Positions 1 to 64,000 of a DNA stretch of 64,000 nt are shown piece by piece (position 1 is the stretch's first letter; every line of letters starts with the position of its first letter). The stretch comes from Maribacter polysiphoniae (GTDB taxonomy: Bacteria > Bacteroidota > Bacteroidia > Flavobacteriales > Flavobacteriaceae): contig NZ_QGGQ01000005.1 of NCBI RefSeq assembly GCF_003148665.1, positions 62,001 through 126,000 on the forward strand, given 5' to 3'. A program made the position numbers and the translations under genes. The notes below the pieces were generated by a model, which made no database searches, was not told the origin of the DNA, and was given only the letters and a program-made list of their open reading frames with translations.

Positions 1-614
1 TGAATGCTTTTTTCAAAGGCCGCTACAATTTGCATGGGTTGAAAGGCTTTTGCCTGGGCACTATGTTTCTCGAGACTTTTTGCCACCTGCTTCATTACAT
101 CGATATCCGCATTGATGGTTTCCATGATATTCGGGCGTTGGATCTTAAGGGCCACCCATGCGCCGTTTAACAATTGGGCCTTGTGTACTTGTGCCAAAGA
201 GGCGGCCGCAATGGGTTCTGTATCGATGAAAAGAAAACAGTCGTTCGCTTTGATGTTGAGTTCCTGTTCTATGGTATTGACAACATCAAAATTCTTTAAC
301 TTGGGAACATGGTCCTGTAATTTTTCAAGTTCCTTGATTAACGCAGGGGGTAGCATATCTTCCCGATTGCTGAAAATTTGGCCAAGTTTAATGTAGGTGG
401 GTCCCAATTCCTCCAAAACCATACGTATTCGCTCATAGGTGGAAAAGGCTATGGCTTTGTCATGATCGGAGTGTTTCCTTACATCCCAGGTTGGAATCAG
501 GTTTTTGATTCTACTTTGGGCCATAACGTGGTCAAAGCCATATTTGGCCAAGGTGTTAAGAAGCTTCTTATACCTTTTAAGTTTACGGGTTCTAGAGGGG
601 ATTGCATCGGGCAT
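1..614 (-). CDS. UbiB/ABC1 (AarF) family kinase-like protein, C-terminus off the window
   Basis: The reverse strand reads an open frame from an ATG at 614 through the left edge. It carries the ABC1/UbiB signatures: a GPTYIKLGQIFSNR segment followed by PIAAASLAQVHKA and VALKIQRP, the alanine-rich loop and lysine of this atypical kinase fold. Family members act as ATPases supporting isoprenoid-quinone or lipid metabolism at the membrane. About 204 residues are visible of a usual 430-550, so the catalytic C-terminal half is missing. It starts 2 bp after the stop of the upstream coiled-coil gene, so it is probably the last visible gene of the AhpD-like/ftsH operon. The family assignment is firm; the substrate is unknown. 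Confidence 0.85.
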   Translation of the reverse strand, partial: MPDAIPSRTRKLKRYKKLLNTLAKYGFDHVMAQSRIKNLIPTWDVRKHSDHDKAIAFSTYERIRMVLEELGPTYIKLGQIFSNREDMLPPALIKELEKLQDHVPKLKNFDVVNTIEQELNIKANDCFLFIDTEPIAAASLAQVHKAQLLNGAWVALKIQRPNIMETINADIDVMKQVAKSLEKHSAQAKAFQPMQIVAAFEKSI

Positions 615-616
615 TA

Positions 617-1009
617 TTACATGTACTTGGATAAAAACCGGAAGAAATCTTTTTTCAAATCGGCATATATCTGTCTTTGTTTTTCCATTTTCAACCTGAA
701 TTCGTCATGTTTTTTGGCCAAGACGACATCCAGGGATTCTTTTCCTGGTAGGCTATGGCCGGCAATGCTCGCTTCGTGTTCCTCAATAGCCTCCTCAAGG
801 TCATCGATGACCGCACCGTGCAATACGAATTCATTTTGAAAATGATCCAATTCCTTAAGTACCTCATCGGTTGTCCAACGGGTTACCAATTCACTTAGTC
901 TGTTGGTGAAGGATTTTAATTCATCTTCCCAAAAAGCCAATTCCGATTTCCAATTTTCATGTTCAAAGTGTAGATTCTCATTGTACACTATTTCTTTGAT
1001 CTTTTCCAT
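617..1009 (-). CDS. Small coiled-coil protein of unknown function
   Basis: A 130-residue soluble protein, very rich in Glu, Lys, Leu and aromatic residues and almost entirely predicted helix/coiled coil, with no signal peptide or membrane segment. I do not recognise a named domain. It sits 22 bp after ftsH and 2 bp before the UbiB-like gene, so it is very likely co-transcribed with them. It resembles the product of 51430-51819 in its start (an FEHE/YEHE-type motif), its Trp/Glu-rich first helix and a C-terminal H-x-R...Y-x-x-LK pattern, so the two look like paralogues in low-oxygen or nitrogen-associated operons. Confidence 0.7.
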   Translation of the reverse strand: MEKIKEIVYNENLHFEHENWKSELAFWEDELKSFTNRLSELVTRWTTDEVLKELDHFQNEFVLHGAVIDDLEEAIEEHEASIAGHSLPGKESLDVVLAKKHDEFRLKMEKQRQIYADLKKDFFRFLSKYM

Positions 1010-1031
1010 TAGGATTATTTTTATGATTTAT

Positions 1032-3011
1032 TCAATTAATTATGATAGGTGCCGTTTTGGGAAGTGGGTCCGGTTTTTGCACCTTTCTTTTCCCTAATAT
1101 TTTCTCAAGGTCTTCGAAGTCGGCAACTTCCTGTTTGAGGAGCAATTGTGCCAGTTTTAGCAATTCGTCTTTGTGTTCGATCAGAATATTTTTGGTTCTT
1201 TCATAGGCGGAATACACTAATTCCTGAACTTCCTTATCAATCAATTCTGCCATATGCTCACTATAGGGTTTACCCAGCATATGTTCGTTCTGTCCTGAAG
1301 AATCATAAAAACTGAGCGGACCTATCTCCTTATCCAACCCGTAATAGGAAACCATGGTGTATGCCTGTTTGGTAACCTTTTCAAGGTCATCCAAAGCGCC
1401 GGACGAAATCTCATTGAATATGACCTCCTCTGCGGCGCGCCCTCCCAATGAGGCACACATTTGATCTATAAATTGCGACTTGGTCACAATCTGTCGTTCT
1501 TCGGGAAGGTACCAGGCAGCACCCAACGATTTCCCCCTTGGGATAATAGAGACCTTTACTAAGGAGGCTACATTTTTTAGGTACCAACTTACCACGGCAT
1601 GTCCAGCCTCATGGTGGGCTACAATCTCTTTTTCCTCGGGGGAAATAATCTTACTCTTTCGTTCCATTCCTCCAATGACACGGTCGCGTGCTTCCATAAA
1701 ATCTTCCTGTCCAACCACGGTTTTTTTATTACGTGCGGCGATGAGCGCGGCTTCATTACAGATATTGGCAATATCGGCACCGGAAAATCCGGGACTTAAT
1801 TTGGCCAACTCATCCACATTGATATTCGGGGAGAGTTTTAGGGGGCGCAGGTGAACCCCGAATATTTCTTTCCGTTCTTCTTTGCTGGGTAGTTCCAAAT
1901 AAATATGGCGGTCAAACCTTCCGGGACGTAAAAGGGCTTTGTCAAGGACATCCGGGCGGTTGGTGGCCGCCAATACGATTACCCCAGTGTTGGGGCCAAA
2001 GCCATCCAATTCGGTTAACAATTGGTTTAACGTGCTTTCCCTTTCATCATTGGCCTGAAATGCGTTGACCTTCCCACGTGAACGGCCTACAGCATCTATC
2101 TCATCGATGAAGATGATACTGGGTGATTTTTCCTTGGCACGTTTAAACAGGTCACGAACCCGTGATGCACCTACACCTACGAACATTTCCACGAACTCTG
2201 AACCGGACATGGAGAAAAAGGGTACTTGGGCCTCACCGGCTACGGCTTTGGCCATAAGTGTCTTACCCGTTCCTGGGGGACCGATAAGCATAACCCCCTT
2301 AGGGATTTTGGCGCCCAATTTCGTATATCTTTCCGGGTTCTTCAGAAAATCGACAACCTCCATTACCTCGGCCTTTGCTTCTTTGAGTCCGGCAATATCC
2401 TTGAAGCTGACAGGACTTTTGGAATCCTTCTCAGCGAGGATGGCCGTGGACTTGCCAAAATTGAAAAGGGGATTGTGCCCTTTTCCGCCGCCACCCAATT
2501 TACCTAGGATGAATAACCAGAATATAATAATGAGTCCAAAAGGTAATAGCCATGAAAGAATACTGGCCCAACTCGTACGGTTTTGGTATTGTATATCGAT
2601 TTTATTGGTTGGTGAGACCGCGTCCTGTGCGACTTGCAACTTAGCCTCAAAGCTATCGACCGACCCAATGGTCATACGGTATAGTGGGATGTCTGCCGTT
2701 TGGAGCCACTTTTCCTTTGCATCCTTGTTTTTCGTGTTGTTTATGGGCTCTTTTTTGACATAGAACTCTGCAAATTCCTTGTTGACAACGACGATTTTTT
2801 GAATTTTATTTTGGGCAATAAGGGAATCTTGAACAAAGGACCAACTTATTTCCTTGGTGCTGTTCACTGGATTCGAAAAAAAGGAGAATATCAATAAAAA
2901 GGCAAACAAGAGTAGATAGAACCAATTGAAACCTGTGCCCGGAAGGGGTGGCTTTTGATCCGCGCTACTCTTTTGCGTTTTTTGGTCAGTGGACTGCTTC
3001 ATTTTGTTCAA
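1032..3011 (-). CDS. ftsH: ATP-dependent zinc metalloprotease FtsH
   Basis: Membrane-anchored AAA+ protease of 659 residues that degrades damaged or regulatory membrane and cytosolic proteins as a hexamer. Visible in order are a first membrane segment near residues 30-46, an extracytoplasmic domain, a second membrane segment near 153-170, a Gly-rich linker, Walker A GPPGTGKT at about 244-251, Walker B IIFIDEID near 299-306, the second region of homology around NRPDVLD...RPGRFDR, and the zinc site HEAGH at 467-471. The N-terminal domain is divergent and the gene lies in a stress operon, so it may be an accessory FtsH rather than the housekeeping copy. The start lies within the end of the upstream AhpD-like gene (26-bp overlap), which suggests translational coupling. 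Confidence 0.95.
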
Positions 3012-3351
3012 AAATTCCGAATTGGTTCAGGGCTTCCATGGCTTCGCAACCATAGACCACGGATGGTCCGCCACCCATGAGAATGGCCACACCTATAGTT
3101 TCCTTTATTTCCTCAGTATTTGCACCGGCTTCTAAAGAATCGTGTACATGGCAGGCAATACAGCCTTCACATCGAATGGTTATCGCAATACCCAATGCAA
3201 TCAATTCCTTGGTCTTTGTAGAAAGGGCACCTTCTGAAATACTGGCTTTATGCAGTTCGGAGAATCCTTTCATGGTTTCGGGTATTTCAACGCCCAATTC
3301 GTTCATTTTTCGACTTAAATCATTGAATTTTTTAGAATAGTCATGTAACAT
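2986..3351 (-). CDS. Carboxymuconolactone decarboxylase / AhpD-like protein
   Basis: A 121-residue all-helical protein of the CMD/AhpD family. The redox motif C-x2-C-x3-H is present (C61, C64, H68), followed by the usual Ala/Gly-rich helix and a late GGG segment, so peroxidase or disulfide-reductase activity is plausible. No decarboxylase context exists here. It is the first gene of an operon that continues into ftsH, with overlapping reading frames, and has a strong FNR-like box plus a -7 element upstream. The physiological substrate is not known. Confidence 0.85.
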   Translation of the reverse strand: MLHDYSKKFNDLSRKMNELGVEIPETMKGFSELHKASISEGALSTKTKELIALGIAITIRCEGCIACHVHDSLEAGANTEEIKETIGVAILMGGGPSVVYGCEAMEALNQFGIFEQNEAVH

Positions 3352-3407
3352 TTTCTACAGCTTTTAAGATTGTTTTTTTTATTAAACCCCTTTGGTTTTA
3401 ACTATAT

Positions 3408-3450
3408 CAAAGCTAGTGGACTAGGATGGGAAATCGAATGATTTACATCA
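3408..3450 (-). promoter_or_regulatory. FNR-like box with promoter for the AhpD-like/ftsH operon
   Basis: On the reverse strand the palindrome TGATGTAAATCA (3439-3450) is followed by exactly 23 bp and the -7 element TAGCTTTG (3408-3415), a perfect TAnnTTTG. Transcription would start near 3403, about 50 nt before the AhpD-like start codon. The forward strand from this box has no matching -7 element, so the box appears directional. Confidence 0.7.
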
Positions 3451-3639
3451 TGTTGGTACATGGTTTGTTTTGGTTTATTAGGGTAGAATATAAATTTTGC
3501 GATCTATGCCCGTAACTTTGTGGTGATGATGGGTTATTGGGGTAAACCGGATGTATGACATAAGGTTGCCAATCGGTTATTGTTTGATAAAATACCACGG
3601 TAATGCAAATTTGACTACTATTGGAAAGGAGAATACAAA

Positions 3640-4584
3640 ATGAACGCTTTAATGGCTCAAATTTTTAGTGGATCTTGGTTGACCCTATTTGGAAGATTGT
3701 TTTTATATGGCTTTTTGGTCCCTTTTATTTTGGGGATTGAAACAGGGTGTAGTTCCTCAAAAGCGCTAAAGAATGGGCCTTATGTAACTGGTGACGACCA
3801 AATATACGGGCCGACGGTGGAAGAAACAAGGACAGATAGCTTGGGGCTCGATGACCATTTATCGATTTTAAGCAAGGGGCCTACGGAAATCACCACTATT
3901 GACAAAGAGGCTGATTCGTTGTTAAAGATCGTGCCCATCGATGATGGGCAAGAAGTTTGGTCGCCTGAGGTGTTGACCGATACATCCGAATTGCCCGATG
4001 GTTTGGGAACTAAAAGTCCGGTTGCCGATAAGATTGTTGAAAACTATAGGAATGCTAAAAACAAGGAACCCGGAGGTCATTGTTTGGCAGTAAGTAAAAG
4101 GCGCTTTATGAATGCCTATAAGGCGGTTTATGGCCATTCGGTATATAATGACCTACCTGATAATATGGCGACAAAATATTATTCAGCACGTGAGGTTTTC
4201 GATAACCTTTATGTCTCGGCCTCTGGCGTACATAGAGGATGGCGAAGCTTGCCGAGGAAATATAGGGGCAAGGGTAATGCGGGTGCAATCGCATATGCGG
4301 GGATGGGAACCTTGGTCGGTAGGGATGGAATTTGGGGAGGGGAACTCAGACCAGGAGCACCCGTACAGGTTTGGAGGTTCAAGGAGGACTATAAGGATGT
4401 TGTAAAAGGGGTGGATAAAAAGGATTTTGATCCCTATGGACATTCATTTATTTTTATGGGGTATGTACGTAATGAAAAGAATGAGATTGTTGGCATTCGC
4501 ATAGCCGACCAAGGTTTTCAAAGCTATAGGCCCCTTATACCACGTGATTATGAGGTTTGGTGGGCTGTTAACCTCACTATTTGA
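3640..4584 (+). CDS. Exported protein with Cys/His hydrolase-like motifs, unknown function
   Basis: A 314-residue protein with a hydrophobic segment at about residues 15-36 ending in a T-G-C-S-S motif, consistent with a lipoprotein or exported protein, then an acidic Ser/Thr-rich spacer of about 100 residues. The C-terminal domain has a conserved-looking GGHCLAVSK motif and a later YGHSFIFMGY motif. Cys followed by His in this order is what NlpC/P60 or CHAP-type cysteine hydrolases show, but I cannot name a family. A candidate promoter, TAACTTTG, lies near 3510-3517. The next gene downstream is similar in layout, and the pair may work together. Confidence 0.6.
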   Translation: MNALMAQIFSGSWLTLFGRLFLYGFLVPFILGIETGCSSSKALKNGPYVTGDDQIYGPTVEETRTDSLGLDDHLSILSKGPTEITTIDKEADSLLKIVPIDDGQEVWSPEVLTDTSELPDGLGTKSPVADKIVENYRNAKNKEPGGHCLAVSKRRFMNAYKAVYGHSVYNDLPDNMATKYYSAREVFDNLYVSASGVHRGWRSLPRKYRGKGNAGAIAYAGMGTLVGRDGIWGGELRPGAPVQVWRFKEDYKDVVKGVDKKDFDPYGHSFIFMGYVRNEKNEIVGIRIADQGFQSYRPLIPRDYEVWWAVNLTI

Positions 4585-4685
4585 CTTTGTGTATTGCAAA
4601 AGATCCACAAAAGTTTAACATTCTACATAAAATGCAATTCAAATCTATTCGTTACATTCTTAATACATTGATTTAAAAGAACATA

Positions 4686-5459
4686 ATGATATTTTTTCCC
4701 CTGTTAATGCTTTTTACACTTCATAATGACCTGTTTTTAAAAGTTGAGCCCTTACGCGAGGATGTTTTTACAAACAAGATATGGCTTGATCCAATAGGAA
4801 CCCAAGGGGAGAACGAGGGAGCCATACATGATTGGGCTGTTAACCCGGATACCCTTTCCTATGACGATGCCAAAACCAACATTGGGGAGCTACGAAAAAA
4901 CTTGGGAGAACGTTTTCGACAGGGACAAATTTCGATGGAAGGGATAAAGAACGAATTCACTACGCACTTGGTTGATGGTTTAATTCCACATTGGTACGGT
5001 ACCCCATGGAGTTTTGGGGGGCATACGGCCATACCCAATCAAGGGAAAATAGCTTGCGGTTATTTTATTTCTACCACATTGCGCGATATGGGACTAAAGC
5101 TGAATCGTTATAAATTGGCCCAAAAATCACCTTTGGACGAGGCAATGGCCCTAAGTTGTGGGTCGGAAATCTACAGTGTGGAACAAGAGGACCATGATAT
5201 GGCTTTCGAGGAAATTGACAGCCTTACCCAAGAGGGACTTTATTTTATTGGTTTCGATACAGGGCATGTAGGGTACCTACTAAAAAGGAAAGGTGAATTG
5301 TTCCTGATCCATTCCAATTACCTCATCCCGATATCGGTTTGTATTGAAAGTCTTAAAGATGCACGGGTTTTTAAAAAATTCACCAAATTCCATTTGGTCG
5401 ATATTTCTCATAATGAAATCCTTATACAACGATGGTTGAATAACACCCAGGTCCTATAA
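4686..5459 (+). CDS. Putative NlpC/P60-like exported protein
   Basis: A 257-residue protein with a short hydrophobic N-terminus. The middle holds a YGTPWSFGG segment and then GKIACGYFISTTLRDMG. A GHVGYLL motif and a HSNY motif follow about 85 residues later. A Cys at the head of a helix, then a strand with Gly-His, then a polar residue, is the arrangement of NlpC/P60-type peptidases. This is inferred from pattern only. It lies 101 bp after a neighbour with the same Cys-then-His order. The ATG at 4686 gives a weak signal peptide, so the export route is uncertain. Confidence 0.55.
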   Translation: MIFFPLLMLFTLHNDLFLKVEPLREDVFTNKIWLDPIGTQGENEGAIHDWAVNPDTLSYDDAKTNIGELRKNLGERFRQGQISMEGIKNEFTTHLVDGLIPHWYGTPWSFGGHTAIPNQGKIACGYFISTTLRDMGLKLNRYKLAQKSPLDEAMALSCGSEIYSVEQEDHDMAFEEIDSLTQEGLYFIGFDTGHVGYLLKRKGELFLIHSNYLIPISVCIESLKDARVFKKFTKFHLVDISHNEILIQRWLNNTQVL

Positions 5460-5583
5460 ACCTATTGACTGGTTTAATAAGCGATATCATACCATCTTAG
5501 CATACAATAAACAAACCTAAAAGCGAAACCCACAACCAATGGTATGGGCCCCGCCTTGTTTTAAAGAAATAAAAAACGATATT

Positions 5584-5829
5584 TTAAGCTACTTGGGCCA
5601 AGGCGATAACGTCGCCTGTTTTGGCCGTTTCCCCACGATGTACTTTTATTTCCTTGAGAATTCCCGAGAAAGGTGCAGGTACCTCAAAGGTTACCTTTTC
5701 GGTCTGCACCTCCAAGAGGGTCTCGTCCTTTTCGAAAGCGTCACCAATTTCCTTATACCAAAGTACAACGGAGCTTTCCGCGTCTTCCCCCAATTCTTTT
5801 GGGAGTACGATTTCATTCATTTTTTCCAT
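5584..5829 (-). CDS. Stand-alone lipoyl-domain protein
   Basis: An 81-residue protein consisting only of a biotinyl/lipoyl attachment domain. The modifiable lysine is K45 in the motif TEKVTFEV, followed by the PFSG turn and GDVIALAQ end strand. In 2-oxo-acid dehydrogenase complexes this domain is normally the N-terminus of the E2 acyltransferase and carries the acyl group away from E1. Here it stands alone, 3 bp after the E1beta gene, and no peripheral-subunit-binding or acyltransferase domain follows. It must either work with an E2 core and E3 encoded elsewhere or transfer to another acceptor. Confidence 0.85.
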   Translation of the reverse strand: MEKMNEIVLPKELGEDAESSVVLWYKEIGDAFEKDETLLEVQTEKVTFEVPAPFSGILKEIKVHRGETAKTGDVIALAQVA

Positions 5830-5832
5830 AAT

Positions 5833-6867
5833 TCAAACTGTAATCATGTTTTCCACCGCGTTAATGATATCCTGTGCATCAGGTATTACATATTTTTCCA
5901 ATACCCTGCTATAGGGAATAGGAACATCCGGGATGGCCAAACGGACTATAGGGGACTTCAGATGATGGAAGCCTTCAGAGGCCATGATTGCACTTATTTC
6001 GGCGGTAATTCCATACGATAGGTAATCCTCGTCGACGACGACCAAACGATTGGTTTTGGCAACGGATTTCAATAGGGTTTCCTTATCGATGGGTTTTATG
6101 GATCGTAAGTCGATAACCTCTGCATCAATACCTCTTTCTGCCAACTTTCCTGCGGCATTAAGAGCCTCAATGGTCATCATCTGCACTCCAACAATGGTGA
6201 CATCCTTACCTTCACGTACCACTTTGGCCTTATTTAAGGGAATGGTATAGGCATCTTCAGGAACGGGTCCTAACGAGGCCTGCAATTGATCCATCCAACC
6301 TAAACCTTGAAGTGTTTTATGAAACATGAACACAACGGGATTGTCATCACGTATGGCTGCAATCAACATTCCTTTGATATCTTCAGGGAAGGTAGGTGCC
6401 ACAACTTTCATGCCTGGCAAATGCCCAAAACTGGCATATAAGGTCTGGGAGTGTTGTGCGGCATCACTATAGCCACCACCAACACCGGTCAATAGTACAA
6501 TGGGTAACTTTACGTTGCCCCCACTCATATAATGTATTTTGGCCATGTGGTTATAGATTTGATCCATGACCACACCATGAAAATCGACGAACATCAATTC
6601 TACCACAGGTCGTAATCCTGCAGCGGCAGCACCAATGGCGGCACCGATGAACCCTGTTTCGGAAATAGGGGTGTCCATGATACGTTCTGGCCCAAACTTG
6701 TCGTATAAACCGGTGGTGGAACCGAATATTCCCCCATATTTTCCGACATCCTCACCCATGACAATGATATTTTTGTCCCTCACCAATTCTTGTTCCAAAG
6801 CCTGTACCATGGCTTTGCTACCGGTCAATTTTCTTATTTTATCCTTTTTTGCTTTTATAGTTTCCAT
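5833..6867 (-). CDS. acoB: 2-oxo acid/acetoin dehydrogenase E1 component, beta subunit
   Basis: A 344-residue transketolase-like subunit. It begins with KAMVQALEQELVRDKNIIVMGEDVG, carries the E1beta signature TPISETGFIGAAIGAAAAGLRPVVE and ends with the typical SRVLEKYVIPDAQDI segment. With the alpha subunit it forms an alpha2beta2 thiamine-diphosphate enzyme that decarboxylates a 2-oxo acid or cleaves acetoin and passes the acyl group to a lipoyl lysine. It lies 38 bp after the E1alpha gene and 3 bp before the lipoyl-domain gene. The substrate (pyruvate, acetoin or branched-chain oxo acid) cannot be decided from sequence; the gene symbol is by similarity. Confidence 0.85.
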   Translation of the reverse strand: METIKAKKDKIRKLTGSKAMVQALEQELVRDKNIIVMGEDVGKYGGIFGSTTGLYDKFGPERIMDTPISETGFIGAAIGAAAAGLRPVVELMFVDFHGVVMDQIYNHMAKIHYMSGGNVKLPIVLLTGVGGGYSDAAQHSQTLYASFGHLPGMKVVAPTFPEDIKGMLIAAIRDDNPVVFMFHKTLQGLGWMDQLQASLGPVPEDAYTIPLNKAKVVREGKDVTIVGVQMMTIEALNAAGKLAERGIDAEVIDLRSIKPIDKETLLKSVAKTNRLVVVDEDYLSYGITAEISAIMASEGFHHLKSPIVRLAIPDVPIPYSRVLEKYVIPDAQDIINAVENMITV

Positions 6868-6905
6868 TTTTCAATCTTTTGTGGTTTTGGCTTTAGCCTT
6901 GAATG

Positions 6906-7895
6906 TTAACAGAAAACATCTTCCAATGCTTCATTAGGTTCAGGGTATTCGCTGTGTATGGCGAATTCATATGCATCATCCACGACTTCATAAACTTTAT
7001 TTTCCAAAGCGCTGATTTCTGCCGGGGTAGCCAAATTTTCTTTCAATAAATGGTTTTTTAATCGCTCTATAGGGTCTTTGCCCCGTAGGGTTGGGACTTC
7101 CTCCTTATTTCGATATAATTCGGGATCCCCTTGGAAATGGCCTAAAAAGCGGTAGGTCTCAATCTCAATGATAGAGGGCCCCCCTCCATTTCGAGCCCTA
7201 TCAACAGCTTCCTTACTTACCTTGTACATTTCCACAGGGTCATTGTCCTTTACCAAGTATCCTTTTATACCATAGGCTTTCGCCCTTATGTCATTTGAAG
7301 GTACACTGGTCGAATTTTTCTTCGCGACCGAGATACCCCATGAATTATCTTCGACGACCAAAATAAAAGGTAGGTTCCAAAGGGCTGCTAGGTTCAGTGA
7401 TTCGTGGAAAGCCCCGGAATTGGCAGCTCCCTCACCAATGAATGCGACTGCCACCCAATCTTCCCCTTTTTTCTTGTTGGCCAAAGCAGCACCCACGGCA
7501 TGCGGAATTCCTGCCCCAACAATACCCCCACAGGAAAATTTCACGGTAGGGTCGAATAAATGCATATGTCCGCCCTTTCCTTTTCCCAATCCGGTTTTCT
7601 TGCCGAAAATTTCAGCAGTCATTTTTTTAAGGTCCACACCTTTGGCAATTGCCTGATGGTGTGGTCGGTGGGTAGCCGTAACCGTATCATCCTTTGTTAA
7701 ATGCACGATCATTGCCGCTGCAGCAGGCTCTTGTCCGTTTGAAAGGTGCATTTCCCCGGGCACAGGGCCTGCACCAATATTGAAGATGGGTTGCTTGCCT
7801 TCCAAATAGGCCTTTTCCATACGTTCTTCAAAATATCGGGAAGTCTTCATAGTCCGATATATCTGAAGAAGGTCGTTCTTGTTATTATTTTTCAT
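6906..7895 (-). CDS. acoA: 2-oxo acid/acetoin dehydrogenase E1 component, alpha subunit
   Basis: A 329-residue thiamine-diphosphate-binding subunit. The TPP motif spans about residues 154-184, from GEGAANSGAFHESLN to VVEDN, and the phosphorylation-loop-like region GKGKGGHMHLFD precedes it. Its length fits the AcoA/PdhA group of two-subunit E1 enzymes. It is first in an operon with the beta subunit and a lone lipoyl domain and is preceded by a FNR-like promoter, suggesting a role in carbon metabolism when oxygen is low. Assignment to acetoin rather than pyruvate rests on general resemblance only. Confidence 0.85.
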   Translation of the reverse strand: MKNNNKNDLLQIYRTMKTSRYFEERMEKAYLEGKQPIFNIGAGPVPGEMHLSNGQEPAAAAMIVHLTKDDTVTATHRPHHQAIAKGVDLKKMTAEIFGKKTGLGKGKGGHMHLFDPTVKFSCGGIVGAGIPHAVGAALANKKKGEDWVAVAFIGEGAANSGAFHESLNLAALWNLPFILVVEDNSWGISVAKKNSTSVPSNDIRAKAYGIKGYLVKDNDPVEMYKVSKEAVDRARNGGGPSIIEIETYRFLGHFQGDPELYRNKEEVPTLRGKDPIERLKNHLLKENLATPAEISALENKVYEVVDDAYEFAIHSEYPEPNEALEDVFC

Positions 7896-7914
7896 GACTA
7901 TAAAATTTTAAAAA

Positions 7915-7957
7915 TAAATGTAGATTCCTTTTGGATAAATTGGAATGATCTAGGTCA
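7915..7957 (-). promoter_or_regulatory. FNR-like box with promoter for the E1alpha operon
   Basis: The reverse strand shows TGACCTAGATCA (7946-7957), then exactly 23 bp and the -7 element TACATTTA (7915-7922). The expected transcription start near 7910 leaves a leader of about 15 nt before the E1alpha ATG at 7895. Confidence 0.7.
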
Positions 7958-7993
7958 TGCAATATGGTTGTAAGGAGTACCCTAAGGAATGGC

Positions 7994-9148
7994 CTAAAAA
8001 CTCCAGCGTAATCGCACAAAAAGATTGTTTCCAAGAATTCGGGGGTCCTCCAATTCAAAAAAGGATTGTCCGGTGAAGTTAAGCTCCCAATTGGTAGCCA
8101 AGGAGTACGTTAAGCTGGGCATTGTGATGAGCGAATGTTGGGTGGGGGAATAGATTGTACTTAAGGCTCCGGAAAAAATGGGTGAAAACTCCTTGGATAG
8201 CTGAAGGAAACCGGAATATTCAAAAGGCATTAAATTTTTTGCGGAGATGCTGGTGAAAATTAAATTTTCCAAGCCTCCCGGCACATCATTGGTGGCACTG
8301 TTGTATAACAAGGAGCCATTGATGTAGACACCTTTTTTAAAACCGTAATCTACCGAGAGGGACGCACTGACCACGTTTTCGGAGCCGATAAAGTCTTTAT
8401 AAGGTAGGAAATAGGAAACTTCCCCTTTGAACCCGACATTCTTGATATTACCGGCCCATCCCGTGCCAATGACCCAATCATTGTGATATATGCCGGAAAG
8501 CAATTGAATGTCATAGGACCACTTATTAAAATTATACATAACGGCGATTATATGGTCGTCCGCTTGATAACCCTTCTTGGCTGCCAATTCAATTTTACTG
8601 AAACCGTCCAGGAAATATTGAATGCGGATGGCATCGCTTCCTGGACGCTCCTCGTAGTCAAAATCGAGGAAATTATAGGTGTTGAAAATATCGTTTGGGT
8701 TCCATGCTAAATTTATTCCCCAATTAACACGTTGCCTTCCTAGGGTGATGTCCCAATCCCCCTTACTATAATTGATCAACGCCCGATCTATGGTGGTGTT
8801 GAAAACAACGGTACTGTTGTCCAATACATTCCAGGAAAGATCGACCCATCCATTGTCCTGTAAGATCACTTTTGAGAATCCGGGATTGTTTTTAATCCGA
8901 TCTCCGTAATAAATGCGGTTTCTAAATTCCAATCTGGCGGTTATGGTTTTTGAGGGGATGTACTTGAAATTGAGTCTGTTGTGTAGAAAGGTGGTCCATT
9001 GTACTTCCCCGATATTGTCGATAAAGCCAAATTCATGCAGATTCTTGACATAGCCTGCCAAGAAGAGTTTTTGCTCTTTTTCCTGCCCTACCAAGACTAT
9101 GGCACTTAGTAGGTGTATGATTAGCAGTATCTTTGAAAATAAGCGCAT
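7994..9148 (-). CDS. Outer-membrane beta-barrel protein (porin-like)
   Basis: A 384-residue protein with a signal peptide (residues 1 to about 22, ending near VGQ-EKE). It is followed by alternating amphipathic strands and ends in a C-terminal aromatic (RLRWSF), as outer-membrane barrels do. A segment LGRQRVNWGINLAWNPNDIFN resembles barrel proteins found beside LolA-like and exporter genes. It is the last gene of a run with an ABC ATPase, two FtsX permeases and a LolA-like protein, 5 bp after the ATPase gene, so it probably receives or passes the exported substrate. The cargo is unknown. Confidence 0.75.
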   Translation of the reverse strand: MRLFSKILLIIHLLSAIVLVGQEKEQKLFLAGYVKNLHEFGFIDNIGEVQWTTFLHNRLNFKYIPSKTITARLEFRNRIYYGDRIKNNPGFSKVILQDNGWVDLSWNVLDNSTVVFNTTIDRALINYSKGDWDITLGRQRVNWGINLAWNPNDIFNTYNFLDFDYEERPGSDAIRIQYFLDGFSKIELAAKKGYQADDHIIAVMYNFNKWSYDIQLLSGIYHNDWVIGTGWAGNIKNVGFKGEVSYFLPYKDFIGSENVVSASLSVDYGFKKGVYINGSLLYNSATNDVPGGLENLIFTSISAKNLMPFEYSGFLQLSKEFSPIFSGALSTIYSPTQHSLITMPSLTYSLATNWELNFTGQSFFELEDPRILGNNLFVRLRWSF

Positions 9149-9153
9149 TATGT

Positions 9154-9852
9154 TTATTTGGGGGTCTGTTGTACATCAGATTCCACTTTGCCATCGACAA
9201 GTGTAATTACCCTTCGGGCTTTTTGGATTACCCGTATATCGTGGGTGGAGAACAAAAAGGTGGTTTTCTCCTCTTTGTTGAGTTTGGCCATTATATCCAA
9301 CAGATTTGCAGTTGATTTTGAATCCAAATTGGCTGTTGGTTCGTCGGCGAGTACGATCTTTGGTTTGGAGGCCAAAGCCCTGGCAACGGCAACCCGCTGT
9401 TGTTGTCCACCGGAAAGTTCACCTGGCCTACTATTGAGTTTGTCCTCAAGACCCACTTGATGCAGCAGGTTTAAAACGCGTTTCTCCCTTTCTTCTTTCG
9501 GTATTTTTTGGAGTTGAAGTACAAAACCGACATTTTCTTTTGCTGTCAGAACAGGGATTAGGTTATAGGATTGAAAAACAAATCCGATGTTGTGCAGCCT
9601 AAAATCTATCAATTTGTTTTCAGGTAGTTTTGTGATTTCAACTTGGTCGAGGACTACGGATCCCGATGTTGGTTCATCCAAACCGCCAATCATATTGAGT
9701 AGGGTCGATTTACCCGAACCCGAAGGACCGACCAAGGCAACAAATTCACCTTCCTCTATGTGGATATGAACATCCTGTACCGCTTTTACCGGTACGGTAT
9801 CGGCGTTGTAGGTCTTACTCAGGTTATGTGCGTCAATAATTGTTTTTGCCAT
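9154..9852 (-). CDS. ABC transporter ATP-binding protein, LolD/MacB type
   Basis: A 232-residue ATPase. Walker A GPSGSGKST lies at about residues 42-50, the Q-loop in GFVFQSYNL, the signature LSGGQQQR near 143-150, Walker B IVLADEPTANLD and the switch His in FSTHD. The sequence is of the LolD/MacB/FtsE group that drives mechanotransmission across the envelope rather than import. It lies 4 bp after one FtsX-like permease gene and 5 bp before the barrel gene. Confidence 0.9.
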   Translation of the reverse strand: MAKTIIDAHNLSKTYNADTVPVKAVQDVHIHIEEGEFVALVGPSGSGKSTLLNMIGGLDEPTSGSVVLDQVEITKLPENKLIDFRLHNIGFVFQSYNLIPVLTAKENVGFVLQLQKIPKEEREKRVLNLLHQVGLEDKLNSRPGELSGGQQQRVAVARALASKPKIVLADEPTANLDSKSTANLLDIMAKLNKEEKTTFLFSTHDIRVIQKARRVITLVDGKVESDVQQTPK

Positions 9853-9856
9853 AATA

Positions 9857-11074
9857 TTATATTTTTCTGATGGCCTCCGAAGGATTTAAACGCAATGCTT
9901 TCAATGCAGGGTATATGGCCGATAACAGTGAAGTGATAAGGCACATAAATGCAATGATGAAATAATTTTGGTTATCCAGGGCGGGATAGATCATTGAACT
10001 GAATCCATACGATGACAATCCTTCCGAAAACATTGATATGTCTATTCCGATGTTCCCAAATACGGAAACCGTAACCCATCCCAACAATAAACCCAAGGGA
10101 GAACCGACCAATGTCAAATAAAAAGTCTCAAGCATAATCATTATAAATATTTTACGCTTATTGAGTCCGATTGCCATTAGCATTCCAAGTTCGCGAATAC
10201 GTTCCAATACCGACATGAGCATGGTGTTTATGATACCAAATGTCAAAGCCAAGAGGATAATGCCGGTCAATATATAGGTGTATAGATTAAAAGATTCTAT
10301 GATCATTCCCAATTCGGGGGATAGTTCTTTCCAATCCTCAACCTTCCCATCGGGAACCAAATCGGCACTGTATTTCTTTACGGCATCCAATTGTGATTCA
10401 TCTTTTAATAAAATGGCGATTTCATTACTTTCGGTCGGTTTTAATTCCAACAACTTCCTGAGTTGGGTTTTTAGGACATATACATTCACTTCGTCCAATG
10501 AAATATTTTTCGACCTATAAACCCCAGCCACCCGAAAGGCACCCGAAACTATTTCCGACTTGACATTCGTAAAGGTCAGTACCACCTTGCTTTTGGGTTT
10601 TATCTTTAGTTTTTTGGCAAGTTTTTCCCCGATAAGTATTGCATTTTCCTTTCCTGCAGATAGATACGCCCCTTTTTTTACATTGTTGTCCAATCCAATC
10701 TGTTTTACTTCCGCTAGGGGGTCGATCCCATATATTTTCACCCCACTTGCCGTTGTAGGGGAGCTTATCATTCCGTTCGAAATAATACGATTGCTCACAG
10801 AGGCGATTCTATCATCGGCTTGAAGCTGGGTCATGATGGTATCGGTAGGCGATAGGGTGTATTTAGAGTCATTTTCCACATTGAATTTGGGATTGTGGAT
10901 TTGGATATGCGACAACTGTTTAAATATGGTTTCGTTGATGTTATTCTGATAGAGGCCCCATGAAAATGACAAAATGAAAATACCGGCCCAAACCCCAATG
11001 ACGATAGAGCTGATCACCACTAAACTGCGTGATTTATTCCGCCAAATATTCCGCCAAGCTATTTGAAACATCAT
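9857..11074 (-). CDS. ABC transporter permease, FtsX/LolC-E type (second)
   Basis: A 405-residue permease. It starts with FQIAWRNIWRNKSRS, has one N-terminal membrane helix, a large periplasmic domain of about 220 residues and three C-terminal helices holding the FtsX-like domain (RELGMLMAIGLNKRKIF). It pairs with the adjacent 407-residue permease (2 bp apart) and the LolD-like ATPase to form an envelope-spanning exporter. In LolCDE the substrate is outer-membrane lipoprotein; the LolA-like neighbour makes a similar lipid or lipoprotein cargo plausible but unproven. Confidence 0.85.
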   Translation of the reverse strand: MMFQIAWRNIWRNKSRSLVVISSIVIGVWAGIFILSFSWGLYQNNINETIFKQLSHIQIHNPKFNVENDSKYTLSPTDTIMTQLQADDRIASVSNRIISNGMISSPTTASGVKIYGIDPLAEVKQIGLDNNVKKGAYLSAGKENAILIGEKLAKKLKIKPKSKVVLTFTNVKSEIVSGAFRVAGVYRSKNISLDEVNVYVLKTQLRKLLELKPTESNEIAILLKDESQLDAVKKYSADLVPDGKVEDWKELSPELGMIIESFNLYTYILTGIILLALTFGIINTMLMSVLERIRELGMLMAIGLNKRKIFIMIMLETFYLTLVGSPLGLLLGWVTVSVFGNIGIDISMFSEGLSSYGFSSMIYPALDNQNYFIIAFMCLITSLLSAIYPALKALRLNPSEAIRKI

Positions 11075-11076
11075 AA

Positions 11077-12300
11077 CTAACTATTTATAGCGTCAATAGG
11101 TTTTAATTTCATCACCGTATAACCGGGGTAAAAGGCCAATACGATGGCCAAGATCAAAACGATTAGGGTTTGAACAACAAATATGTTCGCACTGTTCGAA
11201 AAATACATAATCGATTCTATACCATAATTTTCATAGATTTCTTTTAATTCACCCGTAAAATGAATAGGGTTTTTGTTGAACCATGTTACGACCAGCATTC
11301 CGCCCAAAACCCCTGTAAGACAGCCAATGAGTGCAATCATGATAGATTCCAACATTAGGATGAGGGCCAATAAATGCTTTTTCATTCCAATGGCGATCAA
11401 AATCCCCAATTCGTGTTTTCTTTCGAAAATCATCATGAGTAAGGTTCCAAACAGGCCAAATGAGATAAGAAAATAGAGTACACCGATGATGATATATTGC
11501 CCAGTACTATCAGCTTCTATGAATTGGTCCATTTCCGGGATCATTTCCTTCCAGGTCATTACCTCATATCTATCCGAATCCAGTAATCCCTGTAGGGATA
11601 CCTTCAATTTTTCAAGGTTGGTGTTCTTGTCGGTCAAGATGGAGATCGCAGTCAATCGATTTTCTGCCCCGTACATATATTGGGCCTGTCTTAAAGGGAT
11701 ATAGACAATATTGTTGTTTAAGTCGGGGGAACCTAATTTTATGATTCCTTTTACCTTGAATTTGGCGGCAGCACTGCTTGCATGATATCCTTGGCCCAAG
11801 AGAACCAAGGAGTCGTTTACGCTTAATTTTAATTGTGCCGCCAGTCCTTCCCCTAGGACTATGGCATTTTCATTTTCCGATTCCAGATATGTGCCCTTAC
11901 TGATTTTTTGGTCTAGGTTATTGACTTCTTTTTCTTTGATCGGATCAATGCCCAAAACAAGGACACCTTTGGTTTTTTCCGAATAAGAAGCCAAGGCAAA
12001 TGTGTTCAACCGGGGCATTATGTTTTTGACCTTCGGATTCTTAAGGAGCTTTTGATTGAGTTCCCCATTCTCTTCAAAAGTGTTGTCGATGGACTGTTCG
12101 TCCCAGTAGCCATATTGGTGGATTTGCAAGTAACCAGAGGAATAACCCACAATGTTATGAATCATGTTTTCATACACACCGTCGGTCATAGAACGCGTTG
12201 TGACAGCCAACAAAACGGCAAAAAAAACCGATGTTGTCGTAATGATCGTTCTACGTTTATTGCGCCATATATTCAGCCAAGCCAATTTTAAGAGCATCAT
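11077..12300 (-). CDS. ABC transporter permease, FtsX/LolC-E type (first)
   Basis: A 407-residue permease with the same layout as its neighbour: an N-terminal LAWLNIWRNKRRT motif and helix, a large periplasmic domain, and three C-terminal helices containing HELGILIAIGMKKHLL. The start overlaps the end of the LolA-like gene by 4 bp. The two permeases are clearly related but diverged, consistent with a heterodimeric transporter rather than a recent duplication. Confidence 0.85.
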   Translation of the reverse strand: MMLLKLAWLNIWRNKRRTIITTTSVFFAVLLAVTTRSMTDGVYENMIHNIVGYSSGYLQIHQYGYWDEQSIDNTFEENGELNQKLLKNPKVKNIMPRLNTFALASYSEKTKGVLVLGIDPIKEKEVNNLDQKISKGTYLESENENAIVLGEGLAAQLKLSVNDSLVLLGQGYHASSAAAKFKVKGIIKLGSPDLNNNIVYIPLRQAQYMYGAENRLTAISILTDKNTNLEKLKVSLQGLLDSDRYEVMTWKEMIPEMDQFIEADSTGQYIIIGVLYFLISFGLFGTLLMMIFERKHELGILIAIGMKKHLLALILMLESIMIALIGCLTGVLGGMLVVTWFNKNPIHFTGELKEIYENYGIESIMYFSNSANIFVVQTLIVLILAIVLAFYPGYTVMKLKPIDAINS

Positions 12301-13067
12301 TCCAATTGTTTCATATTTCTGGTGGTGAAGAAATCATCACTTATCGCTTTATCAAATTCAATGTCATTGTAAATGATGACCGTACTGTTTCCTTCCTTGT
12401 CGATCGGTATCATTTCAATCTTTGAGGTAATCTTTCTGCCGCCCAATACTTTAATCTCCGAGGCCTTCATGATGTTCATCATTTCCCCGTCTTCGTCGTA
12501 GAACTCTGCCTTCAATTGGAGGAAATCCTGTTTGTCGATCCACACAATCACTTTTTCCCAGACAATGGCGGCCGAAGGTTTGGGTATCATTTCAATCTTA
12601 TAACAATCTTTTCCATCAATGGTTTCGGAACCTAGGTGCTTGTGGTCGTAGTCCGCTACGGAAGATGCCTCTTTCACAAGGTCGTCATTGGTGAAATCCG
12701 TTCCCATCCAGCTTTGAGACATCATTGAGGGAGGAAGTTTGATCGTTCGTTCTATAGCGGGTATCCAATTCCAGACTTCTTTCATTCGCTTTAAAAAAGC
12801 AATGCCTTTCTCCTTGGCCGGTGAGGTGAGTAAAATCATGGAATATTCATCGCCTTTAGTCCATGTTTTCATGTTCATCTCCCTGTGCCATGTGGGTCTT
12901 ATGATTTGTATACTGATATCTGTTATGGAGGTCCTTCCTCGCATGTTTTCATCGGCTTTTTGAACAATCGCTTTTGCGGATAGGTCTAGGTTTTGTGCCA
13001 TGCCTTCGTGAATTGTCAATAGCATTAAGATCAGGATAGAATGAAATGCGATTTTGGTGATTTTCAT
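12297..13067 (-). CDS. LolA-like outer membrane lipoprotein-sorting protein
   Basis: A 256-residue periplasmic protein with a signal peptide (residues 1 to about 24, ending near EGMA-QNL). Its body matches the LolA-like family found beside RND and FtsX exporters: an early KADENMRGRTSITDISIQI segment, a conserved WTKGDEYSMILLTSPAKEKG stretch, and an M-S-QSWMGTDFTNDDL motif. It is first in the operon, overlapping the first permease gene by 4 bp. It probably chaperones a hydrophobic cargo released by the ABC exporter. Confidence 0.8.
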   Translation of the reverse strand: MKITKIAFHSILILMLLTIHEGMAQNLDLSAKAIVQKADENMRGRTSITDISIQIIRPTWHREMNMKTWTKGDEYSMILLTSPAKEKGIAFLKRMKEVWNWIPAIERTIKLPPSMMSQSWMGTDFTNDDLVKEASSVADYDHKHLGSETIDGKDCYKIEMIPKPSAAIVWEKVIVWIDKQDFLQLKAEFYDEDGEMMNIMKASEIKVLGGRKITSKIEMIPIDKEGNSTVIIYNDIEFDKAISDDFFTTRNMKQLE

Positions 13068-13156
13068 AGCGTCCTAGGTTTGATCATACACAGTAAGGGT
13101 TGTGTAAAAGGAATTGGATGATGTATCCTCTTTGTTTAGAGGGTGTTATAAAGGTA

Positions 13157-13199
13157 TAAATTTATGAAGTTCCCTTTACGTTTTAAATGACCTTAGTCA
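13157..13199 (-). promoter_or_regulatory. FNR-like box with promoter for the LolA-like/ABC exporter operon
   Basis: Reverse strand: TGACTAAGGTCA (13188-13199), 23 bp, then TAAATTTA (13157-13164). The expected start near 13152 gives a leader of about 85 nt. A second box 20 bp away serves the opposite direction, so this intergenic region holds back-to-back promoters. Confidence 0.65.
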
Positions 13200-13219
13200 T
13201 GTTCCAAAGATTGAGGTAA

Positions 13220-13262
13220 TGATTTTAGTCATTGACCAAAAGGGAGTATTGCTGTAGCTTTA
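13220..13262 (+). promoter_or_regulatory. FNR-like box with promoter for the first usp operon
   Basis: TGATTTTAGTCA (13220-13231), then exactly 23 bp and TAGCTTTA (13255-13262). Transcription would begin near 13268, about 20 nt ahead of the TTG start of the Usp gene. Confidence 0.7.
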
Positions 13263-13286
13263 GGTTGAACCAAAACATCGTTTACT

Positions 13287-14162
13287 TTGAAAACAATCCT
13301 ATATGTTACCGATTATTCGTTGAATTCTGTGGCCGCATTGAAATATGCACACAAGATGGCGACCCATATGGGAACCCGCTTAGTGGTAACCCATGTATTT
13401 GATTATCCTACAGTTTTGGGTACAGCGGGTTTGGATGAGCCTTTTCCCCATTTAGAGGATAATGCCTTTAGGATACACCGGGCCAAATTGGAAAAATTCT
13501 GTGGGGAACATTTAGGGAGCGGTTATGAAAACCCAAACCTTCAGATAGAGCCGGCAGAAAATACATCGGTCGTTAAGGGAATTATCGCTGTTGCCACCGA
13601 ATGGCATGCCTATTTGATTGTTACAGGTATGAAGGGGGGCAGTGCATTTCGTGAAATACTTATGGGGAGTACCACAAAACTTCTTATAGAGAAAGGACCT
13701 TGTCCCATTCTGTCCATTCCGGCAGGTACAAGTTATAGGTTGCCCAAAACCATTGTTTACGCCACTGATTTTGAGGAGGAAGATGTATTCGCCATTCGCA
13801 AGCTAGCAGAGATGGCCGAACAATTCGAGGCTGAAATCAAGGTTGTACATATTTCATCCAAGGAGGAATATAAGGGTGAAATGCAAATGCAATGGTTCAA
13901 AGAGATGCTTTTGCAGAAGGTAATCTATGAACATATCGACTTTGAATTGCTTTTTTCAAAGGATGTCTTTGAAACACTTCGATTATATATTGGCAAGTCG
14001 AATGCAGATCTAATCGTGATGTTGGAAAGGGAAAAGGCAGGTTTCATCAATAAATGGTTCCATCAGGATTTGGTTAAAAAAATGGAATCATATGGTAAAG
14101 TCCCCCTCTTAAGTATGAGGGGAAGCCACCATCAGCTCTTTTATTTTAAAAAAGCACTTTAA
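13287..14162 (+). CDS. Universal stress protein, tandem UspA domains
   Basis: A 291-residue protein with two Usp domains. The first opens with TILYVTDYSLNSVAALKYA and has an ATP-loop-type motif TGMKGGSAFREILMGSTT near residues 117-134. The second opens with TIVYATDFEEEDVF but has a degenerate loop. The reading frame begins with TTG at 13287; its paralogue at 21049-21900 starts at the equivalent residue with ATG, which supports this start. Usp proteins of this type accompany anaerobic energy starvation in many bacteria. It forms an operon with the small membrane protein 11 bp downstream. Confidence 0.9.
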   Translation: MKTILYVTDYSLNSVAALKYAHKMATHMGTRLVVTHVFDYPTVLGTAGLDEPFPHLEDNAFRIHRAKLEKFCGEHLGSGYENPNLQIEPAENTSVVKGIIAVATEWHAYLIVTGMKGGSAFREILMGSTTKLLIEKGPCPILSIPAGTSYRLPKTIVYATDFEEEDVFAIRKLAEMAEQFEAEIKVVHISSKEEYKGEMQMQWFKEMLLQKVIYEHIDFELLFSKDVFETLRLYIGKSNADLIVMLEREKAGFINKWFHQDLVKKMESYGKVPLLSMRGSHHQLFYFKKAL

Positions 14163-14173
14163 ATCCTATTGAT

Positions 14174-14467
14174 ATGGCGAAGAAAATTTATAGCATATTG
14201 TTACTGGTTTCATTTGGATTAGGATACTACCTGTATAGTGTAAGGGAATCACATTCCAATGTTTTTTTGATTGTCACCTCTGGGGTGGTATTTACCTTGT
14301 TAAGTATGGGTATTCATGGTTTGGTGGCGCATTCGCTTAACCCAAATGTAAAGGGGGGTATTATTCTGTATCCGATTCTAATGGGTGTACTTTGGGCATT
14401 CCTCTTCTTTTTATTTGTTTTTTTCGTACTTCCGCTCTTTTGTCCCGATTTCATGTTGAAACTGTAA
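14174..14467 (+). CDS. Small membrane protein, unknown function
   Basis: A 97-residue protein with three predicted membrane segments (about residues 5-22, 30-52 and 65-92), basic at the N-terminus and hydrophobic at the C-terminus. I recognise no domain. It follows the Usp gene by 11 bp under the same FNR-like promoter, so it is likely part of the low-oxygen response. Confidence 0.65.
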   Translation: MAKKIYSILLLVSFGLGYYLYSVRESHSNVFLIVTSGVVFTLLSMGIHGLVAHSLNPNVKGGIILYPILMGVLWAFLFFLFVFFVLPLFCPDFMLKL

Positions 14468-14532
14468 GGGTTCAAACAGGTTGTTTTTTTGTCCTCTTTT
14501 TATTTGAATGTGGAATGGAATATGCCCTAAAC

Positions 14533-14575
14533 TGACCTACATCATTTTCAGGCAGACCTTCTTACCTTATTTTGA
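14533..14575 (+). promoter_or_regulatory. FNR-like box with promoter for the HMA-like gene
   Basis: TGACCTACATCA (14533-14544), 23 bp, then TATTTTGA (14568-14575), which keeps the TA and TT positions of the -7 element. The expected start near 14580 leaves a leader of about 20 nt before the ATG at 14600. Confidence 0.6.
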
Positions 14576-14599
14576 GGAATAACCTAAAAAAGTCAAAAA

Positions 14600-14875
14600 A
14601 TGAAAGCTGTGGTAAATATTAAAAACCTTCACTGCGATGAAGGTAAAAGGGTGATCTTAAGAAACCTTAGTAGGATAATGGATGTTCGTGTCATCGATAT
14701 TGATGTGGCAAATGGTATCTTACATTTCTTATACATCAATCCGGTTGCCTTAATAAAAGTAAAACAGGAGTTGTCCCGATTAGGGTATCCCATACAAAAG
14801 CGTAGCATAGAAACGTATCCTCCCAACATGTTTGGTTCGGAAGGGATTTCCTCCTTAACCCTACAAGAGGCTTAG
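14600..14875 (+). CDS. Degenerate heavy-metal-associated (HMA)-like domain protein
   Basis: A 91-residue protein whose first 70 residues fit the beta-alpha-beta-beta-alpha-beta pattern of HMA/CopZ domains: a start like VNIKNLHCDEGKRVILRNL, a central strand VIDIDVANGILHFLYI and a final LSRLGYPI. The metal-binding motif is normally C-x2-C; here only one Cys (C12) remains, so copper transfer in the usual way is doubtful. The 3' end overlaps the convergent Usp gene by 4 bp. Assignment rests on fold pattern and is tentative. Confidence 0.55.
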   Translation: MKAVVNIKNLHCDEGKRVILRNLSRIMDVRVIDIDVANGILHFLYINPVALIKVKQELSRLGYPIQKRSIETYPPNMFGSEGISSLTLQEA

Positions 14876-15681
14876 GTTAGTTGTGGAAGGACCAACAGGG
14901 GCAATTCGGTATTGAAAGCCATTTTCCGAAGCACCGGTTCCCGTAGTAGGGCATCAAAGAAATCGTGTTTGGACTTTAAGAGTACCGCCATGCCGATTTG
15001 TGGATTCTCTTTTTTCAATGTGAACAGGGAAGAAGTGACCGATATGTCCATTTGAGCCTCCATAAAATTTGTTCTTATTCCCTTTAAATGCAATCTCAGT
15101 TCCTCTTTATTCTGCTTTTGGTCTTTACTCAAGGTTTTTTTTGAAAAGACATGGGTGACCAAGACTTTAGAATCCCATAATTTGGCCAACCGGATCAGTG
15201 GTGATAGTTCATCGTTACTGAACCGGTGTTTGTAGTTATTGGCCAGGACAATTTCTTTTGGCGCAGTAAAAACATAATCTGAAGGGATTGCGACAATAGG
15301 GCAGGTATTCAGATGTCGTATTACCCTTACGGTATTGCTGCCCATAAAAACATTGAACATTGAGGAAGCCCCTTTGGTACCCATGAAAATATAGTCGATT
15401 GCGTTGTCTGTCATGGCAATGTTCAGGGCGTTCACTATGGAATCTATTACAAAAACAGGCTTAAAATGATGTTTGGGGTTTTGCTCTTTTTGAAGTATGG
15501 ATTCGGTCAAATTTTTTAGTTCGATTTCCAAATCGGCCTTGCTTTTAGATCCGGAGGGGGCATCATGGTAGGCATGGAGAATATAGAACGTACATTCTTC
15601 CTTTTCAAATAGTCTTATGGCGTAGTCAATGGCCCTTTGGGCATTGTTCGAGAAATCGGTGGGTAATAGAATTGCAAACAT
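14872..15681 (-). CDS. Universal stress protein, tandem UspA-like
   Basis: A Usp-family protein of 269 residues when started at the ATG at 15681 (MFAILLPTDFSNNAQRAIDYA). An upstream in-frame ATG at 15717 lies inside or upstream of the predicted -7 element and so cannot be in the transcript. The first domain has the loop MGTKGASSMFNVFMGSNTVRV, an ATP-binding Usp pattern. The second half (KEIVLANNYKHRFSNDEL) is a divergent Usp fold. It is transcribed alone from a FNR-like promoter, convergent with the HMA-like gene. Confidence 0.88.
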   Translation of the reverse strand: MFAILLPTDFSNNAQRAIDYAIRLFEKEECTFYILHAYHDAPSGSKSKADLEIELKNLTESILQKEQNPKHHFKPVFVIDSIVNALNIAMTDNAIDYIFMGTKGASSMFNVFMGSNTVRVIRHLNTCPIVAIPSDYVFTAPKEIVLANNYKHRFSNDELSPLIRLAKLWDSKVLVTHVFSKKTLSKDQKQNKEELRLHLKGIRTNFMEAQMDISVTSSLFTLKKENPQIGMAVLLKSKHDFFDALLREPVLRKMAFNTELPLLVLPQLT

Positions 15682-15701
15682 TTTTGTGCCTTTTAGTACC
15701 T

Positions 15702-15744
15702 CAAATGTACTCCGCATACCATCGAATAAGTATGATGAATGTCA
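15702..15744 (-). promoter_or_regulatory. FNR-like box with promoter for the second usp gene
   Basis: Reverse strand: TGACATTCATCA (15733-15744), 23 bp, then a perfect -7 element TACATTTG (15702-15709). The transcription start is expected near 15697, about 16 nt before the chosen ATG. Confidence 0.7.
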
Positions 15745-15861
15745 GTTTAAAAAAGGGATTGTTTTGAAGGATCGGCCATGCTGGTTGAAAACCGACGGTA
15801 GTTTTTGTTTTTGGTGGGTTTGGTTGAATCTTTTCGGAAGGGGTTCATTACTGTTGGACGT

Positions 15862-15901
15862 AAAAAAGGACTGACATATGTAAAATACACCAGTCCTTTT
15901 T
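15862..15901. terminator. Bidirectional terminator-like stem-loop
   Basis: An 11-bp perfect stem pairs AAAAAGGACTG (15863-15873) with CAGTCCTTTTT (15891-15901), with a 17-nt loop. T-runs at the end on both strands fit an intrinsic terminator. Read on the reverse strand it ends the transcript that would carry the short frame at 15924-16031. Confidence 0.65.
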
Positions 15902-15923
15902 CGGGTATCACGCTAATTTTGGC

Positions 15924-16031
15924 CTATCGCCAAACTGAAACATAGAACATTCCCCAAGGAGTCATAACCTTGGGACTTGATGTGATACCATGTATGACCG
16001 CTAAGGCATTACTGCTTAGAAGTCCATGCAT
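15924..16031 (-). CDS. Candidate 35-residue peptide
   Basis: A short frame from an ATG at 16031 to a TAG at 15924, lying between two reverse-strand terminators. It is of balanced composition (Ser, Gly, Val, aromatic) and ends in a WGMFYVSVWR-like tail. I do not recognise it. Its placement, filling most of the interval between stem-loops, is the only argument that it is expressed; a chance open frame of this length is quite possible. Confidence 0.3.
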   Translation of the reverse strand: MHGLLSSNALAVIHGITSSPKVMTPWGMFYVSVWR

Positions 16032-16042
16032 TATTTTCAAAG

Positions 16043-16077
16043 AAAAAAAAACAGGAAACCTGGGTTTCCTGTTTTCC
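16043..16077 (-). terminator. Strong intrinsic terminator, reverse strand
   Basis: A perfect stem AAAACAGGAAACC (16048-16060) with GGTTTCCTGTTTT (16063-16075) is followed on the reverse strand by an uninterrupted T-run (A-run at 16043-16050 on the forward strand). The forward strand has no T-run, so it works for reverse transcription only. No recognised gene lies directly upstream. Confidence 0.75.
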
Positions 16078-16229
16078 ATAAACACAGGGATTTCATCAAT
16101 CTTGTTTCTCAATCTGTTGAATCATAGTATCGCTAATACGATTCAAGCAACCGATCAACATCTTAACTTCATCCTGGTCCTTATTATGATCATCACTGCA
16201 TTGTTGCTATCATGACAATCAATTTTATT

Positions 16230-16265
16230 AAAGAATCCGGAATACCCAAATATCCCGGATTCTTT
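16230..16265. terminator. Stem-loop A of a repeated hairpin pair
   Basis: AAAGAATCCGG (16230-16240) pairs perfectly with CCGGATTCTTT (16255-16265) around a 14-nt loop that can extend the stem by a few pairs. The core 30 nt closely matches the hairpin at 16512-16541: both have GAA-CCGGAA at one side and CCCGG-TTC at the other. It is terminator-like on the reverse strand, with a weak downstream T-run. Confidence 0.55.
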
Positions 16266-16440
16266 GAAGATGTTCTCGCTACCAATTTTCGACTCTGCCG
16301 TGCCTTGTCCAAATCCATTATCGATTTTTTCAAGGTTAAAAAGTCAGATCGGTATTCTAAAACTTCTTCTTTTTCTACGGATTTCGGTATCCCCACGACC
16401 CAAAACCCAAGAATTCATTTTTTCAAGGAACTTGATTATA
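16230..16440 (-). ncRNA. Candidate small RNA or small-ORF transcript, unit 2
   Basis: The interval runs from the start site predicted by the FNR-like promoter at 16445-16487 to the base of an 11-bp stem-loop at 16230-16265. A GTG-initiated frame (16396 to 16193, 67 codons) and a 24-codon ATG frame (from 16418) overlap it, but the stem-loop lies inside the longer frame. Neither frame is recognised, and a frameshifted small gene cannot be excluded. The evidence is promoter plus terminator-like hairpin, not sequence similarity. Confidence 0.4.
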
Positions 16441-16444
16441 GTTT

Positions 16445-16487
16445 CAAAGATAAAGTACATTCCAAGGGGTTGCAATGACCTGTATCA
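16445..16487 (-). promoter_or_regulatory. FNR-like box with promoter for small-RNA unit 2
   Basis: Reverse strand: TGATACAGGTCA (16476-16487), 23 bp, then a perfect -7 element TATCTTTG (16445-16452). It points away from pfkB into a region with no recognised gene, which is why the downstream interval is marked as a candidate RNA. Confidence 0.65.
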
Positions 16488-16511
16488 GTTTCGTCAATTT
16501 TAATAGGAAAA

Positions 16512-16541
16512 GAAACCGGAACATCGGAATGTCCCGGTTTC
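16512..16541. terminator. Stem-loop B of a repeated hairpin pair
   Basis: GAAACCGG (16512-16519) pairs with CCGGTTTC (16534-16541), and an inner ACAT/ATGT stem closes on a TCCG tetraloop of the UNCG type on the reverse strand. The reverse strand continues TTTTCC. It resembles stem-loop A in length (30 nt) and in its CCGG-centred arms. Confidence 0.6.
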
Positions 16542-16720
16542 CAAGAAGTGGATTTCCAATCTGATGTACGCTTACACTGACCTTAATTCAAATTTATCAC
16601 TAAACCCCTACTAAGATTCAAATGGCCTAACAGATTTGTACACCTCTTCTTTTTCATAGGGTCCTGCTTTTTTCCCCTAAAAGACCCATTTCCTTTTCAA
16701 AGAACTTACTATTTTAATCT
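16512..16720 (-). ncRNA. Candidate small RNA or small-ORF transcript, unit 1
   Basis: The interval lies between the start site expected from the promoter at 16726-16768 and the stem-loop at 16512-16541, giving an RNA of about 210 nt. A 24-codon ATG frame (16657 to 16583) with a basic N-terminus lies inside it and is not recognised. The arrangement promoter, about 170 nt, then hairpin with T-rich tail is that of a small RNA gene. No expression evidence is available from sequence. Confidence 0.4.
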
Positions 16721-16725
16721 TGGGG

Positions 16726-16768
16726 CTAAAGTAGTCTGACTATTCGGGCTTTAAAATGACCTAGATCA
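16726..16768 (-). promoter_or_regulatory. FNR-like box with promoter overlapping the pfkB stop codon
   Basis: Reverse strand: TGATCTAGGTCA (16757-16768), 23 bp, then TACTTTAG (16726-16733), a one-mismatch -7 element. The box covers the last codons of pfkB and directs transcription onward into the gene-poor stretch to 15.9 kb. Confidence 0.55.
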
Positions 16769-17729
16769 GTTTGGGGGTTTTTTTCCTTTCTTTTCTGGTG
16801 TTTCCCAAAACCCATTCGTATAGTTTGTCAGCATCCTCCTTATTACAAAGTTGTGTTCCTGTGTGTAGGGTTGCCGCTGTACCACAGGCGACACCATATT
16901 TTATGGCCTCGCCTAACGATTTTTCATTTGACAGGCTGTGGACAATACCTGCGACCATACTGTCCCCAGCACCAATGGCACTTTCTTGGTGCACCGTTGG
17001 GGCAGGTATATGCTCCAATTTGTTGCCGTGGGCCCAAAGCGCTCCTTTCGCGCCCAATGAGATGACCAATACCTTGCATTTGTATGTTTCCAAAAACTTT
17101 TTGGCTAAGGTGTCGAGTTGAAGTACCGAGATGGAAGGAACCCCCATTATGGTGCTGAACTCGCCTAAATTGGGTTTCATAAGGTATATATTCGCTTTCA
17201 TGCTGGGTAGTAAGGCTACACCTGATGTGTCCAATATGAATTTTGCATTTTTTTTATCCGCGATTTTGGATATTTCCACATAGAAATCCACGGGGACATC
17301 CTGAGGTAGTTTTCCGCTAACAACCATAAAGTCATCGAATTGTAAATTTTCTTCCAAGAAGGTCAATATGGCTAATAGTTCTTCATTCTTAACCTTGGGC
17401 CCGGGTACCCCAAATCGATATTGAAGTTGGGTATTCGTATCGGTAACCGATAGGTTTTCACGGGTCCAACCTTCGATGGAAATGACTTCCTGCTCTATTC
17501 CTTCCTCGGCAACCAAGTGTTGTAAATGGGCTCCGGTAGGTCCTCCTGCCAGATACATACACAGTGAGTCGCCCCCTAGTTTTTTTAGGGCACGCGACAC
17601 ATTAATGCCGCCACCCCCTGCAAAATAGGCGGGAGTCGCACATCTCAATTTTTTATTGGGGACTATTCCTGCCACAGAAGTGTCCTTGTCTACAACAGGA
17701 TTCATGGTAAGTGTGATTATCTTTTTCAT
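16761..17729 (-). CDS. pfkB: 6-phosphofructokinase 2 (PfkB family)
   Basis: A 322-residue ribokinase-fold sugar kinase. It aligns by eye with E. coli Pfk-2 throughout: TLTMNPVVDKDT at the N-terminus, the substrate motif KLRCATPAYFAGGGGINVSR, the WTRENL segment, VVSGKLPQDV, and the catalytic anion hole/base GAGDSMVAG. It phosphorylates fructose-6-phosphate or a related hexose phosphate, allowing glycolytic flux without the allosteric PfkA. In mycobacteria a PfkB-type kinase belongs to the hypoxia regulon; here the gene also has a FNR-like promoter. Tagatose-6-phosphate kinase activity is an alternative. Confidence 0.9.
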   Translation of the reverse strand: MKKIITLTMNPVVDKDTSVAGIVPNKKLRCATPAYFAGGGGINVSRALKKLGGDSLCMYLAGGPTGAHLQHLVAEEGIEQEVISIEGWTRENLSVTDTNTQLQYRFGVPGPKVKNEELLAILTFLEENLQFDDFMVVSGKLPQDVPVDFYVEISKIADKKNAKFILDTSGVALLPSMKANIYLMKPNLGEFSTIMGVPSISVLQLDTLAKKFLETYKCKVLVISLGAKGALWAHGNKLEHIPAPTVHQESAIGAGDSMVAGIVHSLSNEKSLGEAIKYGVACGTAATLHTGTQLCNKEDADKLYEWVLGNTRKERKKTPKLI

Positions 17730-17826
17730 TTGATATATATTAGGAACTCCTTTTCAATGTGGTTACTAGATAGCCATGAATGGCATGGGTATCCTAGTAC
17801 GCGATGATTTCTGTTTTATTAATGGC

Positions 17827-17869
17827 CAAAGTTCTTCGTCTTTCACTGGTTTAACAATGATACAGATCA
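17827..17869 (-). promoter_or_regulatory. FNR-like box with promoter for pfkB
   Basis: Reverse strand: TGATCTGTATCA (17858-17869), 23 bp, then GAACTTTG (17827-17834), which matches the -7 element except for its first base. The expected start near 17822 gives a leader of about 90 nt before the ATG at 17729. The 416-bp gap between pfkB and the S2P gene holds this box and the one at 17931. Confidence 0.6.
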
Positions 17870-17930
17870 GTTAGGCGCCACTACCCAAACAAAGGTTTCA
17901 AATGATTTGTATTTGGGTTATGGCACCTCC

Positions 17931-17973
17931 TGATTCATATCATTTCAAAATTTTAGTGATCATAATACCTTAA
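17931..17973 (+). promoter_or_regulatory. FNR-like box with promoter for the S2P protease gene
   Basis: TGATTCATATCA (17931-17942), 23 bp, then TACCTTAA (17966-17973), a partial -7 match. The leader before the protease ATG at 18146 would be about 165 nt and holds an unrecognised 28-codon ATG frame at 18047-18133. Confidence 0.5.
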
Positions 17974-18145
17974 CCCGAAACAAATCATTGACATAGGTAA
18001 GTGGCTTTCACAAATGCACTTGGTGGCCACATTGATTCCATAAAGGATGGCAGATGTTTTTTTAAAGGGGGATATCGGTTGGGAGAAGTGCATTACGTAT
18101 GATTTTGAGGTATTGGCAAACGGGATTCGATAAATAAGTAGAACG

Positions 18146-19237
18146 ATGAAAGGATCATTACAGATAGGGAAGGTATCCGGTATAAGGATTATGGTACACT
18201 GGACATTTTTGTTCATCTTGGTTTGGGTGGTGTTTTTGGAATTGGAAAGAGGGGGTACTCTGGAAACGGTCTTGTTTAATCTGGCCTTTATTTTGGTGAT
18301 TTTTTTCTGTGTGGTACTACACGAATTGGGTCACGGTTTGATGGCAAAGCGTTTTGGTATAAGGACAAAGAAGATAACCCTGTTGCCCATTGGGGGTATT
18401 GCCAGTTTGGAAGAGGTGCCCGAAAACCCGAAACAGGAACTTATGGTTTCCCTTGCCGGTCCCTTGGTGAATTTACTGATAGCGGTGGTTTTGTATTTTG
18501 CCATTCCCGTACAAGGTTTTTTGGAATTGCATATAGCGGAGTTGCTCGACGCATTGAGCAAACTAACGTTGAGTAATTTTCTCTTTTATACCTTTTTAGC
18601 GAATTTGAGTCTTTTGGTCTTTAACCTTATTCCAGCCTTTCCCATGGATGGGGGCCGTGTGCTACGGGCATTGCTGGCCATGAGGACCGATAGGGTAAGG
18701 GCAACCCAGATTGCAGCGAATATAGGTCAGGCCATAGCCGTTGTTTTTCTATTGCTGGGTATGTTGTTCAATCCGTTTTTGATAATTATAGCCCTATTCA
18801 TTTTTTTAGGGGCATATGGTGAGAATAAGATGGTGCAGCAATTGACACTATTGAAAGGACATACCGTAAAAGAGGCGATGTTGACCCAGATAACCTTGTT
18901 AAAGCCTGATGATACCATGGAGAAGGTCGTAGATCTTATTCTTTCCGGGACAGAAAGGGATTTTATCGTAGAGGAGCATAATATACCCGTGGGAATATTG
19001 ACAAATGCCGATATTATCAAAAATTCCAAAAACAGAAAAGAGCAGGTTGGGGCGATCATGAATACTTCCTTTAAGACCATCAAATGGGATGCACAGCTTA
19101 AGGATGTATTGCGTACGGTTGAACTAAAGAAAGCCTATTTTTTCCCCGTATTGAATAATGAGGGGCAACTCGTTGGTGCCATTGATATGGTGAACATCAA
19201 TGAATTTATCCTTTTACAATCTAAATTGGATTATTGA
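18146..19237 (+). CDS. Site-2 protease (M50) with C-terminal CBS domains
   Basis: A 363-residue intramembrane zinc metalloprotease. The N-terminal half has several membrane helices with the zinc motif HELGH at 59-63 and the third ligand region PAFPMDGGRVLRA (Asp near 168). The C-terminal 120 residues form two CBS motifs (about 245-300 and 305-355), which usually sense adenine nucleotides. This M50-plus-CBS architecture matches mycobacterial Rip3 (Rv2625c), a hypoxia-regulon protein. The target is unknown. It is a single gene flanked by its own promoter and the dodecin promoter. Confidence 0.9.
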   Translation: MKGSLQIGKVSGIRIMVHWTFLFILVWVVFLELERGGTLETVLFNLAFILVIFFCVVLHELGHGLMAKRFGIRTKKITLLPIGGIASLEEVPENPKQELMVSLAGPLVNLLIAVVLYFAIPVQGFLELHIAELLDALSKLTLSNFLFYTFLANLSLLVFNLIPAFPMDGGRVLRALLAMRTDRVRATQIAANIGQAIAVVFLLLGMLFNPFLIIIALFIFLGAYGENKMVQQLTLLKGHTVKEAMLTQITLLKPDDTMEKVVDLILSGTERDFIVEEHNIPVGILTNADIIKNSKNRKEQVGAIMNTSFKTIKWDAQLKDVLRTVELKKAYFFPVLNNEGQLVGAIDMVNINEFILLQSKLDY

Positions 19238-19299
19238 TGAGGTAAAACGAATCGTTGGGTTTTTTAAAGAATCCGTTTCTTGCCACAATGGCCCAATAG

Positions 19300-19342
19300 T
19301 GATACAGATCATTTCATGGGATATCTTTCCGAGGTACATTGC
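19300..19342 (+). promoter_or_regulatory. FNR-like box with promoter for dodecin
   Basis: TGATACAGATCA (19300-19311), 23 bp, then TACATTGC (19335-19342). The box is identical in core to the forward-strand sequence of the pfkB box. The expected start near 19347 leaves a leader of about 27 nt. Confidence 0.55.
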
Positions 19343-19373
19343 TTCCTGTATTAATCATAAAACATAATGTATC

Positions 19374-19580
19374 ATGGCAGTATTAAAAGTTATCGAAATC
19401 CTGGGAAATTCAACAGTCAGTTTTGAAGATGCTGTACGCAATGTTGTCGAAGAGGCTTCAACTACGGTTAAGGACATTAGATCGGTCTATATCCAAGATA
19501 TGCAAGTTACCGTCAAGGACAATCAGATTGCGGAATACAGGGTAAACACCAAAGTCAGTTTTGGTATTATGCAGGATTGA
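19374..19580 (+). CDS. Dodecin (flavin-binding)
   Basis: A 68-residue protein that matches the dodecin family along its whole length: VLKVIEILGNSTVSFEDAV, the helix with VEEASTTVKDIRSVYI, then QDMQVTVKDNQIAEYRVN-K-SF. Dodecins form dodecameric shells that store or buffer flavins. The aromatic residue that usually stacks on the isoalloxazine ring (often Trp in the first loop) is Phe here (SFEDA), which may favour other ligands. Single gene with its own FNR-like promoter. Confidence 0.92.
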   Translation: MAVLKVIEILGNSTVSFEDAVRNVVEEASTTVKDIRSVYIQDMQVTVKDNQIAEYRVNTKVSFGIMQD

Positions 19581-19608
19581 GGTCGCACCTAGAAATCGCG
19601 GTATTTTC

Positions 19609-19642
19609 AAAGGCATGTTTCAAATTTTAAATGTGCCTTTTT
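19609..19642. terminator. Bidirectional terminator between dodecin and phosphoribosyltransferase
   Basis: AAAGGCA (19609-19615) pairs with TGCCTTT, followed by further T residues to 19642, with inner TTT/AAA pairing. It lies between convergent genes, and its right arm covers the stop codon of the phosphoribosyltransferase gene. Confidence 0.55.
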
Positions 19643-20295
19643 GTATTGGGTTTGATTTCTCTTGAAGTATTGGCTTGCTCCAGCCATTGTATGGCCTCTT
19701 CATCCGATACTTGTGGGAAATCCTCATAAAACTGGCCTACAGCCCTGAAATTTATTGGTGTTAGCAAGCAAATGACCTTATCGATATTAGGGTTGGTTTT
19801 TAACAGCTGTATTCCCGAACTGGGTGCTACGGGTATGGCGACGATGATTTTGGCCGGACATTGTTTTTTTACCATGGCTATGGTCGCTAAAAGGGTGTTG
19901 CCTGTGGCTATGCCATCATCTACAATGATAACGGTCTTGTTCTTTAGATTCCCAGGGGGTCTATGTTTGTGGTATCGTTCGTGTCTTGCCTTAAGGATTT
20001 TTCGAATTCGGGTCGTTTCCGCATCGATGTATTCCTGGGGTATGGTAACGGTATCTAAGAAAAAGGTGTCATCAAGACCCACGGCACCTATGGCATATTC
20101 CTTTTGAAACGGATGGCCTATTTTTTTGGTCAATACGATGTCTAGAGGTGCATTTAAGGTGTTTGCCACAATAGCTGCTACAGGAAGCCCGCCACGGGGA
20201 ATGGCCAATACGACCAATGACTTATGCTTATACGGCAATAATTCCTTGGCCAATTGGCTCCCTGCTTCCATTCTATTTTTAAACATGGCCTCCAA
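19627..20295 (-). CDS. Phosphoribosyltransferase-domain protein
   Basis: A 222-residue type I PRTase-fold protein. The PRPP loop VIIVDDGIATGNTLLA is near residues 124-139, and an upstream LTKKIGHPFQKEYAIGAV segment provides the basic pyrophosphate-binding loop. It belongs to the group of uncharacterised PRTases often fused or adjacent to a dienelactone-hydrolase-like protein. Here the upstream hydrolase gene overlaps it by 17 bp, so the two are translationally coupled. The substrate is unknown. Confidence 0.85.
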   Translation of the reverse strand: MEAMFKNRMEAGSQLAKELLPYKHKSLVVLAIPRGGLPVAAIVANTLNAPLDIVLTKKIGHPFQKEYAIGAVGLDDTFFLDTVTIPQEYIDAETTRIRKILKARHERYHKHRPPGNLKNKTVIIVDDGIATGNTLLATIAMVKKQCPAKIIVAIPVAPSSGIQLLKTNPNIDKVICLLTPINFRAVGQFYEDFPQVSDEEAIQWLEQANTSREIKPNTKRHI

Positions 20296-20950
20296 TTTTT
20301 TCCGGCACTAGATTTTCTTTGAACCAATTAGAGGTTATATGGGCGACTTCCTGCAATTTGCCAGCTTCCTCAAATAAATGGGAGGCATTCGGGATTATTT
20401 TAAGGTTTCGCGTACAGTTCAATTTTTGATAGGCCCTTTCGTTTTGTTTGATTACCTCAACATCTAAACCTCCAACAATCAATAAGGTGGGTGCGTTTAC
20501 CATCGTTAAATCCTGTAAAGCCATATCGGGTCTTCCGCCCCGTGATACCACGGCTTTTATTTGGTCACCTAGAATTGCGGCAGAACGTAAGGCTGATGCA
20601 GCTCCAGTACTGGCTCCAAAATATCCAATGGGTAAGTGTTTGGTTTCCTCCTGTTGTTGTATCCATTTGGTAACATTGATAAGGCGCGTGGTAAGAAGGT
20701 CAATGTTTAAACGGTTTTCGGCATTGTTGGCTTCTTCCTCGGTCAATTGATCAAAGAGTAAGGTTGCCAAACCTTTTTGCTGCAGTAATACGGCAACGAA
20801 ATTGTTTCGGGGACTATGGTGGCTACTTCCGCTACCGTGTGAGAAAATTACGAGGCCAATTGCTTTTTCGGGAACGACCAGTTTCCCCTCCAATTCAACA
20901 TCTGCCAACTTAATGGTGATTGATTTGTTGATTCTTGATGATTCTGACAT
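20279..20950 (-). CDS. Dienelactone hydrolase-like alpha/beta hydrolase
   Basis: A 223-residue alpha/beta hydrolase. The oxyanion region is VIFSHGSGSSHHSPRN, the nucleophile elbow is GYFGASTGAA (Ser in G-x-S-x-G), an acidic residue follows in VGGLDVEVI, and the His is in NASHLFEE. It overlaps the phosphoribosyltransferase gene. In several bacteria these two activities occur as one fused protein, so they probably act on one pathway. It likely shares the Usp transcript that starts at 21.92 kb, since no separate promoter is apparent in the 98-bp gap. Confidence 0.85.
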   Translation of the reverse strand: MSESSRINKSITIKLADVELEGKLVVPEKAIGLVIFSHGSGSSHHSPRNNFVAVLLQQKGLATLLFDQLTEEEANNAENRLNIDLLTTRLINVTKWIQQQEETKHLPIGYFGASTGAASALRSAAILGDQIKAVVSRGGRPDMALQDLTMVNAPTLLIVGGLDVEVIKQNERAYQKLNCTRNLKIIPNASHLFEEAGKLQEVAHITSNWFKENLVPEKIGGHV

Positions 20951-21048
20951 TATTTAAAAATTTATTGCCTTGCCCATATCGGATTTATGTGAATCGATGT
21001 TAAAAGAGGTACCGGTCAGAAAATCTTTTGGTGCAAAGTTTTATAAGG

Positions 21049-21900
21049 TTAGTTTTTGATATTTTTTTTATGGTAACTGAGAAGGGGGATATGGCTTTCA
21101 GACTTCATCCGTTTAACCAGATCCCTATGTTTAAGATCCTTGATAAGGCTATGGCCTTCACGTTCAAGCATGGCCACCATATCCGGGGCTACTTCGTCAA
21201 TGTACGACTGTAAGGTTTCAAATACATCCTTACCATATCTAAGGTCAAAGTGAATGTTCTCATAAATGACCTTATGGTGTAACATGTCTTTAAACCATTT
21301 TAATTGGTCCTCGCTGGTTGTCCTGTCCTTGGATGAAATATGTACTAAGTGCAATTCAATATCCAAGGGTTCGGCCAATTGGATCATTTTTTCAACGGTG
21401 AAAATATCCGCACCTTCAAAATCGGTGGCATACACCATTTTTTTTATGCCTTGGAAATCCACATCATTGGGGACTGCCAATATAGGGCAAGGGGCATTAT
21501 CGATTAATGCTGCGGTAGTACTGCCTAGAAATGCCTCCTTTAAACGACTCCCCCCTTTGGCGCCAACAACAATAAGGTCGGCTTTGACTTCCAAAGCATT
21601 TTTAATGATGATTTCACCTATGGGTTTTCCTTCGTCTATTTGGTACGTAATGTCAAGGTCCTCGGGAGGTTCCTTTAAATGTTCAGCACAGAAAGCCAAT
21701 AACTTTTCACGATGTTCGGCAAAAGCCCTTACTTCCATACGGGAATAAGTGTTTGAAACCGTGCTGGCGAACGTCATCGGTAATTCAAAGACGTGAAGAA
21801 CAACAAGTTTGGCATGCAGTTCCTGGCTAAGGGCATGGGCAAAAAGTAAAGCGGCCACTGAGTTTTGAGAGAAATCAGTAGCGTATAAAAAAGTCTTCAT
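21049..21900 (-). CDS. Universal stress protein, tandem UspA domains
   Basis: A 283-residue two-domain Usp closely similar to the product of 13287-14162 (compare YATDFSQNSVAALLFAHAL and the shared EHLKEPPEDL/KPIGEII pattern). The first domain has VGAKGGSRLKEAFLGSTTAAL as nucleotide loop; the second opens with MVYATDFEGADIF. The two paralogues point away from the pfkB/S2P core on either side. It is probably the first gene of a three-gene transcript with the hydrolase and phosphoribosyltransferase. Confidence 0.9.
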   Translation of the reverse strand: MKTFLYATDFSQNSVAALLFAHALSQELHAKLVVLHVFELPMTFASTVSNTYSRMEVRAFAEHREKLLAFCAEHLKEPPEDLDITYQIDEGKPIGEIIIKNALEVKADLIVVGAKGGSRLKEAFLGSTTAALIDNAPCPILAVPNDVDFQGIKKMVYATDFEGADIFTVEKMIQLAEPLDIELHLVHISSKDRTTSEDQLKWFKDMLHHKVIYENIHFDLRYGKDVFETLQSYIDEVAPDMVAMLEREGHSLIKDLKHRDLVKRMKSESHIPLLSYHKKNIKN

Positions 21901-21920
21901 CTTTTGGTTTTTTAATGCTC

Positions 21921-21963
21921 TAAAGGTAATGTTGGCCGAAGGCCCATGAAATGATGTGCGTCA
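21921..21963 (-). promoter_or_regulatory. FNR-like box with promoter for the usp/hydrolase/PRTase operon
   Basis: Reverse strand: TGACGCACATCA (21952-21963), 23 bp, then TACCTTTA (21921-21928). The expected start near 21916 gives a leader of about 15 nt. A second box 20 bp away serves the opposite strand, mirroring the 13.2-kb arrangement. Confidence 0.65.
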
Positions 21964-21983
21964 GTCAATAAATAGGTAAGGGA

Positions 21984-22026
21984 TGATGTAGGTCATTTTG
22001 ATTATGACGGGTGCTGGTTATTTTTG
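21984..22026 (+). promoter_or_regulatory. FNR-like box with promoter for the 74-residue/ArsC-like operon
   Basis: TGATGTAGGTCA (21984-21995), 23 bp, then a perfect -7 element TATTTTTG (22019-22026). The expected start near 22031 gives a leader of about 40 nt. Confidence 0.7.
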
Positions 22027-22070
22027 TTTGTTAGAGGGATGGATGCCTAAGAAGGAATAAAGACAGAAAC

Positions 22071-22295
22071 ATGAACAATACAAATGACATACTTACGAAA
22101 ATTGTACAATTGACTACAGAGATTGAAACTGATTATCCTGAGTTGTATCGTCTTTTGGAAGAGAATCCAATGACTTTGCCATCAGAGCCTCATCCTGAAG
22201 TAGACAAAAATGAGCTTGAGGACTATTTACAAAGTTTACAGCAATTACTTGGCAATCATTTGAGGACACACAGGAAGGTTCACGGAATACTATAG
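22071..22295 (+). CDS. Small acidic helical protein, unknown function
   Basis: A 74-residue acidic protein, Leu/Glu-rich, with no signal peptide. It opens with two short helices, has a Pro-containing linker (PSEPHPEVD) and ends with a Leu/Gln/His-rich helix. It is not a recognised family. It lies 3 bp before the ArsC-like gene under a FNR-like promoter, and the tight spacing and regulation support it being real. Confidence 0.65.
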   Translation: MNNTNDILTKIVQLTTEIETDYPELYRLLEENPMTLPSEPHPEVDKNELEDYLQSLQQLLGNHLRTHRKVHGIL

Positions 22296-22298
22296 AAA

Positions 22299-22664
22299 AT
22301 GGGAGAAATCGCTACATCGGAAAGACAGATTACCCTATACTGCAATTCCAATTCCAGCAGGGCAAGGCAGACCTTGGCCTTTGCCAAAGCAGAAGGGGTA
22401 CCCGTATTGGTGGTTGATATGCTTAAAACCAAGATAACTGGAACACAAATCGTTGAATTGGCCGACAGGTTAGGCGTAGATATCAAGGATTTGGTCAACC
22501 AAGACCATCCTTCGTATACTATAAAATTCGAACATCACGATTTATCATCCGAGGACTGGATAAAAATGATTCAGAACAACCCCGGGATTATGAAACAGCC
22601 GATTGCATTACGGGGTGACATTACGATTTTGGTGGAGACCCCATCCGATATCATTAAAATTTAA
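22299..22664 (+). CDS. ArsC/Spx-family thioredoxin-fold protein lacking the usual active-site Cys
   Basis: A 121-residue protein of the ArsC-like group: ITLYCNSNSSRARQTLAFAKA corresponds to the active-site loop, and a later KQPIALRGD segment to the cis-Pro and arginine region. In ArsC the loop reads N-x-x-C-x-x-S/A-R; here the Cys position is Ser, while a Cys sits three residues earlier. It is therefore unlikely to be a standard arsenate reductase and may bind glutathione or a partner protein. Second gene of an operon with the 74-residue protein. Confidence 0.7.
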   Translation: MGEIATSERQITLYCNSNSSRARQTLAFAKAEGVPVLVVDMLKTKITGTQIVELADRLGVDIKDLVNQDHPSYTIKFEHHDLSSEDWIKMIQNNPGIMKQPIALRGDITILVETPSDIIKI

Positions 22665-22731
22665 CTTGTCCGGTTAATGGGGGCAAAGACCCTTATGGGC
22701 TATGACTTTTTATTTCAGAATACTTCACCAC

Positions 22732-22774
22732 TGATTTAAGTCATTGTTGGAATAAATATTTACACCTAGTTTAC
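22732..22774 (+). promoter_or_regulatory. FNR-like box with promoter for the TerB-like gene
   Basis: TGATTTAAGTCA (22732-22743), 23 bp, then TAGTTTAC (22767-22774), a partial -7 match. The expected start near 22779 leaves about 28 nt before the ATG at 22807. Confidence 0.55.
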
Positions 22775-22806
22775 CCAATAATACCCATACTATAAAATCG
22801 CATGGA

Positions 22807-23205
22807 ATGTCTATTTTAGAAGCCTATGAATCCGGGGAACATATAAGTAATGTCGCGCACTTTGCGACCATGGTGAAGTTGGCCAATATAGATGGACCCA
22901 TCAATTCGGATGAGGAAATTGTTTTAAAGCGTTTGGCCTTTAAACTTGATGTTTCAGAAGAGGAGGTTAAGGCTGTCCTAAAATATCCGGGAAATTATCC
23001 ATTGATTCCACCTTACACACTTGAAGACCGCATTGAACGGTTGAATGATCTCTTTGAAATCATTAATGCAGACCACATTATTGATGTACAAGAGCGTAAA
23101 ATGATTTATAAATATGCCATTGGCTTAGGCTTTTCTTCGGAGCATGCCAATAGGGAAATTGAAAATTATATCCTATGTTTTGGTGGGGGAGGTAAGGGCT
23201 ATTAA
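22807..23205 (+). CDS. TerB-like protein
   Basis: A 132-residue all-alpha protein of the TerB/tellurite-resistance superfamily. The first helix region reads VAHFATMVKLANIDGPINSDEE, with the acidic I-D-G-x-I-x-x-x-E pattern that binds metal in TerB, and a second acidic helix contains VQERKMIYKYA. It ends in a Gly-rich tail. Its role is unknown; proteins of this family are associated with envelope stress sensing. Single gene, last member of the left-hand low-oxygen island. Confidence 0.75.
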   Translation: MSILEAYESGEHISNVAHFATMVKLANIDGPINSDEEIVLKRLAFKLDVSEEEVKAVLKYPGNYPLIPPYTLEDRIERLNDLFEIINADHIIDVQERKMIYKYAIGLGFSSEHANREIENYILCFGGGGKGY

Positions 23206-23494
23206 AACGAAAACATTCCAAAGCCTAAAAAGTAAGATGCGATTACCCCATTTTATATAGCCATATTATCTTATGTTCTTGAGTAATGGAGGCAATTTAC
23301 CCAGTACAATGGGGAGTCTTGTAAAGAAGGATGCTAAGGGTACTTTAGTATAGTTGAATCAATTCAGATACTAAAATTTTCGTATAGGACTTTACGTAAT
23401 TCAAATATTTTGCAATCAATAAGGGGTATAATCGTAATTATTGGCCTTTCTTTTTTGAAAAACCTCACAATCAGTATTAAAATTGAATTATTTA

Positions 23495-23508
23495 CGAAAT
23501 CGCTTTCG
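23495..23508. promoter_or_regulatory. Probable LacI-family operator upstream of xylB
   Basis: The 14-bp inverted repeat CGAAATCGCTTTCG contains the LacI/GalR core AAnCGnTT. It lies in the 506-bp gap ahead of the xylose operon, about 155 bp upstream of the predicted -7 element, and is the natural target for the LacI-type regulator at 28004-29035. The distance could allow looping or a second promoter. Confidence 0.5.
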
Positions 23509-23624
23509 AAAATTTTAGTAAATATGGATTGTTCTTGAAACCACCATAAAACCGTGCTTTTTCGTGTCGTTTGATCACTAGGTGTGAATTTAGGTAAATG
23601 GTGCTTTTGCCGACCTACGCCCGT

Positions 23625-23659
23625 AGGTTTCGTTTCAAAGGAACTTTATAATACATTTG
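23625..23659 (+). promoter_or_regulatory. Probable xyl operon promoter
   Basis: A perfect bacteroidetal -7 element TACATTTG (23652-23659) lies about 20 bp after a TTTC that can serve as the -33 element. Transcription would start near 23665. A GC-rich inverted repeat, CCTACG/CGTAGG (about 23613-23627), lies just upstream. No FNR-like box is present, unlike the promoters to the left. Confidence 0.5.
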
Positions 23660-23711
23660 AGTATGGTGTAACCCTTTTGGCACCCTTCTAAACATAAAAC
23701 TCAAGAAAACT

Positions 23712-25196
23712 ATGTATTATTTAGGATTGGATATTGGTAGTTCTTCAATAAAGGCAGCGTTGGTTGACATGGCCACAGGAAAGAGTGTCGGGGTAGTGCA
23801 AGAGCCTGAAACGGAAATGGGGATGTTGGCCGTTAAAAATGGATGGGCCGAGCAACACCCTGATGATTGGTGGAAACATGTTTGTGCTGCCATTTCAAAA
23901 CTCGAAACCAATTATAATATTCCGAAATCAGAAATAAAGGGTATTGGTATTTCATACCAGATGCACGGACTTGTTTTGGTCGATAAGGACGGTAATGCTT
24001 TAAGACCATCGATTATTTGGTGCGATAGCAGGGCCGTTGAAATCGGGAATAGTGCATTCGAGGAAATAGGGGAGGAAAAATGCAATGGGCATCTATTGAA
24101 CTCTCCATCCAATTTTACAGCTTCAAAATTAAAATGGGTCAAGGATAATGAGCCCGAAATCTATAAGAAGGTATATAAGTTCATGCTTCCTGGTGATTAT
24201 ATTGCCTACAGGTTATCCAATGAAATGACTACGACCATCTCCGGTCTGTCAGAAGGTATTTTCTGGGATTTCAAGAATGACGAGATCGCCGATTTTCTTC
24301 TGGATCATTACGGTATTGAAAAATCAATGGTCCCCGATATTGTCGAGACTTTTGGTTTACAATGTAGTGTAAGCGCTGAAGGGGGGAAGGAAAGTGGGAT
24401 AGCTGCAGGTACACCCATCTATTATAGGGCAGGGGACCAGCCCAACAATGCCCTTTCGCTAAACGTGTTCAATCCTGGGGAAGTTGCCGGTACAGGGGGT
24501 ACATCGGGGGTTTTCTACGCGGTGACCGATAGCCTCTCTGTGAAGGAAAGTTCCCGTGTGAATAATTTTGCCCATGTAAATTATAAAAAAGGGGCACCAC
24601 CACGTATAGGAAAGTTATTGTGTATTAACGGTGCTGGAATACAGTATCGTTGGATTTTGAATAATCTGGATGTTGAAAGTTATGCCGAAATGAACGATTT
24701 GGCCTCGGAAATCCCTGTGGGGTCCGATGGGGTTTGTATGATTCCTTTTGGAAATGGGGCCGAGCGCATGTTGAATAACAAGGAAGTCGGATCAAGGCTC
24801 GTGAATATAAATCTTAACAATCATGGTAAGGGCCATATTTGTAGGGCGGCACTTGAAGGAATCGCTTTTTCATTCGTTTACGGCATGGAAATTCTAAAAT
24901 CGGATGGAATCAAGATCAATGTATTGCGGGTTGGTAATGATAATTTATTCCGTTCGGAAATATTTTCGAATACCATAGCCACTTTACTTGAACAGGATAT
25001 CGAGATTTACAATACCACTGGAGCAATAGGAGCTGCAAGGGCGGCCGGTTTGCACGATAGTGATTTCGAAAAATTCGGGTCGTATATCATGGAAAATGAT
25101 TATGTAAAGACCTTTAAGCCCGATAAGGACAAATCGTCCTATGTCGAGGCATATCAAAATTGGAAAGAAGAACTGGAATTAATAATACATAAATAA
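23712..25196 (+). CDS. xylB: Xylulokinase
   Basis: A 494-residue FGGY-family sugar kinase that phosphorylates D-xylulose. It opens with [16 protein letters not shown] (phosphate-1 loop), has the [11 protein letters not shown] segment typical of XylB, a GDQPNNALS motif carrying the catalytic Asp, and a [12 protein letters not shown] adenosine-binding region. It is first in an operon 8 bp ahead of xylA. Length is normal for the family. Confidence 0.95.
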
Positions 25197-25204
25197 AAGA
25201 TATC

Positions 25205-26530
25205 ATGGCATTGATAGGAAACAAGGAATACTTTAAAGGAATCGGGGAAATCAAATTCGAAGGAAAGGAATCTGATAATCCCTTGGCATTTAAATACTAT
25301 AACCCTGAACAGGTAGTTGCAGGTAAGACCATGCGCGAACATTTTAAATTTGCGATTGCTTATTGGCATACCTTCTGTGGGCAAGGTTCGGATCCTTTTG
25401 GTCCTGGAACGCAGAATTTTGAATGGGACAAAGCTTCAGACCCATTACAGGCAGCAAGGGATAAGGCGGATGCAGCCTTCGAATTCATTACTAAAATGGG
25501 TTTTGATTACTTCTGTTTCCACGATTATGATTTGGTGCAGGAGGGGGCAACTTTTGCCGAGTCAGAAAAGCGATTGGCCACAATAACGGAATATCTTAAG
25601 GAAAAGAAAGCCGCTTCAGGGGTGAAATTGCTATGGGGAACAGCCAACTGTTTTTCCAATCCAAGGTACATGAACGGTGCCGCTACCAATCCGGATTTCG
25701 ATGTGGTCTCAAGAGCTGGGGGACAAATTAAACTAGCCTTGGATGCTACCATGGCCTTAGACGGTGAAAATTATGTTTTTTGGGGAGGTCGAGAAGGCTA
25801 TATGTCATTGTTGAATACCGATATGGGTCGCGAATTGGATCATATGGGACAATTCTTGGCCATGGCAAGGGATTATGCCCGTAGCCAAGGTTTTAAAGGG
25901 AATTTCTTTATTGAGCCTAAACCTATGGAGCCTATGAAACATCAATATGATTTCGATTCGGCTACCGCTATAGGCTTCCTTAAGCAATATGGATTGGATA
26001 AGGATTTCAAAATCAACATCGAAGTGAACCATGCGACATTGGCTCAGCACACTTTCCAACATGAGATTGCAGTTGCTGCAAAAGCAGGAATGTTAGGTAG
26101 TTTGGATGCCAACCGTGGCGATTATCAAAACGGATGGGATACAGACCAATTCCCCAATAATATCCTTGAAACAACAGAAGCCATGTTGGTTTTCTTGGAA
26201 GCCGGTGGTCTACAGGGTGGAGGTGTTAACTTCGATGCCAAGATAAGAAGGAATTCTACCGATTTGGATGATGTGTTCCATGCACACATCGGTGGTGCTG
26301 ATACCTTCGCAAGGGCACTTTTGACCGCGGATAAGATTATTACCTCTTCCGATTATAAAAAATTACGTAAGGAAAGATATGGTTCTTTTGATGCCGGAAA
26401 GGGTAAGGATTTTGAAAATGGGAAGTTGAGTTTGACAGATCTTTATGAATTGGCGAAGAACAATGGCGAGCTTCAGCTTAAAAGTGGTAAGCAGGAATTG
26501 TTCGAGAACATCATCAATCAGTATATATAA
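25205..26530 (+). CDS. xylA: Xylose isomerase
   Basis: A 441-residue class II xylose isomerase converting D-xylose to D-xylulose. The catalytic His is in FHDYD (105-109). The metal ligands are in the segments [33 protein letters not shown] and [10 protein letters not shown]. It lies between xylB and the sugar transporter gene in a standard three-gene xylose operon. Confidence 0.97.
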
Positions 26531-26548
26531 TTTATAAAAGGAAATCCA

Positions 26549-27967
26549 ATGAAGGAATCAATAAATACCCTGTATCTATTAAGGTTAACAGTGGTAGCAA
26601 CACTGGGAGGTTTGTTATTCGGTTATGATACCGCTGTAATTTCAGGAACGGTGAGTTCATTGGATAGCTTTTTTGTAATGCCTTTTGGGTTGGATGAAAT
26701 GAACGCAAATGCCCGATTGGGACTTGTGGTCTCCAGTGCCCTTATAGGTTGTGTGATCGGAGGTGTCTTTGGGGGCGTGGTTAGTAAACGACTGGGACGC
26801 AGGAACGGACTCGTTTTGGCGGCGTTTTTGTTTTTGTTGTCAGCCTTGGGGTCGGCAATGCCCGAATTGTTTTTAAAACCCATCGGGGAAGCGGACCATA
26901 CCTTCATTTATATCTTTATTCTTTATAGGATTATAGGAGGCATTGGGGTAGGATTGGCCTCAATGCTCTCTCCTTTATATATTGCGGAAATAGCACCCGC
27001 CAAAAGTAGGGGCAAGTTGGTTTCGATGAACCAATTTGCCATTATTTTTGGTATGTTGGTTGTTTATTTCGTGAATTATTATATCTCCCTCCAAGGCGAT
27101 GACACTTGGTTGAATACCGTAGGTTGGCGTTGGATGTTCGCTTCGGAAGTGATCCCGGCCTCCTTGTTTTTCATCATGTTGTTTTTTGTGCCCGATACTC
27201 CCAGGTCCTTGGTTTTGAAGTCGAAGCCTGAGAAGGCACTTGCCGTATTGACCAAAGTGAACAATGAGGAAAATGCCAAAAAGATCCTGCATGAGATCCA
27301 GAATACGGTAACAAGTCATTCGGGAAATCTTTTTTCGTTTGGCATAACCGTTGTGGTCATCGGGGTGTTGCTTTCGGTGTTCCAACAATTCGTGGGCATT
27401 AATGTGGTATTGTATTATGCTCCTGAAATATTTAAGAGTATGGGGTCGGGAACGGATGTGGCCCTTTTGCAAACCATTATTGTAGGAGCGGTAAACCTGA
27501 TTTTTACGGTCTTGGCCATTTTGACGGTTGATAAGTTTGGAAGAAAGCCTTTGATGATCATCGGGGCTTTGGGTATGGCTTTGTCAATGTTTGCCTTGGG
27601 AACCACTTTCTTTATGGAATCTGTGGGTATAGGCGCACTTGTCTTCATGCTGTGCTATGTCGCCAGTTTCGCAATGAGTTGGGGTCCTGTTACATGGGTG
27701 TTGTTATCGGAGATATTTCCAAATAAAATCCGGGGAAAGGCCATGGCATTTGCAGTAGCGGCCCAGTGGATATCAAATTATCTGGTTTCATGGACTTTTC
27801 CAATGATGGACAAGAATAGCTATTTATTGGAAAAATTCAATCATGGTTTCTCTTATTGGGTATATGGTGCCATGGGATTATTGGCCATGTTCCTGGTATG
27901 GAAGTTTGTGCCGGAAACCAAAGGAAAGACCTTGGAAGAAATGGAGAAAATGTGGCATAAAGATTAA
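26549..27967 (+). CDS. xylE: Sugar porter (MFS), probable D-xylose transporter
   Basis: A 472-residue major facilitator with 12 predicted membrane helices. It has the sugar-porter signatures GGLLFGYDTAVISG in helix 1, SKRLGRRNG in loop 2-3, PDTPRSLV after helix 6, QQFVGINVVLYYAP in helix 7 and FVPETKGKTLEE at the end. The position 18 bp after xylA makes D-xylose the obvious substrate, probably by proton symport. Confidence 0.9.
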   Translation: MKESINTLYLLRLTVVATLGGLLFGYDTAVISGTVSSLDSFFVMPFGLDEMNANARLGLVVSSALIGCVIGGVFGGVVSKRLGRRNGLVLAAFLFLLSALGSAMPELFLKPIGEADHTFIYIFILYRIIGGIGVGLASMLSPLYIAEIAPAKSRGKLVSMNQFAIIFGMLVVYFVNYYISLQGDDTWLNTVGWRWMFASEVIPASLFFIMLFFVPDTPRSLVLKSKPEKALAVLTKVNNEENAKKILHEIQNTVTSHSGNLFSFGITVVVIGVLLSVFQQFVGINVVLYYAPEIFKSMGSGTDVALLQTIIVGAVNLIFTVLAILTVDKFGRKPLMIIGALGMALSMFALGTTFFMESVGIGALVFMLCYVASFAMSWGPVTWVLLSEIFPNKIRGKAMAFAVAAQWISNYLVSWTFPMMDKNSYLLEKFNHGFSYWVYGAMGLLAMFLVWKFVPETKGKTLEEMEKMWHKD

Positions 27968-28003
27968 ATTGTTTTATATTGACTGGTTCAAAGATCATGG
28001 TGT

Positions 28004-29035
28004 ATGATAAAATTAACCCTAAAAGATATTGCCAACCATTTTTCGGTTTCAATTTCCACGGTCTCAAAAGCGCTGCACGACAGTCATGAAATTAGTGATA
28101 AGTTAAAAAACAGGATTCAGGAATTCGCCAAGGAGAACCATTATAGGCCAAATAAGGTAGCCTTGAATTTGGTGAATCGAAGTACGAAATCCATTGGGGT
28201 GGTAATCCCCGATATCCTTAATTATTTTTTCATCCAGGTGTTGTACGGTGTTGAAAAGGTGGCCAATGAAAGGGGATATAGCATTATTAGCTGTGTTACC
28301 GACCATTCCCTTAAAAAAGAGACCATGACCTTGGAGATGTTGAGTAGTGGTTCGGTCGACGGACTCATTATTTCATCGGTTGCTTCGGAAAGACAAACAA
28401 GCAAGCATATAGAGAATGTCAAGAGTATTGTCGATTATCAAATACCCTTGGTGATGTTCGATCGGGTTATAGACGCCATCGAATGTGATAAGGTGATTGT
28501 TGATGATTTTGAGGCAGGGTATAAGGCGACCAAGTACTTATTGGAAACGGGATGTAAGACCATTGCGATAATTACCCCAATCAACAAGACCAAAATAGGT
28601 AGGTTGCGAATAGGGGGCTATAAAAGGGCCTTAAAAGAAAGGGATATTCCCTTTGATGATAAATTGATAACCCCAATTGGAGCCAAGGATGATCTTGACT
28701 TTATTTTGTCATTTATATTGAACGATAAAAATATTGATGGTATTCTGGTTTTGGATGAGATTACCACGGTAAAGACCATGGCTATAATAAAAGCCCGGGG
28801 ATACCATGTGCCCAATGATATTGCCATTATAGGATTTACAAACGGTCAGCTATCAAAATATGTTACCCCTGCATTGACTATGGTGAGCCAGCATGGTACA
28901 TATATCGGTGAAACCTGCGCCCATCGATTGATCGATCGGATAGAAGGACTGAGTTCACCGGGGGGGTTCGAGACCAAGGTGGTAAAAACAAGTTTGATAG
29001 TGCGGGAATCCACACGAAAAATTCCTTTGGGTTAA
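28004..29035 (+). CDS. LacI-family transcriptional regulator
   Basis: A 343-residue repressor with an N-terminal helix-turn-helix and hinge helix (LKDIANHFSVSISTVSKALHDSHEIS, about residues 4-29) and a periplasmic-binding-protein-like effector domain. It is 36 bp after the sugar porter gene in the same direction and probably regulates the xylose operon through the operator near 23.5 kb. The effector is unproven. Confidence 0.9.
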   Translation: MIKLTLKDIANHFSVSISTVSKALHDSHEISDKLKNRIQEFAKENHYRPNKVALNLVNRSTKSIGVVIPDILNYFFIQVLYGVEKVANERGYSIISCVTDHSLKKETMTLEMLSSGSVDGLIISSVASERQTSKHIENVKSIVDYQIPLVMFDRVIDAIECDKVIVDDFEAGYKATKYLLETGCKTIAIITPINKTKIGRLRIGGYKRALKERDIPFDDKLITPIGAKDDLDFILSFILNDKNIDGILVLDEITTVKTMAIIKARGYHVPNDIAIIGFTNGQLSKYVTPALTMVSQHGTYIGETCAHRLIDRIEGLSSPGGFETKVVKTSLIVRESTRKIPLG

Positions 29036-29040
29036 ATCAA

Positions 29041-29250
29041 TTTTCCATTCACGGTTCGCTGCATAAAATCCATTTACGTTCTTAAAAACTTGATGGTTAA
29101 TGCGTTGAAATATGAATTGCGGTTCGATGTGGCTCAGCACCATATACGTGTCATTGATAAAGCCAATACGCAAAGGGGAAATCTGGAATGTTCTATCAGG
29201 GATAAAACATTCCAGAATGTGGTTTAAATAATCACTCGAGTATTCTCCTA
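29041..29250 (-). pseudogene. Remnant of a NahK-like aminoglycoside-phosphotransferase-fold sugar kinase
   Basis: The reverse strand encodes, without a usable start codon, about 70 residues that match the N-terminus of NahK-type (N-acetylhexosamine) kinases: FINDTYMVL followed by FIFQRINHQVFKNV. The homologous stretch stops just before the lacI stop codon, where the rest of the roughly 350-residue kinase is missing. It follows the nucleotidyltransferase gene directly, the usual partner of such kinases, so an intact kinase gene was probably lost by deletion at the junction with lacI. Confidence 0.6.
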
Positions 29251-29258
29251 TAAATAAT

Positions 29259-30140
29259 TTAGTTCCATAGGGGAGCTTTGTAGTCCCCCCGCTCACTCAT
29301 TTCTTGAAGAAGGACCATCGCTTTTTCTTTGTCGCTGGCATAGGTAACGCCAAACCATTCACCTCCAGAGGGAATTACCTTGACGCCTATTTTCTTGTTT
29401 TCCAGCATTTCCTGGATAACAAAAGGTAAGTAAATTTCCCCATTTTTGATATTCGAATCGTTTTTAAGGAAGGTTTTGAAGTCATCCTCGATACTCTTGA
29501 AGATGGAAGGGTTACAAACCCAAAAGTTCATACTGGCAAGTTCGTTCCCTGTGAATTCCAATCCGGAATCAAGGTCTTTAATGGTTTTCGATTGTTGTTC
29601 GATCTTGGTGCGCTCATTTACAGATAACAGGTTGTTGGCGTCATCCGTGGTACAGACTCCTCGCGAAACCGAACCATGTTCCGATAGGGTATCCTTAAGG
29701 GTATAGCCTACAAGGGCATAGTCGGTAGTGTTGTTCTTTATGAAATCGGCAGATTTTTTGTATGCTGAATTACCGTAATAATCATCTGCGTTGATCACAA
29801 CGAAAGGGTTGTCAATGACCTTACGGGCCGACCATACGGCATGGGCCGTTCCCCAAGGTTTTTCACGTTCCCCACTAAAGGAGCTGCCTTCGGGCAAATC
29901 GCTTAGTTCTTGGGCAACTACGTCCAATTTTATGTGCTTTGGCAATCTTGATGAAAGATGATCGGTCAAGAATTCGACATTGGTTTGTTGTGTAATGACC
30001 ACAATATGGTCAAAGCCATTTTCGATAGCATCGTATATGCTAAATTCCATCAGGAACTCCCCGTTGGGTCCCAATGCATCGAATTGTTTTAATTTTCCGT
30101 ATCTGCTTCCTCGGCCTGCGGCCATTAATAATAATGTCAT
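29259..30140 (-). CDS. Sugar-phosphate nucleotidyltransferase
   Basis: A 293-residue NTP_transferase-fold protein if started at the ATG at 30140 (MTLLLMAAGRGSRYGKLKQ). The nucleotide-binding signature L-x-A-A-G-x-G-S-R-x-G is at the N-terminus, and the metal-binding Asp pair is in FVVINADDYYGN. It would transfer a nucleotidyl group to a sugar-1-phosphate. The upstream in-frame ATG at 30194 adds 18 residues that break the family start and is less likely. The kinase that should supply its substrate is only a fragment next door. Confidence 0.85.
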   Translation of the reverse strand: MTLLLMAAGRGSRYGKLKQFDALGPNGEFLMEFSIYDAIENGFDHIVVITQQTNVEFLTDHLSSRLPKHIKLDVVAQELSDLPEGSSFSGEREKPWGTAHAVWSARKVIDNPFVVINADDYYGNSAYKKSADFIKNNTTDYALVGYTLKDTLSEHGSVSRGVCTTDDANNLLSVNERTKIEQQSKTIKDLDSGLEFTGNELASMNFWVCNPSIFKSIEDDFKTFLKNDSNIKNGEIYLPFVIQEMLENKKIGVKVIPSGGEWFGVTYASDKEKAMVLLQEMSERGDYKAPLWN

Positions 30141-30355
30141 GTGTTTGATTTTATTGGCGTAAAAATAAACCTTTTGATTACAAAGTTTGTCCAATTTTCG
30201 ATATACACCCGATTAATTGGTTTTAGATCGACAAGGTTAAGTACCTCCGATACGTCTATTTTGGAATTATGTGGAGGGTAGGGAAAATGTATGAATAATG
30301 TTGCCATTGTAAAAAAAAGGATTGACTTGGTTGCGGATTCCTTGCTGTCCCAATC

Positions 30356-30398
30356 TGATAATTGTCATATTCTTTTACAGCTTTCCATTGTATATTTG
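30356..30398 (+). promoter_or_regulatory. FNR-like box with promoter for hemN
   Basis: TGATAATTGTCA (30356-30367), 23 bp, then a perfect -7 element TATATTTG (30391-30398). Transcription would start near 30403, so the hemN start must be the ATG at 30418, not the upstream in-frame codons. Confidence 0.75.
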
Positions 30399-30417
30399 TA
30401 TAACGCAAAATATATCC

Positions 30418-31779
30418 ATGAGCCAACTGATACAGAAATATAATATTCCAGGTCCACGCTATACAAGTTACCCAACAGTGCCATACTGGAATCAGGATAC
30501 ATTTTCTGGTGAAGAATGGAAAAGCACTTTAAAAAAGAGTTTTGACGAGAGCAATGAAAAGGAAGGGATTAGTCTCTATATACATCTGCCCTATTGTGAA
30601 AGTCTGTGCACATTTTGTGGTTGTCATAAACGCATCACCAAAAGGCACGATGTGGAATCACCTTATATAAATTCTGTTTTAAAGGAATGGAAGTTGTATT
30701 GTGATCTCCTTGGTTCAAAACCGATCGTCAAAGAGATGCATTTGGGTGGTGGTACCCCAACATTCTTCTCTCCAGAAAATTTACAACGGTTGATCAATGG
30801 TATTTTTAAACTTGCGCTAAAGGCACCAGATCATGAATTCAGCTTTGAAGGCCATCCGAACAATACCACCAAGGAACATTTACAGGCCTTGTACGATGTT
30901 GGTTTCCGTAGGGTGAGTTATGGGGTGCAGGATTACAATGAAAAGGTGCAACGGGCGATTCATCGGATCCAACCTTTCGAAAACGTTAAGCATGTTACCG
31001 AAGCCGCTCGGGAAATAGGGTATACATCGGTAAGTCATGATCTTATTTTCGGATTGCCGCATCAAACCCTGGAGCATGTTGAGGAGTCTATTTTAAAAAC
31101 CAAGTCGTTACGACCCGATAGGTTGGCATTTTATAGTTATGCCCATGTGCCTTGGTTAAAGGGTAACGGGCAAAGAGGGTTTAAAGATGGGGACCTGCCC
31201 AGTGCAGAAGCCAAAAGGTCACAATATGAGGAAGGAAAAAAACTTTTGACCAAGGTCGGTTATGAAGAAATAGGAATGGATCACTTTGCTTTGAAAAGTG
31301 ATAGTTTGCACCAGTCTATGGTGTCGGGTAAACTGCATCGGAATTTTATGGGGTACACCGCATCCAAAACACAGGTTATGATTGGGTTGGGAGCCTCTAG
31401 TATTAGCGATAGTTGGTATAGTTTTGCCCAAAATGTGAAAAGCCTGGAAGAATACAGGCATTTGGTCGACAATGATGTCATCCCAATTTACAGGGGACAT
31501 ATACTAACTGTGGAAGACATGATCATTAGAAAGCACATCTTGAATCTAATGTGCCGATTTAAAACTTCATGGGGGACAGATGAAACCTACTTTCCTGAGA
31601 TTTCAATGGTTAAGGATAGACTTTTTGAAATGGAACAGGACGGTTTGGTGGCGTTTGGAATAGATGGATTGAGGGTTACAACGGAAGGCCAGCCTTTTAT
31701 TCGTAATATTTGTATGGCCTTTGACGTTCTATTACATAGAAAAGAACCTGAGACCAGATTATTTTCTATGACAATCTAA
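30418..31779 (+). CDS. hemN: Oxygen-independent coproporphyrinogen III dehydrogenase
   Basis: A 453-residue radical SAM enzyme that makes protoporphyrinogen IX without oxygen. The cluster motif HLPYCESLCTFCGCH gives C60, C64 and C67, plus the extra Cys at 69 seen in true HemN. LGGGTPTFFSP and the C-terminal HemN domain follow. The start at 30418 is fixed by the promoter. FNR control of hemN is common because it replaces the oxygen-dependent enzyme in anoxia; haem is needed here for cytochromes. Confidence 0.95.
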   Translation: MSQLIQKYNIPGPRYTSYPTVPYWNQDTFSGEEWKSTLKKSFDESNEKEGISLYIHLPYCESLCTFCGCHKRITKRHDVESPYINSVLKEWKLYCDLLGSKPIVKEMHLGGGTPTFFSPENLQRLINGIFKLALKAPDHEFSFEGHPNNTTKEHLQALYDVGFRRVSYGVQDYNEKVQRAIHRIQPFENVKHVTEAAREIGYTSVSHDLIFGLPHQTLEHVEESILKTKSLRPDRLAFYSYAHVPWLKGNGQRGFKDGDLPSAEAKRSQYEEGKKLLTKVGYEEIGMDHFALKSDSLHQSMVSGKLHRNFMGYTASKTQVMIGLGASSISDSWYSFAQNVKSLEEYRHLVDNDVIPIYRGHILTVEDMIIRKHILNLMCRFKTSWGTDETYFPEISMVKDRLFEMEQDGLVAFGIDGLRVTTEGQPFIRNICMAFDVLLHRKEPETRLFSMTI

Positions 31780-31809
31780 ATATTTGAACTTAGTTTTAAT
31801 ACCTACATT

Positions 31810-32631
31810 ATGAAAAAAATAGTAGTACCCGTAGATTTTTCGGAACAGTCAGGATATGCTTTAAGAGTGGCCGCCTCCTTGGCAAAAAAGCATAAAGCTG
31901 AGATTTTGGCACTCCATATGTTGGAATTGAACCAAGCGATGGTTACTTCCTCAGAGGGTTTTAATCCCGAACAAACGGTGTTTCTCATAAAATTGGCCGA
32001 AAAACGGTTTAAGGAGTTTTTGGACAAGCCCTATCTTAGTGGTGTTGAGATAACACCCATTGTAAAACATTTTAAGGTTTTCAGTGAGGTCAATGATGTG
32101 GCTTCTAAAAATAACGCTGACTTGATTGTAATGGGTTCCCATGGTACTGACGGTTTAAAAGAGATTTTTGTGGGCTCCAACGCAGAACGCGTTGTCCGTA
32201 ATTCCGATATCCCCGTACTTGTTATTAAAAAGGAACATATAAACTTTAAAGCGGAAAAATTCTTGTTCGCCAGTGGTTTCAAGGAAGAAAGCGTCGAGGC
32301 CTTTCAAAAGGCAAAACAATTTGCAGGCATGCTTTCTGCGGAGTTGAAATTGGTTTATATCAATACCCCAGGGGATGATTTTCTGAGTACGAATGATGCC
32401 CATGATAGGATTTCCCAGTTTTTAAGCAAGGCGGGTGTAGATACCAAAGTCGATATTTATAATGACTATAGTGTGGAAAATGGTATATTGAATTACGGTG
32501 ATAAAATCGGTGCCGATATTATAGGTATTCCTACACATGGAAGAAAAGGACTTTCGCATTTCTTTATGGGAAGCATCGGTGAGGATCTTGCGAACCATTC
32601 CAATGTTCCCGTTGTAACATTTAAGATATAG
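31810..32631 (+). CDS. Universal stress protein, tandem UspA domains
   Basis: A 273-residue protein with two Usp domains. Both have convincing ATP loops: MGSHGTDGLKEIFVGSNAERV near residues 116-136 and GIPTHGRKGLSHFFMGSIGE near 238-257. It begins 30 bp after hemN and is followed by a terminator, so it is probably co-transcribed with hemN, though a TAGTTTTA element just upstream could give an extra promoter. It is more distant from the three left-hand Usp proteins than two of those are from each other. Confidence 0.9.
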   Translation: MKKIVVPVDFSEQSGYALRVAASLAKKHKAEILALHMLELNQAMVTSSEGFNPEQTVFLIKLAEKRFKEFLDKPYLSGVEITPIVKHFKVFSEVNDVASKNNADLIVMGSHGTDGLKEIFVGSNAERVVRNSDIPVLVIKKEHINFKAEKFLFASGFKEESVEAFQKAKQFAGMLSAELKLVYINTPGDDFLSTNDAHDRISQFLSKAGVDTKVDIYNDYSVENGILNYGDKIGADIIGIPTHGRKGLSHFFMGSIGEDLANHSNVPVVTFKI

Positions 32632-32659
32632 TAGATAGTTTTATAGCGAATTTATATGC

Positions 32660-32695
32660 AAAGGGAAAACCTAAAAATGGGTTTTCCCTTTTTTT
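32660..32695 (+). terminator. Intrinsic terminator after hemN-usp
   Basis: AAAGGGAAAACC (32660-32671) pairs perfectly with GGTTTTCCCTTT, followed by a run of T residues. It separates the hemN-usp unit from the copper-uptake operon. Confidence 0.8.
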
Positions 32696-32808
32696 GTGCC
32701 CTATCCCCGCGCATCATCGAAGATGCACGGCCACTATGGGCCTAATCCATTCACTTAAAAATGCCTTAAACGTGAAATAAAATAAAAAGACATTAATATC
32801 CTTTATTA

Positions 32809-32851
32809 TGACTTTTGTCATATATGAAAGTGGCAGACTTTTTTATATTTG
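32809..32851 (+). promoter_or_regulatory. FNR-like box with promoter for the copper-uptake module
   Basis: TGACTTTTGTCA (32809-32820), 23 bp, then a perfect -7 element TATATTTG (32844-32851). The transcription start would fall at or within a base or two of the ATG at 32857, so the mRNA may be leaderless. Confidence 0.72.
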
Positions 32852-32856
32852 CCCCA

Positions 32857-33234
32857 ATGAAAGCCTATGTGATTCTTTTTGTCGCACTCTTAATGCTGGT
32901 CAAGCCGCTTTGGCCCGTTGCCGAGTATGTCATGAATTACAACTATATAGCGAATGTCCTTTGTGAAAACAAAGCAAGGCCCCAACTGCATTGCGATGGT
33001 AAATGCTACTTGGCCAAACAGTTGGCGAAAGAGATGGATCAGAACGAGGAGAATCCGTTCGGGGAAAAGAAATCGAATAACGAAGTGCTTTCGCCCCTAT
33101 TTTTTCAATCGTTTTTAAAGGTTGATTTGGGGGTGGTTTTTACGACAGCAAAGCAGGATAATTTTAAAATAGGGCATACATTTTTGGCCCAATTGTATAC
33201 TTCAGATATTTCCGAGCCCCCAGAGCAAGCTTAA
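32857..33234 (+). CDS. Small membrane-anchored Cys-rich protein, probably copper-related
   Basis: A 125-residue protein with an N-terminal membrane segment (about residues 2-20) and then a cluster of three Cys in LCENKARPQLHCDGKCYLAKQL (about 36-55). The pattern C-x11-C-x3-C with a flanking His could bind a metal. I know of no named family, but similar proteins precede TonB-dependent receptors in Flavobacteria. The start at 32857 is favoured over 32815 because the upstream codons lie within the promoter. It is first in a likely operon with the copper receptor. Confidence 0.65.
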   Translation: MKAYVILFVALLMLVKPLWPVAEYVMNYNYIANVLCENKARPQLHCDGKCYLAKQLAKEMDQNEENPFGEKKSNNEVLSPLFFQSFLKVDLGVVFTTAKQDNFKIGHTFLAQLYTSDISEPPEQA

Positions 33235-33319
33235 CGCCATTGACTGTGCCAGTGTTTTAGGAAGTTGTTTTCCTACGATAGGCACCCTTCAACCTATACG
33301 TTAAGTAAAAATATATCCA

Positions 33320-35389
33320 ATGCAAATTGAAATTGGTGTCGTGCCGCAATATACTATTGGGGTTAGGCCCGAACGTTTTATATGCTTTTTGGGGATTCTA
33401 TGCTGTTTGCTGTTTGTAGGCCAGACCCATGCCCAAGAAAAGAAAGTTGAACCGGGCATTGATAGTATTCTGCCCGTAAATTTGGAAGAAGTCATTATTG
33501 TGGCTTCTTATAACAGTACCTTGGAACATAGGTCGCAGCATAAACCGCTCTCAACCCTTGACGAGTATTTGGAGTCTTCGAGAAAGGTGAATATGATCAA
33601 GCGTGGGGCTTATGCCTGGGAACCCGTTTTGAACGATATGTCCTCAGAGCGACTTTCGGTGACCATCGATGGTATGCGGATTTTCGGGGCATGTACCGAT
33701 AAGATGGATCCAGTGACTTCCTATGTTGATGTTTCCAATCTTAAGGAAGTCCATGTTTCAGGGGGTCAACAAGGTGCCGAACAAGGTTCTGTCATCGGGG
33801 GTTCGATTGATCTAAAGTTGGAAAAGAGCGATTTTGTTGAAAAAGGATGGTCTGGTTCTATAGAGACAGGAGGGGAGACATCCAATGCCGCGCGGATTTT
33901 TGGGGGCGAACTCAATTATTCGGATGCCAAATTCTATGTGGACACTGATGCCATTTACCGTAAAGCGGATAATTATTCGTCGGGTGGGGGTGATGAAGTT
34001 GCATTTTCACAATATGAAAAATACAACCTCTCGACCAATGCGGGATATCGGGTCAGTGAAGGAAAGAAGCTCTCGGCCTCATTTATTTTTGACGAAGCCC
34101 GTGATGTGGGCTATCCGGCCTTGCCTATGGATGTTTCATTGGCACGGGCGTATATTGCTTCGGTCAGTTGGTCGCAGAAATCATTCTTGAAGCATTTTAC
34201 CGACTGGGAGACCAAATTGTACGCCAATAAGGTTACCCATGTCATGGATGATTCCAAAAGGCCGGATGTGCCTATCCGGATGGATATGCCGGGATGGAGT
34301 GATACCTATGGGCTTTATACCCAAGCGAATCTAAACCACGAATCCCATCGCCTCTTGCTGAAATGGGATGGGTATTACAACCGATCCTTGGCGGAAATGA
34401 CGATGTACCCCCAAAACCCTGATGAGAATTCCATGTTCATGCTTACTTGGCCCGATGTACGCACATTCAATTCGGGTTTTTATGCCGAGGATATGATCCA
34501 ATTTAAGACGGGTTATTTGAAACTTTCCACGCGCTTGGCAATAAATATGGGCAATGTAGCCGATGAATTCGGGTTGAACAGCCTAAGGATCTTCTATCCC
34601 GATATGCCACAACGTAAGAATCGTTTCTTGAAAAGTGTCTCTGCACAATACTATAAAGACCTGGATAAGTTTCATGTCAATACAGGGCTTTCTTATGGGG
34701 ATAGGGCGCCATCGGTTTCTGAAGGTTATGGATTTTACCTCTTCAATAGTTTTGATAACCACGATTATATAGGTGACCCCGAACTGTCCAATGAGAAGGC
34801 CCTTGAAGCCAATGCCAAGGTTTCGTTTAAAGGGGATAGGTTGAGCACAAGTATCGAAGGCAACTATTTTTTCATGCAGGATTACATATTGGGGGAGGTA
34901 GACCCCACATTAAGTGTAATGACCATTGGTGCCGAGGGGGTAAAGATCTATAGGAATCTTGATCATGCCCATTTGTACAATATTTCATGGGAAAATGAAT
35001 ATGCTATCACGTCGGCATTAAAATGGACAGGAGTGTTGTCTTATCATAGGGGGATTGACAACGACAACCGTAATCTGCCGTTCATAAGTCCATTGGCCTA
35101 CAATTCCGGACTCCAGTATGCACAACACGGGTATACGGGGTCAATAACGATGAAAGGGGCCGCGAGTCAGGAGAATTTTAATCCCGATTTTGGGGAGGAT
35201 AAGACCGATGCATATATGGTTTTTTCCCTTTCCATGGGAAAAAAATTTACGATCGATTCCAATGCACTGTATGTAAAATTGGGCGTGGAGAATATTTTTG
35301 ATGAATATTATTCAACGTATACCGACTGGAAGAATATCCCCCGTATGGGACGTAATTTTTTTATGACCGTATCCTATGCGATCAACTAA
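33320..35389 (+). CDS. TonB-dependent outer-membrane receptor, OprC/NosA-like (copper)
   Basis: A 689-residue receptor with a signal peptide ending near THA-QEK (residue 39), a plug domain and a C-terminal 22-strand barrel ending in MTVSYAIN. The plug carries RLSVTIDGMRIFGACTDKMDP (about 111-131) and then PVTSYVDVSNLKEV. Met/Cys-containing segments at this place are characteristic of OprC/NosA copper receptors, which feed copper to nitrous oxide reductase. The location just before the nos operon supports this. A TonB box near EEVIIVA is plausible. Substrate by similarity and context. Confidence 0.8.
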   Translation: MQIEIGVVPQYTIGVRPERFICFLGILCCLLFVGQTHAQEKKVEPGIDSILPVNLEEVIIVASYNSTLEHRSQHKPLSTLDEYLESSRKVNMIKRGAYAWEPVLNDMSSERLSVTIDGMRIFGACTDKMDPVTSYVDVSNLKEVHVSGGQQGAEQGSVIGGSIDLKLEKSDFVEKGWSGSIETGGETSNAARIFGGELNYSDAKFYVDTDAIYRKADNYSSGGGDEVAFSQYEKYNLSTNAGYRVSEGKKLSASFIFDEARDVGYPALPMDVSLARAYIASVSWSQKSFLKHFTDWETKLYANKVTHVMDDSKRPDVPIRMDMPGWSDTYGLYTQANLNHESHRLLLKWDGYYNRSLAEMTMYPQNPDENSMFMLTWPDVRTFNSGFYAEDMIQFKTGYLKLSTRLAINMGNVADEFGLNSLRIFYPDMPQRKNRFLKSVSAQYYKDLDKFHVNTGLSYGDRAPSVSEGYGFYLFNSFDNHDYIGDPELSNEKALEANAKVSFKGDRLSTSIEGNYFFMQDYILGEVDPTLSVMTIGAEGVKIYRNLDHAHLYNISWENEYAITSALKWTGVLSYHRGIDNDNRNLPFISPLAYNSGLQYAQHGYTGSITMKGAASQENFNPDFGEDKTDAYMVFSLSMGKKFTIDSNALYVKLGVENIFDEYYSTYTDWKNIPRMGRNFFMTVSYAIN

Positions 35390-35438
35390 TGCGATTATAA
35401 TCAATAACACATTTATTACAAAAACCAAATAAAGAAAA

Positions 35439-36296
35439 ATGAAGACAATTAAATTATTATTTGCCGCACTTATATGTACCGCAGGTTTTGTTTCCTGTAG
35501 TGATAACAATAACGATGATGACGTCATCATAGAGGAAAACCCATTGGAAGGGTACAATATGTTGGCCAAGTTGACGGCCAACACCCATTCCATTGAAATC
35601 TATTCGGAGCAGGATCAATTCACCATTGGGTACAACGAGTTGTTTTTTAGGATTAAGGATGATGGGGCAGACACGTATGTTTCGAATGCGGAAGTTTCAT
35701 GGATGCCCGTTATGCATATGACTGAAATGCAGCATTCCTGCCCTAAATCCAGTGTCGGTGTTACTGATGATGCATCGGTGTATTCGGGTTATGTTATATT
35801 CCAAATGCCGGGTAATGATACTGAGTATTGGGAAATGACCTTCGATTACAACATTGATGGTACATCGTACAGCGTTACTGAGAAAATCAATGTACTTGCA
35901 CCTGCCGATGATAAAAGACGCGTAACGGTCTTTACAGGAAGTGACGATGTTCGTTATGTTTTGGCCATGATGCCTTTGGATCCCCAGGTAGCCGTCAATG
36001 ATTTTTCGGCCATGTTGTTCAAGATGGAAAGTATGATGAGTTTCCCCAATGTTGGGGATTATTCCATAACGATCGATCCTAGAATGCCAAGTATGGGCAA
36101 CCATAGTTCGCCCAACAATGTCGATCTATCGTATGATGCCTCATCTAAAATGTATAACGGGAAATTGTCGTTGACCATGACGGGTTATTGGAAAATCAAT
36201 TTAAAGGTGATGGATGGGAACGATACGTTGCTTAAAGGTGAGGATATTACCGATGAAAATGAGGCCAGTAGTTTGTTTTTTGAAATTGAATTTTAA
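35439..36296 (+). CDS. Met/His-rich lipoprotein, probably copper-binding
   Basis: A 285-residue lipoprotein (signal peptide with lipobox Cys at 20, followed by an acidic SDNNNDDD stretch that would direct surface or outer-membrane placement). The body looks like two YtkA/FixH-type beta-sandwich domains. It holds two Met/His clusters, MPVMHMTEMQHSC (89-101) and RMPSMGNHSS (about 209-218), typical of low-oxygen copper sites. It is 49 bp after the receptor gene and is followed by a terminator. A role in copper capture for NosZ is inferred. Confidence 0.65.
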   Translation: MKTIKLLFAALICTAGFVSCSDNNNDDDVIIEENPLEGYNMLAKLTANTHSIEIYSEQDQFTIGYNELFFRIKDDGADTYVSNAEVSWMPVMHMTEMQHSCPKSSVGVTDDASVYSGYVIFQMPGNDTEYWEMTFDYNIDGTSYSVTEKINVLAPADDKRRVTVFTGSDDVRYVLAMMPLDPQVAVNDFSAMLFKMESMMSFPNVGDYSITIDPRMPSMGNHSSPNNVDLSYDASSKMYNGKLSLTMTGYWKINLKVMDGNDTLLKGEDITDENEASSLFFEIEF

Positions 36297-36327
36297 TATA
36301 TAACAATCCAAATAGGGGTTGTTTTAG

Positions 36328-36359
36328 GAGGGGAGTCGATCGGACTTCCCTCTTTTTTT
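36328..36359 (+). terminator. Intrinsic terminator after the copper-uptake module
   Basis: GAGGGGAGTC (36328-36337) pairs with GACTTCCCTC (36343-36352), with one G-T pair, then seven T residues. It ends the copper-uptake operon; the following 207 bp to the rrf2 stop hold no gene I can support. Confidence 0.8.
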
Positions 36360-36566
36360 GTCCCCAAAAAGAGCCTTATAGTTCCATGACGTATTTTATT
36401 GTGGTTTATTTGAAACTAAAATCACCCATAGACCATGGTACCTGTGCATAGGGTTCCCTCAAGAAATGGCTTACCGGTTTGCTTTTCCGAAAGGTTGGTC
36501 AAACGAATTGAATAGCAGAAAGTTATGTCTTTTTTTTATTGGAAAATGAATGATAATAATGTATCT

Positions 36567-36998
36567 TCATAAGGGTAAAAATGATTTTTCGGCTTTTATG
36601 TCATTCGCTAAATCGATTATGGTCTTATGTTCTAGATTGTCCATAAGGTTTTTTCGGTAAGATGCGGCAAAATCATGTAGGGGGCAAGGTCGGTCGCTGT
36701 GGCAATTTTCAATACTCAATAAGCATGAATTGAGTCTATTGTCACCATCGATGACGGTTATGATGTTGATCAGGGGGGTTTTTAAATTCTGGTCGTTCAG
36801 ATAAAAACCACCATTGGGCCCACGGGTAGAGGAAACGATATTGTGCCGGGATAGGTCTTGGAGCAATTTGGAAATATAAGCTTGGGGTACATTAATGGGT
36901 TCACTAATGTTCTTGGCCATTATTTTGTTTGATTCGCTGGCGTTTACCGCCAAATAGAGTACTGCTTTTATAGCGTACTTGGAAGAATTGGATAACAT
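36567..36998 (-). CDS. Rrf2-family regulator with three Cys (NsrR/IscR-like)
   Basis: A 143-residue winged-helix regulator: YAIKAVLYLA at the start, recognition region INVPQAYISKLLQDL, wing RGPNGGFYL, and three C-terminal cysteines C92, C99 and C105 that can hold a Fe-S cluster as in NsrR or IscR. It is transcribed away from the nos operon, with a shared FNR-like box between them. A role as a nitric-oxide-sensing repressor is plausible: similar 14-bp sites occur at its own promoter and before the ric gene. Confidence 0.85.
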   Translation of the reverse strand: MLSNSSKYAIKAVLYLAVNASESNKIMAKNISEPINVPQAYISKLLQDLSRHNIVSSTRGPNGGFYLNDQNLKTPLINIITVIDGDNRLNSCLLSIENCHSDRPCPLHDFAASYRKNLMDNLEHKTIIDLANDIKAEKSFLPL

Positions 36999-37021
36999 AG
37001 AACGTATGGTATTTAGGACAA

Positions 37022-37095
37022 CAAAAATAAAAAGATATTTTTATCCGAAATATGACTAATGTCATTTTTTGGGTAAACCAATAAGAATAATTTTA
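37022..37095. promoter_or_regulatory. Shared FNR-like box with divergent promoters for rrf2 and nos
   Basis: One palindrome TGACTAATGTCA (37053-37064) serves both directions. To the right, 23 bp then TAATTTTA (37088-37095) drives the cytochrome c/nosZ unit. To the left, 23 bp then the perfect TATTTTTG (37022-37029) drives rrf2. The reverse strand also carries GGATAAAAATATCT (37033-37046), a candidate autoregulatory site for the Rrf2 protein between box and -7 element. Confidence 0.75.
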
Positions 37096-37123
37096 CCACA
37101 TAATTGTAACTAATACAAAAACT

Positions 37124-37630
37124 ATGAGAGTACCAATTAAAAGCGCAATCTTTCTGATGTCATTACTAATGCTTAGCTGTGGTGGCAAAGAAGAAAAGAA
37201 AAAAGACGGTTTTAGTGTAAGACCACAAAAGTCAACTACGGAAAAGACAGTTGAAACCCCAGCGGCCCCTAGCGACAAAGCATCTGAACGCGTAGATATG
37301 ACTACGAAGGGTGTTGGTCCTATTAAATCGGTAACCTTGAATGAAACCATTGATGATGCAATGGCGGCGAAAGGCAAGGAAGTGTATGAGCAAATGTGCT
37401 TGGCCTGCCATAGGATCGGAAAAAAATTCATTGGCCCACCACCCAACGGTGTATTGGAAAGAAGAACTCCGGAATGGGTAATGAATATGATACTCAATCC
37501 ACAGGAAATGGTCAAGGAAGACCCTTTGGCTAAGGACTTGTTGACCGAATTCAATGGGTCACCTATGTCCAATCAAGGGCTTACGGAAGAACAGGCTCGG
37601 GCTATTCTCGAGTACTTCAGAACACTATAA
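37124..37630 (+). CDS. Class I cytochrome c lipoprotein of the nos cluster
   Basis: A 168-residue lipoprotein (lipobox Cys at 19). A charged, Pro/Thr-rich linker of about 55 residues precedes a monohaem cytochrome c domain with MCLACH (C92, C95, H96) and probable axial Met148 in GSPMSNQG. It is first in the nos transcript and is the obvious electron donor to the nitrous oxide reductase two genes downstream, as in clade II nos clusters. It is membrane-tethered in the periplasm. Confidence 0.9.
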   Translation: MRVPIKSAIFLMSLLMLSCGGKEEKKKDGFSVRPQKSTTEKTVETPAAPSDKASERVDMTTKGVGPIKSVTLNETIDDAMAAKGKEVYEQMCLACHRIGKKFIGPPPNGVLERRTPEWVMNMILNPQEMVKEDPLAKDLLTEFNGSPMSNQGLTEEQARAILEYFRTL

Positions 37631-37641
37631 ACCAAACCAAT

Positions 37642-38226
37642 ATGCAAACAACAACCAAATTTAGATTATTGATCGGTTCTTTTTTAATGCTGATGCTTTT
37701 TGTCGGATGTAAAAATGAAGCGAAAACGGAGGCTGCCCAGGCTTCTTCTACAGATACTTCTGAAGAAGTAGTGAAACAAGGACAGGCCTTTATTGAAGAC
37801 GATGGGTCAACACCCAATGTATTGCAGATTGCTATCGGATCGCCAGATCATACCACATTGGTAGCTGCGGTACAAGCGGCCGGACTAGAGAACGCTTTGG
37901 TAAATGCAGGGCCATTAATGGTTTTCGCTCCTACCAATGCTGCTTTTGATGCCTTGCCAGAAGGCACGGTTGAAAACTTGTTGAAACCGGAAAACAAGGA
38001 TGCCTTGGCAAATATCCTGAAGCATCATGTTACTGCGGGCAACTACTCCAAGGATTTTTTAAAGAAGTTTAAGAAATTGGGGCAAGCCAATGACCAGAAT
38101 ACAACTATTGAGGTAAAGGGTGATGATGTTTATGTAGGTGGAGCCAAAATCATTGCAAGTATAAAAGCGGGTAATGGTATCGTACATGTAGTCGATAAGG
38201 TCATATTGCCTCCAACCCAAGAATAA
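37642..38226 (+). CDS. Fasciclin-domain lipoprotein
   Basis: A 194-residue lipoprotein (lipobox Cys near residue 23). The body is one fasciclin (FAS1) domain with the H1/H2 motifs LMVFAPTNAAFDALPEGTVENLL and ANILKHHVTAGNYS. FAS1 domains mediate protein-protein contacts. It is encoded between the cytochrome c and nosZ genes, 11 bp and 30 bp away, so it may help assemble or tether the donor-reductase pair; that role is inferred from position. Confidence 0.88.
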   Translation: MQTTTKFRLLIGSFLMLMLFVGCKNEAKTEAAQASSTDTSEEVVKQGQAFIEDDGSTPNVLQIAIGSPDHTTLVAAVQAAGLENALVNAGPLMVFAPTNAAFDALPEGTVENLLKPENKDALANILKHHVTAGNYSKDFLKKFKKLGQANDQNTTIEVKGDDVYVGGAKIIASIKAGNGIVHVVDKVILPPTQE

Positions 38227-38256
38227 TCAACTCTAATCAACACTAATACAATTACA

Positions 38257-40212
38257 ATGAAAAAAATCAAATATTCAATGCTGGCCTTTTTAGGTCTGGT
38301 GATGGTCTTTACCAGTTGCAATGATTCAGGTAAGAAATCCAGTGGGGCACTTGCCTCCAACAATGCCGAAAAGGTATATGTGGCACCTGGGGAGCAAGAT
38401 GAGTTTTATGCATTTATGTCTGGTGGTTATAGCGGTAACCTTACGGTTTACGGACTTCCTTCCGGAAGGATGTTTAAGGAGATTCCTGTTTTTTCACAAT
38501 TCCCTACCTCTGGGTATGGTTATTCCGAAGAAACAAAACCGATGTTGAATACTTCTTTTGGTTTTGTACCATGGGATGATTCCCACCACCCTGATATTTC
38601 ACAAACCAATGGTGAATTGGATGGTAGATGGATATTCATCAACGGTAACAACACCCCAAGGATAGCGCGTATAAGTTTGACAACTTTCGAGACAGAGGAA
38701 ATTATTGAGGTGCCCAACAGTGCCGGTAACCATAGTTCTTCTTTCATTACCGAAAATACCGAGTATGTTGTGGCAGGAACCCGTTTTTCTGTTCCGGTTC
38801 CCCAAAGGGATATGCCTATCAATGAATACAAAGGTAATTTTAAAGGGGCCCTTTCTTTTATAAGTGTGGATCCTGAAGATGGTAGAATGGATCTTAAGTT
38901 TCAAATCATGATGCCTGGGTTCAATTATGATCTTTCACATCCAGGAAGGGGTAAATCACACGGTTGGTTCTTCTTTACTACGTATAATACTGAGGAAGCG
39001 AATTCATTGTTGGAGGTGAACGCCTCACAGAATGATAAGGATTTTATCGCTGCGATCAATTGGAAGAAAATCGAGGAATATGTCAACAATGGTGGTGGTA
39101 CTATAATGCCTGCCAATTATGCACATAATGTTTATAGGGATGAGAATCATACAGCCACTTCAACCATGAAGAAAGAGGTGTTGACCGTGGATCCTACCAA
39201 AGTTCCCGGAGCTGTTTATTTCTTGCCTACCCCAAAATCCCCTCACGGTTGTGATGTTGATCCAACCGGGAATTATATTATCGGTAACGGAAAGCTTTCC
39301 GCTGACCTTACAGTACACTCTTTTGATAAGATGTTGGCTGCTATTGAAGGCAAAAAATTTGATGGTGAGGCCTATGGCATTCCAATCCTTAAATTTGAGG
39401 ATGTATTGGCCGGTACGGTGAAAAGTGGAGGCCTCGGCCCCCTACATACCGAATTTGACGGTGAGGGCAATGCCTATACTACCTTCTTTATTTCTTCGGA
39501 AGTGGTGATGTGGAAATTGGGTACTTGGGAAGTAATCGATAGAAAACCAACTTATTACTCTGTAGGTCACTTAATGATTCCAGGTGGTAACTCCAGAAAG
39601 CCTTTTGGTAAGTATGTGGTGGCTATGAACAAGATCACCAAGGATAGATACCTTCCAACAGGTCCGGAACTGGAGCACTCTGCACAGTTATATGATATTT
39701 CCGGCGATAAAATGGAGCTTATCTATGATTTTCCAACTCACGGTGAACCCCATTACGCTGCGGGTATTCCTGCGGAACTCATAGCGCCTAAATCCCAAAA
39801 AATCTACAAATTGGCAGAAAATGAACATCCATATGCGGTAACTACCCCTGATGGTGCCAAAGTTGTGCGTGAAGGTAAGGAAGTGCATGTGTATATGAGT
39901 ATGATTCGAAGCCACTTTACCCCAGATAATATCGAAGGTATCAAGGTAGGTGATAAGGTCTATTTCCATATTACGAACCATGAGCAAGATTTTGATGTAC
40001 CACATGGTTTTGCGATGATCGGAGCCAACAATTCCGAGCTGTTGATCATGCCGGGACAGACCAAGTCATTGGTCTGGGAGCCTAAGCAAGAAGGGGTATG
40101 GCCATTCTATTGCACCGATTTCTGTTCGGCCTTGCACCAAGAAATGCAAGGGTATGTTCGGGTGTCGCCTGCAAATTCAAATATTGACCTTTCATGGTCT
40201 TTAGGGGAGTAA
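38257..40212 (+). CDS. nosZ: Nitrous oxide reductase, clade II type
   Basis: A 651-residue copper enzyme that reduces N2O to N2. It has an N-terminal lipoprotein-like Sec signal (Cys21) and no twin-arginine motif, which marks the clade II (atypical) form. A seven-blade propeller follows, with CuZ ligand region PWDDSHHPD (His110-111). The C-terminal CuA domain has C619-x3-C623-x3-H627-x2-M630. All key residues I can check are present. It is followed by a strong stem-loop, then the accessory nos genes. Confidence 0.97.
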   Translation: MKKIKYSMLAFLGLVMVFTSCNDSGKKSSGALASNNAEKVYVAPGEQDEFYAFMSGGYSGNLTVYGLPSGRMFKEIPVFSQFPTSGYGYSEETKPMLNTSFGFVPWDDSHHPDISQTNGELDGRWIFINGNNTPRIARISLTTFETEEIIEVPNSAGNHSSSFITENTEYVVAGTRFSVPVPQRDMPINEYKGNFKGALSFISVDPEDGRMDLKFQIMMPGFNYDLSHPGRGKSHGWFFFTTYNTEEANSLLEVNASQNDKDFIAAINWKKIEEYVNNGGGTIMPANYAHNVYRDENHTATSTMKKEVLTVDPTKVPGAVYFLPTPKSPHGCDVDPTGNYIIGNGKLSADLTVHSFDKMLAAIEGKKFDGEAYGIPILKFEDVLAGTVKSGGLGPLHTEFDGEGNAYTTFFISSEVVMWKLGTWEVIDRKPTYYSVGHLMIPGGNSRKPFGKYVVAMNKITKDRYLPTGPELEHSAQLYDISGDKMELIYDFPTHGEPHYAAGIPAELIAPKSQKIYKLAENEHPYAVTTPDGAKVVREGKEVHVYMSMIRSHFTPDNIEGIKVGDKVYFHITNHEQDFDVPHGFAMIGANNSELLIMPGQTKSLVWEPKQEGVWPFYCTDFCSALHQEMQGYVRVSPANSNIDLSWSLGE

Positions 40213-40247
40213 TTTATTTCTGAACATTTATTTATTTTAATTCAATA

Positions 40248-40285
40248 AAAAAAGCGGGCTGTGTCTCTGACCTGCCCGCTTTTTT
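40248..40285 (+). terminator. Stem-loop terminator between nosZ and accessory nos genes
   Basis: A 12-bp stem pairs AAAAAAGCGGGC (40248-40259) with GCCCGCTTTTTT (40274-40285). The T-run makes it a likely partial terminator. No clear promoter appears in the 58 bp before the next gene, so the accessory genes may be expressed by read-through at a lower level than nosZ. Confidence 0.75.
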
Positions 40286-40343
40286 CAATTCATCAGCAAC
40301 CTTTCAAAGCCAAACGCAATTCGTAAACCATCAAAAAGTATAA

Positions 40344-40967
40344 GTGATGAAAAAAGCAAGTGTTTTAATGATTATTGGCCCATTATTACTTTTGGGATTG
40401 TATTTTTTCCCATTATGGAATATTATGTTAGGTGCGCCCCAATATCCAGATCCTTTGGGAATGAATATACATATTACCGGAATAAAGGGAGTGTCTGAAT
40501 TCGATCTTCAGAATATCGACGGACTCAACCACTATATCGGTATGAAAGTCATTCCAAAGCCGGAAGATATGTGGGAGTTCACCGTTTTTCCCTACGTAAT
40601 TGGCGGGATGGTCTTATTAGGCGTTATTATTGGCCTATTAGGCTATATGAACAAAGTAAGCTATAAATGGTTTTTAGGCTGGTTTGTACTTATGAGTATT
40701 TTGGGCGTTTTGGGAATGTACGATTTTAATGCCTGGCTGCTTGATTATGGGTCAAATCTAGATCCACATGCCATTATTAAAGTGGTCAACCCCGATGGAA
40801 CACCCATGACATATAAGCCACCATTGTTGGGGTATCAAAAAATGTTGAATTTTGACGTTACCTCGCTACCGCATGTAGGGGCTTATATGATGTTCGTGGG
40901 TATGATGTTGACGGTTGTGGCATTCTTTGTCGGCAAGAAGGAAGCGGGTAAGATTAAGAACACCTAA
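40344..40967 (+). CDS. Nos-cluster integral membrane protein, unknown function
   Basis: A 207-residue protein with about four membrane segments (near 5-25, 82-103, 109-128 and 180-200) and a long extracytoplasmic loop between the first two. A protein of this size directly follows nosZ in bacteroidetal clade II clusters; its biochemical role is not established, but membrane proteins of these clusters are thought to pass quinol-derived electrons or help maturation. No haem or Fe-S motif is visible. Confidence 0.75.
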   Translation: MMKKASVLMIIGPLLLLGLYFFPLWNIMLGAPQYPDPLGMNIHITGIKGVSEFDLQNIDGLNHYIGMKVIPKPEDMWEFTVFPYVIGGMVLLGVIIGLLGYMNKVSYKWFLGWFVLMSILGVLGMYDFNAWLLDYGSNLDPHAIIKVVNPDGTPMTYKPPLLGYQKMLNFDVTSLPHVGAYMMFVGMMLTVVAFFVGKKEAGKIKNT

Positions 40968-40998
40968 GAAACCATAAATCCTATAAAAGTTAATACCG

Positions 40999-41436
40999 AT
41001 GATAAGTAGATACATTTTGTTGACGGTGGTACTATTGACCATGGTATCCTGTGAGGTTAGTCCAAAACCAATTAATTATGGTTCAGATGGTTGTCATTTC
41101 TGTTCAATGACGATTGTCGATAAGCAGCATGCGGCTGAAATAGTGACGAAGAAAGGCAAGGCCTTTAAGTTCGATGCGGTAGAGTGCATGATGAATCATT
41201 TGAAAGATGTCGATATAACGACCATTGAACTATTTTTGGTCAATGATTTTCATGCTCCTGGTACGTTGATCGACGCTAAGGATGCAACCTTTTTGATTAG
41301 CAAGAGCATCCCTAGCCCCATGGGCGAATACCTATCCGCTTTTTATTCCAAAGAGCAGGCAGAACTGGTCGAGGCTGAAAATGAAGGGGAATTGTATACC
41401 TGGGATGGGTTGAAATCAAGGTTTAAAGTAAATTAA
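40999..41436 (+). CDS. nosL: NosL copper chaperone lipoprotein
   Basis: A 145-residue lipoprotein (lipobox Cys at 18). It carries the NosL motif GCHFCSM (C32, C35, M37), which binds Cu(I), and the FDAVECMMNHL segment containing a further Cys and Met pair. NosL delivers copper to NosZ. It lies between the nos membrane protein and a cupin gene. Confidence 0.93.
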   Translation: MISRYILLTVVLLTMVSCEVSPKPINYGSDGCHFCSMTIVDKQHAAEIVTKKGKAFKFDAVECMMNHLKDVDITTIELFLVNDFHAPGTLIDAKDATFLISKSIPSPMGEYLSAFYSKEQAELVEAENEGELYTWDGLKSRFKVN

Positions 41437-41520
41437 GATACCCAAATACATGGGGGATAAAAGGGCGTATGATGTCGCTTGATTTTTATTTCCCATTATT
41501 CAATAAAAAGATGATATACC

Positions 41521-41814
41521 ATGTATGAAGTAAGTAACCAAGTAGTAGAACAGGGTTTTGATAAGTTCCAATTGCAAAAGTTGGTAAAGACCCCTAATTA
41601 CGAAATACTCAATATCAGTTTGGAAAAAGGAGAGGTTTTCCCGGAACATACTTCACCCAAACACGCTCATTTAGTGGTGTTGGAAGGAGAGGTGATCTTT
41701 CATATCAATGGGGAGAACCACAATTTAAGGGAACAACAGTATTTTAATTTTCCAAAAGAAGAGAAACATTGGGTGGAAGCGGTTGTAAATTCTAAATTTT
41801 TGGTGGTTCGATAA
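41521..41814 (+). CDS. Small cupin-domain protein
   Basis: A 97-residue single cupin. Metal-binding-type residues appear in EHTSPKHAHLVVLEGEVIFHING (His, His, Glu) and in the later KEEKHWVEA. It lacks a signal peptide. The stop codon overlaps the nosD start by one base, so it belongs to the nos operon. A cupin here is not part of the classic nos gene set; it may sense a ligand or bind metal. Confidence 0.8.
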   Translation: MYEVSNQVVEQGFDKFQLQKLVKTPNYEILNISLEKGEVFPEHTSPKHAHLVVLEGEVIFHINGENHNLREQQYFNFPKEEKHWVEAVVNSKFLVVR

Positions 41815-43052
41815 TGGGAAATAGCGCGAGACATTTATTTATCCTACTATTTCTAATCGGGAATTCCCTTTGGGCCAAAACCATACCCGTTTGTTCCGAT
41901 TGTGAAGTGAAATCGATAAAGGAGGGGATAACGAAAGCCGCCGATTTTGATACCCTTCTAATCAAAAAGGGTACGTACAGGGAATTTAATATCCTTGTCG
42001 ACAAACCCCTGACCTTATTGGGTGAGAACTTTCCTGTAATCGATGGGGAAGACCAGGGCGAGATCATACGGGTCGTTTCCGATAATGTTACCATTGACGG
42101 ACTTTTCATTATCAATGTCGGTACGAGTTACACAAGTGATTATGCTGCCATACGGGTTGTTAAAAGCGAAAACTTCCTTATACAGAACGTGGTGTTGGAG
42201 AAACTTTTTTTTGGCATCTATCTTGAAAAATCAAATAACGGTAAAGTGTATCATAATAAGATTATCGGGGATGCCGTAGATGAGTATAATTCCGGCAACG
42301 GTATTCAATTGTGGTATTCACACCATGTTGAGGTTGATCGTAATATTGTGCAAGGGGTAAGGGATGGTATTTATTTGGAGTTTTCAGACCACATTACCAT
42401 CAATGACAATGAGAGTACCAATAACCTTAGGTATGGCCTGCATTTTATGTTTTCAGATGATGATGTTTATACGAATAATACTTTCGAAAAAAATGGCGCG
42501 GGTGTAGCGGTCATGTTTTCCAAGCGCATTCGAATGGAAGACAACATCTTTCGACAAAATTGGGGTACTGCGGCCTTTGGTATGTTACTCAAGGAAATAA
42601 ACGATGCAGAGATTATCGGAAACACTTTTGAAGAGAACACAATAGGGATCAATATTGAAGGTTCAAACCGTATTGTCTATAAGAATAACGATTTCATCAA
42701 TAACGGCTGGGCCGTAAAGGTTCTTGGGGCTTGTTATACCAATTCTTTCGAGCATAATAATTTCCTTTACAATTCCTTTGATATCTCCTATAACAGTAAA
42801 TTAAACGACAATAAGTTCGAGAATAATTATTGGAGTAATTATACGGGATATGATCTGGATAAAGACGGAATAGGGGATGTGCCCTACCGTCCCGTGAAAT
42901 TGTTTTCATACATTGTGAATCGAACACCGGAAACAATTGTGTTATTGCGCAGTCTGTTTATGGATATCATCGATTTTTCAGAAAAAGTATCCCCGGTATT
43001 TACACCCGATAATCTTTTGGATGCCCTACCATTAATGAAAAAAGCAGAATGA
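41814..43052 (+). CDS. nosD: NosD, periplasmic beta-helix copper-cluster assembly protein
   Basis: A 412-residue exported protein (signal peptide 1 to about 22). It folds as a right-handed parallel beta-helix built from short repeats such as NNTFEKNGAGVAVMFSKRI and GNTFEENTIGINIEGSNRI. NosD works with the NosFY ABC transporter to mature the CuZ site of NosZ. It overlaps nosF by 4 bp. Confidence 0.93.
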   Translation: MGNSARHLFILLFLIGNSLWAKTIPVCSDCEVKSIKEGITKAADFDTLLIKKGTYREFNILVDKPLTLLGENFPVIDGEDQGEIIRVVSDNVTIDGLFIINVGTSYTSDYAAIRVVKSENFLIQNVVLEKLFFGIYLEKSNNGKVYHNKIIGDAVDEYNSGNGIQLWYSHHVEVDRNIVQGVRDGIYLEFSDHITINDNESTNNLRYGLHFMFSDDDVYTNNTFEKNGAGVAVMFSKRIRMEDNIFRQNWGTAAFGMLLKEINDAEIIGNTFEENTIGINIEGSNRIVYKNNDFINNGWAVKVLGACYTNSFEHNNFLYNSFDISYNSKLNDNKFENNYWSNYTGYDLDKDGIGDVPYRPVKLFSYIVNRTPETIVLLRSLFMDIIDFSEKVSPVFTPDNLLDALPLMKKAE

Positions 43053-43759
43053 TACAGATAGAGAATCTACATAAGAAATTTGGAAAGAACCAAGTGCTTT
43101 CCCATTTGGACTTGCATATTGATGAAGGGGGTATTTTTGCCGTGTTGGGTCCAAATGGCTCTGGTAAAACTACCTTGATCAAGAGTATTCTGGGAATGGT
43201 TGTTCCTAATAAGGGCAGTCTTTCGGTCTTGGGGTCATCCGTCAGGAAAAACTGGAAATACCGTCAGGAAATCGATTATTTACCACAAATCGCCAATTTT
43301 CCGGGTAACCTTAAGGTGAAGGAGTTGATTCGTATGATCAAAGATCTACGTCAAAAGCCAAGTAAGGAACAAGAGCTGATAACCCTTTTTGGCCTTGAAC
43401 CCTTTTTGGACAAGAAATTGGCAACGCTTTCGGGAGGTACCAAACAAAAAGTCAATATCGTATTGACCTTTATGTTCGATAGTCCCTTGATCATCCTTGA
43501 TGAACCGACCACAGGATTGGATCCCGCATCTTTGATCAAGTTAAAGGAATTGATCTTGCAGGAAAAGAACAAAGGGAAAACCATCTTGATCACAACCCAT
43601 ATTATGCAATTTGTCGAAGAAATGGCAGACAAGATCGTCTACCTCTTAGAGGGTAATATCTACTTTAAAGGAACTATTGATGATTTGATGGCCAAGACTG
43701 AACAAAATGATTTTGAACATGCCATAGCGGCAATATCAACCCATACTACAAATGCTTAA
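43049..43759 (+). CDS. nosF: NosF, ABC transporter ATP-binding protein
   Basis: A 236-residue ATPase. Walker A is GPNGSGKTT, the signature LSGGTKQK, Walker B LIILDEPTTGLD, and the switch His is in ITTHIMQF. It forms the NosDFY maturation transporter with the next gene, whose start overlaps it by 8 bp. Confidence 0.93.
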   Translation: MIQIENLHKKFGKNQVLSHLDLHIDEGGIFAVLGPNGSGKTTLIKSILGMVVPNKGSLSVLGSSVRKNWKYRQEIDYLPQIANFPGNLKVKELIRMIKDLRQKPSKEQELITLFGLEPFLDKKLATLSGGTKQKVNIVLTFMFDSPLIILDEPTTGLDPASLIKLKELILQEKNKGKTILITTHIMQFVEEMADKIVYLLEGNIYFKGTIDDLMAKTEQNDFEHAIAAISTHTTNA

Positions 43760-44534
43760 GATACTTAAATATAGTTTTTACGATTTAATGCGAAGTCGAT
43801 GGAGTTATGTGTACTTCCTTTTTTACTTGGCATTGGGTTTTGTTCTCCTTTTTTTGAACCAGGATCTTTCGAAGGCGGTCATCACCCTAATGAATGTGAT
43901 TATTGTTCTTGTACCCTTGATCAGTACGATTTTCGGGGTTATGTATTTTTATAACTCCAAGGAATTTACAGAACTGCTGTTGGCACAACCCTTAAAACGA
44001 ACCTCCATATTCTTGGGGCAGTATTTAGGTGTTGCGGGTTCCTTGACACTGAGTCTTGTTTTGGGACTGGGAGTTCCTTTTGTGCTCTACGGATTGTTCC
44101 GTAGCGATGCCATTTGGGACTTTTCATTACTCTTGATAACTGGGGCATTCTTGACCATGATATTTACGGCATTGGCATTTAATATAGCCCTGTCCAATGA
44201 AAATAAAATCAAGGGTTTCGGTTATGCCGTTCTCATGTGGTTGTTCTTGGCCGTTATCTATGATGGGTTGTTTTTGTTATCATTGATAATCTTTGAGGAA
44301 TACCCGTTGGATTCCTTTTCTTTGGTGGCTACCACCTTCAACCCGATCGATTTATCACGGACCCTGATTTTGTTGAAATTGGATATTTCGGCATTGTTGG
44401 GGTATACGGGAGCCGTGTTCAAATCCTATTTCGGTACCAATTTAGGGTTATTCGTTTCCTTGGGTATGCTGGTGTTATGGACAATTCTTCCCGTTTGGCG
44501 ATTGGCTTATAAATCGAAGAGAAAGGATTTTTAA
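43752..44534 (+). CDS. nosY: NosY, ABC transporter permease
   Basis: A 260-residue ABC-2-type permease with six predicted membrane helices and the coupling region YNSKEFTELLLAQPLKRTSIFLGQY. It is the membrane partner of NosF for NosZ maturation and the last canonical gene of the nos set. Confidence 0.92.
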   Translation: MLKILKYSFYDLMRSRWSYVYFLFYLALGFVLLFLNQDLSKAVITLMNVIIVLVPLISTIFGVMYFYNSKEFTELLLAQPLKRTSIFLGQYLGVAGSLTLSLVLGLGVPFVLYGLFRSDAIWDFSLLLITGAFLTMIFTALAFNIALSNENKIKGFGYAVLMWLFLAVIYDGLFLLSLIIFEEYPLDSFSLVATTFNPIDLSRTLILLKLDISALLGYTGAVFKSYFGTNLGLFVSLGMLVLWTILPVWRLAYKSKRKDF

Positions 44535-44566
44535 ACTACATTCGCTTCAAAGAAGTTGTTTGCAAA

Positions 44567-45772
44567 ATGAATCTTAAGAGGCATATAAACGTAGCGCTGG
44601 GTTATTTTATAATAGCAGCTTTTTTTGGGGTGGTATTACGGTCTTTCCACTCTTTTGAAATTCCCATCAATTATAAGTTCGTTGTGCACGGACATTCGCA
44701 TATTGCCCTGATGGGCTGGGTCTATATGGGTTTGACGACCCTGATTTATAAGTTGTTCTTGGCCAATAAGGCCCTTGAAGTAAAATATCGGCGTATCTTT
44801 TGGTTTACCCAATTGACCTTGGTAGGTATGTTGGTGACATTCCCTTTTCAGGGATATGCCCTTTTCTCCATTGTTTTTTCAACCTTGTTCCTATTGGCCT
44901 CGTATTGGTTTGTATGGTTTTTTTTAAAACATATCCCTGCGGAATACATACATACAAATTCATATCAGTGTATAAAGCTTGCCCTATGGTACATGGTATT
45001 GTCCAGTATAGGACCTTGGTGTTTGGGTATAATAATGAATACCTTGGGTGCAGGGTCTATTTGGTATCGATTGTCGATATATTTTTACCTGCATTTTCAA
45101 TATAATGGTTGGATGGTTCTTGCCCTTTTGGGATTGTTCATTTATGTGATCGAAGGAAAAGGGATAAAGGTGCCCCGGAAAACCTTTAGACAGTTTTTTT
45201 GGATGATCAACTTGGGTATCCTGGCCTCGTTCTTTCTCTCCACCTTGTGGACGAAGCCCAGCATGTTCCTATACGTTCTGGGAGGTATGGGTGCCGTGCT
45301 TCAAATTGGGGCTTTGGCCGTTCTTTTTGTATTTAGTAGGAAGGTTATGGGAGCTCTGACAAAAATCTTCAATCCATTGCAAAATAAAGTATTGATTACC
45401 ATTGGAGTGCTTTTGGCCCTCAAAATGTTCCTGCAATGGGTATCGGCATTTCCATATTTTGCACGTTTGGCGGCATCGATTACCGATTTTACCATAGGGT
45501 ATCTGCATTTGACATTTTTAGGTGTGGTGTCGATGGGCTTATTCCTGTTCCTTGATTATTTTAGGTTGTTGAAATTATCGGTAGGCGCTTTTGTCCTGTT
45601 TTTTATTGGATTTGTTCTTACTGAAGGGTTGATTTTCTATAAGGGTATCGCCTCTTGGTTGGGTTTTGGTATTTTTAAGGGGTATTATGGAAGTTTGGCC
45701 CTTGCGAGTTTACTGGTTTTTGTAAGTTTGGTTACCTTGCTTGTACGAAAAGGGCAAGGGGAATTGGAATGA
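44567..45772 (+). CDS. Polytopic membrane protein with His motifs, haem-copper/NnrS-like, unknown function
   Basis: A 401-residue protein with 10-12 membrane helices. Helix 2 starts with VHGHSHIALMGW (H41, H43, H45); other in-membrane His are H176 in YLHFQYNGWM and H314 in GYLHLTFLG. Histidines in or at helices with Gly-Trp neighbours recall haem-copper oxidase subunit I and NnrS, a haem- and copper-containing membrane protein linked to denitrification, but the full ligand set of neither is visible. It is 32 bp after nosY, so co-expression is likely. Confidence 0.6.
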   Translation: MNLKRHINVALGYFIIAAFFGVVLRSFHSFEIPINYKFVVHGHSHIALMGWVYMGLTTLIYKLFLANKALEVKYRRIFWFTQLTLVGMLVTFPFQGYALFSIVFSTLFLLASYWFVWFFLKHIPAEYIHTNSYQCIKLALWYMVLSSIGPWCLGIIMNTLGAGSIWYRLSIYFYLHFQYNGWMVLALLGLFIYVIEGKGIKVPRKTFRQFFWMINLGILASFFLSTLWTKPSMFLYVLGGMGAVLQIGALAVLFVFSRKVMGALTKIFNPLQNKVLITIGVLLALKMFLQWVSAFPYFARLAASITDFTIGYLHLTFLGVVSMGLFLFLDYFRLLKLSVGAFVLFFIGFVLTEGLIFYKGIASWLGFGIFKGYYGSLALASLLVFVSLVTLLVRKGQGELE

Positions 45773-45822
45773 TCTATTGAAGTTTCCAAACCCCATCATT
45801 ACTAACGATTATTTTAGTACGG

Positions 45823-46911
45823 ATGAATTCAACCGAGGCTATATTAAAAGAACGGATCAAGGAGCTTACATGTCTTCATGAAGTAACCTCGATCATTGTT
45901 AATTCGGATTACGATCAACTCCATATCTCACTCGAGGCCATTGCTTACTGCCTAAAAAAAGCCTGGCAATTCGATAAGGATGCGGAAGTCGAGATAAAGA
46001 GTGGTATATACCGGGTAAAGACAAAGGGATTCAGCCCCTTAATGGCTACCATAAAATCTGAAATCAAGGTCTTTAATAAGGTTGATGGCCATATTCTAGT
46101 TGGATATCCGGAGTATAAATATTCAAAATCCGATTTTCTGGAGGAGGAAGAGGTACTGTTGGATAATATTAGTCTGGCAGTGTCTAACCTATTGGAGCGA
46201 AAACAGATAAAGGATAGTGAGGAGAAGGTAAAGCGGCAGATGGAACGGACCGATAGGTTGCACATTTTGGGTGAGATTACCGCCGGTATTGCCCATGAGC
46301 TCAACACACCCTTGGCCAATATCTTGGGGTTCACCGAATTGCTAAAGGAAAGGATATCGGACAAGGAAGCCTCTCGGGACTTGCAGAAGATTGTTGACAA
46401 TACCATCTTTAGTCGCGAGATCGTAAAGAAATTGATGTTCTTCGCCTGCGAGATGCCACAAGAAATGGATGTAATTCAGCTAAACCCGATTATTGATAAC
46501 GTTTTACAGCTATTACGGCCTTCCTTAAAAGCAAAGAAAATACAATTGGTAAAGTCTTTAGATACTGCGGATATTCAACTAAGGGCCGATACGGTACAAT
46601 TGACCCAAGTACTTTTTAACCTTATTATGAATGCGGTATATTACTCTCCGGAGGGAGGGAAAATTACCGTTGAGGTGGAAGGAAACACAAAAAACAACAA
46701 AATCCATATTAAGGACGAAGGTCCAGGTATTGATCCTGGGATAGGGGATAAGATCTTTGAACCTTTTTTCACCACGAAACCGATTGGTGATGGTTCTGGT
46801 TTGGGGCTAAGTGTGGTACATGGTATTATCAGTAGTCACAAGGGAAGTATCACCCATAGGCAAAATCAACCCAAGGGTACTATATTCACCGTCAACTTTC
46901 CTAAATTGTAA
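45823..46911 (+). CDS. Soluble sensor histidine kinase
   Basis: A 362-residue kinase without membrane segments. Residues 1 to about 125 form a sensory domain of GAF-like size with a few Cys (17, 43). A coiled coil leads to the dimerisation helix with H158 in AGIAHELNTPLANI, then the ATPase domain (N box NLIMNAVYYSP, G1 DEGPGI, F/G2 FEPFFTTK...GSGLGLSVV). It is 2 bp before its response regulator. The signal is unknown; position after nos suggests a nitrogen-oxide, redox or metal cue. Confidence 0.9.
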   Translation: MNSTEAILKERIKELTCLHEVTSIIVNSDYDQLHISLEAIAYCLKKAWQFDKDAEVEIKSGIYRVKTKGFSPLMATIKSEIKVFNKVDGHILVGYPEYKYSKSDFLEEEEVLLDNISLAVSNLLERKQIKDSEEKVKRQMERTDRLHILGEITAGIAHELNTPLANILGFTELLKERISDKEASRDLQKIVDNTIFSREIVKKLMFFACEMPQEMDVIQLNPIIDNVLQLLRPSLKAKKIQLVKSLDTADIQLRADTVQLTQVLFNLIMNAVYYSPEGGKITVEVEGNTKNNKIHIKDEGPGIDPGIGDKIFEPFFTTKPIGDGSGLGLSVVHGIISSHKGSITHRQNQPKGTIFTVNFPKL

Positions 46912-46913
46912 CT

Positions 46914-48236
46914 ATGCTACACAAGGAGAATATTTTATTGGTCGATGATGATATCGATATTTTGGAGCTATTACAGCGCCATCTACAATCCATGGATTAT
47001 CATACCTATAAGGCTGTATCTGTAAAGGAGGCTTTGTATATTTTGAAAGATTCCTATATTGATTTGTTGATTACCGATATTCAGATGCCTGGGGTTGATG
47101 GCTTGGAGTTGTTGAAATTTGCCGATGAACATTATCCGGAAATGCCGAAATTGGTCATTACGGGGTATCCTTCCGTTTCTGGTGCTTTGGAGGTCATTAA
47201 AGCAGGCGCTACCGATTATTTGACCAAACCCTTTACCAAGGAGGAGCTCCGAAAAGCGGTGTTAAAGGCTTTTGAACAAGGCTCTAGGCGAAAAGATTCC
47301 AAGAAGACCATCAGTGCCAACCAAGATGGCTTGTACCCCGATATGGTGGGCAAATCCGAAACATACGGGAAAGTTACGGATATTATAGAAAGGGTAAAGG
47401 ACAATAAGGCTACGGTTCTGATCAAAGGGGAGAGTGGAACAGGAAAGGAATTGGTGGCAAGGGCTATCCATTATTCGGGTAAGTTCTCCCGGGCTCCTTT
47501 TATAGCGGTCAATTGTGGTGCGATTCCGGAAAATTTGCAGGAGTCGGAATTCTTCGGCTATGTTAAGGGGGCCTTCACAGGGGCCAATGAAAACCGGGAC
47601 GGATTCTTTCAGGCAGCCCAAGGGGGTACCTTGTTTTTGGACGAAATCGGAACGGCATCACTAGCGGTTCAAAGTAAATTATTACGGGCATTACAGGAAA
47701 AGGAAGTTTCTAAAGTAGGCGCCAGGAAAACAGAAAAGGTAGATATCCGTGTGATAGCCGCTACCAACTCCAATCTGCAGGAAGAAATTGAAAACAAGAG
47801 GTTCCGGGAAGATCTGTACTATCGATTGACCGTGGTTGAGATTGATGTGCCGCCATTGCGGAAAAGAAAATCGGACATACCGCTTTTGGTCGGGAAATTT
47901 ATAAGAAAATATGGCATCGAATACAAAGACCGGTTGTTGCGGATTTCACCAGATGCCCTTCAAATATTGAAAAGATACCCTTGGCCAGGCAATGTACGTG
48001 AACTTGAGAATGTCATTCAACGGGCCATCATTATGAGCGATGGTACTATAGATGTCGGTGACTTGCCAGATAAGTTGAAATTTCAAATTGACTTTCCCGA
48101 TTCCAATTTCCGTTCCCTTCATGAGATGGAGAAAGAGTATGTTCAAAAAGTGCTCAACCATACCCAGGGAAACAAGACTAAGGCGGCCGAAATTCTTCAG
48201 ATCGATCGCAAGACCTTGCGTGAGAAATTGAAATAA
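46914..48236 (+). CDS. Sigma54-dependent response regulator (NtrC family)
   Basis: A 440-residue regulator: receiver domain with phospho-acceptor Asp55 in LLITDIQMPG, AAA+ domain with Walker A GESGTGKE (172-179) and the sigma54-contact loop GAFTGA (219-224), and a C-terminal Fis-type helix-turn-helix (TQGNKTKAAEILQIDRKTLREKL). It activates sigma54 promoters with the upstream kinase. I found no clear sigma54 promoter (TGGCAC-N5-TTGCA) in nearby gaps, so its targets may lie elsewhere. Confidence 0.93.
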   Translation: MLHKENILLVDDDIDILELLQRHLQSMDYHTYKAVSVKEALYILKDSYIDLLITDIQMPGVDGLELLKFADEHYPEMPKLVITGYPSVSGALEVIKAGATDYLTKPFTKEELRKAVLKAFEQGSRRKDSKKTISANQDGLYPDMVGKSETYGKVTDIIERVKDNKATVLIKGESGTGKELVARAIHYSGKFSRAPFIAVNCGAIPENLQESEFFGYVKGAFTGANENRDGFFQAAQGGTLFLDEIGTASLAVQSKLLRALQEKEVSKVGARKTEKVDIRVIAATNSNLQEEIENKRFREDLYYRLTVVEIDVPPLRKRKSDIPLLVGKFIRKYGIEYKDRLLRISPDALQILKRYPWPGNVRELENVIQRAIIMSDGTIDVGDLPDKLKFQIDFPDSNFRSLHEMEKEYVQKVLNHTQGNKTKAAEILQIDRKTLREKLK

Positions 48237-48528
48237 CGTACTGGGTAAAAATTCCCCATCAGGGGTAAAACTCCCCGATTGTTTTTTGGGACCCTATTTT
48301 ATTTGTCTTTATAAGTCACATATATTCAGCAGGTTATGCTTAAGTCGGTCATCTGTTCATTCCTTGGGCATACCTTTTGCCCAATATGGGAAAACGGAAA
48401 TCGATGATGACCCAATTCTTTGTACAGGCTATTCGAAGGACAAGGGCCCATCTATTACAAAAGGGGAAATGGAAAGCCGTAAATGGTACTTCGGTCAGTA
48501 TGGACCGTGGGAACAATAAAGGGGGAAT

Positions 48529-49008
48529 ATGGAAGAAAAAATGAAATATGGAAGTCTGGTTTTTGAGAAGAAGGATTTTGTGATGATAAAGCGCTATGTG
48601 CAGTTGAATCACTATATCGAGGATTATGCCCATAAAGATGCATTGGAGGCTTTAGAGGAGAATATGTCAGACGCCCGGATATATGATTTGGAAGATATTC
48701 CGGAAGATGTTGTCAGGCTGTATTCGATTGTTACCGTGCGCAGCGAATTGGGGTGGTGTAAAACCTTCCAGTTGGTACTGCCCTCCGAAAAGGATATTGA
48801 AAAGGATAAATTATCCGTACAAAGTACGTTGGGTGCCTCTGTAATAGGTTTGTCAGAAGGAGATTGTATCAATTATGGTCTGCCTTCCAATATTATCAAA
48901 CTTAAAATAAAGAGGGTACAACAAAGCCCTAAACATTTTAAAGTGAATATTTCGGAAGAAGTATTCATGAACGTACTGCCTAAATATCCAAAGAATCAGT
49001 TCATATAG
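48529..49008 (+). CDS. GreA/GreB C-terminal-like (Rnk-type) protein, first copy
   Basis: A 159-residue protein resembling the C-terminal FKBP-like domain of GreA/GreB and Rnk: FQLVLPSEKDIEKDKLSVQSTLGASVIGLSEGDCINYGLPS. The acidic coiled-coil finger of true Gre factors is absent; the N-terminal helix is short. It probably binds RNA polymerase, but without the catalytic tip. The ATG at 48541 (MKYGSLVFEKKDF) matches the start of its paralogue at 51014 and may be the true start. The 292-bp gap upstream holds an unrecognised short frame and a GC-rich CCCC/GGGG repeat. Confidence 0.75.
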   Translation: MEEKMKYGSLVFEKKDFVMIKRYVQLNHYIEDYAHKDALEALEENMSDARIYDLEDIPEDVVRLYSIVTVRSELGWCKTFQLVLPSEKDIEKDKLSVQSTLGASVIGLSEGDCINYGLPSNIIKLKIKRVQQSPKHFKVNISEEVFMNVLPKYPKNQFI

Positions 49009-49316
49009 ATTGGTATGGTAGTTCAAATTGCGAAAAATGTCTTGCTGGTAACAAAATAGTCGTTACTGGGGTAAAAAATTAAATAGGGTACAATGCAGTT
49101 CAGGGTCAAACATAATGAAGGTCGCCAATTCTTAGGTAACCACAGGTTTATATCCAAGGACTTGGAAATTAATGCACAGTCATGTTGACGATGTTCAAAA
49201 TAGTTAGTTTGGTGGTGTTATCTATCCGGCTTTCCCGAAAGTGAATTTGTTTGGTTTTTATAGGGAGAGTCGGTTAGGTATTTCTGATATTAATAGGAGT
49301 TATAAATAGAATATAG

Positions 49317-49517
49317 ATGCGACAAAAATATAATAGAAGTATTTGCTCTACATGTCGGTTTATATCCTTTTGTGAATTGACAACGGACAAAAGTAATATT
49401 ACCTCGTGTAGTGATTATGAGCATTATTTGGATGAAGGAATAGCTTATGGTAAGCATAATAATGTTAATTTTAAAAGGAGTAAAAACCAAAGACAATTAG
49501 TTTTAAATAATAAGTAG
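49317..49517 (+). CDS. Small Cys-rich protein preceding glutamate dehydrogenase
   Basis: A 66-residue protein with four cysteines in the pattern C-x2-C-x5-C-x14-C (CSTCRFISFC then SCSDYEHYLD) followed by a basic tail. The spacing resembles small metal- or cluster-binding proteins. It ends immediately before the glutamate dehydrogenase ATG, so the two are coupled. No family name can be given. In the 308-bp gap upstream I see no FNR-like box and only weak promoter candidates. Confidence 0.6.
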   Translation: MRQKYNRSICSTCRFISFCELTTDKSNITSCSDYEHYLDEGIAYGKHNNVNFKRSKNQRQLVLNNK

Positions 49518-50810
49518 ATGATAACAAAAACGCCAAAGAATAAAAGGCAACAAAAACAGGGTATGTTGGACAACGTTATGCGACAGTTCAACCATGCCGC
49601 CGATATTATCGGCCTAAACGCCAATATCCGTAAAATATTGGAAGTGACCAATAACGAATTGGTCGTGCATTTTCCGGTCCGAATGGATAATGGGGAAGTA
49701 GAGGTTTTCACTGGGTATAGGGTGCAGCATAATAACGCGTTGGGTCCCTACAAAGGAGGATTGAGATATCACCCTACGGTTGATATTGATGCCGCCAGGG
49801 CTTTGGCCATGTGGATGACCTGGAAAACTTCTTTGGCAGGTCTGCCTTACGGTGGGGCCAAAGGGGGAATTCAATTGCTTCCTTCTAAATATAGCCAATC
49901 AGAACTGGAACGGATTACCCGTAGGTTTACTTATGCCTTGGGTGATAATATTGGGCCGGAGTTGGATATTCCTGCACCCGATGTAAATACGAATCCACAG
50001 GTAATGGCTTGGATATTGGATACGTATATGTCTACCAAATCGCCCAACGAGCGATCTAAGAACATGCATGTCGTTACCGGAAAACCTTTAGGTGTTGGAG
50101 GTTCAGAGGGAAGGGATAGGGCCACAGGATATGGTGTTTTCCTAAGTATCAGGTTTTGGGCCGAAAACAAGAAAGTCGACCTTAAAGGCAAGAAATTCAT
50201 CGTACAGGGTTTTGGTAACGTAGGGTATTGGACTGCTTATTTTCTTGAAAAGGAAGGAGCGATATTGACCGCTGTCCAAGATGCTTTTGGTAGTATCTAC
50301 AATGAGGATGGTATTTCGGTCGAAAAGCTATTGGAGTATTCCCAAGCCAATAAGGGTAGCATATTAGGCTTCGCGGATGCCCAAGCAATAGAGAACAAGG
50401 ATTTCTTTGGCTTGGATTGTGATATCTGCGTACCAGCCGCCTTGGGTAACCAAATAACTGCGGAAAATGCATCAAGTATAAAGGCGTACTTGATTGCTGA
50501 GGGGGCCAACGGGCCAACTGATGTAGAGGCAGAGAAGATCTTGTTGAAAAAAGGCATTGATATCATTCCCGATATATTATGTAATTCCGGGGGTGTTATC
50601 GGTAGTTATTATGAATGGCTCCAAAACAGGAACGGGGAGATCTGGCATCTGGAAGAGGTAATGGAAAAGCTGGAAAAGAAACTCCGGGGGTCGTTTAGCA
50701 AGGTGCTCAAAACATCCAAGGAAAGGGGTGTTGATATGAGGTCTGCTGCTTTTATCATTGCAATAGAAAGGTTGGAACAAGCGTATGAGCAACGCGGAAT
50801 TTTCCCATGA
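49518..50810 (+). CDS. gdhA: Glutamate dehydrogenase (Glu/Leu/Phe/Val family)
   Basis: A 430-residue hexameric-type dehydrogenase that interconverts glutamate and 2-oxoglutarate plus ammonia. The motif GLPYGGAKGG holds the catalytic Lys, PAPDVNTNPQVMAWI the catalytic Asp, and VQGFGNVGYWTAYFL is the dinucleotide-binding loop with an acidic/Gln region after it. Coenzyme preference is uncertain. It sits between two GreA/Rnk-like paralogues. Confidence 0.93.
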   Translation: MITKTPKNKRQQKQGMLDNVMRQFNHAADIIGLNANIRKILEVTNNELVVHFPVRMDNGEVEVFTGYRVQHNNALGPYKGGLRYHPTVDIDAARALAMWMTWKTSLAGLPYGGAKGGIQLLPSKYSQSELERITRRFTYALGDNIGPELDIPAPDVNTNPQVMAWILDTYMSTKSPNERSKNMHVVTGKPLGVGGSEGRDRATGYGVFLSIRFWAENKKVDLKGKKFIVQGFGNVGYWTAYFLEKEGAILTAVQDAFGSIYNEDGISVEKLLEYSQANKGSILGFADAQAIENKDFFGLDCDICVPAALGNQITAENASSIKAYLIAEGANGPTDVEAEKILLKKGIDIIPDILCNSGGVIGSYYEWLQNRNGEIWHLEEVMEKLEKKLRGSFSKVLKTSKERGVDMRSAAFIIAIERLEQAYEQRGIFP

Positions 50811-51013
50811 TACATCAACGGGAAAAAGAGTGTAAATAGATAGTCAATATCTTATTGTTTCCCCATGTGGGGAGTAGGCTCAGGGCGTTGACCATATTCC
50901 GAATAAGGATGATGGTTCAATCCTTGGGCCTTCTAACCCTATGTCTATTGGTAAATAATTGGGTTGCTCCCATTTTATCAATGGAGGTAGTCTAAAACTT
51001 AAATAAGGAAAAA

Positions 51014-51433
51014 ATGAAATACGGAAATTTAGTCATAGAAAAGAAGGAATATGTTCTGCTGAAAAAGCTAATGAATCTCTCGAGGTATTACAAGGATGTT
51101 ACCTTGGGAAAATCCATTAAAAAGTTGAATAGTGAGATGGAATCCGCAAAAATCTGCGACGAAAAGGATATGCCCAAGGATGTGATTCGCTTTAATAGTA
51201 CTATAACTATAGTTTCTGAAAAAGGATGGAATAAGGAATTCACTTTGGTCACACCCGCGGAAAGTGATGTTAAGCACGGAAGGATTTCGTTGTTGACACC
51301 TATGGGTTCTGCGGTTATTGGTTATGCGGAGGGTGATACCATAGTTTGGGAGTTTCCTTCGGGGGAACAGAACTTAACGATTGAGAAAGTGGAGCAGGGA
51401 AATCAAAAATTAAATGCTAGCATGGTATTATGA
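51014..51433 (+). CDS. GreA/GreB C-terminal-like (Rnk-type) protein, second copy
   Basis: A 139-residue paralogue of the product of 48529-49008, with the same opening (MKYGNLVIEKKEY), the shared ARIYDLEDIPEDVVR-like stretch (here AKICDEKDMPKDVIR) and the FKBP-like core LVTPAESDV...LTPMGSAVIGYAEGD. It lacks the Gre coiled-coil finger. Its stop overlaps the next small gene by 4 bp. Confidence 0.75.
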   Translation: MKYGNLVIEKKEYVLLKKLMNLSRYYKDVTLGKSIKKLNSEMESAKICDEKDMPKDVIRFNSTITIVSEKGWNKEFTLVTPAESDVKHGRISLLTPMGSAVIGYAEGDTIVWEFPSGEQNLTIEKVEQGNQKLNASMVL

Positions 51434-51819
51434 GCACGCGACTATTTTACGAACATGAGTCCGACAGCAGGATCATGTTCAAGAAGGATAAAAAGGAACT
51501 GGAGGGCTGGACAGAAAGTTTGGAGTATATCAACCAGGAATTGGATTTTCTCATAGATATTGAAAACCTCATGTTGAACGATGCCAATCTCTATACCCAA
51601 CTACTGGCCATGCGTCGTGAGAATACGTTGAAATCAGGCGCAATGTACCGTTATGAGACCGCGATGCGGAATGCGAAGGAATGCGATGACATGGCTTGTG
51701 ATGCCTTCTATCTGAATAATCATGAGAAGCATCGAAACCTATATCTTGAGCATCTTAGGAATTACAGGGCATTGAAAGGGAAGGTGCTTTCCAAAATACT
51801 TTTAAACGCCAAAAGATAA
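51430..51819 (+). CDS. Small coiled-coil protein, paralogue of the one at 617-1009
   Basis: A 129-residue all-helical protein, rich in Leu, Glu, Asn and Arg, without signal or membrane segments. It shares an N-terminal YEHES-type motif, a Trp in the first helix and a C-terminal H-x3-R...R-Y-x-x-LK helix with the coiled-coil protein near ftsH. It overlaps the GreA/Rnk-like gene by 4 bp, indicating coupled translation. Function is unknown. Confidence 0.65.
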   Translation: MSTRLFYEHESDSRIMFKKDKKELEGWTESLEYINQELDFLIDIENLMLNDANLYTQLLAMRRENTLKSGAMYRYETAMRNAKECDDMACDAFYLNNHEKHRNLYLEHLRNYRALKGKVLSKILLNAKR

Positions 51820-51908
51820 CTTTGGTATTGAGGGGTTACTATTATCTATTTCGTTGTCAATAGGATGAATTGACCTGCGCTTTAGTAAACAATAAGTTTA
51901 TCCGTCTT

Positions 51909-52370
51909 TTATTCCCAAAAGGGATCGTCTTGATTGTCTACGAAATCCTCATCTTTGTGAAATTCAGCAACCAAAGCTAGTTGGGCTTGGGTGGCGACCT
52001 TTTCAATGGCATTGAACAATTCACGTTCTTCAAAACGTATGTGTTGTTTTAAGGTTTCTTCGATGTGATGCAACGATAGTTCAATGTCATGGGAGCTTTC
52101 AAAAAGACCAACCAAGGCGCAGTGTTCGGCAATTGCCCTTTTTACCAGTTCATTTTGGTTGCCTAAAATGGGGAAAATGTATTTTTCCTCCACCTCAAAA
52201 TGGGGTATGAGGTGTGTTTTAAAGAACCAATCGGTGTACCGTTTCATTCTTTCAGGGGCGATGTCCTTGCTAAAGCCAGTCCGTAATTTATAACAAAGGA
52301 GTAAGCCGTGATGATGGTCACGACTTACCGGCATTAATGCCTTACTCCTTTTTATGGGTGATGTTTTCAT
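51909..52370 (-). CDS. Hemerythrin-like HHE domain protein
   Basis: A 153-residue four-helix protein with hemerythrin-type ligands: DHHHGLLL near residue 18, HFEVEEKYIFP near 57-67, EHCALV and a late RFEERELF. Such di-iron proteins bind oxygen or nitric oxide. It is 15 bp after ric in the same direction, so it likely belongs to the nitrosative-stress unit. Confidence 0.88.
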   Translation of the reverse strand: MKTSPIKRSKALMPVSRDHHHGLLLCYKLRTGFSKDIAPERMKRYTDWFFKTHLIPHFEVEEKYIFPILGNQNELVKRAIAEHCALVGLFESSHDIELSLHHIEETLKQHIRFEERELFNAIEKVATQAQLALVAEFHKDEDFVDNQDDPFWE

Positions 52371-52385
52371 TCTTTCGTATGGCCT

Positions 52386-53117
52386 TTATCGTGGATCGCC
52401 CAATTGTTTTTCCAATTCCTCAGCTTTTGGGAATAGGATGTTGTTTTCCAAATGAATATGGTTGTGTAGGTCATTTTCAAAATCTTTGAGCAACGAAAAA
52501 GCTACCTTGTATGTGGTGCAACCATCTGCCGGAGGGGTGTAGTTGTTGCTTAAGGCGTCTATTTGCCTAAATCGTTCACCTTCATTATCGTGTTCCTGCA
52601 TCATCACCTGGATTGGATTTTGAATGGTTCCAAAATGAAAGTTGTCCAAAACACTGGCATTTTGTGTGGCTTTTACCATTTTGCGTATGGCAGGAAAAAC
52701 CACTAACTCTTCTTTTTTCATGTGCTTGGTCAATTCATCAGCGGACTTTGTGAAATGATCGGTAATTTCAAATAGTTCTGGATGGCGTTCCCCATGAACC
52801 TGACATAGTTTTGCCAAGAATTGTTTTAATACGGGAATTTGTTTTTCTACATAGCGGTGATGCTTTTTCTCGATGTAGTCGGCAAGTAGGTCCAAGGGCC
52901 ATGATTTAAAATCAATAGTATCGGTATGGGTTTGATTCAATACCTCTTCAATCTCCCTTAAAAGTTGATCCGCATCCAATTTGTTTTTTTCGGCCACTTC
53001 CTGAATACTCCTGTTGCCCCTGCAACAGAAGTCTATATTGTGCGCTTTAAAGACTTGTGCGGTGCGATAATCCTCGGCCACTATTTCGCCAATGTTTGTT
53101 TTAAGTGTATTTTCCAT
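52386..53117 (-). CDS. ric: Iron-sulfur cluster repair di-iron protein (RIC/ScdA/DnrN)
   Basis: A 243-residue protein that repairs Fe-S clusters damaged by nitric oxide or peroxide. The N-terminal ScdA_N domain has the conserved Cys pair in HNIDFCCRGNRSI (C31-C32). The hemerythrin-like C-terminal domain holds the di-iron His and Glu ligands (for example KKHHRYVEKQIPVL, HMKKEELVVFP and HIHLENNILFP). A palindrome that may bind the Rrf2 regulator lies 38 bp upstream of the ATG. Position next to a denitrification cluster fits NO defence. Confidence 0.93.
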   Translation of the reverse strand: MENTLKTNIGEIVAEDYRTAQVFKAHNIDFCCRGNRSIQEVAEKNKLDADQLLREIEEVLNQTHTDTIDFKSWPLDLLADYIEKKHHRYVEKQIPVLKQFLAKLCQVHGERHPELFEITDHFTKSADELTKHMKKEELVVFPAIRKMVKATQNASVLDNFHFGTIQNPIQVMMQEHDNEGERFRQIDALSNNYTPPADGCTTYKVAFSLLKDFENDLHNHIHLENNILFPKAEELEKQLGDPR

Positions 53118-53154
53118 GATAGCTTTGATTTTGTTTTTGACTGTTTTAGGATTG

Positions 53155-53176
53155 AATAGGATAAAATTGTCCTATT
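53155..53176. promoter_or_regulatory. Candidate Rrf2/NsrR operator before ric
   Basis: The 22-bp inverted repeat AATAGGA-N8-TCCTATT contains the 14-mer GGATAAAATTGTCC, which fits the pattern GGAyAAAwwTrTCC also found at 53329-53351 and, with one mismatch, at the rrf2 promoter. It lies about 40 bp before the ric start codon. Confidence 0.5.
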
Positions 53177-53308
53177 TAAGCTTAAGATGATTTTGTTTTT
53201 TATAAATTCAGCCCTCCCTCGGGGTTCGTGTGTTGATCTATTACCCAGCATCGTGGGTCAGTACGTGCCCCGGTTTGTTGGCATTGCACTTCCTTAATCC
53301 AACCCATA

Positions 53309-53351
53309 CAAAGATAGTATTATTTTTAAATAGGACAAATATATCCGAATT
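53309..53351 (-). promoter_or_regulatory. Promoter for ric with overlapping candidate Rrf2 operator
   Basis: Reverse strand: TTTG (53336-53339), exactly 19 bp, then a perfect -7 element TATCTTTG (53309-53316). The operator-like GGACAAATATATCC (forward strand, inside 53329-53351) covers the -33 element, so binding would block polymerase. No FNR-like box is present, in contrast to the promoters elsewhere in the window. The leader to ric would be about 185 nt. This promoter and the operator at 53155 are all I can support in the 302-bp gap. Confidence 0.55.
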
Positions 53352-53419
53352 AAAATTTATGTAGCATGAATGGCTGTTCAAAGGTTTTATGCGAAGAGGG
53401 GTATTTTGGAATTGGCAGA

Positions 53420-53812
53420 TTACTTTTTCCGATGCTGGTACATTTGCATGAATAGCATGGTGCTCATTTTTTGGGCCCTGTTTTTGGCAATCCATGCGAC
53501 TTCACCCTCAAATAATTCGTCCAAGGTTTCAAACCAAAGGTTTAGCCAAAAACCGAAATGCTCGGATGAAATGGTATGGTTTGTTTTGTCGTCTACTTCC
53601 TGATGTGCGGTTACAGGGTTGCCATAGTATTTCCGTTTGAGGAACAATTGTGTTTCCCAGAAATCGGTCAGCAATTCCAAATGGGCGTCCCAATCGGAAA
53701 TAATGTTGTTGAAGATAGGTCCTAATATATCGTCCTTCCGTATTTTTTTGTAGAACGTATTCACCAATAATGAAACGTCATCTCTGTTGGTTATGTCTGT
53801 TTTTGAACCCAT
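53420..53812 (-). CDS. Group III truncated haemoglobin
   Basis: A 130-residue globin of the 2-on-2 group III type: DVSLLVNTFYKKIRKDDILGPIFN at the start, WDAHLELLTDFWETQLF with the distal region, and GFWLNLWFETLDELFEG near the proximal helix. These proteins handle nitric oxide or oxygen in microaerobic bacteria. It follows the last ABC permease gene by 21 bp and is the distal gene of the efflux operon, but is also near ric; the promoter it uses is uncertain. Confidence 0.88.
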   Translation of the reverse strand: MGSKTDITNRDDVSLLVNTFYKKIRKDDILGPIFNNIISDWDAHLELLTDFWETQLFLKRKYYGNPVTAHQEVDDKTNHTISSEHFGFWLNLWFETLDELFEGEVAWIAKNRAQKMSTMLFMQMYQHRKK

Positions 53813-53833
53813 TTTTTTATCCTTTAAATTATA

Positions 53834-54955
53834 CTAGGAGAACTTTTTGTAACTCATTACGGCCAAGCCGTTCATTGCAACCGCATATAGAAGCGTTTTC
53901 AATACTTGGGGGTAAATATCGGAAATTCCAGCACCTTTGAGCATTACCATTCGCATGACTTGAACGAAATATTTGATGGGATTGAACTCGGTCAAAATCT
54001 GGGCCCATTCGGGCATACTCTCAATGGGGGTGAACAAACCACTCATCAAGATAAAGATAACCATAAAGAACCAGGCAATGAACATGGCTTGTTGTTGGGT
54101 GTCGGTATAATTTGAGATAAACAAACCAATACCGAGGATCACAAGGATATAAATAATCGTATAGCCGTACATTAGCAGGATACTTCCCACCATGGGAATG
54201 TCGAATATTAGTTTGGCAATAATCAGTCCAACGGTCAATAGGACGAGTCCCAATATCAAAAAAGGGAATAGTTTGCCAATGATGAATTGGTGTTTTTTGA
54301 TCGGGGTGACATTAATTTGCTCCAAGGTGCCGATTTCCTTTTCCCGAACCACGTTCATTCCAGAGAGGAAGAGGGTGATCATGGTCACCAGCAACACTAA
54401 AATACCTGGCACCATAAAGGTTTTATAGTTCAATGTCTCATTGTACCAAAATAGGGGAATGGTCTCTATGAGTTGGGGCTGTACCTCGGGAGTGCCTAGA
54501 AGCATTAGGCCTACCCTTATTTTACTGTTGAATTGTTGAACGATTTGATTCACGTATACGTTTTCAACCCCGGCTGCGGCACCGTCAATGGCATTAATGG
54601 TCACTGATAGGTCCGATTTTTTTTCCTTTATCAGATCACGACTGAAATGTTGGGGAATTTCAAGAACGACATCGACCTCCCCATTGAGCATGGCGGATTT
54701 GGCTTTTTTTGCTGTAGGATAATCGGAAAGAACATTAAAATAGGTCGAGGCATTGAATTTTTCAACCAATTCCCTTGAAAAGGAAGTCTTGTCATTATCG
54801 ATATATCCAAACTTGATGTTCTTGACCTCAAACGTTGCCGCATTCGAAAGAATGATCAGTTGGATCATGGGCATGATAAAGATGATGGGAAGCATGGCCT
54901 TATTTCTAAAGATCTGCCTAAACTCCTTTTGAATGATATAGCGGATGATGTTCAT
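53834..54955 (-). CDS. ABC-2 transporter permease (YbhR-like)
   Basis: A 373-residue permease: an N-terminal membrane helix (IIRYIIQKEFRQIFRNKAMLP), a large extracytoplasmic domain of about 150 residues and five C-terminal helices with VVREKEIGTLEQINVTPI. This is the architecture of YbhS/YbhR-type export permeases. It overlaps its partner permease by one base and is preceded by two ATPase genes. Confidence 0.9.
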   Translation of the reverse strand: MNIIRYIIQKEFRQIFRNKAMLPIIFIMPMIQLIILSNAATFEVKNIKFGYIDNDKTSFSRELVEKFNASTYFNVLSDYPTAKKAKSAMLNGEVDVVLEIPQHFSRDLIKEKKSDLSVTINAIDGAAAGVENVYVNQIVQQFNSKIRVGLMLLGTPEVQPQLIETIPLFWYNETLNYKTFMVPGILVLLVTMITLFLSGMNVVREKEIGTLEQINVTPIKKHQFIIGKLFPFLILGLVLLTVGLIIAKLIFDIPMVGSILLMYGYTIIYILVILGIGLFISNYTDTQQQAMFIAWFFMVIFILMSGLFTPIESMPEWAQILTEFNPIKYFVQVMRMVMLKGAGISDIYPQVLKTLLYAVAMNGLAVMSYKKFS

Positions 54956-56061
54956 TATTCCAATCTGATTTTATATTTTTTGATACTTAAGGCAATAAAG
55001 AACAAGGTCATCCCAATCAAGATCAAGGTTTCTTTCCATAAATATTCAATACCTACCCCTTTGAGCATTATGCCTTTAATGATGATGATAAACCATTTGG
55101 CCGGAATGATATTACTTAACAGCTGTAAGGGTAGGGGCATGCTGCTGATAGGGAAGATAAATCCGGAAAGTAAAATTACGGGTAGCATTAACCCCATAAG
55201 TGAGACCATCATGGCGGTCTGTTGGGAAGTTGCAATGGTAGAGATCAATATCCCCAACGATAGGGCATTGATGATGAACAGGAGACTTTCAGCCCCCAAG
55301 AGGAAGAAGCTTCCTTCAACGGGCATTTTAAAAACAAAAAGGCTCAATAAAACAATGATTATGGCATTGATGACGGCAAGTAGTATATAGGGCACTACTT
55401 TTCCGATAATGACCTGAAAGGGCTTTAAGGGAGACACCAACAGGATTTCCATGGTACCTAGTTCCTTTTCACGGGTTATCGATATGGAGGTCATCATCGC
55501 GGAGACCAGCATTAGAATGACTGTCATGACCCCTGGTACGAACATGAAAACGCTTTTAAGTTCAGGGTTATACGCCAAACGGGTTTTGGGTACAATCTGA
55601 TAGGATAATGTGGCTCCCTTATTGAGGTCCCCTTGATAGTTTTTTAGGATGGAGGCCGTATAGTTGCTTATGGTATTCGCGGTATTGGGATCGGTGGCAT
55701 CGGTCAATATCTGTATGGTCGCTTTGTTTTCGGATATCAGTTTTTTGCTGAAATCGTTTTCAAAATTCAATACCGCCTTGATATGTCCCTTTTTAAAAGC
55801 GGGTTCTATGGCTGCTTCATTATCAATGACCTGTTTAATGCTGAAGTATTTGGATGCGGCTATTTTAGCGATGATTTCCTTGGTGGTTGCATCTTTCGAA
55901 TGGTCGAGGATGGCAATGTCCACATTGTTGATTTCATTGGTTATGGCAAAGCCAAAGAGTAACACTTGGGCAATGGGCATACCAAAGAGGATGAACAGCG
56001 ATCGTCTGTCCCGTAGAATATGGTAAAATTCTTTTTGTATGAATCCTATAAATCGTTTCAT
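54955..56061 (-). CDS. ABC-2 transporter permease (YbhS-like)
   Basis: A 368-residue permease if started at the ATG at 56061 (MKRFIGFIQKEFYHILRDRRS). The longer frame to 56199 runs into the ATPase gene and lacks family similarity. It has the same layout as the next permease, including TREKELGTMEILLVSPLKP. The start is 8 bp after the ATPase stop. Together the two permeases form the heterodimeric channel of a drug or metabolite exporter. Confidence 0.9.
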   Translation of the reverse strand: MKRFIGFIQKEFYHILRDRRSLFILFGMPIAQVLLFGFAITNEINNVDIAILDHSKDATTKEIIAKIAASKYFSIKQVIDNEAAIEPAFKKGHIKAVLNFENDFSKKLISENKATIQILTDATDPNTANTISNYTASILKNYQGDLNKGATLSYQIVPKTRLAYNPELKSVFMFVPGVMTVILMLVSAMMTSISITREKELGTMEILLVSPLKPFQVIIGKVVPYILLAVINAIIIVLLSLFVFKMPVEGSFFLLGAESLLFIINALSLGILISTIATSQQTAMMVSLMGLMLPVILLSGFIFPISSMPLPLQLLSNIIPAKWFIIIIKGIMLKGVGIEYLWKETLILIGMTLFFIALSIKKYKIRLE

Positions 56062-56069
56062 CCCTTTTA

Positions 56070-56804
56070 TTATTCTATGTTTCTCGCTAATTTGAGGAAC
56101 ACTTGGTTCATTGTGTCTACCTTGTACAGGGTTTTTAGGTTCTTTGGCGTATCCAAGGCCTCTATTTTTCCTTCGACCATAATCGATACCCGATCGCAAT
56201 ATTCGGCCTCGTCCATGTAATGTGTCGTTACGAAAATGGTTTTGCCCCTATGTGCTTCCCGATAGATCATTTCCCAAAATTGCCGTCTTGTAATCGGGTC
56301 TACACCGCCAGTGGGCTCATCCAAGAAAATGATTTGCGGATTGTGCAAAAGCGACACCGAGAAAGCTACTTTTTGCTTCCACCCTAAGGGCAATGCCCCG
56401 ACTAGTTTATTGGCTTCATCATGTAGTCCCAGTTCCTCGATCAATTCTTTGGTCTTTACTTTTATATCCGCTTTTTTAAGTCCATAAATCCCGCCAAAAA
56501 AAGTGATGTTTTCCTTTATGGTAAGGTCGTTGTACAAAGAGAACCGTTGGCTCATATACCCGATACTCTTTTTGACATCCTCTGCATGGGAAATAACATC
56601 GAAATTGGCCACAGTGGCTATTCCCGATGTGGGTTTTAGAATGCCAATGAGCATTTTCATAGCAGTGGTTTTTCCTGCACCATTGGCTCCAAGAAAGCCG
56701 AAGACCTCACCTTTTCCCACTTCGAACGAGATATTGTTCACTGCGGTGAAGGCGCCAAATGTTTTGGTCAGATCTTTAACGGTTATGGCATTTTCCTTGT
56801 TCAT
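56070..56804 (-). CDS. ABC exporter ATP-binding protein (second)
   Basis: A 244-residue ATPase with Walker A GANGAGKTT, signature-region variant PLGWKQKVAF in place of LSGGxxQ, Walker B IIFLDEPTGGVDP and switch His FVTTHYMDEAEYCD. The altered signature suggests that this half is the less active ATP site of a heterodimer with the next ATPase. In E. coli YbhF the two halves are fused in one protein; here they are separate genes. Confidence 0.9.
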   Translation of the reverse strand: MNKENAITVKDLTKTFGAFTAVNNISFEVGKGEVFGFLGANGAGKTTAMKMLIGILKPTSGIATVANFDVISHAEDVKKSIGYMSQRFSLYNDLTIKENITFFGGIYGLKKADIKVKTKELIEELGLHDEANKLVGALPLGWKQKVAFSVSLLHNPQIIFLDEPTGGVDPITRRQFWEMIYREAHRGKTIFVTTHYMDEAEYCDRVSIMVEGKIEALDTPKNLKTLYKVDTMNQVFLKLARNIE

Positions 56805-56830
56805 TTTTTTCTTGGACTGACTGTTTGTAC

Positions 56831-57733
56831 TTATTTCGACAATTCCATAAAAGTATCCTCTATGGTAGGTGCTGTTTCATTGACCTCAATGTCCGTATGT
56901 CCGTTTGCTTGGAGATACTGAACCAAGTCCTTGGCGTTGAAATCAACATTGTTGCTTGTAAAATGTATGTATTCCCCAAAGGGATAGGCACTATGCGTTT
57001 GCTCGTAGCTACCTAGATCCTGGATTAGTTTGAAGGTTTCAGCTGCCTTAACCTTGAAAAGCCTTTTAGGGAAGGAATTTTTAATCACTTCAGGGGTGTC
57101 GATCTCTAAAATGTTTCCATCTTGGATTAGGGCTATCCTATCGCAGAGTGCTGCTTCGTCCATATACGGGGTAGATACCAAAATGGTGATTCCTTTTTTT
57201 TGCAATCGTTTCAGCATTTCCCAAAATTCCTTACGCGAAACAGGGTCGACCCCAGTGGTCGGTTCATCCAAGAACAATACCTTGGGTTTGTGGATCAGGG
57301 CACAGGATAATGCCAGTTTTTGTTTCATTCCCCCAGAGAGTTTCCCTGCCCTACGATCTTTAAAAGGTTCGATCTGAACATATATTTCCTTGATCAGATC
57401 GTAATTTTCCGCTATAGTCGTTCCGAAAATGGTGGCAAAGAAATTCAAGTTCTCCTCCACGGTTAAATCTTGGTAGAGCGAGAATCGCCCCGGCATATAA
57501 CCAACATGGTTTCTGATGGACTTATACTCCTTGATGACATTGTAGCCTGCCACCGTGGCCTCTCCTTCGTTCGCAATCAACAAAGTGGTAAGGATACGGA
57601 ACAAGGTGGTTTTACCCGCTCCGTCAGGACCTATTAAACCGAACAATTCCCCAGGTTTTACCTCAAAGGAGATGTTTTTCAAGGCCATAACCTTATCGTA
57701 CGATTTACTTATATTTTTGACGGATATGCCCAT
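56831..57733 (-). CDS. ABC exporter ATP-binding protein (first)
   Basis: A 300-residue ATPase with Walker A GPDGAGKTT, intact signature LSGGMKQK, Walker B VLFLDEPTTGVDP and a C-terminal extension of about 80 residues typical of YbhF-like drug-export ATPases. The switch position reads STPYMDEA, with Pro where the His is usually found, so this nucleotide-binding domain may depend on its partner for hydrolysis. Confidence 0.9.
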   Translation of the reverse strand: MGISVKNISKSYDKVMALKNISFEVKPGELFGLIGPDGAGKTTLFRILTTLLIANEGEATVAGYNVIKEYKSIRNHVGYMPGRFSLYQDLTVEENLNFFATIFGTTIAENYDLIKEIYVQIEPFKDRRAGKLSGGMKQKLALSCALIHKPKVLFLDEPTTGVDPVSRKEFWEMLKRLQKKGITILVSTPYMDEAALCDRIALIQDGNILEIDTPEVIKNSFPKRLFKVKAAETFKLIQDLGSYEQTHSAYPFGEYIHFTSNNVDFNAKDLVQYLQANGHTDIEVNETAPTIEDTFMELSK

Positions 57734-57770
57734 TTTATCTTTTAATTAAATAATTCCGCACCAATTTTCC

Positions 57771-58256
57771 TTAGTTGAAATAATCGTAGTACCCTTCTAA
57801 ATGCGTTTTGATGTCTGACAGTAATAGTGCTCCTTCCTCCTTGTTTTGGGTCTTTTGGAGCATCGCTATTTTTTTGATGAGGGGATGCAACCAAATGTGT
57901 AGGTTGTCGTGTGATGCCCCATCCATGGTACATTCCTTGACCACGGTGTTCTTTACTGCATTGAGACGATCGCCTAAGGCCCTATATTCGTTGCTAGTGG
58001 TTGCCTGACCCTCGTCTATGTAGGATAACATCAACATGACCCCATCGGTAGTTTCTTTGTTCGCCTTCCATTTGATACCATTGTTCAATACAATTTCTTT
58101 GATCCAGGCATTGTCGGGTTCTCGGGACGTTTTTGACTCGGCCTGATGATTGGTTGCGCTGATTGTTTCCATTGTTTCCGGCTGCTCTTTATTGGTTTCT
58201 TTACAACCATTGAGTCCCATCAGCAGTGCTATTGAAATAATTTGGATTCGTTTCAT
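57771..58256 (-). CDS. Lipoprotein of unknown function in the efflux operon
   Basis: A 161-residue lipoprotein (lipobox Cys at 18, LMGLNGC). An acidic linker is followed by an all-helical domain with WIKEIVLNNGIKWKANKETTDGV and a later LHIWLHPLI segment. The pattern resembles helical-bundle lipoproteins in Bacteroidetes but no function is known. It lies between a small membrane protein gene and the ATPase gene, all in the same direction. Confidence 0.65.
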   Translation of the reverse strand: MKRIQIISIALLMGLNGCKETNKEQPETMETISATNHQAESKTSREPDNAWIKEIVLNNGIKWKANKETTDGVMLMLSYIDEGQATTSNEYRALGDRLNAVKNTVVKECTMDGASHDNLHIWLHPLIKKIAMLQKTQNKEEGALLLSDIKTHLEGYYDYFN

Positions 58257-58261
58257 GCGTA

Positions 58262-58642
58262 CTAGGTTTTAGTTGAACTTCTCTTTTTGACCAATTTTAG
58301 TCGTATGAACAGGAATATCAACAACCAAACAATTACCCTAAAGACCATGGCTTTTATGCTTTCCATGGCGACGGTATCAATAAAAAAGTAGAGATAGGCC
58401 AAGACAAGGGCATGGAAGCAAAGGATCACCGATATCAATTTTTTCGAAAGCAGGAAATCCTTCCATATCAGATATGCGGTAATCACGGATAGGGCCCCAA
58501 CGACAATGTTATAAACCACCAGTCCATTCAAGACCGTATAATCGACTTTATGAAGACCCAATAGTACCGATGTTCCAGAGAGAACAGACATGGTTCCTAT
58601 GGCTCCGGCAAGCACTAATGCGATAATTTGAGTGGTTTTCAT
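58262..58642 (-). CDS. Small four-helix membrane protein, unknown function
   Basis: A 126-residue protein with four predicted membrane helices (about 5-27, 38-60, 68-88 and 98-118) and a basic C-terminus. It resembles DoxX/DUF-type small membrane proteins only in topology. It lies 5 bp from the lipoprotein gene and 30 bp from the HlyD-like gene in the efflux operon. Confidence 0.65.
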   Translation of the reverse strand: MKTTQIIALVLAGAIGTMSVLSGTSVLLGLHKVDYTVLNGLVVYNIVVGALSVITAYLIWKDFLLSKKLISVILCFHALVLAYLYFFIDTVAMESIKAMVFRVIVWLLIFLFIRLKLVKKRSSTKT

Positions 58643-58672
58643 AACATTTTTATGATGTTAGTAGCTTTAAAG

Positions 58673-59572
58673 CTACTGATTTTCGTTGTTGATCCACATT
58701 TCCCCTGGCATTCCTATTTTGAGGCTTCCATCGTTTTTGACCTTGACCTTTATGGCATAAACCAAGTTTATACGCTCCTCTTTGGTCTGTATTATCTTGG
58801 GGGTAAACTCAGCGGATTCGGCAATCCAGGATACCGTTCCCTTATAGGATTTCATGCTGTCCCCAGAATCTACCCGTACAGTTACTTCCTGGCCGATCTT
58901 TAGGTTTGCCAATTGGGTCTCACTGATATATACCCGAAGCTCCATTTCATCCAAGTCCGCAATCTTATATAGGGGTTTTCCAAAGGATGTGATTTCATTG
59001 GGTTCAGCGTATTTTACAAGAACAGTCCCTTTTACGGGATTTTTAATGATACTTTTTTTGATTTGGTCCTCAATCTGTTGTATTTGGACCTCTATGCTTT
59101 TTACTTCATTGACGATTGGGGCATTTTGGGTCTCAACACTTCGCATTTGTTGTTTCAGAATGTCGATTTTCCCATTGATATCGTCCAATTGTTTCTCGGT
59201 GGCCGCATTTTCCTTGATTAGGTTTTTAATCCGATTTTGGTCTTTAACGGCAACTTTCAATTGTTCCTTGATTACTTCCCGTTGGGAAAGAACATTACTC
59301 GATTTGGAAAAAACACTCGTCTTATTCGCTAACAGTTGGTCTTTTTTTAAAGAGAGTTGAACCGTGTCCACGACACCGACAATGGTATTTTTTTCAAGGA
59401 TGAGGCCTTCTTCCGCATTGAAAAACAAAAGTTTACCATTCGCTTCGGAAGATATGATGGTTGCTGTGGCTTCGAAGTTTCCATAGCCATCCGCTTTTTC
59501 TCCGTTACCGCTACAGGATAGCATTAGGATTCCAATACATAGGGCCGGGAATATTGTTGGAATTTTCATCAT
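58673..59572 (-). CDS. HlyD-family membrane fusion protein
   Basis: A 299-residue periplasmic adaptor, lipid-anchored (lipobox Cys about 18 residues after the ATG at 59572). It has the half-barrel strands EATATIISSEANGKLLF at one end, a long coiled-coil hairpin (about 85-185) and the return lipoyl-like strands KNPVKGTVLVKYAEPNEI. It connects the ABC exporter to the TolC channel. The longer start at 59611 overlaps tolC and adds residues without a signal-like character. Confidence 0.88.
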   Translation of the reverse strand: MMKIPTIFPALCIGILMLSCSGNGEKADGYGNFEATATIISSEANGKLLFFNAEEGLILEKNTIVGVVDTVQLSLKKDQLLANKTSVFSKSSNVLSQREVIKEQLKVAVKDQNRIKNLIKENAATEKQLDDINGKIDILKQQMRSVETQNAPIVNEVKSIEVQIQQIEDQIKKSIIKNPVKGTVLVKYAEPNEITSFGKPLYKIADLDEMELRVYISETQLANLKIGQEVTVRVDSGDSMKSYKGTVSWIAESAEFTPKIIQTKEERINLVYAIKVKVKNDGSLKIGMPGEMWINNENQ

Positions 59573-59597
59573 TTTGGGCTTTAATATAACTTGGGAA

Positions 59598-60890
59598 TTA
59601 GTATTTTCCATAAGTTCCGTTTGTCAATTGATATTGTATCTGGAGTAATAACAGTTGTGTTTTGTGTAAGGCAAGATTGCTCTTGGCCTCATATAGGTCG
59701 GTAAATTCGGTGATATAGGCCGAGGAGGTGATAACCCCGTTTTTCAGTTGGGAAGCCGCCGATTTTACCATGTTTTCGCGAATTCGGATTATTTCGCTGT
59801 CCATGTCAATGAAGTCCTGTAGCTTATCTATTTCAGATTGTAGTTGAACAAGTTCAAGATTGGTGTTAAGTTCAAAAGTCTCTTTTTGGGTATTTATGAT
59901 TTCCTTGTTGATCTCTAGGGATTGTTTTTGCCCCTTCGTTTTATTCCAATCAAAGATGTTCCAATTGAGTTTTAAGCCTGTCATGTAAAATGTCTTAAAG
60001 GAATTATCGAGCATGTTCAAGCCAGGATTGCCATAGCCTCCCTGTGCAAAGGCATTCAATTTGGGTAATTTCGATTTGGTCAGTTGTTGCTTTGATAAAT
60101 CGATCTGTGCTTTTTTAAGTTCGAATAAGGTTAGTTCCGGTCTTTGGGAGTCAGTTTGGTTCTCGGTGGGAACCATGGGGGTCTGTAGGATAGCATCAGC
60201 ACTGAGGTCACTTCCGATCAGTAGCGCCAAACGTTGGGTCAAACCCTTTTTGGAATAATCGATTTCGGCATATTTCTGCTTAATGTTCAATAGTTCTACC
60301 TGCAGGGCATCTGCGGATGAAGGAAGTAACGTGCCATACAATACACCGGCCTGGACTTCCTCAATACGGCTTTGCAATTGTTTTTCCTTAGCCGCCAATA
60401 AGGACCTGTTCTCCTGTAAGAGAAGGAGGGATAAATATAATTGGTTTACCTTGTTTTTTAAGGCGTACAGATTTACGTTAACCTCTTGTTCCGATACTTT
60501 GGAGTTGCTTTCCTTTACTTTGGCGGTAGCATCTATTAGTCCGCCATTGTAGATGAGAAGGCTGGCGTCCAATGTGGCCCTATACTGATCTTTATTAGGG
60601 GGTGTAACCGATATATTCGGAAGTTCAATGGGTAAATGTGTGACGTCAGATTGGTAGGTGGCTTGTGCATTCACATCCAATCTTGGTAATTTGTCCTTCT
60701 TTAGCGTTGCAATATCCAACTCGGCCTGGCTTTGAAGTAAAACGGATTGTTTCGCCAGGGGATAATTTTTGGTCACCCTATCGAAACAATCATCCAAGGT
60801 CAACGTGCGTTGCCCTACTAAAACTACCGGTAAGAATAGTAAGAGAATGAAACTGTATTTCGTTATGCCCTTATTTATTGATGTGTTCAT
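59598..60890 (-). CDS. TolC-family outer membrane efflux protein
   Basis: A 430-residue outer-membrane channel with a signal peptide ending near VVLVGQ and the duplicated TolC helix-strand repeat (TLDDCFDRVTKNYPLAKQ; later LNWNIFDWNKTKGQ with the typical aromatic strand). Two OEP domains are visible. It starts the structural part of the efflux operon and follows the TetR gene by 26 bp. Confidence 0.9.
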   Translation of the reverse strand: MNTSINKGITKYSFILLLFLPVVLVGQRTLTLDDCFDRVTKNYPLAKQSVLLQSQAELDIATLKKDKLPRLDVNAQATYQSDVTHLPIELPNISVTPPNKDQYRATLDASLLIYNGGLIDATAKVKESNSKVSEQEVNVNLYALKNKVNQLYLSLLLLQENRSLLAAKEKQLQSRIEEVQAGVLYGTLLPSSADALQVELLNIKQKYAEIDYSKKGLTQRLALLIGSDLSADAILQTPMVPTENQTDSQRPELTLFELKKAQIDLSKQQLTKSKLPKLNAFAQGGYGNPGLNMLDNSFKTFYMTGLKLNWNIFDWNKTKGQKQSLEINKEIINTQKETFELNTNLELVQLQSEIDKLQDFIDMDSEIIRIRENMVKSAASQLKNGVITSSAYITEFTDLYEAKSNLALHKTQLLLLQIQYQLTNGTYGKY

Positions 60891-60916
60891 ACTGTTATGG
60901 TTTATGGAACCGACAT

Positions 60917-61522
60917 TTATACACTGATACTACTTATGAATTGTTCCGCAATCAAGGTTTTACGTTCCTGAAGTATCTTTTTATATTCTGAATCTGGGAT
61001 ATCCAATACTAATTTAAGCAGTGTTTCCCCTACGAAAGGGAAGATGGTGAGCGATAACAAATTCAACACTAATTGTTTAGGGGATTTTCTTTTTATTTTG
61101 CCTGCTTCAATTTCCGCTTCAATTTGTCGTAGGAGGGGTTTTGGGTCCGGTTTGTTGGGGTGTGACATTATTTTAGTCACAAAATCAGGATTGTGGTTGA
61201 GTTCGTGAATTATAAACGAAGGTAAATAGGGGTTCTCCAATATAAAATCGATATAACTTGATGAGAACCTTCTTATTTTTTCATAGAGGTCGATTTCCAA
61301 GGCGAAAATGATGTTCATCTGTGGAGCCAGTTTTTGAAAGGCGGACATCAGAACAGCCTCGAACAATTGTTGTTTGTTTCTGAAATAATAATGTAGCATG
61401 GCCTTGTTGATCTTTGCCTCATCGGCAATTTCTTGCATGCGTGCCCCAGCCATACCCTTCTTTTCGAAAATGGTTATGGCGGCATTTAAAATAGTTTGCT
61501 CTGTACTGGAATCTTTCATCAA
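60917..61522 (-). CDS. TetR-family repressor
   Basis: A 201-residue regulator with an N-terminal helix-turn-helix (TILNAAITIFEKKGMAGARMQEIADEAKINKAMLHYYF) and a ligand-binding C-terminal domain similar to CecR-like regulators of YbhFSR exporters. It is the first gene of the efflux operon and probably represses it. Just upstream of its ATG the repeat TGGTTTAACCA-like AACCATTTGGTT sits near the start codon and is a candidate operator. Confidence 0.9.
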   Translation of the reverse strand: MMKDSSTEQTILNAAITIFEKKGMAGARMQEIADEAKINKAMLHYYFRNKQQLFEAVLMSAFQKLAPQMNIIFALEIDLYEKIRRFSSSYIDFILENPYLPSFIIHELNHNPDFVTKIMSHPNKPDPKPLLRQIEAEIEAGKIKRKSPKQLVLNLLSLTIFPFVGETLLKLVLDIPDSEYKKILQERKTLIAEQFISSISV

Positions 61523-61733
61523 CTAAATGGTTTAACCAAATGGTTAACAAATGTATAAAAAAATTCACAAGTAGAATAATTTTTGGTTTTTTTTCGTCGT
61601 AAATGGTGTATTCAAGTGCTTGGCCTTACGTCGGATTTGTATAAAGGTGGTTGGACTGATAGGGTTCAGGAGGGTGTTCCTGGAAATAAAAATTGATGGG
61701 TAAACCGTATGGTGAAAATTGGAAAGGAACCTT

Positions 61734-62438
61734 TTAAGGGTGGCATTCCATGGGGCTTGTTCCTATTTCGCTTATGGGTTTGGGTGAAACATAAGGGATG
61801 CCAAGACCCATTCCCCGTAAAATAAAGAGTACGCCAATGACCACCACGAAAACGGGAATCAGTTGTCGTATTCTTCTTTTGGCCGAACTTTGCAAAAAAC
61901 CACTCATATATATCGCTGTGGTCATTAGGGGTACAGTACCCAGTCCGAATAAGACCATGTAAAGGCTGCCTTCGAAGGCACTTCCCATGGCTATGGCCCC
62001 GAAAAGAGCCATGTAAACCAAACCACAAGGTAAAAAGCCATTTAAAAAACCAATGGTCAAAAATGTGTCCGGCGATTTTTTCTTCAATTCTTGTCCCAGT
62101 CGGCTCTTTATTCTTGATATAACCCTGAATAAGGGCTTCGAAAGGTTGTACTTCGCAAAGGTTTTGTAGGGGATAAGAACGGCAATAATCATAATGACAC
62201 CAATGATGATCGATAGTTTTTGTTGCATACCAAAAACATAAAGGCCCTTGCCTAAAAGGCCAAAGACCAATCCAATCAAACCATAGGCCAAAAGGCGGCC
62301 AGCATGGTACAATGTTATCTGAAATACTTTCTTGAAACCATTGTTGCGATCAACAGGGAGCATAAATGCAATGGGGCCGCACATACCTACGCAGTGTAGA
62401 CTGCCCATAAGACCCAATGCCAAAGCTGATAATAACAT
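61734..62438 (-). CDS. SafE/TauE-like membrane protein of the cbb3 oxidase cluster
   Basis: A 234-residue protein with six predicted membrane helices and the motif GSLHCVGMCGP in helix 1, with a second Pro-Cys (GFLPCGLVYM) in helix 4. This DsbD-like-2 group is found at the end of ccoNOP-ccoGHIS clusters and is thought to take part in copper or redox handling for the oxidase. It is 2 bp after the ccoH-like gene. The 211 bp between it and the TetR gene hold nothing I can support. Confidence 0.85.
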   Translation of the reverse strand: MLLSALALGLMGSLHCVGMCGPIAFMLPVDRNNGFKKVFQITLYHAGRLLAYGLIGLVFGLLGKGLYVFGMQQKLSIIIGVIMIIAVLIPYKTFAKYNLSKPLFRVISRIKSRLGQELKKKSPDTFLTIGFLNGFLPCGLVYMALFGAIAMGSAFEGSLYMVLFGLGTVPLMTTAIYMSGFLQSSAKRRIRQLIPVFVVVIGVLFILRGMGLGIPYVSPKPISEIGTSPMECHP

Positions 62439-62440
62439 GA

Positions 62441-62887
62441 TTAATAGGTGATGCTCTCTTTAAATAAATAGGGAAGGTCAAGATATTCCCATGAAATTTT
62501 AATGTCCCAGCGACCATCCAACAAACGTTTGTCAGGTATGAGCAAATGTGTATTGGATAAACTTATGGGTAAGTCAAAATCCAAGTGTTTATTGGACGGT
62601 CTGTATAGGGACACTGTGCCTTTAATTTTCTCAGGTTCTATTTCTTCAGGAAATTGAACGAGCAATCCTTCTGGGGTTTTTTGTACTATAAGTTTTGAAG
62701 ACAGATTATTGGCATTGGTCTCGGCATCAATCTCTTTTTGAAACCCCAATTCCGCCTTGTAATACTCTTCAGTGACCAAATCGTGATTCGCATGGTCATC
62801 CATATTCATTCGTACGACAAAAAATAGTATAAAGCTTATAAAGCCAATGAATGCCAGTACAATTCCTGTTCCCCAATTAATTTTCAT
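62441..62887 (-). CDS. ccoH: FixH/CcoH-like protein
   Basis: A 148-residue protein with one N-terminal membrane helix (about residues 6-26) and a periplasmic beta-sandwich domain; a DLVTEEYYKAELGFQKEIDAETNANNL region follows the helix, as in FixH. It assists cbb3-type cytochrome c oxidase assembly. It is 29 bp after ccoG. Confidence 0.87.
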   Translation of the reverse strand: MKINWGTGIVLAFIGFISFILFFVVRMNMDDHANHDLVTEEYYKAELGFQKEIDAETNANNLSSKLIVQKTPEGLLVQFPEEIEPEKIKGTVSLYRPSNKHLDFDLPISLSNTHLLIPDKRLLDGRWDIKISWEYLDLPYLFKESITY

Positions 62888-62916
62888 ATGACTCTTTTTA
62901 TTGCTTTATGCATGGT

Positions 62917-64000
62917 TTAATTATAACTCCTTGGTGCCAAGAATCGTGCTGTGGTGGTTTCGATTAGTTCGTCCCCACTATATACCCCGATTTTCAGCTT
63001 ATCCTTATCGCCATTCAGTGCCGAATTGTTTATTTCGATAAATAGGGTGCCTTCCGCCAAATCCTGGGCAGGTACCACAAAGTTATCATGGGTCACTAAT
63101 TTGATGGTACCCTTGTGGGACATGAGTTTAAAACTTACATCAGGAATATCCTTGGTTGTCTTATTGATCAATTTATAAGTAAAGACATTACTGATGATGT
63201 TGCCCTCTTTGTGTTCGTATAGTTGTCCGGGAAGTCGCAATATGTTTGCTTCCAAATCATTACGCAAGAAAAGCATACCGATCAACACTCCGGTCAATAT
63301 GACCAAAACAGCGGTGTAACCTTTAAGCCTTGGTGTAAACTTGAATTTTTCCTTTTTGGTGATTTCGTCTTCACTGGCATATCGGATCAGACCCTTAGGG
63401 AGGTTTATTTTCTCCATTACCGTGTCGCATTCATCAATACAGGCGGTACAGTTAATGCACTCCAATTGGGTCCCGTTTCGAATATCGATGTTGGTTGGAC
63501 ACACATGGACGCATTGTTTGCAATCAATACAATCCCCGTGGCCAAGCGCTTCACGGTCTTCGTTTTTCCGGAATTTTTTTCTGCCATTTTCGCCTTCACC
63601 CCGTTTGTGGTCATAGGCGACAATAATCGATTTATTATCGAGTAATACACCCTGCATTCTTCCATAAGGACAGGCGATGATACATACCTGCTCTCTAAAC
63701 CATGCAAATATGAAGTAGAATACCGCCGTGAATATCAATAGGGCTACCAAGGTGCTTATATGGGACATTGGTCCTTCGAATACATATTGTATCAGCTTGT
63801 CACTACCGATCAAATAGGCTAGAAAGACATTGGCTATGATAAAGGATATCAGAAAGAAGATAATCCATTTGGTGACCCTCTTCCTTATTTTCTCACTATT
63901 CCAAGGTTGTCGGTCCAAACGCATTTGCGCAGGACGATCCCCATCGATCCAAAACTCGATTCGTCGGAAAACCATTTCCATAAAAATGGTTTGTGGGCAG
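62917..64000 (-). CDS. ccoG: Cytochrome c oxidase accessory protein CcoG (FixG), start off the window
   Basis: The frame runs past the right edge: the last bases read CPQTIFMEMVFRR, a conserved CcoG segment that continues upstream. Visible parts are several membrane helices and two ferredoxin-type Cys clusters (CIDCKQCVHVCP and CINCTACIDEC), with an extra CIIACPYGRMQG, and a periplasmic C-terminal domain. CcoG is a cupric reductase needed for CuB insertion in cbb3 oxidase. About 361 of some 470 residues are present. Confidence 0.93.
   Translation of the reverse strand, partial: CPQTIFMEMVFRRIEFWIDGDRPAQMRLDRQPWNSEKIRKRVTKWIIFFLISFIIANVFLAYLIGSDKLIQYVFEGPMSHISTLVALLIFTAVFYFIFAWFREQVCIIACPYGRMQGVLLDNKSIIVAYDHKRGEGENGRKKFRKNEDREALGHGDCIDCKQCVHVCPTNIDIRNGTQLECINCTACIDECDTVMEKINLPKGLIRYASEDEITKKEKFKFTPRLKGYTAVLVILTGVLIGMLFLRNDLEANILRLPGQLYEHKEGNIISNVFTYKLINKTTKDIPDVSFKLMSHKGTIKLVTHDNFVVPAQDLAEGTLFIEINNSALNGDKDKLKIGVYSGDELIETTTARFLAPRSYN

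Follow-up and report, generated by a model that had tools for sequence, protein, structure and literature searches.

Do the TGA-N6-TCA palindromes that recur in a 64,000-nucleotide stretch of the Maribacter polysiphoniae genome (the window) mark activator promoters, and which regulators would read them? An earlier note on this DNA had placed 17 such boxes, each followed at 23 bp by a bacteroidetal -7 octamer, and had taken them for FNR sites. To our knowledge, the action of activators on the bacteroidetal promoter has been little studied. Excerpts of PMC6847099 describe both the sigma factor and the promoter of Bacteroidota as unusual.

Box spacing and promoter position

Read from the window sequence, all 17 boxes lie where they had been placed. 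TGA-N6-TCA-N23-TAnnTT occurs 17 times in the window (nine on the plus strand, eight on the minus strand) versus 0.28 ± 0.47 times in 100 dinucleotide shuffles (maximum 2), and when gaps of 10 to 39 were scanned, N23 gave 17 matches and every other spacing at most 3. The fixed gap that the note had taken as the signal is confirmed. The palindrome by itself occurs 37 times, compared with 20.4 ± 4.3 in shuffles; the earlier chance estimate of about 16 in 64 kb was somewhat low. Seventeen of the 18 octamers start with TA and all 18 carry TT at positions 5-6, the exception being GAACTTTG (box at 17858).

Genome-wide, there were 33 TGA-N6-TCA-N23-TAnnTTTG sites and none in a reversed control. With the box written as TGAY-N4-RTCA in the N23-TAnnTT pattern, there were 83 sites versus 5 in the reversed control. 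A scan for TGAY-N4-RTCA at free spacing (8-38) gave 46 matches versus 5 in the control. Of these 46, 32 had N23, 3 had N22, 1 had N24 and the remaining 10 lay elsewhere. The arrangement of box, 23-bp gap and octamer is confirmed as real, and its occurrences in the window are listed here as predicted class II promoters.

3408..3450, minus: class II promoter with its box at 3439-3450 and, across N23, octamer TAGCTTTG at 3408-3415; targets AhpD/CMD-like ORF 2986-3351 and FtsH-like ORF 1032-3011
7915..7957, minus: class II promoter; pyruvate dehydrogenase E1 alpha/beta-like ORFs 6906-7895 and 5833-6867
13157..13199, minus: class II promoter; LolA-like ORF 12297-13067 and LolCE/LolD-like ORFs down to 9154
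13220..13262, plus: class II promoter; universal stress protein ORF 13356-14162
14533..14575, plus: class II promoter; small ORF 14600-14875 (weak HMA match under the Pfam cut-off)
15702..15744, minus: class II promoter, TCATA after the box; universal stress protein ORF 14872-15681, whose start ATG at 15681 falls past the octamer
16445..16487, minus: class II promoter of candidate small RNA 2
16726..16768, minus: class II promoter of candidate small RNA 1; the box overlaps the 3' end of the PfkB ORF
17827..17869, minus: promoter with variant octamer GAACTTTG; PfkB-family kinase 16761-17729
17931..17973, plus: class II promoter; M50 peptidase-CBS ORF 18146-19237
19300..19342, plus: class II promoter; dodecin ORF 19374-19580 (PF07311, 2.3e-24)
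21921..21963, minus: class II promoter; universal stress protein 21049-21900, then alpha/beta hydrolase-like and phosphoribosyltransferase ORFs
21984..22026, plus: class II promoter; ORFs 22071-22295 and 22299-22664 (ArsC-like, below cut-off)
22732..22774, plus: class II promoter; TerB-like ORF 22807-23205
30356..30398, plus: class II promoter, FNR-type flank TCATATT; hemN 30418-31779 (TIGR00538 match over cut-off) and universal stress protein 31810-32631
32809..32851, plus: class II promoter, TCATATA after the box; upstream of TonB-receptor-like ORF 33320-35389, first gene uncertain
37022..37064, minus: class II promoter, one arm of a two-way box, TCATATT; Rrf2-family ORF 36567-36998
37053..37095, plus: class II promoter, the other arm, TCATTTT; cytochrome c 37124-37630, fasciclin, nosZ 38257-40212 (clade II-type, TIGR04246 over cut-off), nosL and nosD

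Position relative to genes was measured with a simple ORF caller for 71 TGAY-N4-RTCA-N23-TAnnTT sites, drawn from the window and 20 other stretches of the genome. Fifty-nine of them end within 150 bp before the next same-strand ORF start (median 37) and only 4 have their midpoint within an ORF, versus 7.5% and 77%, respectively, of random positions in the same stretches, which supports the promoter location. Sites centred at -41.5 and set off by a constant 23-bp gap occupy the position from which CRP/FNR proteins activate in class II fashion. Since the -7 element of Flavobacterium johnsoniae spans -12 to -5 (PMC6847099, in part), the N23 gap puts the box centre at -41.5, and the class II geometry suggested earlier agrees with this published flavobacterial numbering. 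The N23 peak, present in window, genome and family, would place the predicted promoters in this class.

The absence of a -33 TTTG had also been offered as a mark of activator dependence. TTTG-N17-21-TAnnTTTG shows no enrichment in the genome (230 versus 210 in the control), and a -33 TTTG precedes 1 of 29 ORF-upstream TAnnTTTG octamers without a box and 1 of 24 with one; the element is also much less evident in the excerpts of PMC6847099. Because it is not enriched in the genome, its absence is uninformative, and we ruled it out as evidence for activator-dependent promoters.

Two kinds of candidate regulator

Strict sites number 1430 in 199 genomes of the family, against 29 in the control. Counted per genome as if genomes were independent, which they are not, and with relatedness, size and completeness uncontrolled, boxes average 13.1 where an FNR-like gene and a receiver-CRP fusion occur together (n = 49), 6.4 in FNR-only genomes (n = 69; at least two boxes in 67), 8.4 in genomes with a fusion and no strong FNR match (n = 37; at least two in all 37, although 5 carry a weak, uncounted FNR match) and 0.9 (median 0) in genomes with neither (n = 44; at least two in 6, maximum 9). 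For this four-way count, an FNR match with a best E above 1e-45, as in 7 of 125 genomes, was considered weak and disregarded. The per-genome counts are consistent with the overall tallies of genomes having a match (173 and 135).

The FNR-like gene of M. polysiphoniae lies near the cbb3 oxidase genes, and its product has cNMP_binding and HTH_Crp_2 domains. It matches solved FNR chains at 5e-23 to 4e-22 from query residue 8, its top match overall being 2gau, another Crp/Fnr regulator (7e-25), as would be expected of a CRP fold with an FNR-type N-terminus. A CxxC and a central Cys align with FNR, but the third cluster cysteine is Asn, also in 30/30 orthologues (best 30 loci), so this protein does not have all four cluster cysteines at the positions canonical for E. 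coli and Aliivibrio FNR. The same 30/30 orthologues carry an additional Cys within GV[FYM]C[VI], possibly a substitute cluster ligand. With one canonical cysteine absent, O2 sensing by the FNR-like protein is uncertain. E. coli-type FNR has the recognition helix E-x-x-S-R and the half-site TTGAT. Neither was found here: in the alignment the helix retains E and R with Ser replaced by Ile, and the base preceding TGA in the boxes is A or C, rarely T.

Three receiver-CRP fusion proteins (Pfam domains) are encoded in the genome, each gene adjoining one for a histidine kinase. In all three pairs the kinase gene is preceded by a box, at a distance of 31 and 70 bp for the two with N23 and ~430 bp for the one with N22. 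Among distinct fusions from the fetched loci, the phospho-acceptor Asp motif is present in 21/21 and the Lys motif in 20/21, ahead of a CRP sensor and HTH, as predicted for response regulators with CRP-type output. Across 20-kb stretches that contain a fusion gene, N23 accounts for 80 sites versus at most 6 at any other spacing from 5 to 44 (11 genomes); in distant-fusion stretches of the same length, hand-picked from 74 genomes, it accounts for 57 versus at most 4 (9 genomes). The FNR-like protein has the recognition helix ATE[ST]xIR in common with all three fusions.

Flanks and centres nevertheless differ between site sets. TT follows the box in 3/54 FNR-only sites versus 57/80 and 33/57 in the fusion stretches of the 11 and 9 genomes, and a WWWW centre occurs in 47/54, 23/80 and 39/57, respectively; the FNR-only set comes from 6 listed of the 69 such genomes and used a stricter octamer. 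An unsupervised mixture assigned most stress-cluster sites to one component and those of cco, hemN and nos to the second. Within the window, flanks are mostly fusion-type in the stress-protein part and mostly otherwise in the hemN/nos part, with one site per group contradicting its own group.

The FNR interpretation is thus partly supported: the class II geometry, a regulon of low-oxygen character and the FNR-like gene all favour it, but a single FNR reader for every box is improbable. Probably only some of the boxes are FNR sites: for most of those between 3.4 and 22.8 kb, the composition of flank and centre, the position of the genes and co-occurrence across genomes indicate receiver-CRP fusions as regulators. 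With a cbb3 oxidase, HemN, NosZ and Fe-S repair, the predicted regulon looks like one for low oxygen; gene content and promoter type would fit a denitrifying flavobacterium.

A structured RNA with a boxed promoter

Two boxed promoters in the window have no gene behind them; each precedes a structured RNA candidate of ~220 nt.

16216..16444, minus: candidate small RNA 2, ~225 nt; strong terminal hairpin and short U run; fold z -5.7
16504..16725, minus: candidate small RNA 1, ~220 nt; AGTTCTTTGAAA near the start; terminator-like hairpin 16511-16542; fold z -2.9

Neither contains an ORF of note, and Rfam gave no match at gathering score within the window. Compensatory changes affect 34 of 46 pairs, and 86.7% of alignment cells are paired, a value reached by 0/500 shuffles and exceeding that of slid controls (at most 54.6%). 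A search with a model built on only the RNA retrieved 17 further copies, 16 with an N23 box at their start; over all copies the figure is 27/28. The RNA is restricted to 20 of 397 family genomes, where its copies have varied neighbours (pfkB, stress protein, M50, fusion gene). The compensatory pairs, together with the absence of an Rfam match at gathering score in the window, suggest a new candidate structured family.

The motif G[TC]TC.TTGA, which resembles the boxA antitermination element, lies in the first 45 nt of 17/28 RNAs (9/17 of the newly found copies) versus 55/20000 random windows. No rRNA leader of this genome was found in the 7 contigs scanned out of 12 small ones, so leaders of other Bacteroidota were used (66 usable, from 80 of at least 119 matches). 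Here the motif occurs in 38/66 versus 21/1061 background windows, and an earlier, stricter leader motif in 21/66, as would be expected of a boxA-like element. Any target of the RNA, like any function of this motif, would be putative.

A predicted regulatory code and its relatives

We consider it likely that these are class II activator promoters read by at least two kinds of regulator, with the fusion branch driving the structured RNA. The bacteroidetal housekeeping holoenzyme would use the boxed promoters with a CRP/FNR-family dimer on [AC]TGAY-N4-RTCAT at -41.5, beside RNA polymerase, giving the upstream contact; we infer such binding, and activation as the direction of regulation. Nearly one core would serve both the FNR-like protein, a candidate Fe-S O2 sensor preferring an AT-rich centre and often TnTT after the box, and the fusions, whose dialect would be TT directly following the box, frequently a preceding C and, in one clade, a CTAR centre. 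Predicted targets are hemN, nos, cco and Fe-S repair for the FNR-like branch, and stress proteins and central metabolism for the fusion branch, its presumed signal arriving from the neighbouring PAS histidine kinase, which could phosphorylate the receiver. The fusion branch would also drive the ~220-nt RNA, whose boxA-like motif, near the start in over half of the copies, plausibly shields the untranslated transcript against early termination. More tentatively, and with somewhat less belief than doubt, we envisage a family-wide hypoxia/dormancy network in which the altered-cysteine FNR-like sensor and the fusions compete for or divide one class II code, the fusion branch making boxA-bearing, rRNA-leader-like RNAs at cell shutdown.

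A single FNR-like protein reading all boxes, with the fusions acting elsewhere, would agree with the shared recognition helix and with the boxes of 67/69 FNR-only genomes, but boxes cluster beside fusion genes, differ in flank and centre by regulator, and occur at least twice in every fusion genome without a strong FNR match (mean 8.4; weak match in 5/37); we regard it as quite improbable. Both regulators might instead read every box alike, the dialects being local base composition or descent. Core and N23 are indeed identical in both site sets, the helices are nearly alike and flanks are inherited among related sequences, yet TT after the box separates FNR-only from distant-fusion sites (3/54 versus 33/57) even though centres differ much less there, and the mixture set most stress-cluster sites apart from cco, hemN and nos sites, which makes this reading rather unlikely.

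That the boxes are repressor operators or DNA-structural elements rather than activator sites is highly improbable. Repression is within the repertoire of CRP/FNR proteins, but the sites occupy the class II activating position, and a repressor would tolerate other positions, yet N22 and N24 are rare (3/46 and 1/46). Unlikely, too, is that the RNA loci are decayed genes, or leaders or attenuators of downstream genes, as the stress-protein gene ~0.5 kb downstream of RNA 2 might suggest: this gene has its own box at 15744, both RNAs close with a hairpin ahead of the next box, neighbours vary in other genomes and compensatory pairs extend throughout the element.

Under the two-regulator reading, a box, exactly 23 bp and an octamer form a simple rule that would predict low-oxygen regulons across the family, the box preceding probable low-oxygen/dormancy genes and a structured RNA. 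The predicted regulon includes a clade II-type nosZ, a remover of N2O; the receiver-CRP fusion class gains a predicted DNA site, and the RNA family a strong prior for its promoter and signal.

Within Bacteroides and Bacteroidota, excerpts of PMC6989115 and PMC1274295 describe the CRP-family regulators BT4338 (MalR) and HcpR, and the legend of a figure on the fusA2 promoter indicates a -7 element along with a BT4338 box. Their boxes (wwwTATGTTnTAnAACATAwww and GTAACnnnnGTTAC, respectively) and signals (carbon limitation and nitrogen oxides) differ from those proposed here, and the excerpted descriptions give no fixed spacing, unlike the N23 of the present sites. Open-licence titles and abstracts contained nothing on class II spacing in Bacteroidota, receiver-CRP fusions or this RNA.

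E. coli-type class II CRP/FNR promoters share the dimer site at -41.5 and the fixed spacing to the -10/-7 element, and have a related TGA...TCA core; here, in contrast, the -7 element is TAnnTTTG, the half-site [AC]TGAY lacks the first T of TTGAT and there are two flank dialects. FixLJ-FixK of rhizobia offers a parallel: at low oxygen, a signal passes from a kinase through a receiver to a CRP-type protein that activates cbb3 and denitrification genes. Here, receiver and CRP are joined in one protein, which shares its box with an FNR-like protein. Universal stress proteins are likewise under a low-oxygen regulator in the mycobacterial DosR and pseudomonad Anr regulons, a likeness of gene content alone, as regulators and promoters are different. 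Like FnrS of E. coli, the RNA found here would be a small RNA from an FNR-type promoter, but by description it is set apart by its ~220 nt, several helices and boxA-like motif.

Spacing, position and spread of the boxes

All palindromes TGA-N6-TCA (boxes) that the earlier note placed in the window (G000:C5:62001-126000 of the 5.13-Mb Maribacter polysiphoniae genome) were found at their positions. The box alone, held there to mean little, is modestly enriched, with 37 occurrences against 20.4 in shuffles. The proposed signal, its fixed spacing, was borne out: a box followed after exactly 23 bp by TAnnTT (an N23 site) occurs 17 times in the window for 0.28 expected, and no other box-to-octamer spacing from 10 to 39 occurs more than three times. 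The signal extends genome-wide, with 33 sites of the TAnnTTTG form against 0 in the reversed control, and 83 of the form TGAY-N4-RTCA-N23-TAnnTT against 5. With spacing left free, 32 of 46 matches had N23; the control total over all spacings was 5.

Location is likewise that of promoters. Among 71 sites from the window and 20 stretches of the same genome, 59 have an ORF start no more than 150 bp past their end (median 37 bp), and the midpoint of 4 is inside an ORF; for random positions, 7.5% are that near an ORF start and 77% lie inside an ORF. With the -7 element numbered -12 to -5 as in Flavobacterium johnsoniae (PMC6847099), a box 23 bp away spans -47 to -36 and is centred at -41.5, the class II position originally claimed. 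The companion argument, that these promoters lack the -33 TTTG, fails because the genome shows no enrichment of the -33/-7 pair (230 vs 210 in the control) and octamers without a box have TTTG equally rarely (1/29 vs 1/24 boxed).

The single palindrome at window 37053-37064 is common to two divergent promoters, of Rrf2 and the nos cluster, and the genome has several more two-way boxes. One arm of another (L020 2911-2953, +) is directed antisense into a fusion regulator gene (3100-4170, -); the next plus-strand ORF called is 5 kb away, and an antisense RNA is possible.

Strict sites were present in 173 of 199 Flavobacteriaceae genomes, totalling 1430 vs 29 in controls. In a phylum sample of 395 genomes, at least one site occurred in 41/41 family members, 7/8 others of the order, 40/49 others of the class and 74/297 remaining genomes; since 16 of these 297 have a control match, many single matches outside the class may be chance. 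Two out-of-class genomes of family f47, G459 and G492, hold 28 and 30 strict N23 sites, far exceeding the other out-of-class genomes of this sample; their regulon may be ancient or acquired. We conclude that the family-wide class II promoter code is real, and that its genes are probably low-oxygen genes.

Boxed genes and predicted readers

One group of boxed genes in M. polysiphoniae includes, close to the FNR-like gene (L017), ccoS with fused ccoN/O after it; its other members include hemN, cytochrome c, a nos cluster with Sec-type nosZ, Rrf2, the Fe-S repair protein RIC and a TonB-like protein. The second group includes universal stress proteins (13 in the window and stretches), enolase, pyruvate kinase, PPDK, PfkB, a ClC transporter, an HPF-type ribosome hibernation factor, and ferritin-like and dodecin ORFs. 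Further along boxed gene runs come a cation P-type ATPase and phosphotransacetylase/acetate kinase. Judged by gene names, both groups would speak for low oxygen and dormancy. Adjoining a boxed ORF is a beta-CASP nuclease-like ORF (L018 3767-5137, -) that matches type VII Cas14 and aCPSF1 models under the cut-off.

The predicted readers of the code are CRP-family regulators of two or more kinds. The genome has seven matches to the Crp-type HTH, six above the family cut-off, among them:

L010; L017:6517-7218, FNR-like gene

The FNR-like protein aligns with the solved Aliivibrio FNR from CxxC onward, its best chain overall being another Crp/Fnr regulator, 2gau. It keeps Cys at CxxC and at the central position. 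Among the best 30 orthologous loci, the third cluster-Cys position is Asn in 30/30, and all 30 carry an extra Cys in GV[FYM]C[VI]. The recognition helix keeps E and R and replaces Ser by Ile, a change that would fit a TGA...TCA box without a preceding T. Because of the Asn and the Ile, we call the protein FNR-like rather than classing it as FNR.

Three further regulators are fusions of a receiver, a cNMP-binding fold and a Crp HTH. Each fusion gene adjoins a PAS histidine kinase gene, and two of the three kinases have several PAS domains and a GAF domain. In the pairs at L016 and L018, N23 boxes precede the kinase ORFs by 31 and 70 bp, respectively; on contig C18, an N22 box lies about 430 bp upstream of the kinase ORF.

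Across the 199 family genomes, FNR-like proteins (E <=1e-30) occur in 125, 118 counted strong, and fusions (E <=1e-45) in 86. Mean boxes per genome, a comparison that ignores kinship, were 13.1 with both regulators (49 genomes), 6.4 with FNR only (69), 8.4 with fusion only (37, five with a weak FNR match) and 0.9 with neither (44; median 0, six having at least two and up to 9).

The boxes also come in dialects. A two-component mixture fitted blind to the 83 boxes of M. polysiphoniae assigned most of the stress-cluster boxes to a different component from those at cco, hemN, nos and the like, exceptions including C5:77704, C5:84732 and C5:56998. TCATT occurs in 12/13 window N23 sites at 3.4-22.8 kb and in 1/4 at 30.3-37.1 kb. 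Among the matches listed with a strict octamer in six of the 69 FNR-only genomes, 47 of 54 sites had a WWWW centre and 3 had TT after the box. The corresponding counts were 23/80 and 57/80 in 20-kb stretches with close-clade fusions (11 genomes), and 39/57 and 33/57 in those with distant fusions (9 hand-picked of 74 genomes). G/C at position 5 with A at 7 averaged 10.3 per genome in 12 close-fusion genomes (control 0.6), 3.1 in 74 with other fusions (0.3) and 0.9 in 113 without fusion (0.4).

A candidate structured RNA

No ORF of note lies 3' of the minus-strand window promoters 16768 and 16487. Each is followed by about 220 nt closing in a strong hairpin:

16504..16725 (-), small RNA 1
16216..16444 (-), small RNA 2

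Folding z-scores were -2.9 and -5.7, respectively. The first hairpin scored terminator-like in a terminator scan; the second, visible in sequence and fold, has a short U run only and no scan score. A third terminator-like hairpin (16046-16077) lies 3' of small RNA 2 within 16039-16174 (-), a weak RNA model match (20.9 bits) with no N23 box among the window sites.

DNA matches occurred in 15 of 299 family genomes including M. polysiphoniae, several of them short. In all seven loci taken from six of the 14 others, the conserved hairpin ends roughly 215-230 nt after the octamer of an N23 box. Eleven sequences, hand-trimmed to start directly after the octamer, were aligned. Of the 46 consensus pairs, 34 show a compensatory change; 86.7% of cells are paired, a level that no shuffle of 500 attained, and slid structures gave at most 54.6%. 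The covariance model, which holds no promoter sequence, detected 28 copies spread over 20 of 397 family genomes, 17 of the copies lying outside the model-building set. In 27/28 copies (16/17 new) a TAnnTT octamer lies at the start of the model and is preceded at 23 bp by TGA-N6-TCA, the sole copy without it being a tandem second copy (L151); at L138 the octamer, seen to five bases only, lies 18 nt inside the modelled start. The candidate RNA appears to be one output of the promoter code.

All eight RNA-bearing genomes in the fusion survey (G000, G032, G011, G037, G056, G103, G108 and G160) carry a fusion, vs 86/199 overall. Of the 28 RNA loci taken with flanks of about 1.5 kb, some of which overlap, 18 include a match to pfkB, stress-protein, M50, kinase or fusion genes, and three (L152, L154, L156) contain a fusion gene or part of one.

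G[TC]TC.TTGA occurs in the first 45 nt of 17/28 RNAs (9/17 new) vs 55/20000 random windows. Since it also precedes 16S rRNA (38/66 leaders vs 21/1061 background), we read it as putatively boxA-like; boxA antiterminates stable RNAs. Within about nt 35-85, where the first hairpin also lies, a GGGG run occurs in 15/28 copies vs 4.0 by shuffling and is a possible pairing site.

Relation to known promoters

Class II CRP/FNR promoters are already known as a kind. The open-licence literature, to which our search was confined, yielded no description of class II use on the bacteroidetal promoter, of sharing between FNR-like and receiver-fusion regulators, or of the RNA, and these features look new.
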